IMG/VR virus record: IMGVR_UViG_3300028883_000085
Location: 1 to 39,471 of that record
DNA length: 39,471 nucleotides
Strand: one strand, 5' to 3'
Source of the DNA: a virus
In this document: one piece after another, positions 1 through 39,471 of the stretch
Layout: each line of letters starts with the position of its first letter
Numbering within the stretch: the stretch's first letter is position 1
Program-made: the position numbers and the translations under genes
The notes under the pieces: generated by a model
Told to the model about the DNA's origin: nothing
The model's database searches: none
Seen by the model: the letters and a program-made list of their open reading frames with translations, nothing else

Positions 1-18
1 GTGCGAATTACCCTCAAT
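1..18. other. Left genome end: 12-bp cohesive-end repeat (cos, left half)
   Basis: Bases 1-12 (GTGCGAATTACC) recur exactly at 39459-39470. If the two ends are joined through one copy, the flanks CAATCGAG (right end) and CTCAATGG (left end) are inverted repeats matching at 6 of 8 positions, and their axis falls exactly at the middle of the 12-mer. A 12-nt stagger with rotational symmetry is what lambda-type terminases cut. Gene order also runs without interruption across the junction. Alternatives are an assembly overlap, for which 12 bp is very short, or chance. Confidence 0.6.
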
Positions 19-94
19 GGGAACAATTCCTAGAAGGACCCAAAGAAAAAATAAGAGGCCAGAGCTGACCTTGAAAAAAAACCACAGAAAACAG

Positions 95-367
95 TCATTC
101 TTCCCATTCCTTGCGTGCTTCTATGACATTTATGGATGATCCCAGTCGATGGGGTGCGGAGGGGCGCGGGGTGTTGCGGCCGCTCCGCAGTTGTCGGCCA
201 CGCAGATCAAGCACCCCCTCGATGCCGCGCCAGGTGCGCTCCTGGTACTCAAGACAGTCCGGTGCCGGCACACGATGAGCCCACGCCATCACCGTAGCCT
301 GGTGCTGTGCCGATTCCAGCTTGCACGCGCCCTTGTGCTTGCAGGTATCGCAATCAACGGGAATCAT
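95..367 (-). CDS. Small Cys-containing early phage protein (90 aa)
   Basis: I do not recognise a family. The N-terminus carries a compact cysteine group (Cys6, Cys9, Cys15 in DCDTCKHKGACK) and a further Cys near residue 38, which could bind a metal. The rest is hydrophilic and rich in Arg and Glu. The ATG at 367 overlaps the end of the upstream gene by 14 nt, the tight packing typical of a phage early operon. It is the last gene of the leftward early operon before the genome end. In the circular form the next gene on this strand is the zinc-ribbon/HTH gene starting at 39389, so transcription could continue across cos. Confidence 0.7.
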   Translation of the reverse strand: MIPVDCDTCKHKGACKLESAQHQATVMAWAHRVPAPDCLEYQERTWRGIEGVLDLRGRQLRSGRNTPRPSAPHRLGSSINVIEARKEWEE

Positions 368-563
368 TGCAAAGCCTTATCGCTTTACGTTTTATCACCG
401 CCATAGCCTTGCGCTTCGAACATTGCTCAATCAGATGCTGGTCCATGTAAGCAATCGCATTGTCAATCAGCCTGGCAGCTTCAGCAGGATCTTTTGAAAG
501 CATGCACATCAACGTCGATCTGCAGTCTTCAACGCTCGTGTGGACCAGAGATTCAACATTCAT
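354..563 (-). CDS. Hypothetical early phage protein (69 aa)
   Basis: Unrecognised small, mostly helical protein beginning MNVESLVHTSVEDC. It has a mid-region compatible with a short helical bundle (DPAEAARLIDNAIAYMDQHL) and a basic C-terminal third (KRKAMAVIKRKAIR). It overlaps its upstream neighbour by 4 nt and its downstream neighbour by 14 nt, which suggests translational coupling. The basic tail could contact nucleic acid, but that is inference only. Confidence 0.7.
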   Translation of the reverse strand: MNVESLVHTSVEDCRSTLMCMLSKDPAEAARLIDNAIAYMDQHLIEQCSKRKAMAVIKRKAIRLCNDSR

Positions 564-1222
564 AAAGCGATCCCCCTCACCTTGTTTGCCACAACCTTAT
601 CCAGGATGAACAGCACCTGGGCGTGGATCGTACGGCGATCATCGTCGGCCCAATTCTGCAACGCAGCGAACAAATCCGCATCCCGCTCGGTCGCTTTCAG
701 AACAATCGCGGCACCATTTTCGACCGCTTCGACAACCTCAGGCGGTCGGATCAACGTCACCTTCCCAGGTTTATCCTCAACCAACCCCAACGCAGAAAGT
801 TCGATATTCGGCTTGTCCACCGGCGCGCACTTCTTCTCGTGCGGCAACTTTCCTGACGACCTCCCTGGCCGGGCATTAAAAGCTGGATATTTTTCATCCA
901 GGGTGCCTTGCTTTTTCAGGCGATTGCGGCACGCCTGGCACAGCCCCCGAGAAATGATCGTCATTTCACGGTTGCACTCAAGGCATGCAGCAACCTTCTT
1001 ATCACTCTTCTTTGCCATGTCACGCTCCTTCACCAATTCAGCCACCGGGCGGCTTTTCTTTTTCAGTCCGCCACCCGGTGAGCACTTCTCAATCGCTTGA
1101 CGCTTTACGTCCAGGTAGAGCCGATGCCCGCACAGCTGGCAGACGTCAACCTCGACAGCGTTCTGCTGGTTATGCTCGACCTGGCGGACAACTCGCCCAC
1201 TGCACTTAGGACACGGATCCAC
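560..1222 (-). CDS. Double zinc-ribbon protein with an internal start signal (220 aa)
   Basis: The frame stays open to an ATG at 1390, but the upstream gene occupies that stretch. I chose the GTG at 1222, which has GAGG about 9 nt upstream; the ATG at 1252 has no properly spaced Shine-Dalgarno site. From the GTG the protein starts VDPCPKCSGR. It has one four-cysteine ribbon near residues 4-32 (CPKC...CQLC) and a second after residue 69 (CLEC...CQAC), then a helical C-terminal half (residues about 135-220). Residue 69 is an ATG at 1018 preceded by a perfect AAGGAG at 6-nt spacing, so a shorter 152-aa product starting MAKKSDKK is likely made as well. Function unknown; a nucleic-acid-binding early regulator is plausible. 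Confidence 0.65.
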   Translation of the reverse strand: MDPCPKCSGRVVRQVEHNQQNAVEVDVCQLCGHRLYLDVKRQAIEKCSPGGGLKKKSRPVAELVKERDMAKKSDKKVAACLECNREMTIISRGLCQACRNRLKKQGTLDEKYPAFNARPGRSSGKLPHEKKCAPVDKPNIELSALGLVEDKPGKVTLIRPPEVVEAVENGAAIVLKATERDADLFAALQNWADDDRRTIHAQVLFILDKVVANKVRGIAL

Positions 1223-1400
1223 GCGCCAAAACCTCGCGGACAACAGACACATCCTCAGATCGCGCCTGACCGGCATTAATGCGTCCCTGCACCGCCTCGA
1301 CGCGATCATCAAACGACAACCCAGGACAACCAACACAACCCAGGCCACACGAGCCGTCACAGCGTTTTTCACCGAACACTGGACAGACAAAGCAACTCAT
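1206..1400 (-). CDS. Cysteine-rich small early protein (64 aa)
   Basis: Starting at the ATG at 1400, which overlaps the upstream stop as ATGA, the protein begins MSCFVCPVFGEKRCDGSC and has eight cysteines in its first 27 residues (C3, C6, C14, C18, C22 and so on). This spacing suggests a zinc- or iron-sulfur-binding knuckle. The C-terminal half is helical. A GTG at 1433 would add 11 residues but sits too close to its AAGGA. The 3' end overlaps the next gene by 17 nt. No family recognised. Confidence 0.65.
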   Translation of the reverse strand: MSCFVCPVFGEKRCDGSCGLGCVGCPGLSFDDRVEAVQGRINAGQARSEDVSVVREVLARGSVS

Positions 1401-1663
1401 AAGCTCAAACCAATCTGCCTGCGGCAATAACACCAGTCCTTGCCATATTTGACCTCTTCCGTATTTTCTTTAAACCATCCAAGATTTTTTCTAGCTTTCT
1501 CTATTGCTTCCCAATCAACCCTGATCGGCTTATTTTCCCGATGCCTCATTTCCCAACGACCAGGAAGGTCGCGATACGTTTTGTTATGGAGGTACCAGAG
1601 CTCCCACCCATCCTTAATTAGTCTCTTGATCTCAACAGAACTGGTAATTACTCTTTCTTTCAA
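1397..1663 (-). CDS. Hypothetical early phage protein (88 aa, TTG start)
   Basis: Unrecognised 88-aa protein rich in Trp, Arg and Lys, with a short CYC near the C-terminus. The start is a TTG at 1663 that overlaps the upstream stop (TTGA), with GGAAG about 7 nt before it. Overlap at both ends fits an operon read by coupled translation. The composition (basic and aromatic) suggests a soluble nucleic-acid or protein binder, but nothing more specific can be claimed. Confidence 0.65.
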   Translation of the reverse strand: MKERVITSSVEIKRLIKDGWELWYLHNKTYRDLPGRWEMRHRENKPIRVDWEAIEKARKNLGWFKENTEEVKYGKDWCYCRRQIGLSL

Positions 1664-1854
1664 AACAAAACTTCCCGCTCAAAATACTCACGCTCTTCTT
1701 CCGTCATCGGCTCCAGGTCCTCGAACGTTCGATCGAGCAGCTCTTTGCCGCAGCGGTCGCAGAAATACAGACAATTGCTCATAAACCCATGATCGAGGCC
1801 GCGATAACTGTGCCCTTTGATTTTGCAGATCAATCGTTTCAAAAGACGTAACAT
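1660..1854 (-). CDS. DUF1660-like small zinc-ribbon phage protein (64 aa)
   Basis: The sequence begins MLRLLKRLICKIKGHSY and continues to a CDRCGKELL knuckle at residues 32-40. It has the layout of the short phage proteins grouped as DUF1660: an N-terminal basic helix with a Cys-x(n)-Gly-His motif, then CxxCG. C10, H15, C32 and C35 could form a zinc site. The acidic tail (residues 44-64) is typical of small phage regulators. Start and stop overlap their neighbours by 1-4 nt. Function is not known for the family. Confidence 0.65.
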   Translation of the reverse strand: MLRLLKRLICKIKGHSYRGLDHGFMSNCLYFCDRCGKELLDRTFEDLEPMTEEEREYFEREVLF

Positions 1855-2108
1855 CAGACAACCTCGCCCTCTGCAGCAAAAGCCTCACGGCGCATTTTCC
1901 TGCGCTGCTTTTTGCTCATCTTCTGGCCACCGCCGACACGCCTCAAACAGCCATTCTCATCGCGGCGATATAAACGGCCGTCTGATGAGCGCAATAGGCC
2001 GTCCCCCTCCTCTTTCAGATGGAAAACAATCCGGCCTTGCTGCCTCATCCTATTGAATTCACCACGCGAAACGTCCTTATCACCAACCTTGATAATTTCC
2101 TTTTCCAT
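1854..2108 (-). CDS. Hypothetical basic early protein (84 aa)
   Basis: The frame is open to 2225, but the ATG at 2108 (MEKEIIKVGD) has GGAG about 8 nt upstream and shares a base with the stop of the 32-aa gene before it (TAATG). The translated upstream part contains an implausible Cys run and belongs to that other gene. The protein has a central stretch resembling a small beta domain (GRIVFHLKEEGDGLLRSSDG) and a very basic end (KMSKKQRRKMRREAF). Function unknown; nucleic-acid binding is possible. Confidence 0.65.
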   Translation of the reverse strand: MEKEIIKVGDKDVSRGEFNRMRQQGRIVFHLKEEGDGLLRSSDGRLYRRDENGCLRRVGGGQKMSKKQRRKMRREAFAAEGEVV

Positions 2109-2206
2109 TAGATGTCTCCGTAATAATCGCGCACATCGACAGCCCAGGCATGAATTGCCCATCCATAAACAGCTATCACAGCAACAGCAACAGTGATCCA
2201 GATCAC
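2108..2206 (-). CDS. Single-span membrane micropeptide (32 aa)
   Basis: A short frame starts with the GTG at 2206, which overlaps the upstream TGA, with AGAGG about 7 nt before it. It encodes a hydrophobic segment (WITVAVAVIAVYGWAIHAW) followed by a short acidic tail (DVRDYYGDI). It ends in TAATG, coupling it to the next gene. The overlaps on both sides, the Shine-Dalgarno site and the clean membrane span support a real gene. It follows another small membrane protein, so the two may act together. No homologue recognised. Confidence 0.55.
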   Translation of the reverse strand: MIWITVAVAVIAVYGWAIHAWAVDVRDYYGDI

Positions 2207-2439
2207 TTGTCAGCCTCTTGGTCAATAAATGTCATGTGGTGGGTTGTCGGATGATAGTAGTGAGCGCGAGGAGGCTCGATCTGCATGACTTCGTCAATCG
2301 TCCGGCAGCCGGGCAGGACCTTCCATAAAACAGACAGCACAACAAGGAACAGGGCCACAGCAAAAAGACCGATCAAAACGTCAATCAGGCCGCCATTATC
2401 AGACTCGTTATGCTTTGAAATGTTGCGCAAATCGACCAT
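2203..2439 (-). CDS. Single-span membrane protein (78 aa)
   Basis: The start at 2439 has a strong GGAGG 5-6 nt upstream. Residues 19-40 (LIDVLIGLFAVALFLVVLSV) form one clear transmembrane helix, preceded by a charged N-terminus and followed by a roughly 35-residue hydrophilic tail containing PPRAHYYHPTTHH. The His/Tyr/Pro-rich tail is unusual and could bind metal. It is the first gene after the tRNA and structured region and is coupled to the 32-aa membrane peptide downstream. A role in host membrane takeover or superinfection exclusion is speculation. Confidence 0.7.
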   Translation of the reverse strand: MVDLRNISKHNESDNGGLIDVLIGLFAVALFLVVLSVLWKVLPGCRTIDEVMQIEPPRAHYYHPTTHHMTFIDQEADK

Positions 2440-2613
2440 AAAACCTCCGAAATAAGCTGCTCAGGTTTGTGCGGCTCCTAGTACCATGAATCCTTTAACG
2501 ATCCACGGGGATGCGGGTGGCTGGCTAAATGGAGACTGACACGAGAATCAACTCTGCTCCTGTTAACGCCTTGCGGGTGCCGTCTCGCCCTTTTCACCTC
2601 TCTGAGCAACAAC

Positions 2614-2686
2614 TGGGAGCGGTGGCAGGAATTGAACCTGCAAGCGATGGGATATGAGCCCATGCTGTCAACCTTGACTCACCGCA
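2614..2686 (-). tRNA. tRNA with CAT anticodon (Met/Ile-type), reduced D arm
   Basis: Read on the minus strand, the 73-nt sequence has a 7-nt acceptor with a mismatched first pair (TGCGGTG/CACCGCT), discriminator C and an encoded CCA. The anticodon stem-loop is ATGGG-CTCATAT-CCCAT, and the T arm is GCAGG-TTCAATT-CCTGC. The D arm is very small (GTCA/TGAC around only a few bases) and lacks the usual AGxxxGG loop, making the molecule about 3-4 nt shorter than usual. Six acceptor pairs and both other stems are intact. It may be a functional phage tRNA or one decaying in the D arm. Confidence 0.65.
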
Positions 2687-2689
2687 GTA

Positions 2690-2920
2690 TTTAAATTTAA
2701 GGGCCGGTCAGCCCTGCACGCTGGGTCATACCCTCACCACGTGCGCCAGGTGGGATAACCTGACAACCTAGACTCTCTTCGACCCCAGGGCCTTCACCAC
2801 TGGATGGCGTACATCCAAAGCCTTTGGTGGCTAAACTAACCCGCAGCCCCCACGGCCACGAGCACCCGCTGTTTTCTACCGGTCGAGCCTCCCGGAGGGG
2901 GTTGGGGGCTCGACCGGCAC
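2690..2920 (-). ncRNA. Highly structured non-coding stretch, possible RNA gene
   Basis: No convincing gene occupies this stretch; the one open frame has no start codon. On the minus strand it shows a series of hairpins: CCGGTCGAGCC/GGCTCGACCGG (11 bp, 2880-2919); CACCA/TGGTG enclosing TGGATG/CATCCA (about 2795-2827); CAGGT/ACCTG; GCACG/CGTGC enclosing GGGT/ACCC (2714-2742); and AGGGC/GCCCT (2700-2715). These lie between the 36-aa zinc-ribbon gene and the tRNA in the same orientation. It does not fold as a standard tRNA and matches no RNA family I recognise. Confidence 0.4.
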
Positions 2921-2924
2921 GGCA

Positions 2925-3035
2925 TTACTGCCGTAACTGTTTCGACCTTTCCAGCCGTTTCAATTCACAAATGTGACACCGACGACCTCGACCATAGACG
3001 CGGAACTTTCCGCATTTTTCGCAAAAACTAACCAT
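2925..3035 (-). CDS. Mini zinc-ribbon protein (36 aa)
   Basis: A 36-codon frame starts at the ATG at 3035, which overlaps the end of the upstream HTH gene by 8 nt, with GAGGGA about 6 nt upstream. The protein is a bare four-cysteine ribbon: MVSFCEKCGKF, a short basic turn (YGRGRRCHIC), then a basic helix (ELKRLERSKQLRQ). C5, C8, C20 and C23 are ideally spaced for zinc, and 11 of 36 residues are Lys or Arg. A tiny DNA- or RNA-binding factor is the natural inference. It ends just before an 11-bp hairpin. Confidence 0.6.
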   Translation of the reverse strand: MVSFCEKCGKFRVYGRGRRCHICELKRLERSKQLRQ

Positions 3036-3282
3036 TCGTTCCCTCCCTCACCGCCGGATTTGTTGGAGACAGCAACCAGGCTTCAACCTCTGGACGACTC
3101 CAGCCCTGGACCCCGCGCCCGAAAACACGCTCAGGCGGAAAGCCTTCCGTCGTGTCGGCTATTTTCCTCGCAGTCTCCGAGCAGCAGCCCAACAACTTTC
3201 CGAGACCGCCCACCTTCAACACCAGGCCGTCCTCAAAATAAACCGGCTTACTCCGGTCTGTCTGTCCCCTGCCCTTTTTCAT
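3028..3282 (-). CDS. AlpA/excisionase-like helix-turn-helix protein (84 aa)
   Basis: Residues 21-60 (LKVGGLGKLLGCCSETARKI ... VFGRGVQGWSRPEVEAWL) have the layout of short winged-helix proteins of the AlpA/Xis type: HTH, then an Arg/Gly-rich wing, then the final 'WSRPEVEAWL' helix in which Trp-x-Arg-x-Glu-hydrophobic is characteristic. Such proteins control integration, excision or early transcription. It has AAGGAG 6 nt upstream of the ATG and overlaps the 36-aa zinc-ribbon gene. Since it lies 5 kb from the integrase, a transcriptional role is as likely as an excisionase role. Confidence 0.7.
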   Translation of the reverse strand: MKKGRGQTDRSKPVYFEDGLVLKVGGLGKLLGCCSETARKIADTTEGFPPERVFGRGVQGWSRPEVEAWLLSPTNPAVREGTNG

Positions 3283-3400
3283 GCCGATCTCCTTACCTTA
3301 GAAATCAACTTTGATAAGCTATTAACGCCAACCAGAAACCCGTAAATGAGTACCCCTATGAGCAAAAATCAATACACCTTTGAACAACACAAACCCTTGG
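3283..3400 (-). promoter_or_regulatory. 118-bp intergenic gap in the early operon
   Basis: The longest break within the small early genes. On the minus strand it starts with the perfect palindrome GGAGCAGCTCC (3405-3415, overlapping the end of the upstream gene). It then runs through an AT-rich stretch with weak promoter-like hexamers (TTGATT near 3350) and ends with AAGGAG before the AlpA-like gene. A terminator plus a secondary early promoter is plausible, but no match is strong. Confidence 0.25.
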
Positions 3401-3814
3401 CTAGGAGCTGCTCCGTATGCGTGAAAAGCTGCTCGTTATTAGCACAACAACCCGACCCTCTATCTTGAACACAATCAAACGCCCACACCCATCACACAAA
3501 ACAGTCTGCCCATCACCGGAGAGAAGTGACTTAACAGAAAGCTTTTCTCTGGTGATGTCCCTGGCTGCCCCGCAAGCAGAACACCTGACAAACCGCAGAC
3601 CGCTCATAACGTCTGTCTCCCCAGACTCGAAGTTAGCCAACCAGCAATCCTGATCGTTGACAACAGCGCCATTTTCCAGGGTCAGCAACACCTTCCTATT
3701 TCCAGCAAGGTCCTTATAAGCCTTGCTGGAAACAACAACAGACGTCTTATCTTTACAGTTGAATTTGTCGTAATACCGCACTTCAAAACCAATTAGGTCG
3801 TGATTTTCACCCAT
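3401..3814 (-). CDS. Zinc-ribbon-containing early protein (137 aa)
   Basis: I use the ATG at 3814 (MGENHDLIGFEVRYYDK), which overlaps the previous stop as TGATG, with GAGG about 10 nt upstream; a GTG at 3817 is also possible. The N-terminal 70 residues look like a beta-rich domain with alternating charged and hydrophobic strands. Residues about 79-113 contain a four-cysteine ribbon (CSACG ... CDGCG), followed by a hydrophobic strand (RLIVFKIEGRVVVLI). Function unknown; it is one of several zinc-ribbon proteins in this operon. Confidence 0.65.
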   Translation of the reverse strand: MGENHDLIGFEVRYYDKFNCKDKTSVVVSSKAYKDLAGNRKVLLTLENGAVVNDQDCWLANFESGETDVMSGLRFVRCSACGAARDITREKLSVKSLLSGDGQTVLCDGCGRLIVFKIEGRVVVLITSSFSRIRSSS

Positions 3815-4122
3815 CACGCCACATCCTCATGCAGATTGACTGGTGACAAAAGATCGCGTTGCAGCTGCTCCAAAGCTTCAAGCCTGGAAATCGCAGTCGC
3901 ACGGTTATCTCGTATAGCGTTCAACACTGCCTCTTCGTTCGAGTCCCCATGTCCTTGGACCAGACCACCAGGGAAGCCATCAATATCGATCATCGCGTGA
4001 TACCTGAAACAGCCAGTGATACGATCACTCACATCAACCCGACCGACATGCTCACCGCCAATAAAGATGCCTTCGCTTTTGACAACATCTTTTTTTTCAA
4101 TTTCCATAAATTCGAGATTCAT
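3814..4122 (-). CDS. Hypothetical early protein (102 aa)
   Basis: The start is taken as the ATG at 4122 (MNLEFMEIEKKD), with GGAGG 8 nt upstream and a TGATG overlap with the 44-aa gene before it; a GTG at 4125 adds one residue. The middle (GCFRYHAMIDIDGFPGGLVQ) reads like a small beta-sheet with a Gly-Phe-Pro turn. The C-terminal 40 residues are predicted helical (EEAVLNAIRDNRATAISRLE). No family recognised. Confidence 0.65.
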   Translation of the reverse strand: MNLEFMEIEKKDVVKSEGIFIGGEHVGRVDVSDRITGCFRYHAMIDIDGFPGGLVQGHGDSNEEAVLNAIRDNRATAISRLEALEQLQRDLLSPVNLHEDVA

Positions 4123-4256
4123 CACACCAGCCTCCGCTTAAGCTTTTTCAGCGACTTTTTCGCCATAGCACCGCCGAGCTTTTTTCCCGCATGCTGCTTT
4201 TTGTCGCTCACGAAAATCGCCTCAATCACCTCGAAAAAAGCCTTGATAAATTTCAT
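4122..4256 (-). CDS. Basic micropeptide (44 aa)
   Basis: A 44-codon frame begins with ATGA overlapping the stop of the CII-like gene and ends in TGATG at the next start, so it fills the space between two genes exactly. It starts with a hydrophobic helix (MKFIKAFFEVIEAIFV), then a Lys-rich tail (KKQHAGKKLGG, KKSLKKLKRRLV) with 14 Lys/Arg. The amphipathic-plus-basic pattern could suit a membrane- or nucleic-acid-binding peptide. The double overlap is the main evidence for translation. Confidence 0.55.
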   Translation of the reverse strand: MKFIKAFFEVIEAIFVSDKKQHAGKKLGGAMAKKSLKKLKRRLV

Positions 4257-4744
4257 ACCGCGACCTCCTCCCTATGCTGTTTTTTCAGCGCCTCAAGCAA
4301 AGCCATGGCCGTGCGCACCTGGTCGAGCAAATCGGCCTCGATGCGCTTGATTTCAAAACCATCAATCCGCCCATCCTCAAGAGCCAGACCAATATCCGCC
4401 AGCACGTTGCCGAACAGCTGCACGTTGTTAGCAACCAGCCTGTCAATCTCTTGAGAGCGCTTCGGAATCTCAGGCAGCGAAAACGCCACCCGGCCGCAGC
4501 TTGCCTCCATAAAATCGAGCAGACGAAAATCCTTAGTCAGCTTTGTCAGAGGGATCACATGGCGAGCAGCAAACTTAAAAGAATCCAGCTCCGGATTTGC
4601 CGCGTTGGTCAGCATGCTGTAGCTCACACCCAACTGCTCAGCCATCTGGCGCGGTGTCAGGTCATTTTCAAAAATCACCCGGTGCAACACATCTTTAAGC
4701 GTCAAACCACCCATGACCAGCCTCCCCTTAGACTCCGTCTCCAT
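4253..4744 (-). CDS. Phage CII-type regulatory protein (CP76 family, 163 aa)
   Basis: The layout matches the phage regulatory protein family CP76 ('CII'). Residues 16-55 hold an HTH with the signature LGVSYSMLTNAANPEL, followed by a conserved helical region (HVIPLTKLTKDFRLLDFMEA) and a Gly-Arg-hydrophobic-Pro element (GRVAFSLPEI). The C-terminal 60 residues form an amphipathic coiled-coil-like helix. Family members in temperate phages set the lysis/lysogeny choice and are made early from the operon that begins with Cro, which is exactly its place here. AGGA precedes the ATG by about 9 nt. Confidence 0.85.
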   Translation of the reverse strand: METESKGRLVMGGLTLKDVLHRVIFENDLTPRQMAEQLGVSYSMLTNAANPELDSFKFAARHVIPLTKLTKDFRLLDFMEASCGRVAFSLPEIPKRSQEIDRLVANNVQLFGNVLADIGLALEDGRIDGFEIKRIEADLLDQVRTAMALLEALKKQHREEVAV

Positions 4745-4755
4745 TCACTACTTTC

Positions 4756-4995
4756 CTAACCCGCCTTTTGCTCGTATTCTTCAGCCATGAGCTCGTCCAT
4801 CGTCACATTCAGAGCCTTGGCCAGCTTTTCAACCGTCTTCACCTGCGGATTCAACGTCTTGCTGCGCAAAATGTCGCCGATCCGGCTTAACGGCACACCC
4901 GACTTCAACAACAGATCGTGGGCCTTCATGTCCTGCTCAGCCATGATCCGCTTTAAATTGATGGCTAAAGCCGTTTCCTGTTTTGTTGTTTCCAT
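4756..4995 (-). CDS. Cro-like XRE-family repressor (79 aa)
   Basis: A single Cro/C1-type HTH domain fills the protein: NLKRIMAEQDMKAHDLLLKS (helices 1-2), GVPLSRIGDILRS (turn and recognition helix), then KTLNPQVKTVEKLAKALNVT. The recognition region resembles that of the plus-strand repressor (VSGKTLNPHTKTTDKIAEYF), sharing the KTLNPxxKT element, so the two may bind related operators. It is the first gene of the leftward early operon, as expected for Cro. No strong Shine-Dalgarno site is visible. Confidence 0.85.
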   Translation of the reverse strand: METTKQETALAINLKRIMAEQDMKAHDLLLKSGVPLSRIGDILRSKTLNPQVKTVEKLAKALNVTMDELMAEEYEQKAG

Positions 4996-5070
4996 TTGCG
5001 TTACCCGTTTAGGTTTGATAGTTTGATGACTTAAGTAATTAGCAAAACTCCAATATCATGACTTCGTCAG
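4996..5070. promoter_or_regulatory. Divergent promoter/operator region between Cro and a plus-strand membrane gene
   Basis: The 75-bp gap separates the leftward Cro gene from a rightward gene. It contains the perfect palindrome ACTTAAGT (5029-5036), the interrupted dyad TGAC-TTC-GTCA near 5058-5068, and a near-direct repeat (TTTGATAG, TTTGATGA). On the minus strand TTGCTA and CTATCA lie 18 bp apart, a possible early leftward promoter. Assignment as operator is inference from position and symmetry. Confidence 0.45.
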
Positions 5071-5361
5071 ATGAATGTTCCTGGCATAACAAAAGTAATA
5101 GGCGGGTTCATCGCCACGTACGCATTGGGCCTTGCCACAATGAGCGACCGAGGCCCCTCAACGAAGACAGCCGGATGGCTACTTCTTGCTGCTTTCATCT
5201 TTTTGGCGCTGTCTCTGTCGCCCAGAGCAGAAATAAACAAAGGCACAAGGCGAGGCCTAAATAGCTTTGACCCTGGCCACTTAGAAAAGAAAGAATCAAA
5301 ACTGATTGGGGCCGCTGCCATCTTTCTGACTGCCGCTCTCATTTCCAGGATCCTGTTCTGA
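5071..5361 (+). CDS. Three-span membrane protein in the immunity region (96 aa)
   Basis: The protein has three hydrophobic helices: residues 8-24 (KVIGGFIATYALGLATM), 34-50 (AGWLLLAAFIFLALSL) and 77-95 (LIGAAAIFLTAALISRILF), joined by short charged loops. It lies between cro and the repressor, on the repressor's strand. No Shine-Dalgarno site precedes the ATG, so it may be leaderless or weakly translated. Its 3' end overlaps the convergent gene by 23 nt. Small membrane proteins in this position often act in superinfection exclusion; that is inference. Confidence 0.55.
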   Translation: MNVPGITKVIGGFIATYALGLATMSDRGPSTKTAGWLLLAAFIFLALSLSPRAEINKGTRRGLNSFDPGHLEKKESKLIGAAAIFLTAALISRILF

Positions 5362-5581
5362 TCCAGAGAGTAAAAAGCCTATAAAGCCAGTGAGGAACAA
5401 CAGCCAGCCCAAAATAAAACCAGCTTTGCCAACTGTTCAGGCCGCCAAAAAACAAGTAGCAGCCGATCAGTGCCAAGGCAATAAGAACAAAAGAAACCAA
5501 CATATAGAGAGCATCGAGGCTATCGCATAGCTCATCGAGCCTATTGAATAATCGATCGCGGTCTATCTGTTGTAGATCCAT
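5339..5581 (-). CDS. Two-span membrane protein in the immunity region (80 aa)
   Basis: A hydrophilic N-terminus (MDLQQIDRDRLFNRLDEL) is followed by two strong membrane helices: residues 26-46 (YMLVSFVLIALALIGCYLFF) and 50-71 (SWQSWFYFGLAVVPHWLYRL). It ends with a short basic tail. GGAG lies 7 nt upstream of the ATG. It is divergent from the repressor across 110 bp and convergent with the plus-strand membrane gene, so a leftward transcript would run antisense through that gene into cro. An exclusion or lysogeny-state function is possible but unproven. Confidence 0.6.
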   Translation of the reverse strand: MDLQQIDRDRLFNRLDELCDSLDALYMLVSFVLIALALIGCYLFFGGLNSWQSWFYFGLAVVPHWLYRLFTLWIRTGSWK

Positions 5582-5691
5582 GAGCTAGCTCCGTTAGCAT
5601 TCGGTCGTGTTTTCTAGCCGTGTATGGGTAACGTATAGACGAGTTCGTTTTGCTTGTCAAACGAATTTATACGAAAAATTTGGCGGGGAAG
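5582..5691. promoter_or_regulatory. Repressor promoter/operator region with nested palindromes
   Basis: Upstream of the repressor, TTCGTTT (5644-5650) and AAACGAA (5659-5665) form a perfect inverted repeat. GTATA (5633-5637) and TATAC (5668-5672) form a second, nearly concentric one. TTCGTT and TATACG lie about 18 bp apart, a candidate promoter for the repressor overlapping the dyad. The opposite side would drive the leftward membrane gene. This is the most operator-like sequence in the immunity region. Confidence 0.55.
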
Positions 5692-6174
5692 ATGGATACA
5701 CTTGCAGAAAGAGTAAATTATCTATTGATTTCAAGTGGTTTAAGCGTTACTGCAGCAGCAAAAAAAAGTGGTGTTCCACAGCCACGGCTAAACGATATCG
5801 TTTCAGGAAAAACACTTAATCCACACACAAAAACAACTGATAAAATTGCTGAATATTTTGAAGTAAGCAAAGCATGGCTGGTTTCTAATATCGGACCGAT
5901 GCGCGATGAAACCGCTATCGAATCTACTGAAAATTATCGAAGAAGAAAGCTGAACCAACAAGAAAAAAGACTGATGAAGCAAACAATCTCATCTCTCATA
6001 ATATTTTTAGAGGAAAATAAAAGAGAAATGGGGCCAAAAGATTTAGCTGAAACTGCGGTTGAATTTTACGAGTTCTTTCTTGATTCTCAGGTCCAAGAAG
6101 TTAGCTCAAAAACAATTGAAAAGGTTTTTAATTTTGTAAAATCAGGTATGCCAGGGGGACGCGATGCCAACTGA
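5692..6174 (+). CDS. Probable prophage repressor (CI-like, no protease domain, 160 aa)
   Basis: I chose the ATG at 5692, which follows GGGGAAG; the longer frame from 5650 lacks a ribosome site. Residues 1-65 are a Cro/C1-type HTH (VTAAAKKSGVPQPRLNDIVS, then KTLNPHTKTTDKIAEYFEVS, then KAWL). The remaining 95 residues are helical and hydrophilic (FLEENKREMGPKDLAETAVE) and show no S24/LexA peptidase signature, so RecA-driven self-cleavage is not expected and induction probably works differently. The gene is AT-rich compared with the structural genes. It starts a plus-strand operon that includes four cargo genes. Confidence 0.75.
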   Translation: MDTLAERVNYLLISSGLSVTAAAKKSGVPQPRLNDIVSGKTLNPHTKTTDKIAEYFEVSKAWLVSNIGPMRDETAIESTENYRRRKLNQQEKRLMKQTISSLIIFLEENKREMGPKDLAETAVEFYEFFLDSQVQEVSSKTIEKVFNFVKSGMPGGRDAN

Positions 6175-6694
6175 TATAAACACAAACCTTACTAAGCTGA
6201 CTAGACTGCTGGAAAGAGCAAAGCCCAAAAGTTGGAACGAAGAGCAAACTCTAAAACCTAACAAACCTTTATCAACCTTGATCATCCTCTGCCTGTTCGG
6301 CACTATGCTGCCGATCCAGGCACTAACAACTTTTTTTTCGTTAACGTTTGCAACGGCCATGCTGTTGTCATTAGCACTGATCGCAGCCAAACAGATCAAA
6401 TTCAGCAGGCGCAGCGCCATGACAATTGGTGCCTTGACTGTCATGTCTGTACTGTCCGGCTGCAGCCCGGCCTTCACGTTCCAGACCCAGCCGGAGCTGA
6501 TCAAATTTGCCCGCGACCACAACTTGGAATATCACAGCATTCAAAAAGTCGGAATCCTTGGTCTCGGACTCGACAGCGCAACCATTAGCGCCTGCCAGGC
6601 CGACAGCGCCATAAAAGAACTCAGAGGCACCCAGGTCGATCGCGGCCACGGAATCGTCAGTGTTGTGATTATCACTGTTGCCGGGAAATCTTAA
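6164..6694 (+). CDS. Membrane protein with internal lipobox-like site (176 aa)
   Basis: GGGGG lies 5 nt before the ATG, and the start overlaps the repressor end by 11 nt, so it should be expressed in lysogens. A hydrophilic N-terminus (residues 1-35) is followed by hydrophobic helices at 37-58 (STLIILCLFGTMLPIQALTT), 61-75 and 84-98. The last runs into LSGC (Cys100), a lipobox-like motif behind SRRSAMTIGALTVMSV. This could be a second signal anchor or mark a former separate lipoprotein fused in frame. The C-terminal 75 residues are soluble. Family unknown; lysogenic conversion is a reasonable hypothesis. Confidence 0.65.
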   Translation: MPTDINTNLTKLTRLLERAKPKSWNEEQTLKPNKPLSTLIILCLFGTMLPIQALTTFFSLTFATAMLLSLALIAAKQIKFSRRSAMTIGALTVMSVLSGCSPAFTFQTQPELIKFARDHNLEYHSIQKVGILGLGLDSATISACQADSAIKELRGTQVDRGHGIVSVVIITVAGKS

Positions 6695-6713
6695 ACAAAG
6701 AAAGAGAGGGGCT

Positions 6714-7229
6714 TTGTTCCTATCTGATGGTAACGAATCAAAAAGACTAACCAGAACAACCAGCCTTATTGCCGACTTCAAGCCATACTGGCGGACTGAA
6801 TCAGACAAGCTATTTGCCGACGGATGGGCTATGGCAGTCGGATCGTGGTTCAGGGATCAGCTTGACATCTTTCTCACTGACAGGGTTATTAATAAAAAAC
6901 CACATAAAATCTGGACACAGGGTCCGTGCTTCAGTTTTTCAGCAAATCATATTATTTACAACACGCCAATTGCTCACACAACCACTTACTGGCGTGACGC
7001 TGTTCCTTATATTGATTTGGCTGTACAGGTCTCTTCTGCAACCCCAAACACTTTGATTGAAAACGAAGGTAAAAAAATTTTCAGAGAGGGGTTCGTTGTT
7101 TTTGACATCTTAAAACCATTTAAAATTAGCCAACACAAGACACCAAAATTATTAGCAGAGTCATCCCACACTCTTAGCCAAAACAACTTTGTTCGTGGCC
7201 TTATGAACGGAATGGATACAGTACTGTGA
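6714..7229 (+). CDS. Hypothetical lysogeny-region protein (171 aa, TTG start)
   Basis: I place the start at the TTG at 6714, which directly follows GAGAGGGG. The TTG at 6678 lies inside the upstream gene. The next gene has the same arrangement (AAGGA just before a TTG), which supports this choice. The protein is soluble, with aromatic-rich stretches (WAMAVGSWFRDQLDIFLTDR, YWRDAVPYIDLAVQVSS). No signal peptide, membrane span or catalytic motif is evident. It sits between a membrane protein and a SWIM-finger protein in the repressor operon. No family recognised. Confidence 0.65.
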   Translation: MFLSDGNESKRLTRTTSLIADFKPYWRTESDKLFADGWAMAVGSWFRDQLDIFLTDRVINKKPHKIWTQGPCFSFSANHIIYNTPIAHTTTYWRDAVPYIDLAVQVSSATPNTLIENEGKKIFREGFVVFDILKPFKISQHKTPKLLAESSHTLSQNNFVRGLMNGMDTVL

Positions 7230-7268
7230 AATAAACACTTAAAGGCCACGGGGAAAAAGAGAAGGACT

Positions 7269-7832
7269 TTGGAGACTTTTTACTATTATTCAAGAAATAG
7301 AAAGAAACCACCATTTAAAGTCACCATCAATGTTGAAGGAAGAACTGTTTATATCAATTGTGATTGTGATCTCGGTATAGAAAAGAAGCTGTGCCGGCAC
7401 AAAATAAATGCCATTCGCGCAGACAGGCAAACTGCTGACACAAAAACCTCTTCCTTTGTAATAGACGAACTAGCAAAACTTTTCCCGATGGCCAGCACTG
7501 TGCGTCAATATATGGAAAAAGAGTGGCGCGCCCTGAGAACATCAAATTGTGTTGATGATGAAGAACACTCTCGAAGACTGGGCATAGGAACGGCCCTGGC
7601 TGACGGCTTCAAAAACGAAGAGACATGGGACCGTGCTGAAAAGTATATAAAACAGCTGACCAACATGGTTGGCACAGGAGAGGTCATTACTATTTTTAGT
7701 TTTTCTCAACCTTCAGGTGAACGCCTTGAAGTCGTTCCGCTGGAACTGTGCGGTCACTACTTAAAAGCCCACAACTGCGAATCTGGTGAAACAAAAAGCT
7801 ATAACTTATCGCTGATAGAACTAGAAAAATAG
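7269..7832 (+). CDS. SWIM-type zinc-finger protein (187 aa)
   Basis: Residues 31-44 read CDCDLGIEKKLCRH, giving the CxC...CxH pattern of SWIM zinc fingers (C31, C33, C42, H44). It is flanked as usual by a beta strand (GRTVYINC) and a helix (KINAIRADR). SWIM domains bind DNA or proteins and occur with nucleases, helicases and transposases, but no second catalytic domain is visible here. The remaining 140 residues appear helical, then beta-rich (VITIFSFSQPSGERLEVVPL). TTG start preceded by AAGGA. Being in the repressor operon, it is probably expressed in lysogens; a DNA-sensing or regulatory role is inference. Confidence 0.7.
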   Translation: METFYYYSRNRKKPPFKVTINVEGRTVYINCDCDLGIEKKLCRHKINAIRADRQTADTKTSSFVIDELAKLFPMASTVRQYMEKEWRALRTSNCVDDEEHSRRLGIGTALADGFKNEETWDRAEKYIKQLTNMVGTGEVITIFSFSQPSGERLEVVPLELCGHYLKAHNCESGETKSYNLSLIELEK

Positions 7833-7842
7833 AGAGGGGAGC

Positions 7843-8154
7843 ATGAAAAAACTGATTATTATCCTGGCAATTATCACGGTCGCAACACCGGCACTGGCAC
7901 GGCATGAATGCACGCCTTATATGAAAAAATACTGGCGATCGGCTAGCGGCCGTAATGTGGTCCAGGTCGGCTGGCGCTGCAAGGGCAGCGGAAACGGCTA
8001 CAGCGTGCGCACAAATGATATCTGCGCCCGCACTGAAAACGGCACGACCGTCTGCGCCGACGGCTACCAAAACCTCTCGATCACAGGCGGATCCACAAAA
8101 CTCGAATTCGACAGCAGCGAATACCCGATCAAGAGGATTTTTATTAAAAAATAG
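7843..8154 (+). CDS. Secreted small protein, candidate lysogenic-conversion gene (103 aa)
   Basis: A textbook Sec signal peptide opens the protein: MKKLIIILAIITVATPALAR, with predicted cleavage after ALA (residue 19). The mature part is about 84 residues with four cysteines (positions 23, 45, 60, 70) suited to two disulfides. It is polar and beta-rich, so a periplasmic or outer-membrane-facing protein is likely. GAGAGGGGAGC precedes the ATG. It ends the repressor operon just before attP, the classic place for cargo genes. No specific function recognised. Confidence 0.7.
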   Translation: MKKLIIILAIITVATPALARHECTPYMKKYWRSASGRNVVQVGWRCKGSGNGYSVRTNDICARTENGTTVCADGYQNLSITGGSTKLEFDSSEYPIKRIFIKK

Positions 8155-8176
8155 AGGCGATTTCAGGCCGATAAAA

Positions 8177-8207
8177 ATGCAAAGTCTACCTGAAAGTCTA
8201 CCTGAAA
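8177..8207 (+). repeat. attP arm repeat, left copy
   Basis: A 31-bp block made of ATGC, two tandem copies of AAAGTCTACCTG (8181-8192 and 8193-8204) and AAA. The identical 31-bp block lies at 8433-8463, on the other side of the tRNA-Leu core. Paired, helically phased direct repeats either side of an att core are what arm-type integrase-binding sites look like. Confidence 0.7.
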
Positions 8208-8253
8208 AAGAAAACAGCCACCTAGCACGAATGGCTAAGTAGCTGTTTTTAAA

Positions 8254-8312
8254 TGGTACCCGGGACGAGACTTGAACTCGTACAGGATTGCTCCCGAGGG
8301 ATTTTAAGTCCA
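8254..8312 (-). other. attP: attP core: 3' half of tRNA-Leu(UAA)
   Basis: Read on the minus strand, this is the end of a leucine tRNA: anticodon loop CTTAAAA with anticodon TAA, a class II variable arm (CGGGA/TCCTG), T arm ACGAG-TTCAAGT-CTCGT, acceptor strand CCCGGGT, discriminator A and encoded CCA (8254-8256). The 5' half is absent, so this is not a tRNA gene but the crossover segment that restores the host tRNA-Leu on integration. It lies 164 bp before the integrase gene. Its presence inside the window, not at the edges, shows the sequence is not in the integrated configuration. Confidence 0.85.
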
Positions 8313-8432
8313 TGTATCATCATAGATCAGGGTTAATTCGATAAAATAGATATATATACAACCTGTTAATATTATTTGTGTTTTTTAAACGTCATTGCAA
8401 AACCCTCAATGGCTCTATATCCTTTTACCGTC

Positions 8433-8463
8433 ATGCAAAGTCTACCTGAAAGTCTACCTGAAA
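8433..8463 (+). repeat. attP arm repeat, right copy
   Basis: Exact copy of the 31-bp block at 8177-8207, with AAAGTCTACCTG at 8437-8448 and 8449-8460. It ends just before the integrase start, so integrase bound here could also repress its own gene. Confidence 0.7.
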
Positions 8464-8476
8464 CATGGGGGATTTT

Positions 8477-9625
8477 ATGAAGTCGTTTTCCGATCGGATG
8501 CTGGCTGCACTGAAGCCGAGCGAAAAGATGTACCAGGAGCATGAGGGGCGCGGGTTTTACGTCCGGGTTTACCCGACGGGGAGCAAGGCGTTTTATTATA
8601 TTTACCGATCAGGTGGCAAGCTCAGGCTGGTTAAAATTGGCGACTACCCCGCCATGACGTTGAAAGACGCCCGCAAGCGGCACAGGGACATGATCGAGAT
8701 GCGTGAGCGTGGTCTTGATCCATCGGTTGAAGTCAGGGCTGAGGTCGAGGGGACGTTCGGGTCCCTGGCGAAAGAATACCTGAAACGCCACGCCAGCAAA
8801 AATAAAGAGAGCTACCGGAAAGGGAACGAGCAGATCCTGAACAAGGACGTGCTCCCCTACTGGCAGGATCGACCTGTCAACCAGATCCGTCGCGCGGACG
8901 TGATCACGCTGCTGAACAGGATCATCGACCGTGAAGCCCAGCGACAGGCGAACAAAACCCTGGCCTGCATCCGCAAGATATTCAATTATGGATTGTCCGT
9001 GGCCTGGCCGGGGCTTGAATATAACCCCTGTGCTCACATGACCCCGCCCGGGAAAGAGCAGCGGACGGAACGCGTATTGACGGATGACGAAATCAAAACA
9101 CTCTGGACCTGGTTCAGCCGGACACGCGTCAACAAGCACAGCGTCAACTGTTTGAAATTTATCCTGGCCACAGGGATCCGCCCAGGTGAAGCGTTGTTCA
9201 TTGAATGGGAAGAAATCGAAGGAAATTGGCTTCAGATCCCCGCAGAGCGGATGAAAAACAACCGGCCCCACCGTGTCTACCTGAACGATATCGCCGAAAG
9301 CCTGATGGACAAAACCCTGCCTGTCCCCTTCCCTTTTCCGGTCGACGTCTCAGGCCTGGCCCAGATCATCACCCGGCAGATTAAAAGCGAGATCCACCCG
9401 CTGCCGATCAAGAAGTTCACACCCAAAGACCTGCGCCGGACCATGGCAACAAACCTCGGGAAACTCGGATACAAAAACGCCGATATCGGCAAGCTGTTGA
9501 GCCACACAGACAGCTCAGTCACCTCAATTTATAACCTGCACGAATACGATGAATTAAAAAAGGAAATGGCGATCGCCTGGGGCGAGAGGCTCCAGGCGAT
9601 CCTTGAGAAAAAAGAGCAAGATTAA
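8477..9625 (+). CDS. int: P4-type tyrosine integrase (382 aa)
   Basis: The ATG at 8477 has GGGGGA about 5 nt upstream and is preferred to the ATG at 8465. The N-terminus carries the DUF4102-like domain of P4-type integrases (GFYVRVYPTGSKAFYYIY, KIGDYPAMTLKDARKR). A SAM-like core-binding domain spans about 90-180 and the catalytic domain about 200-365. Catalytic residues visible are Arg235 (ATGIRPGEAL), Arg320 (KDLRRTMA, with Lys where His is common), His343 (LLSHTD) and the nucleophile Tyr352 (SIYNLHEY). It recombines attP (8254-8312) with a chromosomal tRNA-Leu gene. Confidence 0.95.
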   Translation: MKSFSDRMLAALKPSEKMYQEHEGRGFYVRVYPTGSKAFYYIYRSGGKLRLVKIGDYPAMTLKDARKRHRDMIEMRERGLDPSVEVRAEVEGTFGSLAKEYLKRHASKNKESYRKGNEQILNKDVLPYWQDRPVNQIRRADVITLLNRIIDREAQRQANKTLACIRKIFNYGLSVAWPGLEYNPCAHMTPPGKEQRTERVLTDDEIKTLWTWFSRTRVNKHSVNCLKFILATGIRPGEALFIEWEEIEGNWLQIPAERMKNNRPHRVYLNDIAESLMDKTLPVPFPFPVDVSGLAQIITRQIKSEIHPLPIKKFTPKDLRRTMATNLGKLGYKNADIGKLLSHTDSSVTSIYNLHEYDELKKEMAIAWGERLQAILEKKEQD

Positions 9626-9631
9626 TCACCA

Positions 9632-9674
9632 GGCCGGGGGACTTTACATTTAATCACTTTACATTTCCCCGGCC
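9632..9674. terminator. Terminator-like hairpin between convergent integrase and tail genes
   Basis: GGCCGGGG (9632-9639) and CCCCGGCC (9667-9674) form a perfect 8-bp stem around a 27-nt loop that holds two copies of ACTTTACATTT. It lies between the convergent ends of the integrase (9625) and the last late gene (9692) and could stop transcription from both sides. There is no long T tract, so efficiency is uncertain. Confidence 0.5.
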
Positions 9675-9691
9675 GGGCATTATTCAATCCG

Positions 9692-9994
9692 TTAACTCAC
9701 ACTCACCCGCAATGCCGCCTCAATAACATTTCCACTGCTGGTCGCAGCGATAAATGACACAAGGTAGATCCCGGCGTCAGCTTCTTCAATGCGAGCTTGG
9801 AGGACTTGGCCGTTGATTGACATGCTTCCGGATTCGATGATGCTGGCCGGGTCTCCGTTTTCATCCGTGGCCTCGACAGTCGTTGATCCGTTCGAGTTGC
9901 TGCTGACGATGGTCTCATCGTCAGCCATCTGGTTCTCGAACGACATGCCGACCAACAGGCTTTCATTTGTCGTCATCGCCAGCAGGTTAAGCAT
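9692..9994 (-). CDS. Distal tail/virion protein, hypothetical (100 aa)
   Basis: The last gene of the late operon. The sequence reads like one beta-sandwich domain: polar N-terminus, then alternating strands (STTVEATDENGDPASIIESG, GIYLVSFIAATSSGNVIEAA, LRVSVS). The TTVEATDENGDPA and AGIYLVSF elements recall Ig-like or carbohydrate-binding modules on tail fibres. It overlaps the upstream gene by 8 nt. Assignment as a structural or fibre-associated protein rests on position and composition. Confidence 0.6.
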   Translation of the reverse strand: MLNLLAMTTNESLLVGMSFENQMADDETIVSSNSNGSTTVEATDENGDPASIIESGSMSINGQVLQARIEEADAGIYLVSFIAATSSGNVIEAALRVSVS

Positions 9995-10442
9995 AAACAG
10001 CCTCGATCGTCCCCTGGTCGTTGCTGGTGTTGGTCGCGGCGGCGCTGATCACCCGGCGTAGCCACAGGCGAGCGTATTCACCGGCCGGAATATCCGGCAG
10101 TGACAGTTTGCTCCCGCTGGTGCGGTGGGCGAATGTAACGGTGGTCGGCGCGGTCGATTCGTCGACAATGGCTTTTGTCGAGTTCAGCGCGTTGGCCGCA
10201 GTGTCCTCGATCCCCATGTCGAGCTGGCTGTCGGCGCTGGATGTTTCAGTGCTCATGTAGAGTTCAACACCGGTGATCGTTGACGCGCCATCATTGTAAA
10301 CATCGATCGCACGGTACTCCGTATCGCCTGCCGCCGCTTCAGCAGCCGAGACATCGTCAAAAATGTTATTGAGCGCGGTTGCCGATACTTCCGTTGCCGT
10401 TGCCGCTCCGCCAAGGCCGCCGGTTGTTAGTCTGAATTGCAT
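9987..10442 (-). CDS. Tail-tip or fibre-associated protein (151 aa)
   Basis: A beta-rich protein starting MQFRLTTGGLGGAATATEVS. It has the pattern of small phage virion proteins in which a loop is followed by an Ig-like fold: 'YRAIDVYNDGASTITGVELYM', written here in two overlapping halves YRAIDVYNDGASTITG and STITGVELYM, then a late 'IPAGEYARLWLRRVIS' strand. Proteins of this outline occur beside tail fibres in phages of environmental Gram-negatives. GAGT precedes the ATG. It follows the beta-helix fibre gene and is coupled to the last gene. Confidence 0.6.
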   Translation of the reverse strand: MQFRLTTGGLGGAATATEVSATALNNIFDDVSAAEAAAGDTEYRAIDVYNDGASTITGVELYMSTETSSADSQLDMGIEDTAANALNSTKAIVDESTAPTTVTFAHRTSGSKLSLPDIPAGEYARLWLRRVISAAATNTSNDQGTIEAVYA

Positions 10443-10451
10443 GATTGACTC

Positions 10452-12191
10452 CTATCTGAAAAATATTAATGTTCGTGACGGCGCATGAAACGCCACCGTC
10501 CGCGAGGCTGCCATAAATGTTTTGACCGGTTCCGGGATGAGCTCACTATCGATGGCCCAGGCTGTTGCCAATGATTCACTGCTGAAAACCTGCCATGACG
10601 TGTCCTGTTGGAGCGCCGTCAGGATGTTCCATGCGCTGTCTCGGCTGGTGAAGTTGTAAACCTTCCAACTGCTATCGACAGATATGCCGTTGAATATGCG
10701 CCATGAGGACCCAATATCAGCTCTGTTGTAGATGGCCCAGGCCGTTTGCAGGGCCGAAGTTCCGGCGTTGATGATTTTCCACGCCGTGTCGGCCTGCGCC
10801 TGGTTCTGGATGCTCCATGCCGTGTCCCTGGTAGCGGCATTGTAGATCGCCCAGGCGGTGCTGATGGTGGACGAACTGGCATTCAGGATGCGCCAGGCAG
10901 TATCGATCGAGACCGAACTTAAATTGAGGATCCTCCAGGCGGTATCCCTGACGGCGGTGTTGTAGGTGCGCCAGGCGGATTCCTGGTTCAGGAGGTTGAA
11001 AATCTTCCAAGCGGAAGCCTGGTTGCTGATGTTATAGATCGGCCAGGCTGTTGACTGATCGTGCTGGTTGAATATTTTCCAGGATGATGAACGATTGAGC
11101 GCGTTTTTGATCGGCCAGGCGGTATCCTGCTGATGCGTATTGAAGACCGCCCATGATGTATCGCGTGATATGCTGTTTAGAATCGCCCAGGCGGATGACC
11201 GCTGGAACGTATTGAAAATAGCCCATGCGGTTGACTGGTTATAAGTTGCCCCCCCACTCGAATACAAAAACGCGCCGATATCCCACGGCGTTGAGCGGGT
11301 TGCCCCGGTAATGTCAGTTGTGAAATAGGCGGAAAGGTCGGTGCCCGCGCCGATGGCGTTTGAACCTGATTTCAGGGTAAAATCGCCGTTGGCCGGGTCG
11401 GTCATCAAGTCGGTTGCGACCTGGTTGGTCAGGCTGTTTGAACCAGGTGCGGTAGCATCTGAAGATACATTGTTTGAGCCGCTATAATTATTAATAAAAC
11501 AAGTGTCACAGTCGACAACCATGTTATTCGACACATCCATCGTACCTGTAGTCACAATACCTTCATAAAATCCTATGACTGAATTGTTATGGACCGTTCC
11601 GCTCGTTCCGCCAGCCGACCCAATAGCAGAACCATCGCCATTGTTTGTATTAACCTCAAGAATGCAGTTCCGAATATTAACTTCAGGGTCGCTATCTCCA
11701 GCAAGAATCCCAGAAAAACTTCCTGCTGCAGTCACGTTTCCCTTCAGATAGAGGCTTTCAAGATTTATTGTTCCGGCATCCTCGACAGAAGAGATATACA
11801 GCATAGTCGGAGTAGCGGAATAAATATATGTATGCTGAATCTGCAGGGCCTTGATTGTTACCCCTGTATTTTTAATATCAAGCCATGGTGAACTTCTTGT
11901 TGACGTTGATCCTAGTCTATATTTGCTGCTGTCAAACTTGCCATCATCACCGATCCCTTCACCCTCAACCTCTAAATATCTTGTCGCATCTGTTGTTAGT
12001 CCATCGATATCAACATTCGTCGCATCCGCACTCCCTGCAGAACTGACACAGCTACACTTGACATACTCGTCATTGCTTACAAAATCAACCCCGGAGCTGC
12101 CATAGTTAGCAGCCTGTGCAGCATTCAAGCTGAGATAATCATAGCCCGCGCCGCCGTCGGGATCGACCAGGCATTCAACCAGCGTAGCCAT
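10452..12191 (-). CDS. Beta-helix tail fibre/adhesin with 12-residue Trp-Asn repeats (579 aa)
   Basis: Residues 1-310 look like a right-handed beta-helix: successive short strands with Asn/Gly turns (HNNSVIGFYEG, MDVSNNMVVDCDTC), closed by the RSTPWDIGAF motif that often caps pectate-lyase-like beta-helices. Residues about 318-551 are 19 tandem repeats of mostly 12 residues with consensus (S/T)(A/S)WxIxNxxxxD; three units are 14 long. The C-terminus (VKTFMAASRTVAFHAPSRT) resembles a beta-strand tail. Position among distal tail genes suggests a receptor-binding or surface fibre. No enzyme site can be named. Confidence 0.7.
   Translation of the reverse strand: MATLVECLVDPDGGAGYDYLSLNAAQAANYGSSGVDFVSNDEYVKCSCVSSAGSADATNVDIDGLTTDATRYLEVEGEGIGDDGKFDSSKYRLGSTSTRSSPWLDIKNTGVTIKALQIQHTYIYSATPTMLYISSVEDAGTINLESLYLKGNVTAAGSFSGILAGDSDPEVNIRNCILEVNTNNGDGSAIGSAGGTSGTVHNNSVIGFYEGIVTTGTMDVSNNMVVDCDTCFINNYSGSNNVSSDATAPGSNSLTNQVATDLMTDPANGDFTLKSGSNAIGAGTDLSAYFTTDITGATRSTPWDIGAFLYSSGGATYNQSTAWAIFNTFQRSSAWAILNSISRDTSWAVFNTHQQDTAWPIKNALNRSSSWKIFNQHDQSTAWPIYNISNQASAWKIFNLLNQESAWRTYNTAVRDTAWRILNLSSVSIDTAWRILNASSSTISTAWAIYNAATRDTAWSIQNQAQADTAWKIINAGTSALQTAWAIYNRADIGSSWRIFNGISVDSSWKVYNFTSRDSAWNILTALQQDTSWQVFSSESLATAWAIDSELIPEPVKTFMAASRTVAFHAPSRTLIFFR
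10540..11240 (-). repeat. 19-unit, 36-bp-period coding repeat within the fibre gene
   Basis: DNA encoding the Trp-Asn repeats of the fibre. Units share GCCCAGGC or TTCCA around the Trp codon on the plus strand but differ elsewhere, so the array is old and under protein-level selection rather than a fresh slippage expansion. The period is 36 bp, with three 42-bp units. Confidence 0.75.
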
Positions 12192-12941
12192 TTACTCAAC
12201 CTTATCCTGGATGTAGGATTCAAGCGTCGCGCGATCGGTTGTGACTACCCCACCTTGACCAACAATATAATCAACCACGCCGCTGCCGACGCAGTACCTC
12301 CGCCGCGCTATCGTCTTGCTTGCTTTTTGCTTGATATCGCGCTGGAATGAGTCACGAACAACGGCCCGATCTGCGTCATAGATCAATATCTTGTCGGCGT
12401 GGGAGACGATCGACAGTCCCATGCCGGCGACGTAACGCTCGACATAGGTCGGGTTATTGGCCAGCGCTGAGTAGTCCGCCTGAATCCTGTGGATGCCAGT
12501 TGTCTCATTGTAGCTGAGTTCTGAAAACGCAATCTGACCGACGTCGATCTCCCAGAACGCAGCCGATGTCAAAGCGGCATAAATAGAGATATCGAAAACC
12601 ACTTCATTGGCCGCCGTTGAATGGATCGTCCCCCCCCAGCTCATGATAAACTGCTCAACGGCCGCCGGAGAGACAATCCCAAGGACTCCGCTGATCAACT
12701 CAGAGAACAGTCTCAGGCGGTAACCGTCGATCGCCGTATTCTGAGCGACAACCTCGAAACCAAGTTCAAGATTCCACGGCTTACTATAGCCGATAAAATC
12801 TGTCATTGGCACGTCAGGCACCTCGGCCACAACGAAATAAACAACCTCTTTTCCGGCGAACGGCGTTCCTGTCGCACGGATCTCGACAATGTCTCCCTTG
12901 CTGTGCGGCGGCGTGTCGGCTTTCATGATGAGCAGTTGCAT
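12192..12941 (-). CDS. Hypothetical tail-region protein (249 aa)
   Basis: The first 60 residues look like a small beta domain of a kind often seen in tail-region proteins (KADTPPHSKGDIVEIRATGT, then GKEVVYFVVAEVPDVPMTDF). The middle is a longer alpha/beta region (MSWGGTIHSTAANEVVFDIS). Near residues 205-230 is a basic RDIKQKASKTIARRRYC segment. The end (GVVTTDRATLESYIQDKVE) is helical. It begins 2 nt downstream of the FN3-protein stop and abuts the fibre gene (stop and start adjacent). A structural role is inferred from position only. Confidence 0.6.
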   Translation of the reverse strand: MQLLIMKADTPPHSKGDIVEIRATGTPFAGKEVVYFVVAEVPDVPMTDFIGYSKPWNLELGFEVVAQNTAIDGYRLRLFSELISGVLGIVSPAAVEQFIMSWGGTIHSTAANEVVFDISIYAALTSAAFWEIDVGQIAFSELSYNETTGIHRIQADYSALANNPTYVERYVAGMGLSIVSHADKILIYDADRAVVRDSFQRDIKQKASKTIARRRYCVGSGVVDYIVGQGGVVTTDRATLESYIQDKVE

Positions 12942-12943
12942 AT

Positions 12944-13312
12944 CTACTCCACGGTAATTTGTATGGTTACGGTTCCCGCCGCTGCCGGGACAACAATCGG
13001 ATCATGCGGGACAGATTCAGGCGTATAAGCTGCGATGGTCGTATCGACCATATTGCTGTCAACGCTTTCGTCTTGATCGTTATAAGCCCGCACGGTGAAG
13101 TACCAATTGCCCGGCTGCAGATCATTAATTTCTGTTGTCAGTGCGTCCCCGGCATCCTTGCTGTATTGCAGGTTGTCAGGACTGTTACCGTAGTAGGTCA
13201 TATAGCCCGTGACGGACAGCGTCGGCGACGGGTCCCACGACAACGTGACCGATCCGGCAAATGCCGGGGCAGCGATGATCAGAAGAAGTAAAACCAGAAT
13301 CAGCTTTTTCAT
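12944..13312 (-). CDS. Secreted fibronectin type III-like protein (122 aa)
   Basis: It has a Sec signal peptide (MKKLILVLLLLIIAAPAFAG) cleaved about residue 19. One FN3 domain follows: SVTLSWDPSPTLSVTGYMTY opens with the typical SWDP strand, then YYGNSPDNLQYS, LQPGNWYFTVRAYND with the conserved Leu-x-Pro-Gly-x-x-Tyr-x-Phe-x-Val-Arg-Ala motif, and a final strand. The signal peptide is unusual for a tail protein and suggests export in the infected or lysogenic cell. It is coupled by 4 nt to the lipoprotein gene upstream. Confidence 0.75.
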   Translation of the reverse strand: MKKLILVLLLLIIAAPAFAGSVTLSWDPSPTLSVTGYMTYYGNSPDNLQYSKDAGDALTTEINDLQPGNWYFTVRAYNDQDESVDSNMVDTTIAAYTPESVPHDPIVVPAAAGTVTIQITVE

Positions 13313-13767
13313 GACGCGCCTCCGTAAATTTTGAGCATGGCCCGTTGCTTCGCCAGGTGCATGCGGATCAGCTCGCGATCACAGACCGACAAAAATCCTG
13401 GTGCATCGAGCAGGTTGATCTCATCCCCAACCAGGAACACGGCGGCCCCGGCCAGACGATTGGCGGCATCAACTTTTTTAAGGATCAGGCCGACCAGGTC
13501 GGCATAGGTCACACCGCCGTCAACGACAGTCTCGATCTGGTCGATAACCTTTCCGGCATCGGAAACGTCGTAACCGTCGACCGCCTCAAGAACCCCGATC
13601 TGGACGATCAGAAGCGCTTTTGATAACGCAGCAGGATCGGGTATTCGCTCAAGTATGAGGCTTTCAGCCCCGTCACAAACGGCCGGAGGCTGAAACGTTG
13701 ATGTTGAGCATCCACCACAAACAACCAGGGCAACAACGAACAGCAGCAAAATCGATAATCTTTTCAT
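13309..13767 (-). CDS. Phage lipoprotein (152 aa)
   Basis: A lipoprotein signal, KRLSILLLFVVALVVCGGCS, places Cys20 at the lipid-attachment position (lipobox VCGGC). The mature part is helical (DPAALSKALLIVQIGVLEAV, GVTYADLVGLILKKV), with one extra Cys near residue 130. Its place next to DUF1353 and small membrane proteins fits a lysis or host-envelope module. An outer-membrane spanin is possible, but such proteins are usually shorter and proline-rich, and no partner inner spanin is certain. It overlaps neighbours by 4 nt at each end. Confidence 0.7.
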   Translation of the reverse strand: MKRLSILLLFVVALVVCGGCSTSTFQPPAVCDGAESLILERIPDPAALSKALLIVQIGVLEAVDGYDVSDAGKVIDQIETVVDGGVTYADLVGLILKKVDAANRLAGAAVFLVGDEINLLDAPGFLSVCDRELIRMHLAKQRAMLKIYGGAS

Positions 13768-14192
13768 TTTTGGCTCCTTTTGTCTTTCGGCGCGAGATAT
13801 ACGCGACGTTTATTTTTAGGGTCGGCGTTCGGTCCGCCGAACTTGCGCAGTTCGCGCAGCCACAGCCTGGCCCTCAATTTCCACATGTTGTCCTCGATCG
13901 CCAGGCGATAAAGTTCATTGTCTGCAGTTTCGCGGTATGACTTGTCGAGCAGGCCGGCGCGCAGCATCTGGTAAAGTACGTCATGGACCAGGCTGCAGCG
14001 CATGGTCGAAGGTGTATCGAAGGTCGGGCCGCTCGGGCCATCCCAGGCATATCCGGCCTTGATCAGCAGGGTTCCGTGGATGTCCAGGATAAACCAGGGC
14101 TGGACAACGGTCTTTCCGCTGATCGAAATTTTGACATGATAATCATCGGCCAACTGGTACTTGTAGCCCTTGCGATATGAGATGTAGCTCAT
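13764..14192 (-). CDS. DUF1353-family phage protein (142 aa)
   Basis: The centre contains the hallmark of DUF1353: KAGYAWDGPSGPTFDTPST followed by RCSLVHDVLYQMLRAG, with conserved Trp, Asp and His-Asp that could form an active or metal site. DUF1353 proteins are common next to lysis and tail genes; their activity is not established. The C-terminus is very basic (DPKNKRRVYLAPKDKRSQK). It is coupled to both neighbours by ATGA-type overlaps. Confidence 0.85.
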   Translation of the reverse strand: MSYISYRKGYKYQLADDYHVKISISGKTVVQPWFILDIHGTLLIKAGYAWDGPSGPTFDTPSTMRCSLVHDVLYQMLRAGLLDKSYRETADNELYRLAIEDNMWKLRARLWLRELRKFGGPNADPKNKRRVYLAPKDKRSQK

Positions 14193-14488
14193 GGCTCGAC
14201 ACCTTTCTGCTGCAACAGCTTCAGCGCTTCGGCGCGCAGAGCATCAACATCGATCTCATCAGACCGGCCGCGGCGGATATAGAGGGCCGCAGCGATCCCC
14301 AGATAAGGCAGCAACGTGCCAGGATTTCCTGCCACTGCCGCACCAATCACGGTTGACCAGTCGAGCCCGACGGTTCCGAGCATGTCGCTCACGTTGGTAT
14401 AAGCCCCGCTCAAAAAATCAGACCCTCCGACCAGAACCGATAAGCTGGCGAACAATCCACGCTGATATTTTTTGATGATTGATTTCAT
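14189..14488 (-). CDS. Small membrane-associated protein, holin-like candidate (99 aa)
   Basis: A basic N-terminus (MKSIIKKYQRG) is followed by two moderately hydrophobic segments: residues 12-35 (LFASLSVLVGGSDFLSG) and about 43-70 (DWSTVIGAAVAGNPGTLLPY, then LGIAAALYI). After these come RRGRSDEID and a short helical tail. Two weak spans, small size and position upstream of the DUF1353 and lipoprotein genes make a holin possible. The helices contain many Gly and polar residues, so it may equally be a membrane-bound structural accessory. Confidence 0.55.
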   Translation of the reverse strand: MKSIIKKYQRGLFASLSVLVGGSDFLSGAYTNVSDMLGTVGLDWSTVIGAAVAGNPGTLLPYLGIAAALYIRRGRSDEIDVDALRAEALKLLQQKGVEP

Positions 14489-14661
14489 TGGTTCAGCTCC
14501 TCAAGCAATGTCAAAATTTCCCCGGCGGTTTTCAGATCGATGGCCCAACGGTCATAGCTGGGATAAAACACCCACGCATCCAGGTAAGGGACAACCTCGC
14601 CGACGGTCAGTTTTTTGCTGTTGCGGATCTGGTAGCACCTTTCGTCGGTTTTGCGGATCAT
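14485..14661 (-). CDS. Small late protein (58 aa)
   Basis: A 58-codon frame fits exactly between its neighbours, with ATGA overlaps at both ends. It encodes MIRKTDERCYQIRNSKKLT, then VGEVVPYLDAWVFYPSYDRW and IDLKTAGEILTLLEELNQ. The GGAG just upstream of the ATG lies inside the previous gene. The sequence looks like one small soluble alpha/beta domain. The perfect double overlap and protein-like composition support a real gene. No family recognised. Confidence 0.65.
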   Translation of the reverse strand: MIRKTDERCYQIRNSKKLTVGEVVPYLDAWVFYPSYDRWAIDLKTAGEILTLLEELNQ

Positions 14662-15008
14662 CTCCGCAGCTCCTTGATTTCTTCCTCACAAAGCCCTAAC
14701 CGCCTGGTGATTTCGTTCAGCCTCTCCTGGTTAGCTGCCATGTATGCGGCCACGGTTTTATCTATTTTTGCCGTATTATTCGCCGTCTCTTTTGCACTTT
14801 CGCCTATTTTTTCAATGGCAGACTGGTTGTTGCTGTTGTTGATTTTTGTGATCGTGAACAAAGCGATCAAAGCAATTCCGATGATGATCCCGACAATGAT
14901 CCACATCCCCTGGTGACGGTTGGCAAGGCGGCTGACCTTGCCGACAGACTCCCAGAGCTTGCCCATTTCGTCCTCATGCTTTCCGTGTGAGTCGCAGTGT
15001 TCGGTCAT
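14658..15008 (-). CDS. Membrane-anchored coiled-coil protein (XhlA/holin-associated-like, 116 aa)
   Basis: A hydrophilic N-terminus (residues 1-34) with a His/Cys motif (HCDSHGKH) is followed by one strong membrane helix at 35-54 (MWIIVGIIIGIALIALFTIT). A long heptad-patterned coiled coil (residues 60-116) closes the protein. This architecture resembles haemolysin XhlA-type proteins and other lysis-cassette accessories, although those usually have the coiled coil first. A holin partner or inner-membrane spanin-like factor is plausible; position next to other small membrane genes supports lysis. Confidence 0.6.
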   Translation of the reverse strand: MTEHCDSHGKHEDEMGKLWESVGKVSRLANRHQGMWIIVGIIIGIALIALFTITKINNSNNQSAIEKIGESAKETANNTAKIDKTVAAYMAANQERLNEITRRLGLCEEEIKELRR

Positions 15009-15019
15009 CGGTGTCCCTC

Positions 15020-15274
15020 TTAGCTTAAAATGACAGTTTTCAGCCCGCCGGTCGGCTGCAATAAAGCCTCCCCGGCGATACTTGCTGTGTTGCCTGCGAT
15101 CGACACGTTCACCAGATCACCGGCGCTGACGTCTGTCCCGGCATAGGCGGTGCGTTCAGATCCGTCCGGCAGGCGGACTTTTGCCGTCGATCCGGATGCG
15201 GACACCACCCGGCAGGCGACCAGGTTGCGCTGGTCGATGTTGAGGCGTTTTTTAATTTTAGTCAGTGTATCCAT
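15020..15274 (-). CDS. Small beta-barrel tail protein (84 aa)
   Basis: The sequence (KIKKRLNIDQRNLVACRVVS, then STAKVRLPDGSERTAYAGTD, then VSAGDLVNVSIAGNTASIAG) reads as an OB-like five-strand barrel. Short proteins of this kind occur among tail genes of siphophages and may decorate or plug the tail tip. Its start is supplied by the ribosome site at the edge of the hairpin element just upstream (CAGG, 9 nt before the ATG). Confidence 0.6.
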   Translation of the reverse strand: MDTLTKIKKRLNIDQRNLVACRVVSASGSTAKVRLPDGSERTAYAGTDVSAGDLVNVSIAGNTASIAGEALLQPTGGLKTVILS

Positions 15275-15288
15275 CAGTCAAAACCTGT

Positions 15289-15443
15289 TAGCCACCAAGG
15301 CACCAAGGCCACCAAGAGAATCAAAGTCAAAAGCTGTTTTTATTGTTAAATTCAAAGTCAAAGGCCTTTTTTTTTGGTTTAAACCCTAAAAAATGGTTTC
15401 TTGTTTTTTGCCTTTCTTGGTGTCCTTCGTGCCTTTGTGGCTA
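15289..15443. repeat. Hairpin element copy 1 (155 bp), abutting a gene start
   Basis: TAGCCACCAAGGCACCAAGG at one end and TTGGTGTCCTTCGTGCC...GTGGCTA at the other form imperfect terminal inverted repeats of about 30 bp around an AT-rich interior (CAAAGTCAAA direct repeats). It fills the gap between two tail genes. On the minus strand the element ends GGTGGCTAACAGGTTTTGAC just before the ATG at 15274, so the downstream gene's Shine-Dalgarno site lies at the element edge. Same length as copy 2. Confidence 0.85.
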
Positions 15444-15450
15444 TATTCCT

Positions 15451-16149
15451 TTAAACCGCTTCGTAATATTCGACCAGCAGGTCGTAAATCACATCATCCT
15501 GCTGGTCGATGCTCTGCCGGATCGCCAGGACCTGGGCTTTTTGTGCCGTTTCATCCAGGGCGCTGACGGTAAAGGCGATCAGGTCCCCTTCCTGCAGGGC
15601 GGCCACCTGGTCGGCGTTGTCATCGGTGCGCAGCACGCGCAATTTGCGCCGGTGTTTGTGATAGGTGTTGTCATTAACGGCCACGCCGCCGACAGCCTCG
15701 GCCTGGTCCTCATCAACAATTAGCGGGTGCGTGATGTCGTCGAGCCAGATAACCGGGATTGTTTCGTGTGTTTCGTCGGCTTCGTCGGCGGTCAGGCTGA
15801 TATCGCGCAAAACAACAACATAGGGCGGCGGGCTGCTGGTCGCCTCGATGACCCCGGCGGTGATCGTCCAGCGCCAGGTGATCGCTTCAGCCGATTGCCC
15901 GGTCGGCGTGGCGGTAATGGTCGCGGTGATGCGCGCGCCGTAACTGCTCGAGGACCCCGGCGTGTACTCGATGCGCCGGCCGTCGGTGATCGCGGTTTCT
16001 GTGACCGTGACCGACGTGCCGTCGATCGCCAGGGTCACGCCCGCGTCGACGCCGTTGACCGTGTCGATCACATCGACGGTCAGGGACCAATCGCGGCGCA
16101 CGTCGATGCTGTTGGCTGCAGGAGCTGTGTTTTGTAGTTCAATCGCCAT
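15451..16149 (-). CDS. Tail-region protein with Ig/FN3-like N-terminus (232 aa)
   Basis: Residues 1-95 read as a beta-sandwich (NTAPAANSIDVRRDWSLTVD, GVTLAIDGTSVTVTETAITD, ARITATITATPTGQSAEAIT) like bacterial Ig domains in which each repeat opens with 'xxPxxNxxxV'. Residues 105-232 form a second domain with a His/Lys-rich middle (VNDNTYHKHRRKLRVLRTDD) and an acidic end. The lambda-like order (tail hub, then this) suggests a tail-tip or fibre-connecting protein. The start lies 9 nt after AAGG at the end of hairpin element copy 2. Confidence 0.6.
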   Translation of the reverse strand: MAIELQNTAPAANSIDVRRDWSLTVDVIDTVNGVDAGVTLAIDGTSVTVTETAITDGRRIEYTPGSSSSYGARITATITATPTGQSAEAITWRWTITAGVIEATSSPPPYVVVLRDISLTADEADETHETIPVIWLDDITHPLIVDEDQAEAVGGVAVNDNTYHKHRRKLRVLRTDDNADQVAALQEGDLIAFTVSALDETAQKAQVLAIRQSIDQQDDVIYDLLVEYYEAV

Positions 16150-16166
16150 GGGTCAAAACCTTCTAT

Positions 16167-16321
16167 TAGCCACCAAGGCACCAAGGACACCAAGAGAATC
16201 AAAGTCAAAACCTGTTTTTATTATTAAGATCAAAATCAAAGCCTTTTGCTTTTTGTTTAAACCCTAAAAAAGGGCTTCTTGTTGTTTGCCTTTCTTGGTG
16301 TCCTTCGTGCCTTGGTGGCTA
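16167..16321. repeat. Hairpin element copy 2 (155 bp), supplies a stop codon and a ribosome site
   Basis: Same terminal inverted repeats as copy 1, here nearly perfect (TAGCCACCAAGGCACC... / ...CGTGCCTTGGTGGCTA). On the minus strand the first three bases of the element (TAG, 16321-16319) are the stop codon of the 77-aa gene. The far end (GGCTAATAGAAGGTTTTGAC) carries AAGG 9 nt before the ATG at 16149. The element therefore defines both the end of one gene and the start signal of the next. Confidence 0.85.
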
Positions 16322-16552
16322 TATTTGCTTGTTTTTGTAAGGCACTTTTTTATTCAGCCATTCCTGGCGTTTTTTACATCCGCCGCAGGGTTTTATGCCG
16401 ACGGCTTTTGTCGCTTTGGCGATGGTGTCGCCGAGGCCTCTGGACCGCTTGACCTCTTTGCCGTTGTGGTACAACTTGCCGCTTGATGATCCTTTAACAA
16501 TCATGGACAGCGCCAGAGCCGCCAGCGGCGATAAAATGTAACCGGGATACAA
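16319..16552 (-). CDS. Small Cys-motif phage protein (77 aa)
   Basis: The C-terminal half carries the motif GLGDTIAKATKAVGIKPCGG then CKKRQEWLNKKVPY. I recognise this as a widespread small phage protein in environmental Gram-negatives, in which the CGGCKKRxxWLN signature is strongly kept; its function is unknown. The N-terminus (YILSPLAALALSMIVKGSSS) is hydrophobic and may be membrane-associated. Overlaps the upstream gene by 52 nt in another frame. Its TAG stop is part of hairpin element copy 2, so the last residues (YKNKQI) may be insertion-derived. Confidence 0.7.
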   Translation of the reverse strand: MYPGYILSPLAALALSMIVKGSSSGKLYHNGKEVKRSRGLGDTIAKATKAVGIKPCGGCKKRQEWLNKKVPYKNKQI

Positions 16553-17190
16553 TCTTCACAGCCATAAGTGCAATCACCAGGACTGACAGAACCCGGTATT
16601 TCTGTGCTGCCCATAGATGAGGCTGACCAGCAAGATGGCGGCTGACTGGTGTTACACCAGCCATAATCGCGGTAAGTATCAAGACCATTTTCTGCATAAA
16701 CATAAGCCGCGTATAAAAGGACCCAATAGGTCGATAGCTCACCCGGTGTCATTGAATAACCGCAATCATCAACAACCTGTTGCGCCAAATCTTCGACCGC
16801 GCTGCTTCCGCTTGAAAGCTCAAAGGCTAAGACCGTCTCGATATAGTTTTCCTGTACGGCATTTGACCGTCTGGCATATACAACCGCCTGCTGTACCGGA
16901 TCGCACGAATCGGTGACTGTGATCGTATAAATCGCGCTTTCTCCTGGCGTGCAGGTCCCCGTGCTGGTCACAATTCCTGTTGCGCTGTTTATTGCACCCT
17001 TGTCGATCGAATAGGTGTAAGGCTCGACCCCGCCGCTGGCTTCATATTCAGCGCCGGTGAAAATCGTTGTCGGCCCCGTCAGGAAAAGTTCGTCGCAACC
17101 GGCGCAAAGCTCGATATCTGTTTCAGGACATATCGCAATATCTCCTCCGCCGTTCAGTTCCTGATCTGTGCATAAAACGATGTCAGTCAT
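16501..17190 (-). CDS. Cysteine-rich tail-region protein (229 aa)
   Basis: An unrecognised protein with 15 or more cysteines in CxxC-like or spaced pairs (AICPETDIELCAGCDELF, GSVSPGDCTYGCEDC). An Ig-like centre (TTIFTGAEYEASGGVEPYTY, TPGESAIYTITVTDSC) recalls the SprB/PKD-type 'GGVEPYTYS' repeat of secreted adhesins. The Cys pattern suggests disulfide- or metal-stabilised virion surface protein. It lies just after the tail hub (3-nt gap). Its C-terminus overlaps the next gene. Confidence 0.6.
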   Translation of the reverse strand: MTDIVLCTDQELNGGGDIAICPETDIELCAGCDELFLTGPTTIFTGAEYEASGGVEPYTYSIDKGAINSATGIVTSTGTCTPGESAIYTITVTDSCDPVQQAVVYARRSNAVQENYIETVLAFELSSGSSAVEDLAQQVVDDCGYSMTPGELSTYWVLLYAAYVYAENGLDTYRDYGWCNTSQPPSCWSASSMGSTEIPGSVSPGDCTYGCEDCIPVTFYRRWRLWRCP

Positions 17191-17193
17191 AAG

Positions 17194-19515
17194 TCAGCAC
17201 GTAAAAGTAAAGGGGTAGTCGTTGCCGTCAATCGTTGCCGTCGCCCCGTTGCTGCCGGTCACAGCGTTGGTAAAAACAAAGTAGCCGCCGGCATCGGTGA
17301 CCGTACCGCCGCCGGAATCAAAGGAGACCGGGACCCCGGCATGTGGTACGCCATCGCAAATAAGACGGCGCTTGCCGCTGATATCTCCGCTTGTTCCGCT
17401 ATCGCCATCAGATCCGCTGGCTGTCGTATCCGTCCCGCTCGGGTAGCTGACCGTTCCGACGCCGTCGTCGTCTGTCACCACGCGCACGATATCGATCGAC
17501 AGGCGCGCAATCAGACTGCCGCACATAGCACTGATATAACAGCGGCCGGTGTATCCCCCGGCGGTCAGGTCGGTTGTTGCAATTCCGCCTGACGTGTAGG
17601 CGGTTGTCGTTGACAGTTCCGCCCCGGTCGGTCCCTGCAGGGTAAACTGCACAGGGGTCCCGTCGGTCACGGCGCTGCCGCCGCTCTGTTCAACCGTGGC
17701 GGTGATGGTCGCCGTTCCCGCTTCGTTTTCGACCTCGGCCGTGGTGTTGTAGCTGACATCGACCTGGCTGGTGCCAAAGGTGAAATATTGCGCGGCGTTG
17801 GTCACGCGCATGTAAAGGCGATGCTCGCTTGATACATAACGATAACCGGCGTATTGCAGGTCCAGCGCGCTGCTGATCTGCACCGATCCGGCGACCGCGT
17901 TGGCAACAACGACGTAACCATCGAACCCGATCGTTCCGTCGGCATATTGTTCGCTATGAACGGTCAGGTTGGTTTCGCTGACCGCCGTCTGGCCCTCGAT
18001 GGTCGTGCCGACCAGGATCTGCGCCTTGTCGCTGGCCAGCTCCATGCTGTCGATCGCGCTGCCGAGCAACGACAACCAGGCGCTGCCCTCCTGGCTTAAT
18101 GCCGCGGCGGTGATCTTGGCCGTGCCGACGGTCGTGCCTGATCCGATCTCGACCGTCGCCTGGCCGGCGGCATCGCATAAACTTGATGACTGCCCCAGGC
18201 TGGCGGATAATGGCGCGGAATTATAGGTTTCATAATCGATGATCACGGCCGTGCCGGAAGGCCCTGGCGTGATCCCCAAGGTGATGCTGGTCGTGTTTTG
18301 CGTGTAGCTGCCGCCGTTGGCAAAATTGGTGCCGCTGCGGTTAACGTCCGTCGCGCGATAAACGCCGATCACGCGGCCGATGGCGTTGTCGGTGCTGACC
18401 GCTAAATCTCCGGTGGTGTCCTGTTCTTCGCCGATAATTTCGTCGGCCTGGTCGGCCAATGTCCAGCTGACCGTTTCGGCCTGGGTATAGCTGACAATAA
18501 ACAGCTGCGTGGCCTGGGTCGGCACGGTGATTTCGTCGGCGTCAAAACTGGTCGGCGTGATCCGCGTGCCCTTGACCGGGCTTTGTTGCGTGCCGCTGTT
18601 GAGCCAGACCGCCTGCACGGCGTAACAGCCGCTGACCGGAATGGTCGTATAAGATCCGGCGCTGATCGCCTCATCAATCACCGCTTTATGCTGCACCAGC
18701 TGACCGGAGGAATCGTAAACCGTGGCCGTGGCATCGGCCGTGCTGGTTCCATCGGCGTCGATACTGGTCGGAGAAACAGAAACGGAAACAACCGGCAAGG
18801 TCGGGCGGGTATAATCGGCCTGTTCGCCCTGGACGCGCACGGCGTTGCCAGGCTGCTTGCCGCGCAGAAGCTCATAATTTAAAGACTGCGCATCTGAAAA
18901 TGTCCTGGTCGCTGTTTCGCTTAAGGCGCGTGACGGATGGTCATAAACTTCGAAGTTCAGCCCGTCGAGGCTGACGCGCAGCTTTGCGCCGCACATCTCG
19001 ACCAGTTCGCGCAGCAGTTCCAGGCGCGGCCGGCGCGAAACCTGCCAGCGGCCGCCGGGGATGGTCGGATCGATAGCGGCCAGCCAGATAACCCCGACGG
19101 CGTCGCCGGTTAAACTGGCGGCATGTTCGGTACAGATCAGTCGCGCCATGTCGCTGGCGCTGATATCGTTTAAAAAATCATAAGTCAGCGGCCGAAACTC
19201 GGTAATAATGCCCGCCCAGGCGCGCCCGCTGATCTGCGGATAATCTTTGGCGCTTTCGATGCTTCCGCTGAGTTTTTCGATGCGGAAATAACGGCTGTAA
19301 TCTTCATCTGTGATGCGCAGGCGCGCGCGGGTGCGGTTGGTTTCCGGGTCAAGCAGCCCGGCAGGGATGTCGATATCGGCGGCAAATGTCAGCGCGATGT
19401 CTGGTATAACCTGGCTGTCGCTGTTGGTGCCCGCGCTGCAGCTGCGCACCGATCCCTCCGGGACCTCGACCCAGGCGGGCGTGGCGTTTTCGACTTCGAT
19501 CAGCCAATGGCTCAT
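17194..19515 (-). CDS. Tail hub/tip protein with bacterial Ig-like domains (773 aa)
   Basis: Residues 1-240 resemble the baseplate-hub fold of tail proteins (gp27/GpD type): FRIEKLSGSIESAKDYPQIS, SARDMxRLIC-type helix (SASDMARLICTEH), and RPRLELLRELVEMCGAKLRV followed by NFEVYD. Residues about 245-700 are Ig-like modules of the Big type, e.g. VSVSVSPTSIDADGTSTADA and EAGTATITATVEQSGGSAVT. The C-terminus (GSDGDSGTSGDISGKRRLIC then a small beta domain) may bind the host surface. It follows the tape measure with a 4-nt overlap. It would close the tail and contact the cell; the Ig modules probably give weak adhesion. Confidence 0.75.
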   Translation of the reverse strand: MSHWLIEVENATPAWVEVPEGSVRSCSAGTNSDSQVIPDIALTFAADIDIPAGLLDPETNRTRARLRITDEDYSRYFRIEKLSGSIESAKDYPQISGRAWAGIITEFRPLTYDFLNDISASDMARLICTEHAASLTGDAVGVIWLAAIDPTIPGGRWQVSRRPRLELLRELVEMCGAKLRVSLDGLNFEVYDHPSRALSETATRTFSDAQSLNYELLRGKQPGNAVRVQGEQADYTRPTLPVVSVSVSPTSIDADGTSTADATATVYDSSGQLVQHKAVIDEAISAGSYTTIPVSGCYAVQAVWLNSGTQQSPVKGTRITPTSFDADEITVPTQATQLFIVSYTQAETVSWTLADQADEIIGEEQDTTGDLAVSTDNAIGRVIGVYRATDVNRSGTNFANGGSYTQNTTSITLGITPGPSGTAVIIDYETYNSAPLSASLGQSSSLCDAAGQATVEIGSGTTVGTAKITAAALSQEGSAWLSLLGSAIDSMELASDKAQILVGTTIEGQTAVSETNLTVHSEQYADGTIGFDGYVVVANAVAGSVQISSALDLQYAGYRYVSSEHRLYMRVTNAAQYFTFGTSQVDVSYNTTAEVENEAGTATITATVEQSGGSAVTDGTPVQFTLQGPTGAELSTTTAYTSGGIATTDLTAGGYTGRCYISAMCGSLIARLSIDIVRVVTDDDGVGTVSYPSGTDTTASGSDGDSGTSGDISGKRRLICDGVPHAGVPVSFDSGGGTVTDAGGYFVFTNAVTGSNGATATIDGNDYPFTFTC

Positions 19516-20957
19516 CGGTCGGCCTCATCGTCCAGGGCGTCGGCTAGGGCATCTACTGAGTTAAAAGATCCCCCTCCCTTTCCTTTGAGTAGTTCAGCGT
19601 TTAGACGTCGAGCAGCCTCAAATTGGCGGTTATAGGCGGCTGTAGCCAGATCGGCTGCGGCGGCTTTTTTCTTTTCCGCTTCTGCGGCTTTTTCTCCGCC
19701 TTCTGTTTGTGACTTTATTAATCCATCAACCGCAGGCTGCAAAAACTCCTTAATTTCATCTGCCGCCGTTTCGGCCATGCTTTTAAACTTTTTCTCTGTA
19801 TCGTCCTGCTTAATCTGTAACCTTCCAAGCGCCAACTCTGCAGCCTCAAGTTCTTTTCTTAATCCATTTCCCCCCTCAATGCGGTTGATCGTGTCGCCGA
19901 TATCTGCATAGGTGGCCTTAACGCTAGCGTCAGTATTGACTCCTGGAATACTGCCGATTCCCTCTAATAGGTGGATGAAAGCAAGACGGAGGTTATTTAC
20001 CAGCTCAAGCCCCCAGATTTGCGCATTTTTCAGCAGGATATCGAAAAGCTCACGGATCTGCTTAAAACCTGACAATGCCAGAATCAGCATTTCAGCAGCT
20101 TTGATCGCTCCGCTAACGATCCCTGGAAGGGCCTGGAAAATGGCGATCAGGCCGGTCATGATCTTGTCGCCGAAGCCCTTGGCCAACTCGTCGAAGCGGC
20201 CGGACTTTTTCAGCTCGTTGATTTTATCGATCACGCCTTTAATGGCGTTTTTCATGCCGTCAAAAACACCGGACCCCATGACCGACTGGCGGAACTGAAA
20301 CCAGGCGTCTTTCAGCATCGATGTCAGTCCGTCCCAGGTGTTGGCCATTTCGCCTGTTGCGCCTTTGAACTGGCTGCCGGCCTTGTTCCATTCCGACCAA
20401 AGCTGTTTCCTGGTTTCTTCTGCGCTATAGGTCACACCAGCCTGGAACCCGAGCATAGAGAGTATGCCACGCTCTCTGAACAAGTCCGCAGAGGCCGCTC
20501 CGGCAGACAACATACGGCTGACCTGCTCTGTCGTCTGTTGAATCCCCAATCCTGACGCGGCAGCCAGATCACCGATCAGCGGCATCCATTGAGTGATTTC
20601 ATCGACGCCGCCCTTCATGATACCGGCTAATTGTGTTGCGGACGCCATGATCTCGTTGTACTCAAACGGAACCCGACCGGCATACTCGGACATCTCTTTG
20701 AATAGCCGGTTGCCTTCCTTCTGGCTGCCAAGCAGGACCTTCAGACGGACCTGATAGTTTTCTGTTTCGCGCGCCGCATTGATAAACGATTTTGCCAGCA
20801 CACTGCCGCCAAGGGCCGTACCAAGGCCGACGATTCCGGCTTTCAGGCTGAAAACGCTGCTAGCCAGAGACTTTATCCGCCCACGAATGGTGCGGAAAAC
20901 CTTGCTGGCTTTGTCTTTAGCGCTGACAATCAGCTGGATACGGCTGTTCTTTGCCAT
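19512..20957 (-). CDS. Tail tape measure protein (481 aa)
   Basis: The N-terminus (MAKNSRIQLIVSAKDKASKV, then FRTIRGRIKSLASSVFSLKA) is typical of tape measure proteins. Residues 90-230 contain the conserved NEIMASATQLAGIMKGGVDE and LIGDLAAASGLGIQQTTEQV motifs of the lambda/TP901-type core. Hydrophobic helices at about 265-330 could insert into the membrane. The C-terminus is a Lys/Glu/Ala coiled coil. At 481 residues the predicted tail is short, roughly 70 nm by the usual 0.15 nm per residue, about half of lambda. Confidence 0.9.
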   Translation of the reverse strand: MAKNSRIQLIVSAKDKASKVFRTIRGRIKSLASSVFSLKAGIVGLGTALGGSVLAKSFINAARETENYQVRLKVLLGSQKEGNRLFKEMSEYAGRVPFEYNEIMASATQLAGIMKGGVDEITQWMPLIGDLAAASGLGIQQTTEQVSRMLSAGAASADLFRERGILSMLGFQAGVTYSAEETRKQLWSEWNKAGSQFKGATGEMANTWDGLTSMLKDAWFQFRQSVMGSGVFDGMKNAIKGVIDKINELKKSGRFDELAKGFGDKIMTGLIAIFQALPGIVSGAIKAAEMLILALSGFKQIRELFDILLKNAQIWGLELVNNLRLAFIHLLEGIGSIPGVNTDASVKATYADIGDTINRIEGGNGLRKELEAAELALGRLQIKQDDTEKKFKSMAETAADEIKEFLQPAVDGLIKSQTEGGEKAAEAEKKKAAAADLATAAYNRQFEAARRLNAELLKGKGGGSFNSVDALADALDDEADR

Positions 20958-20960
20958 ACT

Positions 20961-21059
20961 TTATGCCTCGGTTTTTAATTTCCGATAATGCTTGCGCCAG
21001 GCCGATATAAACAGGCGCGGCCAACGCAACAAGTAGGTGATTCCTTTAAAAACGATCAT
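20961..21059 (-). CDS. Micropeptide at the tail-chaperone position (32 aa)
   Basis: A 32-codon frame begins right after the tail-tube stop (TAAATG) and fills the gap to the tape measure: MIVFKGITYLLRWPRLFISA, then WRKHYRKLKTEA. It is an amphipathic, basic helix. The site between tail tube and tape measure normally holds tail-assembly chaperones (lambda G/GT) of about 100-250 aa; none is present. The peptide has no Shine-Dalgarno site of its own and would rely on coupling. Real translation is uncertain. Confidence 0.4.
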   Translation of the reverse strand: MIVFKGITYLLRWPRLFISAWRKHYRKLKTEA

Positions 21060-22163
21060 TTAAAACAACCCGATAAAAACGCCTCCGGTGATTGTCATCG
21101 GATCAGACCAGGAAAAGTCGCCCTCATCCTCACCGATCTCTGGGCCGGAGCGGGACAGGCCGACAAGCTCGATATGAAGAATATTCCCGGCGGTGTCGCC
21201 CTTGGTCATGCGAGCATTGACCGTGCTTCCGTCAAAAAATCCGGTGATCGGCGCGGCATCTTCGACCCATGGCGTGAGCGTGGCTTGTGCTTCAAATTCG
21301 CCTGACCAGGGCAACTCCGAAAAGCCCGTGCTGTTGATCCCGCCGCGGCTGCGGCGCGTGGTCAGGTTAAATTCAAGCGATTTCATATCCAACGCTGAAC
21401 CATCAAACACCAGTTGGCATTCTGTTCCGATCAGCGGACTTTGATCGTCATAGCTCGGGCTGTTCGGGTCGGTCGCGGCCGATTCCGCGCAGGTCAGGCT
21501 GCGGACCCCGAACTGCCCCTGGATCACGGCGCGCTCGTTGACGCCGACGGACAGCGATTCGCAGACCGCATCGGTACATAGCAGGCGCAACCCGTCGAGA
21601 TACTGGTCAAGGGTTAAATATTGATGATCTTCCGTGCCGAGATGCAGGTAGCAGACCCCGGCGGCAATGGCGTCGCCATCGGCTGGGGCCTGGCTGAAAG
21701 CCTCGGTAAAGGTCAGATCCTGACCGGACACGGCCGACACGCGGCCGATTTCGTAACCGCTGCCGATTTCGACGCGCAGCAACTGGCCGACATGGTAGGT
21801 GCCGCTGGTCGCGGTCAGTGTGGTTGTGGTTCCCGCGCCATTGATCGTGTCGGCAACGTTGGTGTATTCGGTGCCGAGCAGGGTTTCGAGCAACGCGGAA
21901 AACTCCGGCGCGGTCCCGGCCGTTCCGCTGCCGCGCAGTTCCAGCGTCAGCGATCCCTCACCCCAGCGGCCGCCAGCGGCCTGCAAGGACGGCCAGCGGC
22001 TACCGCGGATAAGGCCGCGATCGATCTGCTCACCCTTTGGCTGCACAAACGATGATTCCATGGTCGGATCGATGGCCATTGCATCCGTAATGGTGGCCGG
22101 CGATCCCTTCGCGGATTGGATGCCCGCATAAGCTGTCGTTTTCTTTTTCTGGTAAATGGCCAT
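21060..22163 (-). CDS. Major tail tube protein (367 aa)
   Basis: Position between the tail terminator and tape measure and a long beta-rich sequence identify the tube protein. It opens MAIYQKKKTTAYAGIQSAKG, continues with SLTLELRGSGTAGTAPEFSA LLETLLG (a conserved 'P-E-x-x-x-L-L-xxxLG' element) and has paired strands (TLTATSGTYHVGQLLRVEIG). The end (SDPMTITGGVFIGLF) is typical of an exposed last strand. It resembles tube proteins of phages with Mu-type heads more than lambda gpV. GGAGCT precedes the ATG. Confidence 0.8.
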   Translation of the reverse strand: MAIYQKKKTTAYAGIQSAKGSPATITDAMAIDPTMESSFVQPKGEQIDRGLIRGSRWPSLQAAGGRWGEGSLTLELRGSGTAGTAPEFSALLETLLGTEYTNVADTINGAGTTTTLTATSGTYHVGQLLRVEIGSGYEIGRVSAVSGQDLTFTEAFSQAPADGDAIAAGVCYLHLGTEDHQYLTLDQYLDGLRLLCTDAVCESLSVGVNERAVIQGQFGVRSLTCAESAATDPNSPSYDDQSPLIGTECQLVFDGSALDMKSLEFNLTTRRSRGGINSTGFSELPWSGEFEAQATLTPWVEDAAPITGFFDGSTVNARMTKGDTAGNILHIELVGLSRSGPEIGEDEGDFSWSDPMTITGGVFIGLF

Positions 22164-22177
22164 GAGTTAAGCTCCTT

Positions 22178-22624
22178 TTACATGTCCCAAAGTGTCGAAC
22201 GATAAAGCACGGACAAAACAAGCTGCCCGAATGCAACTTTCTTGTTGGCTTCGTCAGCGATTAATTCTGTGTTGAGCGGGGCAACGTCATAAACGCCTGC
22301 GACCCCCAGATGCTCCGGATCAGACCCGATAGCTGTGAGCATGTCGGCCATCAGCTCGCGGCACTGCGTCAGCGAGCTCGACCCTGAAAAAGTGACAACC
22401 AGGAACAGGGTCAGCTCGTGATCACGCCGCCCGGCCCCGATTCCGTCCTGAGGCAGGGTGTCGCCCATATCACGGATGGTCACGGCCGGCAGGCTGTCAT
22501 CCTCAAGCGGCCGTAAAAGCCAGTCATCAACCGTTTTGATTGTGGCGCTGTAGCCGTTGGCCGTGGTGATCGACTCCATACGGGTTTTCAGCGCATCGAC
22601 AATGTTCTGGCGGATATTTGCCAC
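22178..22624 (-). CDS. Tail terminator protein, gpU-like (148 aa)
   Basis: The start (MANIRQNIVDALKTRMESIT) and the alternation of helix and strand (LPAVTIRDMGDTLPQDGIGA, RRDHELTLFLVVTFSGSSSL, CRELMADMLTAIGSDPEHLG) match tail terminators of the lambda gpU type, which cap the tail tube as a hexamer and join it to the head. Location directly after the gpZ-like protein and before the tube is the expected order. Coupled to its upstream neighbour by a 2-nt gap. Confidence 0.8.
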   Translation of the reverse strand: MANIRQNIVDALKTRMESITTANGYSATIKTVDDWLLRPLEDDSLPAVTIRDMGDTLPQDGIGAGRRDHELTLFLVVTFSGSSSLTQCRELMADMLTAIGSDPEHLGVAGVYDVAPLNTELIADEANKKVAFGQLVLSVLYRSTLWDM

Positions 22625-22626
22625 GA

Positions 22627-23409
22627 TCAGCTCCTGAGATAACGCTGGACCCCTCGGTCAAGCGCGTTTAAGACGTTGCGTTCAAGCCCTGAAGCTCCCT
22701 TATTGGCGATTCCGTGGAAATCGAAGCGGCTGCGGTAATGCGGCTGACCACTGAAAATAAAGATCGGCAATATGCGATTCCTGGCCCGTCCTCCGCCGAT
22801 ATTACTGCTTGGCACGGTGCGATAAATTCCGGTTTTGTTCGGATGAACAAAATAGCGAATCCCGGCACGGGCATCGCGGCTGCGTGATTTTTTCGCCCCG
22901 CGTGAAAATGGCTGCATGTCGGCTGTTCCACCGCGCGAGCCGCTGTAAAAAACTTTGTTGATAAAGGCTGTTGTCACGTTTCCGTAGCGATCGACATCGG
23001 CGAACTGCGTCGGAATCAAAAACGGCTTACCTGGCGGCGATACTCCGGCGCGTTGAAGCGTTTTTTCAAAACCTTTCAGCTTGCGATCTTCGCCATAAAC
23101 CTGAGAGCGTAGAGCGGCCGGAGCATCGAACATGCCGATCTCACGCCGCGACCTGCGGCCAAACTCCCACTTGAAAGCGACGGCTGCGCGCAGGTCGTCT
23201 TTTTCAGCGGGAAAGAAAAACAGGCTGCGCCTGGTCCATGGCGTCGGTTGATCGATGTACATCGGCATGGCCTGCTGCACGGCCTGTTTGCTCTGTTTGG
23301 CGGTCTGCGTCATCCCCAGCGCGACCCACTTCGGGACGCTGTCGCCTAAAAAACTGAACTGGCGTTGCAGCTTGTCGACGTTTAAGGCTTTGACGCTGAT
23401 TTCGAACAT
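22627..23409 (-). CDS. Minor tail/tail-completion protein, gpZ-like (260 aa)
   Basis: A basic protein with a helical start (NVDKLQRQFSFLGDSVPKWV) and the typical gpZ/HK97 gp10-like motif MTQTAKQSKQAVQQAMPMYI DQPTPWTRRSLF. Many Arg-Gly segments follow (SRGAKKSRSRDARAGIRYFV HPNKTGIYR). Such proteins act at the head-tail junction during tail completion. The start lies 6 nt after AAGGG at the end of hairpin element copy 3. It is followed by gpU-like and tube genes, as expected. Confidence 0.75.
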   Translation of the reverse strand: MFEISVKALNVDKLQRQFSFLGDSVPKWVALGMTQTAKQSKQAVQQAMPMYIDQPTPWTRRSLFFFPAEKDDLRAAVAFKWEFGRRSRREIGMFDAPAALRSQVYGEDRKLKGFEKTLQRAGVSPPGKPFLIPTQFADVDRYGNVTTAFINKVFYSGSRGGTADMQPFSRGAKKSRSRDARAGIRYFVHPNKTGIYRTVPSSNIGGGRARNRILPIFIFSGQPHYRSRFDFHGIANKGASGLERNVLNALDRGVQRYLRS

Positions 23410-23423
23410 TTAGAACCCTTTGT

Positions 23424-23522
23424 TAGCCACTAAGGCTCGAAGAACACCAAGAAAATCAAAATCGTTTTTTTTGTTTAACCCCTTAAAAGCCCTTCTTTGT
23501 GCCCTTTGTGTCTTAGTGGCTA
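23424..23522. repeat. Hairpin element copy 3 (99 bp), degenerate
   Basis: A shorter, more diverged relative of the other copies: TAGCCACTAAGGCTCGAAGA at one end and GTGTCTTAGTGGCTA at the other, with paired changes that keep the outer stem (CCACTAAG/CTTAGTGG). Its interior has lost about 55 bp. On the minus strand its end supplies AAAGGG 6 nt before the ATG at 23409. The compensating changes indicate that the hairpin is maintained. Confidence 0.75.
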
Positions 23523-23573
23523 TTTTTGGGCCTTCATATTTGCCGTGTATCGCACGATCTTAAGGCCGTGCGG

Positions 23574-23972
23574 CTAATAGCATTCGTAAATAATCAGCCT
23601 AAATGGCTGGCGGCCCAACTCGGCGAGAAAGCGCCGGAAGGTTGCGCCGCTGTTGCTGATTGTTCGTTTATGTTTCAGCTTTTCCACATGCTGGCCGAGC
23701 AGGATGCACCCCTCGGTGTGTTCGGCCTGGTTGCCCGCGTGAAAAAGGATATGCGTGCGGCCCGGTACGTCCTGCACCTGGAAGGTGCCGCCGTGGCGTG
23801 GTGATTCGTGCGGCTTGACCAGGTACGGCTGCGCAGGAATACAGCTGACATTTTTCTGGTTGTCGTATTCGCGCGGCTCCAGAGTTGCACAGAAAATCTG
23901 CTTATCAACGCGCAATATGCCGAACGTGCCCTGGCTGGTTGATTCGAGCCTGATCAGTTCAACGATGCGCAT
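23574..23972 (-). CDS. DUF5675-family protein, candidate cell-wall enzyme (132 aa)
   Basis: It has the DUF5675 outline: an N-terminal strand pair (VELIRLESTSQGTFGILRVD), CATLEPREYDNQKNVSCIPA, PYLVKPHESPRHGGTFQV, and the key segment THILFHAGNQAEHTEGCILL, where His and Gly-Cys are spaced as in L,D-transpeptidase-like active sites. The family's activity is not proven; peptidoglycan cleavage or cross-linking is often suggested by this motif. It is odd that it lies among connector genes rather than in the lysis region, and it is the best endolysin candidate in the genome. Confidence 0.75.
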   Translation of the reverse strand: MRIVELIRLESTSQGTFGILRVDKQIFCATLEPREYDNQKNVSCIPAQPYLVKPHESPRHGGTFQVQDVPGRTHILFHAGNQAEHTEGCILLGQHVEKLKHKRTISNSGATFRRFLAELGRQPFRLIIYECY

Positions 23973-24284
23973 TTAAACGTCCTCCAGCATCAGGATGGTA
24001 AAACCTCCGGAGCGCTGCTCATAGGTTTTCACCTGATAGTCGCTCCCTCCAGTGTAAAAGCGCAAACCGCGCAAACCGGTGATCATCAGATCCTCAACAT
24101 CCACTGTTGCGACTTTGGCCTGCGGCTCGGTCATCTCAACCGACGCAGAAAACTCGCTGACGATGCGCTGCGGATCGGTAAACTTGCAGTACAGATCCAA
24201 TCCAGACAGAGATCCGTCATCGATGGTCGCCTCCTGCCCTGTGGCCTGAAGCATGGCGCGTGCTTGCGTGGCGGAGAACTGCAT
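23973..24284 (-). CDS. Head-tail joining protein, gpFII-like (103 aa)
   Basis: A short beta-rich protein (LYCKFTDPQRIVSEFSASVE, AKVATVDVEDLMITGLRGLR, TYEQRSGGFTILMLEDV) in the position of lambda FII, between head-completion and tail genes. The ending strand and size (about 100-117 aa) match head-tail joining proteins that attach the tail to the connector. Its stop abuts the start of the DUF5675 gene. Assignment is by position, length and fold-like pattern rather than a firm signature. Confidence 0.65.
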   Translation of the reverse strand: MQFSATQARAMLQATGQEATIDDGSLSGLDLYCKFTDPQRIVSEFSASVEMTEPQAKVATVDVEDLMITGLRGLRFYTGGSDYQVKTYEQRSGGFTILMLEDV

Positions 24285-24287
24285 CGC

Positions 24288-24785
24288 TTACCCCTGTGGC
24301 TGCAGTGCCTTCTGTTTGGACTCGATCGCCTCGAGGACCGCTTCGCGGGTTTCCTCATCGCTGATCATCGTGTTCAGTTCTTCGACGGTTTCGACGTCGA
24401 CGATCTTCTTGATTAAAGCTTCTTGCTCCAGCTCGCCGAGTCTCTTCGTGTATGCGATTTTGACCGTCTTGCGTTTTTCGTTTTCCGACATCAAAGCGTC
24501 CAGATCCTCCAAGCTTTCAGCCCTCTCAATCTCTTCGATCAACAGCTCGCGCTCGCTTTTGTCAGACCCGTCAATATCCTCAAGTTCAGCCATCAGAGCT
24601 TTGTTGACATCCCCGTCATAGCCGAATTCTTCGCCGCGCTTAAACTGAACAGGGCCGTCAACCTGGTAAAGCCCTTCTCCAAGGCTGGTCAATGAATGGT
24701 TGCGGGATGCGGCCTGATCCTCGCTGAGCTCAAGTATCCCCGATGCGACGTTCACGGACCGGCCAATAACTCGATATTTATCCAT
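24288..24785 (-). CDS. Head-region protein with tandem helical repeats (165 aa)
   Basis: Residues 1-60 are a small domain (IGRSVNVASGILELSEDQAA, then YQVDGPVQFKRGEEFGYDGD) resembling the N-termini of gpFI-like or capsid-associated proteins. Residues 78-160 contain two similar helical hairpins, IEEIERAESLEDLDALMSEN and IKKIVDVETVEELNTMISDE, each followed by a KRK/TRE stretch, which indicates an internal duplication. It lies between the capsid and FII-like genes, the place of lambda FI. Possible head-completion or DNA-packaging factor. Confidence 0.6.
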   Translation of the reverse strand: MDKYRVIGRSVNVASGILELSEDQAASRNHSLTSLGEGLYQVDGPVQFKRGEEFGYDGDVNKALMAELEDIDGSDKSERELLIEEIERAESLEDLDALMSENEKRKTVKIAYTKRLGELEQEALIKKIVDVETVEELNTMISDEETREAVLEAIESKQKALQPQG

Positions 24786-24868
24786 AGTTTTTCTCCTTTT
24801 TTTTGTTGATGGTTTGATAAAAAGCCGGAGCCTGGCTCCGGCTTTATGGTCAAAACATCAATCACCGA

Positions 24869-25819
24869 TTAGGTGAAGGTTGTCAGGCATGACCGCTGCC
24901 AGAGGCCGTAACCGACGTTGCGGATGGCCTTGATGCCGTAATGGTGCTTGTCATCGTTAAATTCAAGCTCGCTTCCCTCGGCAACAGCAGATACCTGAAC
25001 GCCTTCTTCTTCCTGACGAATCATGGCCTTGCTTTCGCAATCCGTGCGGAAGGTGGCAAACTTGGTTGTCCATGAACTTAATCGCGGATTGACGGACATC
25101 CCGACCTGAAACCCGCCGATCTGGCCCAGGGTAATGATGGTGTTGTTTCTGCCTCCTGTCGCTGCCGTGTCGACAATGATCTCGCTGCCGATCGCGGCCG
25201 CGGCTGACTTCATGAACACAACGGGGACCATGATGTTGAAAGCCATAGCGTCTTCGTTCATCGGCTCGCCCTGGTCGTCCTTGAAACCAAGAATGGTTTC
25301 GATCGACTGCAGGATAGCGCTCTCCATCTCTCCTGCGGTCGGGGCCGTGGTGGTTGTGGCGTCGTAGGTTTTGTCGTTGCTCTGGGTGCCGCTGTCGCCT
25401 TCGGAATGATCGGTATCGAAGAAATATTGACCGTCGTAACAAACCGTCGATTCTCCCAGGACGATCAGAGCAGATAGCAATTTTGCCCAGTGAGCGTTGG
25501 TCCTTTGGGCCAACTCACGCACGCGCATCATGACCTGGCCAGTCTTGTCGCGACGGATTTCGTCAACTAAAACCTCGAGAGTCGCCTCGAATTTTTTGTT
25601 GGCGATGGTGATCCCGTTTTCACGGAAACCTTTCGCATGACGCCCCCCAAGCCATTCACGCATCGCCGGTGAAAGCCCGAGAAATTTGTAGGTCTCTGAT
25701 TCCTGGTCACTCTCAAAGTAGTTCGAGACGCCGGGAATCCATGTTGCCCCGATATTTTGTTCCAGAGCCGCGTAAAATTCTCCGATGATTGCGCGGCTGC
25801 CGAGTCCTTTTGCTCCCAT
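24869..25819 (-). CDS. Major capsid protein, Mu gpT-like (316 aa)
   Basis: The sequence has the Mu-type major head subunit (gpT) outline: GSRAIIGEFYAALEQNIGAT at the start, WLGGRHAKGFRENGITIANK then KFEATLEVLVDEIRRDKTGQ (conserved E-loop and spine helix region), and YDGQYFFDTDHSEGDSGTQS with the typical 'FF-DTDHSE' motif. The C-terminal part forms the HK97 A-domain (KHHYGIKAIRNVGYGLWQRS). A Mu-type capsid with a lambda-type terminase, portal and protease shows mosaic head evolution. Confidence 0.85.
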   Translation of the reverse strand: MGAKGLGSRAIIGEFYAALEQNIGATWIPGVSNYFESDQESETYKFLGLSPAMREWLGGRHAKGFRENGITIANKKFEATLEVLVDEIRRDKTGQVMMRVRELAQRTNAHWAKLLSALIVLGESTVCYDGQYFFDTDHSEGDSGTQSNDKTYDATTTTAPTAGEMESAILQSIETILGFKDDQGEPMNEDAMAFNIMVPVVFMKSAAAAIGSEIIVDTAATGGRNNTIITLGQIGGFQVGMSVNPRLSSWTTKFATFRTDCESKAMIRQEEEGVQVSAVAEGSELEFNDDKHHYGIKAIRNVGYGLWQRSCLTTFT

Positions 25820-25850
25820 TTTATTTTCTCCTTTTCAGATTGATGGTTGA

Positions 25851-26276
25851 TTAGGCCTGCAGAGCCGCTCTGACGGCCAGCGCGTCAAATTCGACAATCG
25901 CGACACCGGTCGAAACCCAGCGTGACACGTAGCCGATCAGGCTATTGCTGGTGCTTGTCAGGGTGAAGGTGTTGTCATCGCTGGCGTAAACAGCCGGGCG
26001 ATCATTGGCGGTAATGGCCAGCCCGGAAATAGCCAACTGAACCCGCCCGCGGGTTTTGACGGACACGTTCACATCGCCGGCGCTTCCACCACTGTTATCA
26101 GCCTTGCGATCGGCAAAGCCCTGGAAAACATCGCCGGCCACCAGGGGCCGGGAATAACCGCTGGCGTTCTCACCGACGGCCGCACCTTCGTAAATGATGT
26201 CATCCGCAATGACCGGATAGGCTTCAAGCTCTCCCAACTGGTAAGCGCGGGGAGTATCTACCGTAAGAGTTGCCAT
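25851..26276 (-). CDS. Capsid decoration (cement) protein, gpD-like (141 aa)
   Basis: An Ala/Gly/Val-rich beta protein: PRAYQLGELEAYPVIADDII YEGAAVGENASGY, then LVAGDVFQGFADRKADNSGG, VSVKTRGRVQLAISGLAI and a final strand. The phrase 'AGDxFxGFA-xxKADNSGGxAG' is common in cement proteins that trimerise at capsid threefold axes. Position between protease/scaffold and capsid matches lambda D. GGAG lies just before the ATG. Confidence 0.8.
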   Translation of the reverse strand: MATLTVDTPRAYQLGELEAYPVIADDIIYEGAAVGENASGYSRPLVAGDVFQGFADRKADNSGGSAGDVNVSVKTRGRVQLAISGLAITANDRPAVYASDDNTFTLTSTSNSLIGYVSRWVSTGVAIVEFDALAVRAALQA

Positions 26277-26308
26277 ATTTTTTTCTCCTTATAAAAAAAT
26301 TGAGTGAT

Positions 26309-26812
26309 TTACTTTTTCAGAACCCTGGCGCGACCGTCTTTTTCGGCTTTTTTCCAAGCCATAAAACGATCAAAGTTTCCGCTGAATTCTGCCTGCAGGT
26401 CCTCGGACTGATCCCACTCGGCCTTGGCGCGCTCCTCGATGGTCCCTTGCGGCTTGCCTTCGTTCCCGGCATCGCCGGAAGGCGCGAGCGGATCCGGCGC
26501 ATCATCCTGGTAACCCTTCAGGTTCCTGGCCTGTTCCGACTTAACGGCTTCAAGCACTTTGACAGCCGCTTCAGGACCGGTGGTTTTACCGTCGAACTTC
26601 AGTTCCGTGATCAGCTTTTCATGACCACGCACGGTTTGTGCCTCAACATCTTGAATGCGCTGGCGTTCTTGCTCGGCACCTTCCGTTTTTGCTGTTGAGG
26701 TTTTTTCTTCAATATCCGCCTCGGCGACATAACCTTCTCGCGCAGCGGCTTCGACATCCTTGACCAGGTCGGGGAATGCAGCCCGGAGCTGGTCGACATT
26801 TTCAATTTTCAT
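26309..26812 (-). CDS. Nested scaffold protein, Nu3-like (167 aa)
   Basis: Within the protease gene, the ATG at 26812 (codon 295, in frame) is preceded by AAGGAG at 6-nt spacing, an ideal ribosome site. Translation from it gives MKIENVDQLRAAFPDLVKDV and the whole acidic scaffold tail without the protease. Lambda makes Nu3 from the same kind of internal start in gene C, and free scaffold is needed in many copies per prohead. Evidence is the start signal and the family precedent. Confidence 0.75.
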   Translation of the reverse strand: MKIENVDQLRAAFPDLVKDVEAAAREGYVAEADIEEKTSTAKTEGAEQERQRIQDVEAQTVRGHEKLITELKFDGKTTGPEAAVKVLEAVKSEQARNLKGYQDDAPDPLAPSGDAGNEGKPQGTIEERAKAEWDQSEDLQAEFSGNFDRFMAWKKAEKDGRARVLKK

Positions 26813-27694
26813 GTCTTGCTCCTTTTTTTTGTTCGCCGCGACAGCACCGGCCCCGGCTTCATCATCGTTTTTGATTTTGACGATCAGGTCTTCGAGCGTG
26901 GAGACACCGTCCACAAGACCGGCAGCAACAGCTTGCCGACCGACGAAAACACGACCGTCTGCCATATTGGTGAGTACCGTTTCGACATCGACGCCACGAT
27001 TTCTGGCAACCGCATCGACAAAAACTGAGTAGAGGTAATCAACTTTTGCCTGAATGTCGGCGCGGCCCTCTTCAGACAGCGGCGCGTACTGGCTTGAAAT
27101 CCGCTTATATTTTCCAGCAGAGATCTCAGTCGTCTTGACGCCGACCTTCTCTTCCCACTTTGAAATATCGAAATGCGATGCGACCACGCCGATCGAGCCC
27201 GTCATCGTTGTATTATCTTTGATAAAAACCTTGTCGGCCGCTGACCCGAACCACATGGCGGCGCTGGCCATCAGACCGTCTGCCAGGGCATAGATAGGCT
27301 TATCTCCACGGCTCTGATAAATAAAATCTGCGAGCTCCGCCGTACCATCGACCGTTCCGCCAGGGGAATCGACCTGCAGGATCACTGCCTCCACCGCAGA
27401 ATCTTCGAGGGCCTCAGCAATCTGCTGCTTTGCCAGGTCGGTCGACACCCCACCGGATATCTGAGTAAACAAATTCATCCGCTTACCAACAACACCTTCA
27501 AGCGGAAGGACAGCGACTCCCTCGATCAAAGAATATGCCGACTGCGTGTTATCCAGCGGCCTGCCGATACGGGCCTCAACCGCTTCGATATCGATCTTTT
27601 CTCCACGCAGATGTGTGGCATAGATGTGCTGGATCTCTTCCAGCATTTCCGGCTTGATCGCCCAGGGGCCTGATACAATATCAATCAGCTTCAT
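26309..27694 (-). CDS. S49-family capsid maturation protease with C-terminal scaffold (461 aa)
   Basis: Residues 1-275 form a SppA/ClpP-like protease: LIEGVAVLPLEGVVGKRMNL, EAVILQVDSPGGTVDGTAEL, and catalytic Ser144 in DGLMASAAMW with Lys195 in SAGKYKR. Residues 290-461 form an acidic, Glu/Lys/Ala-rich scaffolding tail. This is the lambda C/Nu3 arrangement: the protease cleaves scaffold and itself during prohead assembly. The portal gene upstream overlaps it by 14 nt. Confidence 0.92.
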   Translation of the reverse strand: MKLIDIVSGPWAIKPEMLEEIQHIYATHLRGEKIDIEAVEARIGRPLDNTQSAYSLIEGVAVLPLEGVVGKRMNLFTQISGGVSTDLAKQQIAEALEDSAVEAVILQVDSPGGTVDGTAELADFIYQSRGDKPIYALADGLMASAAMWFGSAADKVFIKDNTTMTGSIGVVASHFDISKWEEKVGVKTTEISAGKYKRISSQYAPLSEEGRADIQAKVDYLYSVFVDAVARNRGVDVETVLTNMADGRVFVGRQAVAAGLVDGVSTLEDLIVKIKNDDEAGAGAVAANKKKEQDMKIENVDQLRAAFPDLVKDVEAAAREGYVAEADIEEKTSTAKTEGAEQERQRIQDVEAQTVRGHEKLITELKFDGKTTGPEAAVKVLEAVKSEQARNLKGYQDDAPDPLAPSGDAGNEGKPQGTIEERAKAEWDQSEDLQAEFSGNFDRFMAWKKAEKDGRARVLKK

Positions 27695-29327
27695 GGTTTT
27701 GCCTTTCTTCTATAATCGACTGAACGGACTGCTTGAGTGCCGCCTTGATTGTTTCGATGTCTTTTTTGCTTTCCACAAGACCGGCATCCAGTCGCTTCTG
27801 ATGCTCGCGGGCACGCTTGCGGTGCTTGTCGTCAAAATCTCCGCCGGTCAGCTGTTCAATCTCTTCCTCGATCGTCGAAACACCCTCGGCGATGCGCTTT
27901 GACGCGGCCTCGATCTCTTCTTTTTCGTTGATCATGCCTCGCGGATCACCAATCCAGGCCGATCCGGTCCAGGCTTTGCGCGTCATAACGTCGGAAAAAT
28001 AACCGGGAGCGTAAAAACGCCCAAGAGCGACCATTTCGTCAAAAAAGGTTTCGTAAATCAGCTGATTGAAGCGCGCGGCAAACCACTTGCGGCGGCCGCT
28101 GAACATCCGCCAGGCTTCGAGCATCGCGGCACGAGAGGCTGAATAACTGCTGGAAAAATGCTTGATCAGGACCTCGAACGGAATTTCGATGGCCATTCCG
28201 ATCTGGCGCAGGCAGGACAACCAAAAAGGATCAAACTTGCCGTTTGGTCTGTTCGGATCGTTAAACTGGACCTCTTCGTCCGGCAGCAACCCGACGACAG
28301 AGCTTGAATCAAGATCAATATCTGACACGTCGCGATTCGCGGCGTTGTTATCCTGAAGGAACTGGTTCCAATCCGGAGCTTCTCCGGTCGTCGATTTGAT
28401 GAAATAAGTAATCAGCGCGCTACCGACAGCGGCATCCAGTTCGGCCTCTGTCAGTTTGCTGAGCTGTTTCAGGGTTTCGATAATCGGGGCCAGCTCTGGG
28501 ACCCCGCGCGACTGGTTCGGGCGCAGCTTGCGGAACACATGAATCATATTCCTCCGTCCGGTGTTGATTCCGAACGCTGGTATAGGCGGATACCATTCTT
28601 TTTTGTAGCCGCTGATCGTCGCGCCTGGATGGCGTTTGAGCACATGGTAGGCCTTCGGCGCTCCGTTTTTATCTTTTTCAATACCACCGCTCAGGGTTTC
28701 CGTGTCGCGCTTGCTGTTATTATTGCAGACACGATCCGCCTCGATCAGCTGAACAGCTAACTGGTAAGGAAAACCGTCTTTGCGCTCGACCTTCGGCAGC
28801 AAGGCAAAAACATCGCCATTTTCAAACGTCTGTCTGAAAGCCAGAGCCTGGAGCTCGTTAAAAGGCTGGGTGCGTTCGACATCGCAATAAGTCGAATGGG
28901 CCCAGAGACTCCACTCTCGCTTGATCTCTTTTTCGCGCTGGGAAGCTTCGTCTTCTGTCAGTCCGAGATATTCATAATCAATAGCAGGCTTGAGCCGCAG
29001 GCCTGTCCCGATGACATTCGTCACCATGGTTCCGCAGGCCCCGGTTGCGATTGGTTCGTTGCGGATCAGGTCGCGCGATCTGTCGCGCAACGATGGGAGA
29101 TCTGGCAGGATGTCGCTGTCAGCATCCCCTCCAGACGTTGTCCAGCTTTTTGTTCTTTTTCTGGTTTTTTTAGCTCCGGTGTACCCTCCACCAACGGCGG
29201 CGACGGCAATCCTGTCGGCCATGCGCCGGCGGCCAGATGACGGGCTGAAAAAATTAACAACCTGGTCGACCAAGTTCGGGCGTGCTTCTATTTCTTTTCC
29301 TGATATTTTAAAGCGGACGGGCTTCAT
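27681..29327 (-). CDS. Portal protein, lambda gpB-like (548 aa)
   Basis: Length and motifs match the lambda-type portal family: RDRSRDLIRNEPIATGACGT, NVIGTGLRLKPAIDYEYLGL, FRQTFENGDVFALLPKVERK and the ADRVCN element, then GVPELAPIIETLKQLSKLTE and the long stem helix. The dodecameric portal forms the channel through which the terminase pumps DNA and the tail attaches. It follows the gpW-like gene (4-nt overlap) and precedes the protease gene, as in lambda W-B-C. Confidence 0.92.
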   Translation of the reverse strand: MKPVRFKISGKEIEARPNLVDQVVNFFSPSSGRRRMADRIAVAAVGGGYTGAKKTRKRTKSWTTSGGDADSDILPDLPSLRDRSRDLIRNEPIATGACGTMVTNVIGTGLRLKPAIDYEYLGLTEDEASQREKEIKREWSLWAHSTYCDVERTQPFNELQALAFRQTFENGDVFALLPKVERKDGFPYQLAVQLIEADRVCNNNSKRDTETLSGGIEKDKNGAPKAYHVLKRHPGATISGYKKEWYPPIPAFGINTGRRNMIHVFRKLRPNQSRGVPELAPIIETLKQLSKLTEAELDAAVGSALITYFIKSTTGEAPDWNQFLQDNNAANRDVSDIDLDSSSVVGLLPDEEVQFNDPNRPNGKFDPFWLSCLRQIGMAIEIPFEVLIKHFSSSYSASRAAMLEAWRMFSGRRKWFAARFNQLIYETFFDEMVALGRFYAPGYFSDVMTRKAWTGSAWIGDPRGMINEKEEIEAASKRIAEGVSTIEEEIEQLTGGDFDDKHRKRAREHQKRLDAGLVESKKDIETIKAALKQSVQSIIEERQNHEAD

Positions 29328-29539
29328 CGCATCCCCAATCGTTTAACGGCACGGCGATTAGGTGTGCGCTGAATGACGCGGGTGTTCCAGACATCGACAC
29401 CTTTCTGGATTTTTTCAAGATCGGCAAGCGTCAGACGATCGCCGTCGATTTCAACGACCTGACCTCCTAAAACAGCTGTTTCAGCGTCGAGATATTCCTG
29501 CAGCTTTGCTTCGCATGTTGCTAAATCGAGTCCGGCCAT
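29324..29539 (-). CDS. Head-tail joining protein, gpW-like (71 aa)
   Basis: A 71-residue protein with two helices around a short beta hairpin (LATCEAKLQEYLDAETAVLG, GQVVEIDGDRLTLADLEKIQ). This is the gpW fold: helix, hairpin with a Gly-Asp turn, helix. In lambda, W sits between the large terminase and portal genes and is required to close filled heads, and the order is the same here apart from the inserted HTH gene and cassette. AAGGGG lies 11 nt upstream, slightly far. Confidence 0.8.
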   Translation of the reverse strand: MAGLDLATCEAKLQEYLDAETAVLGGQVVEIDGDRLTLADLEKIQKGVDVWNTRVIQRTPNRRAVKRLGMR

Positions 29540-29628
29540 TACATACTTTTCCCCTTAAAAATAAGGATGAAATTCTGAAGACGGCCGTTATTATGAAATG
29601 GTTTTCAGATGATCAGGGAGAGGGCTTT

Positions 29629-29720
29629 TGCACGCATTTGCACGTGGGTGCACAAAATGTTGTGGATAATATTTAATTTAAACACTAAATATTGGATTAT
29701 TAAACGTTTCAAACTTGACA
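29629..29720. other. Second iteron cluster with DnaA box (crr-like candidate)
   Basis: TGCAC occurs at 29629, 29639 and 29649, exactly 10 bp apart, the same core as the origin iterons at 37134-37436. Just beyond is TGTGGATAA (29661-29669), a perfect DnaA box on the complementary strand (TTATCCACA), then a strongly AT-rich stretch to 29710. P4-type replicons need a second iteron site (crr) away from the origin. This cluster fits that role or a second origin. Confidence 0.5.
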
Positions 29721-29743
29721 CACTACCAATGTAGTGGTGTAGA
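29715..29743 (+). promoter_or_regulatory. Promoter with an embedded operator palindrome
   Basis: A consensus -35 TTGACA (29715-29720) is followed after 17 bp by TGTAGA (29738-29743). The spacer contains the perfect inverted repeat CACTAC-CAAT-GTAGTG (29721-29736). A protein bound there would block polymerase, so this promoter is probably repressed in one state. It points to the 42-aa plus-strand gene. Confidence 0.55.
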
Positions 29744-29752
29744 TATAAAACA

Positions 29753-29780
29753 ACGGCTCAGGGGTGAGGCCCTGAGCCGT
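29753..29780. terminator. 11-bp hairpin, terminator on the minus strand or 5' leader hairpin on the plus strand
   Basis: ACGGCTCAGGG and CCCTGAGCCGT form a perfect 11-bp stem with a 6-nt loop. On the minus strand it is followed by TGTTTTATAT, so it may terminate leftward transcription coming from the terminase genes. On the plus strand it lies a few bases after the predicted start of the TTGACA promoter and would cap that RNA. Confidence 0.5.
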
Positions 29781-29843
29781 CGTAAACATGGAGTCGTCAT
29801 TCATTGATGTTGGCGCATTAAAAATGACAACCCTGTACTCTTA

Positions 29844-29849
29844 TATAAT
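29844..29849 (+). promoter_or_regulatory. -10 promoter element TATAAT before the 42-aa gene
   Basis: A perfect TATAAT lies 60 bp upstream of the ATG at 29909, followed by the inverted repeat TTGAC-N7-GTCAA in the leader. No good -35 is present at 17 bp (AAAATG), so an activator or extended contacts may be needed. It would be the second, nearer promoter of the plus-strand cassette. Confidence 0.4.
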
Positions 29850-29908
29850 TGTGTAGAACATTTGACGGCTCCTGTCAACTTTCAAACCGAGTCAAAAAGG
29901 AGCAAAAC

Positions 29909-30037
29909 ATGTCAAATAAAGTCAAATGCGTACCAAAAAGAACAAACAAGAAGCCTGGCCCAAAAACCGTAACAATACCAGGACACAAACGGTCGAAGCC
30001 AAAACCGATCAAAAAAACATGCAACAAGCCTAAATAA
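29909..30037 (+). CDS. Lys/Pro-rich basic peptide in an autonomous plus-strand cassette (42 aa)
   Basis: AAGGAG lies 5 nt before the ATG. The peptide, MSNKVKCVPKRTNKKPGPKT then VTIPGHKRSKPKPIKKTCNK PK, has 13 Lys, 2 Arg, 7 Pro and 2 Cys in 42 residues and almost no acidic residues. Proline spacing suggests an extended chain able to bind DNA, RNA or a polyanionic surface. It stands alone on the plus strand within the minus-strand late operon, with its own promoters and terminator. This is the definition of a moron: a gene expressed independently, likely from the prophage. No homologue recognised. Confidence 0.7.
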   Translation: MSNKVKCVPKRTNKKPGPKTVTIPGHKRSKPKPIKKTCNKPK

Positions 30038-30056
30038 GTAAACAGCGCCAACATGA

Positions 30057-30084
30057 AGGGCCGGGAAACCGGCCCTATTTTTTT
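30057..30084 (+). terminator. Rho-independent terminator of the plus-strand cassette
   Basis: AGGGCCGG-GAAA-CCGGCCCT (8-bp stem, GAAA tetraloop) followed by ATTTTTTT. It is the best terminator in the window. Its T tract overlaps the stop codon of the minus-strand HTH gene (30083-30085), so the cassette and the late operon are packed together without spare sequence. Confidence 0.9.
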
Positions 30085-30352
30085 AACACTCCCTAGCCAT
30101 TTCAGCTTTTTTTATTCTCTTCTGATTATATTCAGTGACCGACAATGCCGTAATCCTGGTCCCCCGGCGGCCAGGGTTGTCATTGGCGTCGACCAGATCG
30201 CCTTGTTCGACCAGGTGATAAACCTTACGCGCCGACACACCGAGAACCTCCGCCGCTTCGACAACAGAATAAGATAGGTTTTCAAGGATGTGCTGCCGCT
30301 TGACGCGTTCGATATCGGACGAAGAAATGTTCAACCGTGGCATTTTAGTCAT
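30083..30352 (-). CDS. Helix-turn-helix protein between terminase and portal genes (89 aa)
   Basis: The start is taken as the ATG at 30352 (MTKMPRLNISSSDIERVKRQ), which overlaps the terminase stop by 8 nt; the longer frame lacks a start signal. Residues 30-70 form a MerR/excisionase-type HTH: YSVVEAAEVLGVSARKVYHL, then VEQGDLVDANDNPGRRGTRI with the usual basic wing and 'ITALSVTEYNQKR' helix. It may regulate the cassette or late genes, binding for example the CACTAC-CAAT-GTAGTG operator 350 bp away. It breaks the usual terminase-W-portal order. Confidence 0.75.
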   Translation of the reverse strand: MTKMPRLNISSSDIERVKRQHILENLSYSVVEAAEVLGVSARKVYHLVEQGDLVDANDNPGRRGTRITALSVTEYNQKRIKKAEMAREC

Positions 30353-32231
30353 CGTTTTTTTTCCTCTTGCTGGAAGTCCGGCGGCGGGGCTTCGGAGGCT
30401 CATAGGTTCCTGCGGCAATCTGTTTATACTGCCCCTCCAAACTATCCCAGTTCGGATTGAGATAATGCAGCCCGATATAGCCGTAGTTGGTCAGATCGAG
30501 CTCTTCGTTTTTGGCGTTGGCTTTCTTTTTCAGCCAGAAGCGTTTTTTGCGGCCGTACTTGTCATATTGGTCGACGGGCTTCTCGGACGTGAGCTGCTGG
30601 AAGCGTTCATAATCCATGTCCGGCGGGAAGTGCATGAACCCGGGACCGTGATCTTCGACCTGCATATAATGGTGGAGATCGTTCTTGCCGATGATGGTAT
30701 TGACGATCAGCAGCGGAACATGGCGGCGCTGCTTGCGGCTGGGCCAGCTCATGCGCACCAGGGGTGCGTCGTAACTGCTGGAGCCTTTGAGGCCGAACAC
30801 CTGGCGGGTAAACCGTGAGCGCAGATAACGGTAGGCCCGTTGTGTGGCGTCTCCCCCGGTATCGATAAAGGTGGCCGCAATCTTCATTAGCGCTCCGGAT
30901 TCGTGGTCCCAGGTCCGCTGGAGATATTCGTCCAGCTGATCCCAGACCGCATCCTCAGACGGGGATCCGGCAAATATCTTCAGATCGATGCGCCAGGATT
31001 CATACCCGCGCCCGAAAGCGGTCAGCCGTGCTTCCAGGCGGTTGGTCTGGATGTCCACGGTACAGATCAGCAGCAGCGCTTTTTGCGGTACCCGCCATTT
31101 TGCCCCATCCGGCCACCACTGATGACGACGGGCGTGCAGGACCTCGGCAGCGGTCAGGTCTTCTTCGCTGATGCCGCTGAAACTCAATCCTGCCCAGTTG
31201 TTGTACCAGGCTTTGAGCTTTTCCGGCTGGTCCTGGGCCTCGAGCCATTCGGCGACGCAATCGGACAGGCTGCGGAACGGGGTGACCCAGGCGGGGACGT
31301 GGACACCGACGGCATAGGGATACTCGACGTCATGCCGTGGTTTGATCGTTGCGTGCTGCAACGCCTGGTCGCGGTCATGATCGGACCAGCGCGCCTGGCA
31401 GTGGGCACATTCGTACCAGGCGGAGCGCCGGCGGCGGATGGTACGGGCATCGGCTTCGGTTTCACCGTCGATGGTCTGTTGCCCGGGCCATTTGAATTGT
31501 TCCCAGACCATGGGCTGGAAGGTGCCGCACTCCGGGCATGGAACCTCGACATCATAGATCACATCGCATTCGGCCAGGGCGTCATCCACCGGGCACCCGG
31601 CATCCGTCGGGGCCCCGAGCTTGATGACTTTTTTGCCGTATTTTTCATAGGTGGCCGTGCGGACTTCAGCTTCCTTGATGTTGACGACGTTCTTGTATTT
31701 ACCTATCTCATCAAGGATCACCCAGCGGTAGGCCTCGGAGGCCAATGACACCTGGCTTGTGGCCCAACCGATTTCGATGGTAGCGCCGGTGGCCAGGTTG
31801 ATACTGTAGATTGTGGTGTCATCCGGGTTCTTGCTCATGATCTCGCGCAGGGACTCGGAATCCTCGATCATGGGAATAATGCGTTTTTTTGAATGTTTCT
31901 TGACCGATTTCTCATCGGCGAGCACAACCAGGGCCGCGTCGCTGCCCGTGGAATAATCGATCTCGCGGCCGAGGACGTTATAAACCGCGTCGCTGATCCC
32001 GGTCTGGCTGCCCTTGGCGATCACCAGTACGCGCACATGCGGCAGCGCGGCCAGGTCCATGACCATGGCGCCGACTGGATTGCCGCTGTTGCGCCACTTC
32101 CCGGACTTGGCCCCGCGGCGCAGGTAGCGCTCTTTCTCGGCCCATTCTGACGGCGGCAACTTCTCCCGCTTCTGCATGATGCGCCGCTCGGCCGGGCGTA
32201 ATGGATATGTGAGATTTTCGGCTGTGTTCAT
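30345..32231 (-). CDS. Terminase large subunit, GpA family (628 aa)
   Basis: Clear lambda gpA-type terminase. Residues 70-80 (VIAKGSQTGIS) form the atypical Walker A with KGSQTGIS, and 169-176 (YRWVILDEI) the Walker B. A zinc-binding cysteine quartet follows (CPECG near 235, CAHCQ near 275). The C-terminal nuclease starts with CTVDIQTNRLEARLTAFGRG and continues through FIDTGGDATQRAYRYLRSR. The family makes staggered 12-nt cos cuts, consistent with the 12-bp terminal repeat. Start after hairpin element copy 4, with AAGG 10 nt upstream of the ATG. Confidence 0.95.
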   Translation of the reverse strand: MNTAENLTYPLRPAERRIMQKREKLPPSEWAEKERYLRRGAKSGKWRNSGNPVGAMVMDLAALPHVRVLVIAKGSQTGISDAVYNVLGREIDYSTGSDAALVVLADEKSVKKHSKKRIIPMIEDSESLREIMSKNPDDTTIYSINLATGATIEIGWATSQVSLASEAYRWVILDEIGKYKNVVNIKEAEVRTATYEKYGKKVIKLGAPTDAGCPVDDALAECDVIYDVEVPCPECGTFQPMVWEQFKWPGQQTIDGETEADARTIRRRRSAWYECAHCQARWSDHDRDQALQHATIKPRHDVEYPYAVGVHVPAWVTPFRSLSDCVAEWLEAQDQPEKLKAWYNNWAGLSFSGISEEDLTAAEVLHARRHQWWPDGAKWRVPQKALLLICTVDIQTNRLEARLTAFGRGYESWRIDLKIFAGSPSEDAVWDQLDEYLQRTWDHESGALMKIAATFIDTGGDATQRAYRYLRSRFTRQVFGLKGSSSYDAPLVRMSWPSRKQRRHVPLLIVNTIIGKNDLHHYMQVEDHGPGFMHFPPDMDYERFQQLTSEKPVDQYDKYGRKKRFWLKKKANAKNEELDLTNYGYIGLHYLNPNWDSLEGQYKQIAAGTYEPPKPRRRTSSKRKKNDD

Positions 32232-32247
32232 AAAGTTAAAACCTTGT

Positions 32248-32366
32248 TAGCCACCAAGACACGAAGAACACCAAGAGAATCAAAAACTTTAAATCCTGCT
32301 TTATGGTTAAAATCTAAAGTCAAAATCTTTAAGACTTTCTTCGTGTCCTTTGTGCCTTGGTGGCTA
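32248..32366. repeat. Hairpin element copy 4 (119 bp), upstream of the large terminase gene
   Basis: TAGCCACCAAGACACGAAGA at one end and TCGTGTCCTTTGTGCCTTGG TGGCTA at the other form the outer stem; ACACGAAG/CTTCGTGT changes are compensatory relative to copies 1-2. It separates the small and large terminase genes. Its minus-strand end GGTGGCTAACAAGGTTTTAA places AAGG 10 nt before the ATG at 32231. Confidence 0.8.
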
Positions 32367-32373
32367 TACGCTT

Positions 32374-32895
32374 TTAAGCCCCGTGGAATTCATCAAAAAT
32401 ATCAGCCAGCCTGTCCATATCACGCTGCAGCCATTCGGGCTGGCGGGCGACGATGGCGGCGCGGATTGTTTCGCTGTCAATCTGTTTGAGGACCTCGGCC
32501 AGGATCGCCTGAAGCCGGTCCGGCGCCGAGGTCTCCAGGTGGCGGCGCAGGCCTGCGAGAACGGCGGCGTCACGTTGTTCCTCGGCTTCGCGTAAAAGGT
32601 ACTTGCCACGTTTCAGGTCGTTTTCGAGTCGCAGCTTGTCCGCCTGCAGGCTGATCAGCTCGGATCGGCTGTCCTCGGCCTCGCTAGCGGCGCGCTGCAG
32701 GTGCTTTTTTGCATAGCGCTGTAAGTCGATCATGCGGATGGATTTGACCCGGCCATTGCGAGACCTCTCCGCCGGCAGCAGCCCTTGCTTGACGTGATTG
32801 CGCACGCTGCGTTCGGTGATGTCGTAGCCCTGCTCCTCCAACCAGGCGTGAGCCTGGGGGATGCTGGGGATGGTTTTTTCAGCTGCTTTGGTCAT
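32374..32895 (-). CDS. Terminase small subunit, Nu1-like (173 aa)
   Basis: The N-terminal winged helix (residues 10-45, AHAWLEEQGYDITERSVRNH then VKQGLLPAERSRNGRVKSIR) matches the DNA-binding domain of lambda Nu1. It is followed by a long coiled coil (60-120, EAEDSRSELISLQADKLRLE) for oligomerisation and a C-terminal helical domain. It binds cosB and recruits the large subunit. Cos appears to lie 6.5 kb away, unlike lambda, where it is next to Nu1. GGAG is 8 nt before the ATG. Confidence 0.8.
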   Translation of the reverse strand: MTKAAEKTIPSIPQAHAWLEEQGYDITERSVRNHVKQGLLPAERSRNGRVKSIRMIDLQRYAKKHLQRAASEAEDSRSELISLQADKLRLENDLKRGKYLLREAEEQRDAAVLAGLRRHLETSAPDRLQAILAEVLKQIDSETIRAAIVARQPEWLQRDMDRLADIFDEFHGA

Positions 32896-32954
32896 AAAAA
32901 AACTCCACTATCTCAGCGGATCTCGCTCGGCTATACTGACCTGTCTATCTATTG

Positions 32955-33380
32955 TTAGACAGCAATATCCAGTTCAGTTTTCAACGACTCAAGGTCACGC
33001 ACCATCGAATCAGCGAAGCCATACATCACATCAAACTCGCCTTTTGGAAAGTCTCCGATCATGAAAAGCTTTTTACCAGCGCCAACTGCATAGCCAGCCT
33101 CTAAGTGCGTGCTCTTACCGCAAGGGTGAAGCATCACAACAGCATCAGCCCAATCAAGATGTTTTTTGTCTTCTGTAAAAGCTTTCCGGCTTCTCTCGTC
33201 CTCAAGAAAAGAAATTGCGTCAATTTCGTTAAGGTTCCCTACCTCATTATAATGGAATACAAAACGCCCTGTGCTTGCATCAGCAAAACAGTCGACCTCG
33301 TGCCCCCAATCTCTCAACAACGATGCAAGCTTCAAAACTTCAGCTTCATTTTTCCATGAACTAGCAACATATATCTTCAT
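32955..33380 (-). CDS. Nucleoside 2-deoxyribosyltransferase-like protein (141 aa)
   Basis: It begins KIYVASSWKNEAEVLKLASL and contains DWADAVVMLHPCGKSTHLEA GYAVGAGKKLFM, the two blocks that define the nucleoside 2-deoxyribosyltransferase-like (NDT) Rossmann fold: a Ser/Trp start, an Asp-x-Ala-Asp strand, and the His-x-Glu-x-Gly-x-Ala active-site helix with Glu. Phage members may salvage or alter nucleotides, or hydrolyse signalling nucleotides in defence contexts. AGGAGA precedes the ATG at 6-nt spacing. Located between terminase and replication genes. Confidence 0.8.
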   Translation of the reverse strand: MKIYVASSWKNEAEVLKLASLLRDWGHEVDCFADASTGRFVFHYNEVGNLNEIDAISFLEDERSRKAFTEDKKHLDWADAVVMLHPCGKSTHLEAGYAVGAGKKLFMIGDFPKGEFDVMYGFADSMVRDLESLKTELDIAV

Positions 33381-33452
33381 TTTCGATCTCCTGTGAAAAT
33401 GTCTAACAATCCAATAACCCAGATCGCTGACGCTCCTGGTTATCTCTGTGCG

Positions 33453-33665
33453 TTAAATTTCTCGATCTTTCACACCATGTCCACAGCACGCGCTATCAAC
33501 TCCATTAATATGGCCAATACAGGCGTCGTAATCTTCCTCAGTCGGAGGCTGGCCACAATGCCGGCATGGCCTGTTCTCATCGATCGGTGACATGGTGTCT
33601 TCATATATCCAGCGGCCATCTATGAAGATAACCGGCCATCCTCTACTATGTGATTTTGCTGCCAC
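33453..33665 (-). CDS. Conserved small phage protein with CxxC...ACCGHG motif (70 aa)
   Basis: The sequence has two blocks I recognise from many tailed phages: RGWPVIFIDGRWIYEDT and RPCRHCGQPPTEEDYDACIG, then HINGVDSACCGHGV. The CxxC, ACCGHG pattern is strongly kept, likely for metal binding; the function is unknown. GGAGG lies before the GTG start at 33665. In other phages it sits among early or replication genes, as here. Confidence 0.75.
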   Translation of the reverse strand: MAAKSHSRGWPVIFIDGRWIYEDTMSPIDENRPCRHCGQPPTEEDYDACIGHINGVDSACCGHGVKDREI

Positions 33666-33743
33666 GCTTAAACCTCCTAATATCCGTCTGTGTTTTGCGC
33701 GTATCGGCTCATCGTTTTTTTCGCCTCAGCTTCTCTATAGGAA

Positions 33744-34049
33744 TTACAAACAAAACAATGGGAGTTCCGATTCCTTTAATTGCATTTTCTCTTCTTTTTT
33801 CTTCAATATTTTTTCTTTTTCCCACTGTCTCAGCTCTAATTGGACCCGGTCAGAGAAGGTAACCGGCTTACGGATAAATTCTGACAGGCCATTATTATCA
33901 ACAATCTGAATGCCAATTTCTGTTGGAAAGCCTGGCCCGCTGAATTTAATTTTGCACGCTGGGCAACAAAGCCATCGATCAATTTTTGTTTTAGAAATAA
34001 ATCGGCTACAATCTGCTGAAAAACCACAAATACATATTATTTCAACCAT
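33744..34049 (-). CDS. Zinc-ribbon protein with coiled-coil tail (101 aa)
   Basis: Residues 6-32 contain CICGFSADCSRF and CCPACKIKF, a cysteine set fit for one zinc. Residues 65-92 are a charged helix (DRVQLELRQWEKEKILKKKE). GGAG lies 9 nt upstream of the ATG. It is one of several small cysteine proteins in the replication segment. Family not recognised; a DNA- or protein-binding accessory is plausible. Confidence 0.6.
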   Translation of the reverse strand: MVEIICICGFSADCSRFISKTKIDRWLCCPACKIKFSGPGFPTEIGIQIVDNNGLSEFIRKPVTFSDRVQLELRQWEKEKILKKKEEKMQLKESELPLFCL

Positions 34050-34065
34050 AGCTTTTATCTCCGTC

Positions 34066-34317
34066 TCACCCTCTCAGCGGCTCTGCTTTAAGAAAACTCA
34101 CCTGACAGCGCCGCTCAACGTCAACATGCCACTGGCGCGTCGGACAGCGGCGATCCGGTCCATAGATCGGCTGGAACGGGTTACCGTGCACATCGATCAG
34201 ATTCTCAGACCCACAGCGATTGCAGACGGCTTTTCCGCTCTGTTGACTGATGACGGCGAACGATCCGAAAAAGCATGACCGGCAGGCGGCCTGGTTGGCG
34301 TTGATCATGATTTTCAC
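34066..34317 (-). CDS. Zinc-ribbon protein coupled to the primase gene (83 aa)
   Basis: A four-cysteine ribbon occupies residues 12-35 (CRSCFFGSFAVISQQSGKAV then CNRCG), followed by a beta-rich stretch with two further Cys (GPDRRCPTRQWHVDVERRCQ). Start is the GTG at 34317, overlapping the primase stop by 4 nt, with GGAGA upstream. The tight coupling suggests expression with the primase in the replication module. No family recognised. Confidence 0.6.
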   Translation of the reverse strand: MKIMINANQAACRSCFFGSFAVISQQSGKAVCNRCGSENLIDVHGNPFQPIYGPDRRCPTRQWHVDVERRCQVSFLKAEPLRG

Positions 34318-35819
34318 CAGACTATCTCCTCTTGTTTTGCTTCCGGCTCATCCGGAAGCGGCGTGTTTTCTGTTGTATGATCGACAGCTCTTGTTTCCAC
34401 CAGCCGGGTTTCGAATATCTGGGCGGCGCTGTTGACCAGGTCAATATCCTCAATTTTCGCCGTGCTGAGATGCACGACAAACTCGCCGATCAGGCCGCCG
34501 TGTTTTTTGTAGAGCAGGGCCTTTTCGGCCACGTCCTGGCTGAGGCCCTTCATCAATCTGATTTCATCCGGCATGAAAATCACGGCCCCTGGATAAACCA
34601 GGCGCAGGCGCTTGATGTCTTTTTCACTGGTGGCGATGACATACTCATGGCCGTTAACGGTCTGGCCCTTGATGTGTTCCGGCACAACCGGTGCGGCAGA
34701 CGGGCCCTGCTGATTTTTATCAGGATTGTTTGCGGAACGGCGCCAGACGTCCGGCAGGCCGGACTGGATCCACAGGCGGATATCGACGCCGGCGGCGTAA
34801 GCCTCGCCCGGGTCCTTGCCCTTCGGGACGGGAAAGCGCACAGCCTGGTCGAACTGTTTTTTCCAGCGGTCCCAGGCTTTACCCCCGGCATTGTTGTCGT
34901 CAAAGTCGAGGGCCACCAGGATCAACCCGGCTTTTTTCAGCGCAGCCAGGGCCCGCTCATCCGGACGCGCGGTGCTGTTGCCCAGGGCCAGGACGCCGAC
35001 CAGGTCACCGGCGGCGTGATGGCAGAGCATGCCGTCGAGCTGGGCTTCGACAACGACGATGGCGGGTTGCCGATCGTGGAGCAGCAGCGGCGCGGTGCCG
35101 CCTTCGGGGACAACGTGATAGTCGATTTTTTCCGTGGGCGGAACGCGATCGGCTTTCGGGCGGCGGATGCGCAGGCTGTCGATCCGTGATTGACCCCCAT
35201 CGGCGATGATATTGGGAATGACGATTCCGCGCGGCAGCCATAGGGCGTCCGGACGCTTGTTTTTCTCCTTCGGAGGGATGCCCCATTTCTTGCGGCTGGA
35301 ATACATGCAGTTGCGCTCGGCCGTGCCGATCCAGCCGAGGCCGTAGCGCCGGACCGCTTCGACAGGCAAACCGCGACCGGCCAGGTAGTCGAGCTGATCG
35401 GTGTTGTCGAGCAAAGCGTCCTGGGCTTTGTCCAATAGCTCACGGGCGGAGGCCTGCCAGGACTCTGCCGGGGTGCGACATTCGCGGGCGCTGGGCTGGT
35501 CTTTTACTTTTTGTTGCGGCGGCTGCGGCGCGGCGTAGCTGGATGCGTTTGACGCGGTGCGATCATCCAGTTGCTTGCCGGTGCGTTCGGCCGCCTGGCG
35601 GAAGCTGAGGCCGTTGTACTCCATCAGAAACTTGATGCAATCACCGCCGATATCGCACTGGCGACACCAGAACGATCCTTGGCCGTCGTACTGTTGCGGC
35701 CAGGTGTGGAAACGGTCCTCACCACCGCAACGCGGACAGGGTGAATGATATTCACCACCCTTGTAGGTCGACACCCGACGCGGGGTGATGTTGTGATCGG
35801 CGAGTAGTGAGAGGATCAT
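34314..35819 (-). CDS. DnaG/P4-type primase with zinc finger and Toprim domain (501 aa)
   Basis: Residues 28-55 hold a CHC2-like zinc finger (CPRCGG ... FWCRQCD; C28, C31, C52, C55). The Toprim catalytic core is near 254-310: IVVVEAQLDGMLCHHAAGD with Glu258, then LALGN and LILVALDFDDNNAGGKAWD with Asp305, Asp307 and Asp308. A C-terminal 150-residue region follows. It makes RNA primers; together with the separate helicase at 37439 it corresponds to the split halves of P4 alpha. GAGGAA lies 8 nt before the ATG. Confidence 0.9.
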   Translation of the reverse strand: MILSLLADHNITPRRVSTYKGGEYHSPCPRCGGEDRFHTWPQQYDGQGSFWCRQCDIGGDCIKFLMEYNGLSFRQAAERTGKQLDDRTASNASSYAAPQPPQQKVKDQPSARECRTPAESWQASARELLDKAQDALLDNTDQLDYLAGRGLPVEAVRRYGLGWIGTAERNCMYSSRKKWGIPPKEKNKRPDALWLPRGIVIPNIIADGGQSRIDSLRIRRPKADRVPPTEKIDYHVVPEGGTAPLLLHDRQPAIVVVEAQLDGMLCHHAAGDLVGVLALGNSTARPDERALAALKKAGLILVALDFDDNNAGGKAWDRWKKQFDQAVRFPVPKGKDPGEAYAAGVDIRLWIQSGLPDVWRRSANNPDKNQQGPSAAPVVPEHIKGQTVNGHEYVIATSEKDIKRLRLVYPGAVIFMPDEIRLMKGLSQDVAEKALLYKKHGGLIGEFVVHLSTAKIEDIDLVNSAAQIFETRLVETRAVDHTTENTPLPDEPEAKQEEIVW

Positions 35820-35823
35820 GGGT

Positions 35824-36561
35824 TTATTCCTCGACCAGGCGCAGATCGATATATTTATGCCCGTTCGCTGCTTTCTGGCTGCGGAAGAACATTTTCATCA
35901 CACTGCCGAAGGCTTTTTGCGACAGCGGCGAGCCTTCATTCCAGCGCTGAAAAGCCTGGTACAGATCGGTTGCCCCGATCGTGCAGCCCGGTTCCTGGAT
36001 ACAGCAAGCGGAAATAAACGCTTCAACGGTTTTGCGCGGGGCTGTATAGGCCGGTTGCAAAGACTCGGCAATGTCGTCCAGGTCGATTCCAGTCAGCCGC
36101 GTGAGCACCTGCAGGCCCTTCTGGTTGGGTTGCATGACGATCTTTGTCAGGTCGAGGCTGTACTTGATATCGATGCCGTGGGGATTGTCCAGCCGCCGGG
36201 CGCGGTTGTGTTCGAACTCGACCCGGGACACGCGACTTTCACCCCGAATCTGCTCCGCCATATCGTAAAAAGCCCTGACCAGCTTCTTCTTGAATTGGCG
36301 CACCACCGGCGTGTTGCTCATGTAGGTCAGCAGTAAGGTGGCCTGTGGTTCGTTGAGAAGAACATATTCGGTATCACCACCACCATGTTGACCCTCTGTT
36401 CTTGGTCGGATTTCAAATCCGAGCAAGCCGAACTCTTTCAGGTCTGTTTTGTATTTTCTGACCAACTTGATAACCGACGCATGTTGCTGTTCAGTGCCCT
36501 CAGCAATCGCCAGGGACGTGGTCAACGGGGTTTTGTCTTTCACCAGGATCAGATCAGTCAT
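35824..36561 (-). CDS. Rha-family regulator fused to a D5-type C-terminal domain (245 aa)
   Basis: The start at 36561 (MTDLILVKDKTPLTTSLAIA) has GGAGG 6 nt upstream. Residues 1-110 are the Rha domain: EQQHASVIKLVRKYKTDLKE, GLLGFEIRPRTEGQHGGGDT, YVLLNEPQATLLLTYMSNTP VVRQFKKKLVRAFYDM. Residues 165-245 resemble the winged-helix end of D5/P4-type primase-helicases (FISACCIQEPGCTIGATDLY QAFQRWNEG, SQKAFGSVMKMFFRSQKAAN GHKYIDL). Rha blocks growth of some phages in hosts lacking IHF. The fused wHTH end suggests direct action at the origin or on the helicase. Confidence 0.8.
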   Translation of the reverse strand: MTDLILVKDKTPLTTSLAIAEGTEQQHASVIKLVRKYKTDLKEFGLLGFEIRPRTEGQHGGGDTEYVLLNEPQATLLLTYMSNTPVVRQFKKKLVRAFYDMAEQIRGESRVSRVEFEHNRARRLDNPHGIDIKYSLDLTKIVMQPNQKGLQVLTRLTGIDLDDIAESLQPAYTAPRKTVEAFISACCIQEPGCTIGATDLYQAFQRWNEGSPLSQKAFGSVMKMFFRSQKAANGHKYIDLRLVEE

Positions 36562-36769
36562 GGGACACCTCCAGATGGGCCAGCAAAGCATCCAGCTTGC
36601 GGTCAAGATTGTGCATAAAGGCCAAAGCTTCGTGATCCGGAAATTTTGGCGTGCATCCAGCGAAAGCATCTTCGAGCAGGGCTTTCAACTGGGCTTGTCG
36701 ATTGTTTGTGATGGCGGTTTTTTGCGGGGTGTGGCCTTTGACAAGGCGCAGCTCGGGCGTGTTGTGCAT
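36554..36769 (-). CDS. Small helical replication-region protein (71 aa)
   Basis: The ATG at 36769 (MHNTPELRLVKGHTPQKTAI) has AGGAGA 6 nt upstream. The frame is open to 37069, but the upstream part lies in a structured, mostly non-coding region. The protein is helical with an Ala/Leu-rich C-terminus (LALALDRKLDALLAH-type pattern: FMHNLDRKLDALLAHLEV). It overlaps the Rha gene by 8 nt. Function unknown; possible replication or regulatory accessory. Confidence 0.6.
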   Translation of the reverse strand: MHNTPELRLVKGHTPQKTAITNNRQAQLKALLEDAFAGCTPKFPDHEALAFMHNLDRKLDALLAHLEVSHD

Positions 36770-36779
36770 AAAGTTTCTC

Positions 36780-37040
36780 CTGTGACTAGGGGTTTTTAAA
36801 GGCCCCTTTGCGCCTTCCAAAACGCAAAAAGGGCGAACCGTGCGGGTTGGAAGACCGGCGTCACAGGAAACCGGCGTGCCCGAAGGCACCCCGCACGGCC
36901 GCCCAGAAGACAGCCATGCACCGGATACAAAAAGACCACTGGTAGCAAAACAGTGGCGGTATCCGCCTGTAACATTCGGGCTTCCAAACCCGGTTGATGA
37001 TTTTGCATCAACGGGTAAAGTATGCCCAAAGGCGGATTTG
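36780..37040 (-). ncRNA. Highly structured leader region, P4 ash/Icd-like
   Basis: On the minus strand this region is a chain of hairpins: GTTGATG/CATCAAC (about 37001-37020), GGCGG-ATA-CCGCC, CCACTG/CAGTGG, a GTGCC-TTCG-GGCAC stem inside a larger CCGTGCGGG/CCCGCACGG pairing, and TTGCG/CGCAA with CCCTTT/AAAGGG near 36790-36830. The in-frame extension of the 71-aa gene (SCDAGLPTRTVRPFC) resembles the ash/Icd-like proteins of P4-type elements, whose coding status is doubtful and whose DNA is similarly structured. In P4 this leader gives the CI immunity RNA. Either an RNA or a long gene start is possible. Confidence 0.4.
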
Positions 37041-37130
37041 TTGTCAAGCGCAACACCGATCATCAGCAATCATCCTCGTTCAACAATATTTTTATTTTCA
37101 TCCCGCCACCCTTTCGTTGTTGAAATCAAC

Positions 37131-37436
37131 CCGTGCACCATCCGTGCACCTTGTGCACCATTGATGCACCTTTTTTTTCCAATCCACCACAGCTAAACCA
37201 ATAATAAAAACAAAGACTTATTTAGTCTTATGTACCTTGTGAACCTTTTTACTAATAAAATGTTATAGATAAAAAATAACTCTATTCAATTCTCGCGCGC
37301 GCGCATGTGCGTATATTGTAAAAAAGGTGCACACGGTGCACGATCTTCTAATTCTGGTTTAATTTCGCGCCCTTCCCCCGTGTACCGTGGCTCGAAAATG
37401 GTGCATCAATGGTGCACAAGGTGCAGCGATCATGCA
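37131..37436. other. ori: Iteron-type replication origin
   Basis: Four TGCACC repeats (TGCAC at 37134, 37145, 37154, 37165) face two GGTGCAC (37326, 37335) and three to four GGTGCA/ATGCA repeats (37400-37436). A 26-bp stretch at 37145-37170 is repeated exactly in inverted form at 37400-37425. Spacings of 9-11 bp keep repeats on one face of the helix. Between lies a 150-bp AT-rich segment (37172-37290) for unwinding, then alternating CG/CA/TA (37293-37316) able to form Z-DNA. It adjoins the P4-type helicase gene, as P4 ori and iterons adjoin alpha. Confidence 0.8.
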
Positions 37437-37438
37437 CA

Positions 37439-39016
37439 TCAGAACTCAACCTCCATCAACCGCAAGCCAGTATAGAAATATCCACTGGACCGCTTGATCC
37501 TCTCGTACCGCCGCATGAGCTGCTTGCCGAACCATTTAGGGCTTGGCGGTTTTTTCCCGACTCCGGCTTTGTACCACTCCTCAAAATTTCCGTAGAGGGT
37601 GCTGGCCTTGGTCTCGGCCCGGTCTTCGTCGGTGTCGACACATTCGTCAATCCAGTCCTGAATCAGATCTTCTTCGCGTCGATATTCGGCTGTGGCTTCG
37701 CGGACGTAGGGCGGTGGGGCCAGGTGGCCGTCGCGTTGCCATTCGAGACATCCTTTGACCAGCCAGGTCAGGTGCAGTTGCCGCATTTCTTTAAAAGTGT
37801 CAGGCAACTCGGGATCCGCCAGGCGTTCGTTTTTGTCGGGATCCGGCTCGCGGTCCTTGATGAAGCTGATCTCAAAGTGCAGCAGGCGGCAGCGCTCCCA
37901 GAATGCGAAGTCGTCTGCTCCGGCCCTGGGCTTGTGATTGGTGAGCAGGAAAAGGGTATGTGTCGGCAGAAAAGTGATCGGCCGTTTGTCGTGCGGCCAG
38001 CGACCGGTGAGCTTGTCGCCTCCGGTGAGCCATTTGACGCGGGAGCTGCTGAACTTTCGGCCTTCGTCAGTTTCGCTGGCGTAGGCGATGCGCAGGCCGC
38101 GCAGGCTCATGATATCCGGGCTGGCGGCCGCGGCTCCCCTGGCGCCTGGCTGCTCGAGAAGCATTTCGGCCGGGATCGGCTGGGCCAGCTCGCCCAGGGT
38201 GTCGGCGATGCCTTCGATGAGCATCGACTTTCCGTTGCGGCCGAGTCCGTTCCAGGCGAAGAAATCATGAATCTTGCTGTGGCCGGTGATGGCATAGCCG
38301 AGCACCTTGCGGGTGTAGTCGACGACGTCCTGGCGATCGTTGAGCACGGACATGTAGACAGTCTCGATCGGCGCGGTGTCGACATCAAGCCCCTGGTATT
38401 CGGTCGGGCAGGCCATGGTGAGGTAGTCGTCAGGTCGGCCGTCGCGCAGCATGCCGTTGCGCAGATCGACGACGCCGTTGGGGCAGGCAAGAAACCAGGG
38501 CTGCTGATCGAGATCCTCACCGTCGACGGTGAGACCGAATTGACCCATGCGGGCGGCCTTGAGGCACGCTGATATCCCGTTGATCGAGCGCAGTTTCTTG
38601 GCGCGTTTGTGATATGACTCCTGGAGTTTTTTCAATTTGCCCGCCAGGTCCCTTTCCTCTTTTGATTCGGCGTCCTTGATCATCTCATTCAGGCCGTCTG
38701 CGGCTTTGAGATATTCCACGGCCACCTCTTCAACCGCGGCTCCTGATAAGTCTTTTGTATCGCGTTGCCAGTAATGGCCGGACCAGTGGAGCCATTCTCC
38801 GGCGGAGGTGTTGTAGATAAACCGTCCGCGCATCAGGGCGATGTAAAGCAGTCCATCTCCGACTTCGTTGGCGCGCAGGCAGTGGCGCACGTAGCGCTTC
38901 GTCAGTCCGGATTCGGTCTGTTCATCGTCTCCGCTGAGTTCTTTTTCCTCGGCTTCGACACGCTCCTCAACGGCACGCTGGAGGGCATCGATATCGTCCA
39001 GGCGATCGTCAGGCAT
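37439..39016 (-). CDS. P4/D5-type replicative helicase (SF3, 525 aa)
   Basis: Residues 50-240 are the D5_N-type domain (GRFIYNTSAGEWLHWSGHYW, FLACPNGVVDLRNGML, YLTMACPTEY). The SF3 helicase motor follows: Walker A GLGRNGKS at 257-264, a Walker B-like RIAYASETDEG at 309-319, TGGDKLTGRW at 331-340 and sensor LLTNHKP at 357-363. The C-terminal wHTH region ends at 525. It unwinds the origin at 37131-37436, which starts right at its stop codon. The primase domain of P4 alpha is on a separate gene here. Start overlaps the zinc-ribbon gene by 8 nt. Confidence 0.93.
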   Translation of the reverse strand: MPDDRLDDIDALQRAVEERVEAEEKELSGDDEQTESGLTKRYVRHCLRANEVGDGLLYIALMRGRFIYNTSAGEWLHWSGHYWQRDTKDLSGAAVEEVAVEYLKAADGLNEMIKDAESKEERDLAGKLKKLQESYHKRAKKLRSINGISACLKAARMGQFGLTVDGEDLDQQPWFLACPNGVVDLRNGMLRDGRPDDYLTMACPTEYQGLDVDTAPIETVYMSVLNDRQDVVDYTRKVLGYAITGHSKIHDFFAWNGLGRNGKSMLIEGIADTLGELAQPIPAEMLLEQPGARGAAAASPDIMSLRGLRIAYASETDEGRKFSSSRVKWLTGGDKLTGRWPHDKRPITFLPTHTLFLLTNHKPRAGADDFAFWERCRLLHFEISFIKDREPDPDKNERLADPELPDTFKEMRQLHLTWLVKGCLEWQRDGHLAPPPYVREATAEYRREEDLIQDWIDECVDTDEDRAETKASTLYGNFEEWYKAGVGKKPPSPKWFGKQLMRRYERIKRSSGYFYTGLRLMEVEF

Positions 39017-39389
39017 CAGGCATCAACCTGTTGCGCCAGTTGTAAACGGTGCTGTGATCGCATCCGGTCATGGCCGCGAGGGTATACACCGGGATCTCCC
39101 AGTGAAGCATTGATAGCATGAACATCAGCTGACGATCGGACAGGGTCGAACCTTCGATGATAGTGCCGGTGCGTGGCGATGAGTTGCGATCACACACCTG
39201 GCAGCGGACCCGTTTTCCGTCGAACAGCCGGGAGGTGTCGCTCTCTCTGAACGGCTCACCGCAGAATGGACAGCTGGGATTAGCGCCCCTGGTCGCCTCG
39301 ATCACCCAGCGGCGGCAGGCGTCATCATCAAGCATATCCGGGCCGAATGACTCGGCCACACGTTGTGGCGTAAGTTGCTGTAATTGCAT
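39009..39389 (-). CDS. IS1595-type zinc-ribbon plus HTH protein (126 aa)
   Basis: Residues 40-68 are a four-cysteine ribbon, CPFCGE ... KRVRCQVCDRNSSPRTGTII, followed by EGSTLSDRQLMFMLSML and an HTH end (TLAAMTGCDHSTVYNWRNRL). The ribbon, the 'S-x-RTGT' turn and the 'S-x-L' helix match the N-terminal DNA-binding part of IS1595/ISXO2-type transposases. No catalytic DDE domain follows, so it looks like a transposase finger reused as a phage regulator. GAGAGG lies 5 nt before the ATG. It heads the replication operon, 70 bp from the cos end. Confidence 0.75.
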   Translation of the reverse strand: MQLQQLTPQRVAESFGPDMLDDDACRRWVIEATRGANPSCPFCGEPFRESDTSRLFDGKRVRCQVCDRNSSPRTGTIIEGSTLSDRQLMFMLSMLHWEIPVYTLAAMTGCDHSTVYNWRNRLMPDA

Positions 39390-39450
39390 GCAAACCTCTC
39401 AAACAACAAAGCGAAAAACGGAAAACCAAAAAATATTCATTCGTAGTCAG

Positions 39451-39471
39451 CAATCGAGGTGCGAATTACCA
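39451..39471. other. Right genome end: cohesive-end repeat (cos, right half)
   Basis: GTGCGAATTACC at 39459-39470 repeats bases 1-12, preceded by CAATCGAG, which pairs with CTCAATGG of the left end. A single unmatched A (39471) follows; it could be an added A from library preparation or a mis-assembled base. Confidence 0.6.

Follow-up and report, generated by a model that had tools for sequence, protein, structure and literature searches.

In 23S rRNA, intervening sequences encoding the four-helix-bundle protein IVP (PF05635) consist of a small ORF placed between complementary ends. REP, REPIN and BIME elements are short, palindromic and intergenic and often lie no more than 15 nt from a stop codon, and for E. 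coli REPs at that distance an effect on the upstream gene has been reported (PMC12306157 and its reference 17). Pneumococcal BOX, RUP and SPRITE repeats—small, interspersed and possibly mobile—are over-represented between convergent genes, and BOX elements can provide the upstream gene’s stop codon (PMC3049150). Many multicopy intergenic sequences are on record for Geobacter metallireducens, which belongs to the same class as the relatives described below; the available part of that paper’s text does not give the present sequence (PMC2700814).

We analyzed the window, i.e. the entire 39,471-nt stretch of viral DNA, for a set of hairpin elements noticed in a preliminary description. All four copies (w1–w4; Table 1) were found where that description had placed them, and all lie within the minus-strand late operon, as claimed. 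They span 99–155 nt, lack coding content and have inverted ends of 28–37 nt. The shared terminal inverted repeats likewise proved real: searching the window with the arm consensus TAGCCACNAAGNCACNAAGNNCACNAAG (≤3 mismatches) recovered both arms of every copy and nothing else (eight arms in all), whereas 100 shuffles gave no match. Predicted folds of w1–w4 were stable, with energies of −52, −71, −31 and −54 kcal/mol (z −5.5, −9.1, −3.9 and −9.7), and Rfam returned no match at the four element sites.

With inverted TAGCCAC-NAAG-NCAC-NAAG units at both ends, the copies can be assigned, on sequence grounds, to a CCACNAAG hairpin-repeat superfamily. This arm superfamily is shared with loci of GxxExxY (TIGR04256 / PF13366 PDDEXK_3), whose arms comprise CCACNAAG, CCACAGAG and CGCAAAG units of 8–9 nt; one Malonomonas locus has window-type arms, yet the shorter window copies encode nothing. 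The family differs from REP, REPIN and BIME in sequence, in its arms of 8–9 nt tandem units and in its location, namely in tight operon junctions and not beside RAYT genes. Unlike BOX, RUP and SPRITE repeats, it occupies mainly co-directional junctions, with an edge that also gives a leader. In contrast to 23S rRNA intervening sequences, the window elements sit between protein genes, and the flanks of IVP genes belong to other repeat families.

Table 1 Hairpin elements, their edges and the genes they precede (window coordinates).
Feature	Position	Strand	Remarks
w1 hairpin element	15289..15443	-	155 nt, inverted ends
w2 hairpin element	16167..16321	-	inverted ends; 90% identity with w1, 878 nt apart
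w3 hairpin element	23424..23522	-	99 nt
w4 hairpin element	32248..32366	-	119 nt; separates the small from the large terminase gene
w1 start-facing edge	15275..15288	-	ACAGGTTTTGACTG, leader of 84-aa gene; missing from relative L175
w1 stop-facing edge	15444..15453	-	holds TAA (15451-15453) now ending the upstream 232-aa gene
w2 start-facing edge	16150..16166	-	ATAGAAGGTTTTGACCC, leader of 232-aa gene
w3 start-facing edge	23410..23423	-	ACAAAGGGTTCTAA, new leader of minor tail gene
Apparent old Shine-Dalgarno site GAAGG	23531..23535	-	now separated from its start codon by w3
w4 start-facing edge	32232..32247	-	ACAAGGTTTTAACTTT, leader of large terminase gene; missing from relatives L137, L138, L139
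w4 stop-facing edge	32367..32376	-	holds small terminase TAA (32374-32376)
Terminase large subunit gene, led by w4	30345..32231	-	phrog_15, E 1.4e-140
Minor tail protein gene, led by w3	22627..23409	-	phrog_1924, E 1.5e-39
232-aa gene, no assigned function, led by w2	15451..16149	-	relative in L175, 70% identical
84-aa gene, no assigned function, led by w1	15020..15274	-	

We consider it probable (roughly 0.7) that the elements are MITE-like hairpin repeats from bacterial chromosomes that inserted at late-operon junctions, with edges that restore translational punctuation. The four copies would thus be non-coding members of a mobile superfamily whose coding members would carry a GxxExxY gene (PDDEXK_3 nuclease fold) enclosed by short-period inverted arms of this type, and their source was probably a Desulfuromonadia-like host of the phage. 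Each copy would have inserted where a stop and a start lay close together or overlapped. Its entry side would then give the stop, either a TAA within the edge or a TAG within the arm, and its exit side the Shine-Dalgarno stretch AAGGTTTT. With a stop at entry and a ribosome site at exit, the downstream gene would be initiated from the element edge, independently of its old site and of upstream coupling, and we propose that punctuation restored by the edges in this way is what makes the insertions tolerable. At a zero-length gene junction, an insertion that would normally harm the downstream gene might become tolerable if the element brings its own stop and ribosome site. As a transcribed hairpin between cistrons, it may additionally alter mRNA processing or stability.

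A chromosomal origin draws on the distribution of the arms. The preliminary description had suspected chromosomal relatives, and rightly so: the same arms recur in the chromosomes of bacteria from many phyla, the two-arm pattern returning 48 chromosomal stretches, and the idea of a phage-specific element has to be given up. Nearest to the window copies are those of Malonomonas, Desulfuromusa and other delta genomes, i.e. Desulfuromonadia, with a patchy occurrence within the order (11 of 58 genomes carry elements; a reversed control pattern gave zero matches). Chromosomal elements were intergenic in 42 of 42 cases, usually at tight operon junctions with the stop codon a median of 10 nt and the next start a median of 32 nt away. 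Most lie within co-directional gene runs and 6/42 between convergent genes. Since chromosomal copies hug stops while the start codon is usually 20–40 nt off (a minority have a start right after the edge), the claimed position directly before start codons holds for phages (6/6 copies) but usually not for chromosomes, and is mainly a phage feature.

This placement also bears on the possibility, which we regard as tenable but do not favor, that the elements are retained for operon function, the hairpin behind a stop slowing 3′ decay or lowering translation of the upstream gene and so setting expression ratios. The stop-codon effect reported for REPs fits such a role, as does the finding that 69% of chromosomal tandem copies lie ≤15 nt from the stop, versus 9–27% under null models. 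Elements moreover recur at orthologous junctions across genera and can fill several consecutive junctions within a single operon. At the glcD/glcE and mut/meaB junctions, the gap between stop and start is filled by unrelated hairpin families depending on the genome, which points either to a strongly preferred insertion site or to selection favoring a hairpin at that place. However, several genomes have no insert at those orthologous junctions, and once gap sizes and the sparing of the start region are allowed for, the elements show no bias towards the stop end of the gap (P 0.38), so tolerance could explain the stop proximity. Nor do the stems appear to be under pairing constraint. The window contains only one clearly compensatory position (T-A, position 8 of w3), the other arm differences being mostly mismatches or G-U, and across 48 elements strict pairing at variable paired positions amounted to 0.21, 0.23 and 0.25 against expected values of 0.25, 0.45 and 0.22. 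Pairing being no better than chance, we rejected the earlier assertion that compensatory changes maintain the stem.

The reading of the edges as punctuation draws on the junctions themselves. On the coding strand, the four start-facing edges read CTAACAGGTTTTGACTG-ATG, CTAATAGAAGGTTTTGACCC-ATG, CTAACAAAGGGTTCTAA-ATG and CTAACAAGGTTTTAACTTT-ATG and, as had been claimed from these sequences, place an AGG 6–10 nt upstream of the ATG, the AGG(G)TT leader directly adjoining the element. Throughout the analysis genes were called by a simple script, and single distances may shift with start-codon choice. At the other side, the upstream ORF of w2 ends on the element's terminal TAG (16319-16321). The outward edge motif of the Desulfuromonadia branch, AAAAYCT, adjoins the window arms clearly at the four start-facing ends and weakly at the stop-facing ones.

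Comparison with element-free relatives is consistent with leaders having arrived with the insertion at three of the four sites. At the w1 site of L175, the stop TGA overlaps the ATG, and the upstream protein ends in EYYELVS* as opposed to EYYEAV* in the window; at the w4 site of L137, L138 and L139, the small-terminase stop abuts or almost abuts the ATG; and at the w3 site, L174 has GGAGG where the window has GAAGG. Relative to these phages the leaders at w1, w3 and w4 are new, which supports the proposed role of the edge as leader. The origin of the leader is ambiguous for w2, because element-free L175 already has TAAGGGGTTTTAA-ATG, i.e. an AAGGGGTTTTAA leader, at this position, behind a different upstream gene. 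The relatives supplying the empty sites are only 55–73% identical, and leaders could therefore have changed before insertion. At these distances, the compared sites revealed no clear target-site duplication; a TTAA duplication considered at w4 was dropped, as the other copies lack it.

Alternatively, insertion may have been random, with survival restricted to gaps bounded by a stop and a native Shine-Dalgarno sequence. In that case AAGGTTTT would simply be a common native leader of these organisms. The w2 site and the usual distance of chromosomal starts agree with this, as do AGGTTTT-like leaders preceding meaB and glycolate-oxidase (glcE) genes beside other repeat families or no repeat; in chromosomes, GGTTT leaders were not significantly more frequent at hairpin junctions (6/97 versus 8/304, P 0.09). 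We nevertheless judge such survivorship unlikely, given the missing leaders at w1, w3 and w4 and the old GGAGG-like site still recognizable beyond w3. The phage’s other leaders are nearly all GGAG/AGGAG-like, with GGTTT in about 3 of ~44 (counted by eye). Besides, the chromosomal edge motif (outward AGRTTTT) is enriched not only at start-facing ends (19/37, P 6e-12) but also at stop-facing ends (18/47, P 6e-7), where a ribosome site is not needed, and is thus, at least in part, a feature of the element itself.

The strong intergenic hairpins predicted here would also suit transcription attenuators or terminators within the late operon, but this is improbable with all copies inside one operon, among them w4 between the terminase genes, both products of which are required, and with so few chromosomal copies between convergent neighbors.

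Returning to the mobile-repeat interpretation, we infer that mobility is driven by GxxExxY. Its gene occurs in 30 of the 31 genomes that carry elements, compared with 3 of 14 controls; in the exception, G004, none was detected, though this genome may be incomplete. Exact-type arms bracket 7 of 29 GxxExxY genes versus 2 of 2,344 random windows, superfamily arms 16 of 29 versus 2 of 1,800 random placements, and 26 of 29 have inverted flanks. Because longer superfamily versions bracket this gene, the phage copies look like non-coding, MITE-like derivatives, and with no GxxExxY gene in the phage itself they would be derivatives as opposed to full members. We rejected an origin as REPIN/REP-type elements moved by the REP-associated tyrosine transposase (RAYT, Y1_Tnp), a highly improbable source despite the palindromic, short, intergenic and stop-proximal nature of the elements and the occurrence of Y1_Tnp genes in 28 of the 31 genomes, since none of 27 such genes is bracketed by family arms and only two have inverted flanks. 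IVP genes in these genomes have inverted flanks in 20 of 29 cases, drawn from other repeat families.

A very common anonymous repeat of environmental genomes is thereby tied to a common protein of unassigned role, the function of which becomes directly testable; searches of the literature (literal sequence, GxxExxY, IVP/PDDEXK_3) returned incidental mentions only and no account of the GxxExxY–arm association. More speculatively, GxxExxY nucleases and their arms might constitute an undescribed, cross-phylum class of mobile hairpins that prefers operon stop/start junctions, its ends shaped by evolution to punctuate translation (a stop at the entry side, a ribosome site at the exit side), with phages carrying and spreading non-coding derivatives and a parallel class combining IVP proteins with other arm families. 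We hold this wider scheme only tentatively.

Searches of phage and plasmid collections gave no DNA match, and the two-arm pattern had none among viral contigs. The three-unit arm pattern matched a single viral contig, the unrelated phage L011, which carries two further elements of the family with the same kind of leader. L344, a prophage-like contig with a 55% identical TerL, has no element of the window family; it harbors other short-period hairpins with AACAGGT-type leaders at two junctions.

The four hairpin copies noted in the preliminary description (w1 to w4) are real and lie at the positions claimed for them: a consensus of the arms, as we call the inverted-repeat ends, matched eight arms, hit no other place in the window and gave no matches in 100 shuffles. 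Each copy fills, or nearly fills, the gap between two co-directional minus-strand genes, w1 and w2 being 90% identical and 878 nt apart, and strong hairpins are predicted for all four. The edge pattern also held, each copy ending on the coding strand with GGCTAA and then AGG(G)TT, 6–10 nt before an ATG. Judged from sequence, the best reading is that the phage carries chromosomal hairpin repeats related to GxxExxY (a PDDEXK_3 protein, TIGR04256) and inserted in stop/start junctions, where their edges would restore translational punctuation.

Hairpin elements and other features of the window
Feature	Positions	Strand	Location or content
w4	32248-32366	minus	gap between small and large terminase genes
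w3	23424-23522	minus	gap between phrog_1501 gene and minor tail gene
w2	16167-16321	minus	gap flanking 232-aa gene, function unassigned
w1	15289-15443	minus	other gap flanking the 232-aa gene
Antisense RNA region	36829-37025	minus	Rfam matches to C4 antisense RNA, isrK, C4 a1/b1 target
Inverted repeat	37133-37175 / 37395-37437		43 nt, 88% complementary, built of GTGCACC units
Direct repeats	8177-8207 / 8433-8463		31 nt, identical

Element-free phage relatives provided a view of the empty sites. At the w4 site, the small-terminase stop abuts the large-terminase ATG or lies 2 nt away (L139, 69% TerL identity; L137 and L138, 73%). At the w1 site, a relative (L175, 70%) has a TGATG overlap; the upstream protein of the window stops at a TAA in the w1 edge. 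The w3 site reads GGAGG-CCGTTT-TTG in L174 (55%), and the window retains GAAGG beyond the far side of the element, with AAAGGG before the ATG. At the w2 site, the relative has a different upstream gene and already TAAGGGGTTTTAA-ATG. This comparison supports the leader, the stretch carrying the presumed ribosome-binding site, having come with the element at three of the four sites (w1, w3 and w4). The ORF upstream of w2 (16319-16552) takes its stop codon from the TAG of the w2 arm itself. It matches only positions 6–48 of the 119-position phrog_32048 profile, and the insertion may have shortened it.

In chromosomal copies, the edge motif AAAAYCT (outward AGRTTTT) occurs within 20 nt of the arm at 19 of 37 start-facing ends (P 6e-12) and at 18 of 47 stop-facing ends (shuffled 0.105, P 6e-7). 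At ends that face a stop codon there would be no selection for a ribosome site, so the motif belongs, at least partly, to the element itself. The glcE and meaB genes also have AGGTTTT leaders where the genome carries a different repeat family or no repeat, and hairpin junctions taken together show no significant enrichment of such leaders (P 0.09).

The window, a viral contig, is 39,471 nt long. Annotated phages and plasmids returned no DNA match. One unrelated viral contig (L011), which has a different major head protein and carries portal and amidase genes, holds two larger elements; both precede genes whose leader reads AAGG(G)TTTT. Another hairpin repeat, GTAGGGGCGCGATTTATCGCGCCC, lies at 2720-2753 and 8619-8652 of this contig and also at a mut/meaB junction (L313). 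A two-arm pattern matched 48 chromosomal stretches from Planctomycetes, Bacteroidota, Desulfobacterota, WOR-3, Acidobacteria, Aminicenantes, Dadabacteria and others. The stretches nearest to the window type belong to Desulfuromonadia (Malonomonas, Desulfuromusa and two delta MAGs). Elements turned up in 11 of 58 genomes of the order that includes Malonomonas, a patchy spread, and a reversed control pattern gave no matches there. Three compared sequences (L088, L089, L102) form composite hairpins, with a second repeat of GGAGAG units nested inside or outside CCACCAAG arms. A Desulfuromonadia prophage-like contig (L344, reverse complement, 16394-16865) shows other short-period hairpins (GAACCTA and GAACCCT types) between genes past the head gene; AACAGGT leaders come after these hairpins.

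Compensatory changes had been thought to keep the stem, which the 48 cross-phylum elements did not bear out: at the three arm positions that the search pattern did not fix, pairing was 0.21, 0.23 and 0.25, no more than expected (0.25, 0.45 and 0.22), the fixed positions being uninformative since the pattern required them. The arms are conserved as sequence. Pairing between the two arms falls below expectation at position 12 (0.23 vs 0.45), as though there were avoidance of perfect palindromes.

Among 42 Desulfuromonadia chromosomal copies, 35 lie between co-directional genes, six between convergent and one between divergent genes, and none inside a gene. Their residual gap is 38 nt, against 291 nt expected under length-weighted random insertion (P < 2e-4); an extra skew towards the stop was absent once the gaps actually seen and the sparing of the start region were allowed for (P 0.38). 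Cross-phylum elements likewise lie near stop codons, many of those between convergent genes having one close by on either side, and one element was called within a gene. The proposed link to start codons thus holds for the phage copies but not as a general rule, the 42 Desulfuromonadia copies lying near stops (median 10 nt) and farther from starts (median 32 nt); the elements are therefore found in tight junctions, of which the phage arrangement is the extreme case.

Two orthologous junctions were compared across genomes. The glcD/FeS-subunit junction holds a window-family element in three of the first four genomes and mut/meaB in two; across the order, these junctions have 0–4 nt from stop to ATG in some genomes. 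In other Desulfuromonadales, the same gaps (L277-L306 and L307-L336) hold hairpins of many unrelated short-period families. Either such junctions draw insertions or a hairpin is useful there.

Of 31 genomes with elements, 30 have GxxExxY genes, with as many as 19 matches per genome, vs three of 14 controls, and one such gene in Malonomonas sits exactly between two window-type arms. Exact-type arms bracket 7 of 29 GxxExxY loci (2 of 2,344 random windows) and superfamily arms 16 of 29 (2 of 1,800), with inverted flanks exceeding all shuffles at 26 of 29. Genes for the 23S rRNA intervening-sequence protein (IVP, PF05635) are likewise present in 26 of 31 genomes vs none of 14 controls, and 20 of 29 have inverted flanks, but from other repeat families; a relaxed test found window-superfamily arms at none of them, and the exact-type test at one of 29. 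Y1_Tnp genes were never bracketed by superfamily arms (0 of 27; inverted flanks at two). Since the arms bracket GxxExxY rather than IVP or Y1_Tnp genes, the best interpretation of the short elements is that they derive from elements carrying GxxExxY and have no coding content. We infer that GxxExxY moves them; the phage itself lacks the gene. The inverted arms flanking the IVP genes (L177-L206) come from another group of repeat families (GTGACCA, AAGTGAA and TAGTCGAGAG types).

Elsewhere in the window, the Rfam matches suggest a P1/P22-like antisense immunity region, and the GTGCACC-unit inverted repeat possibly represents operator or replication sites. The direct repeats lie just ahead of the integrase gene (8465-9625).
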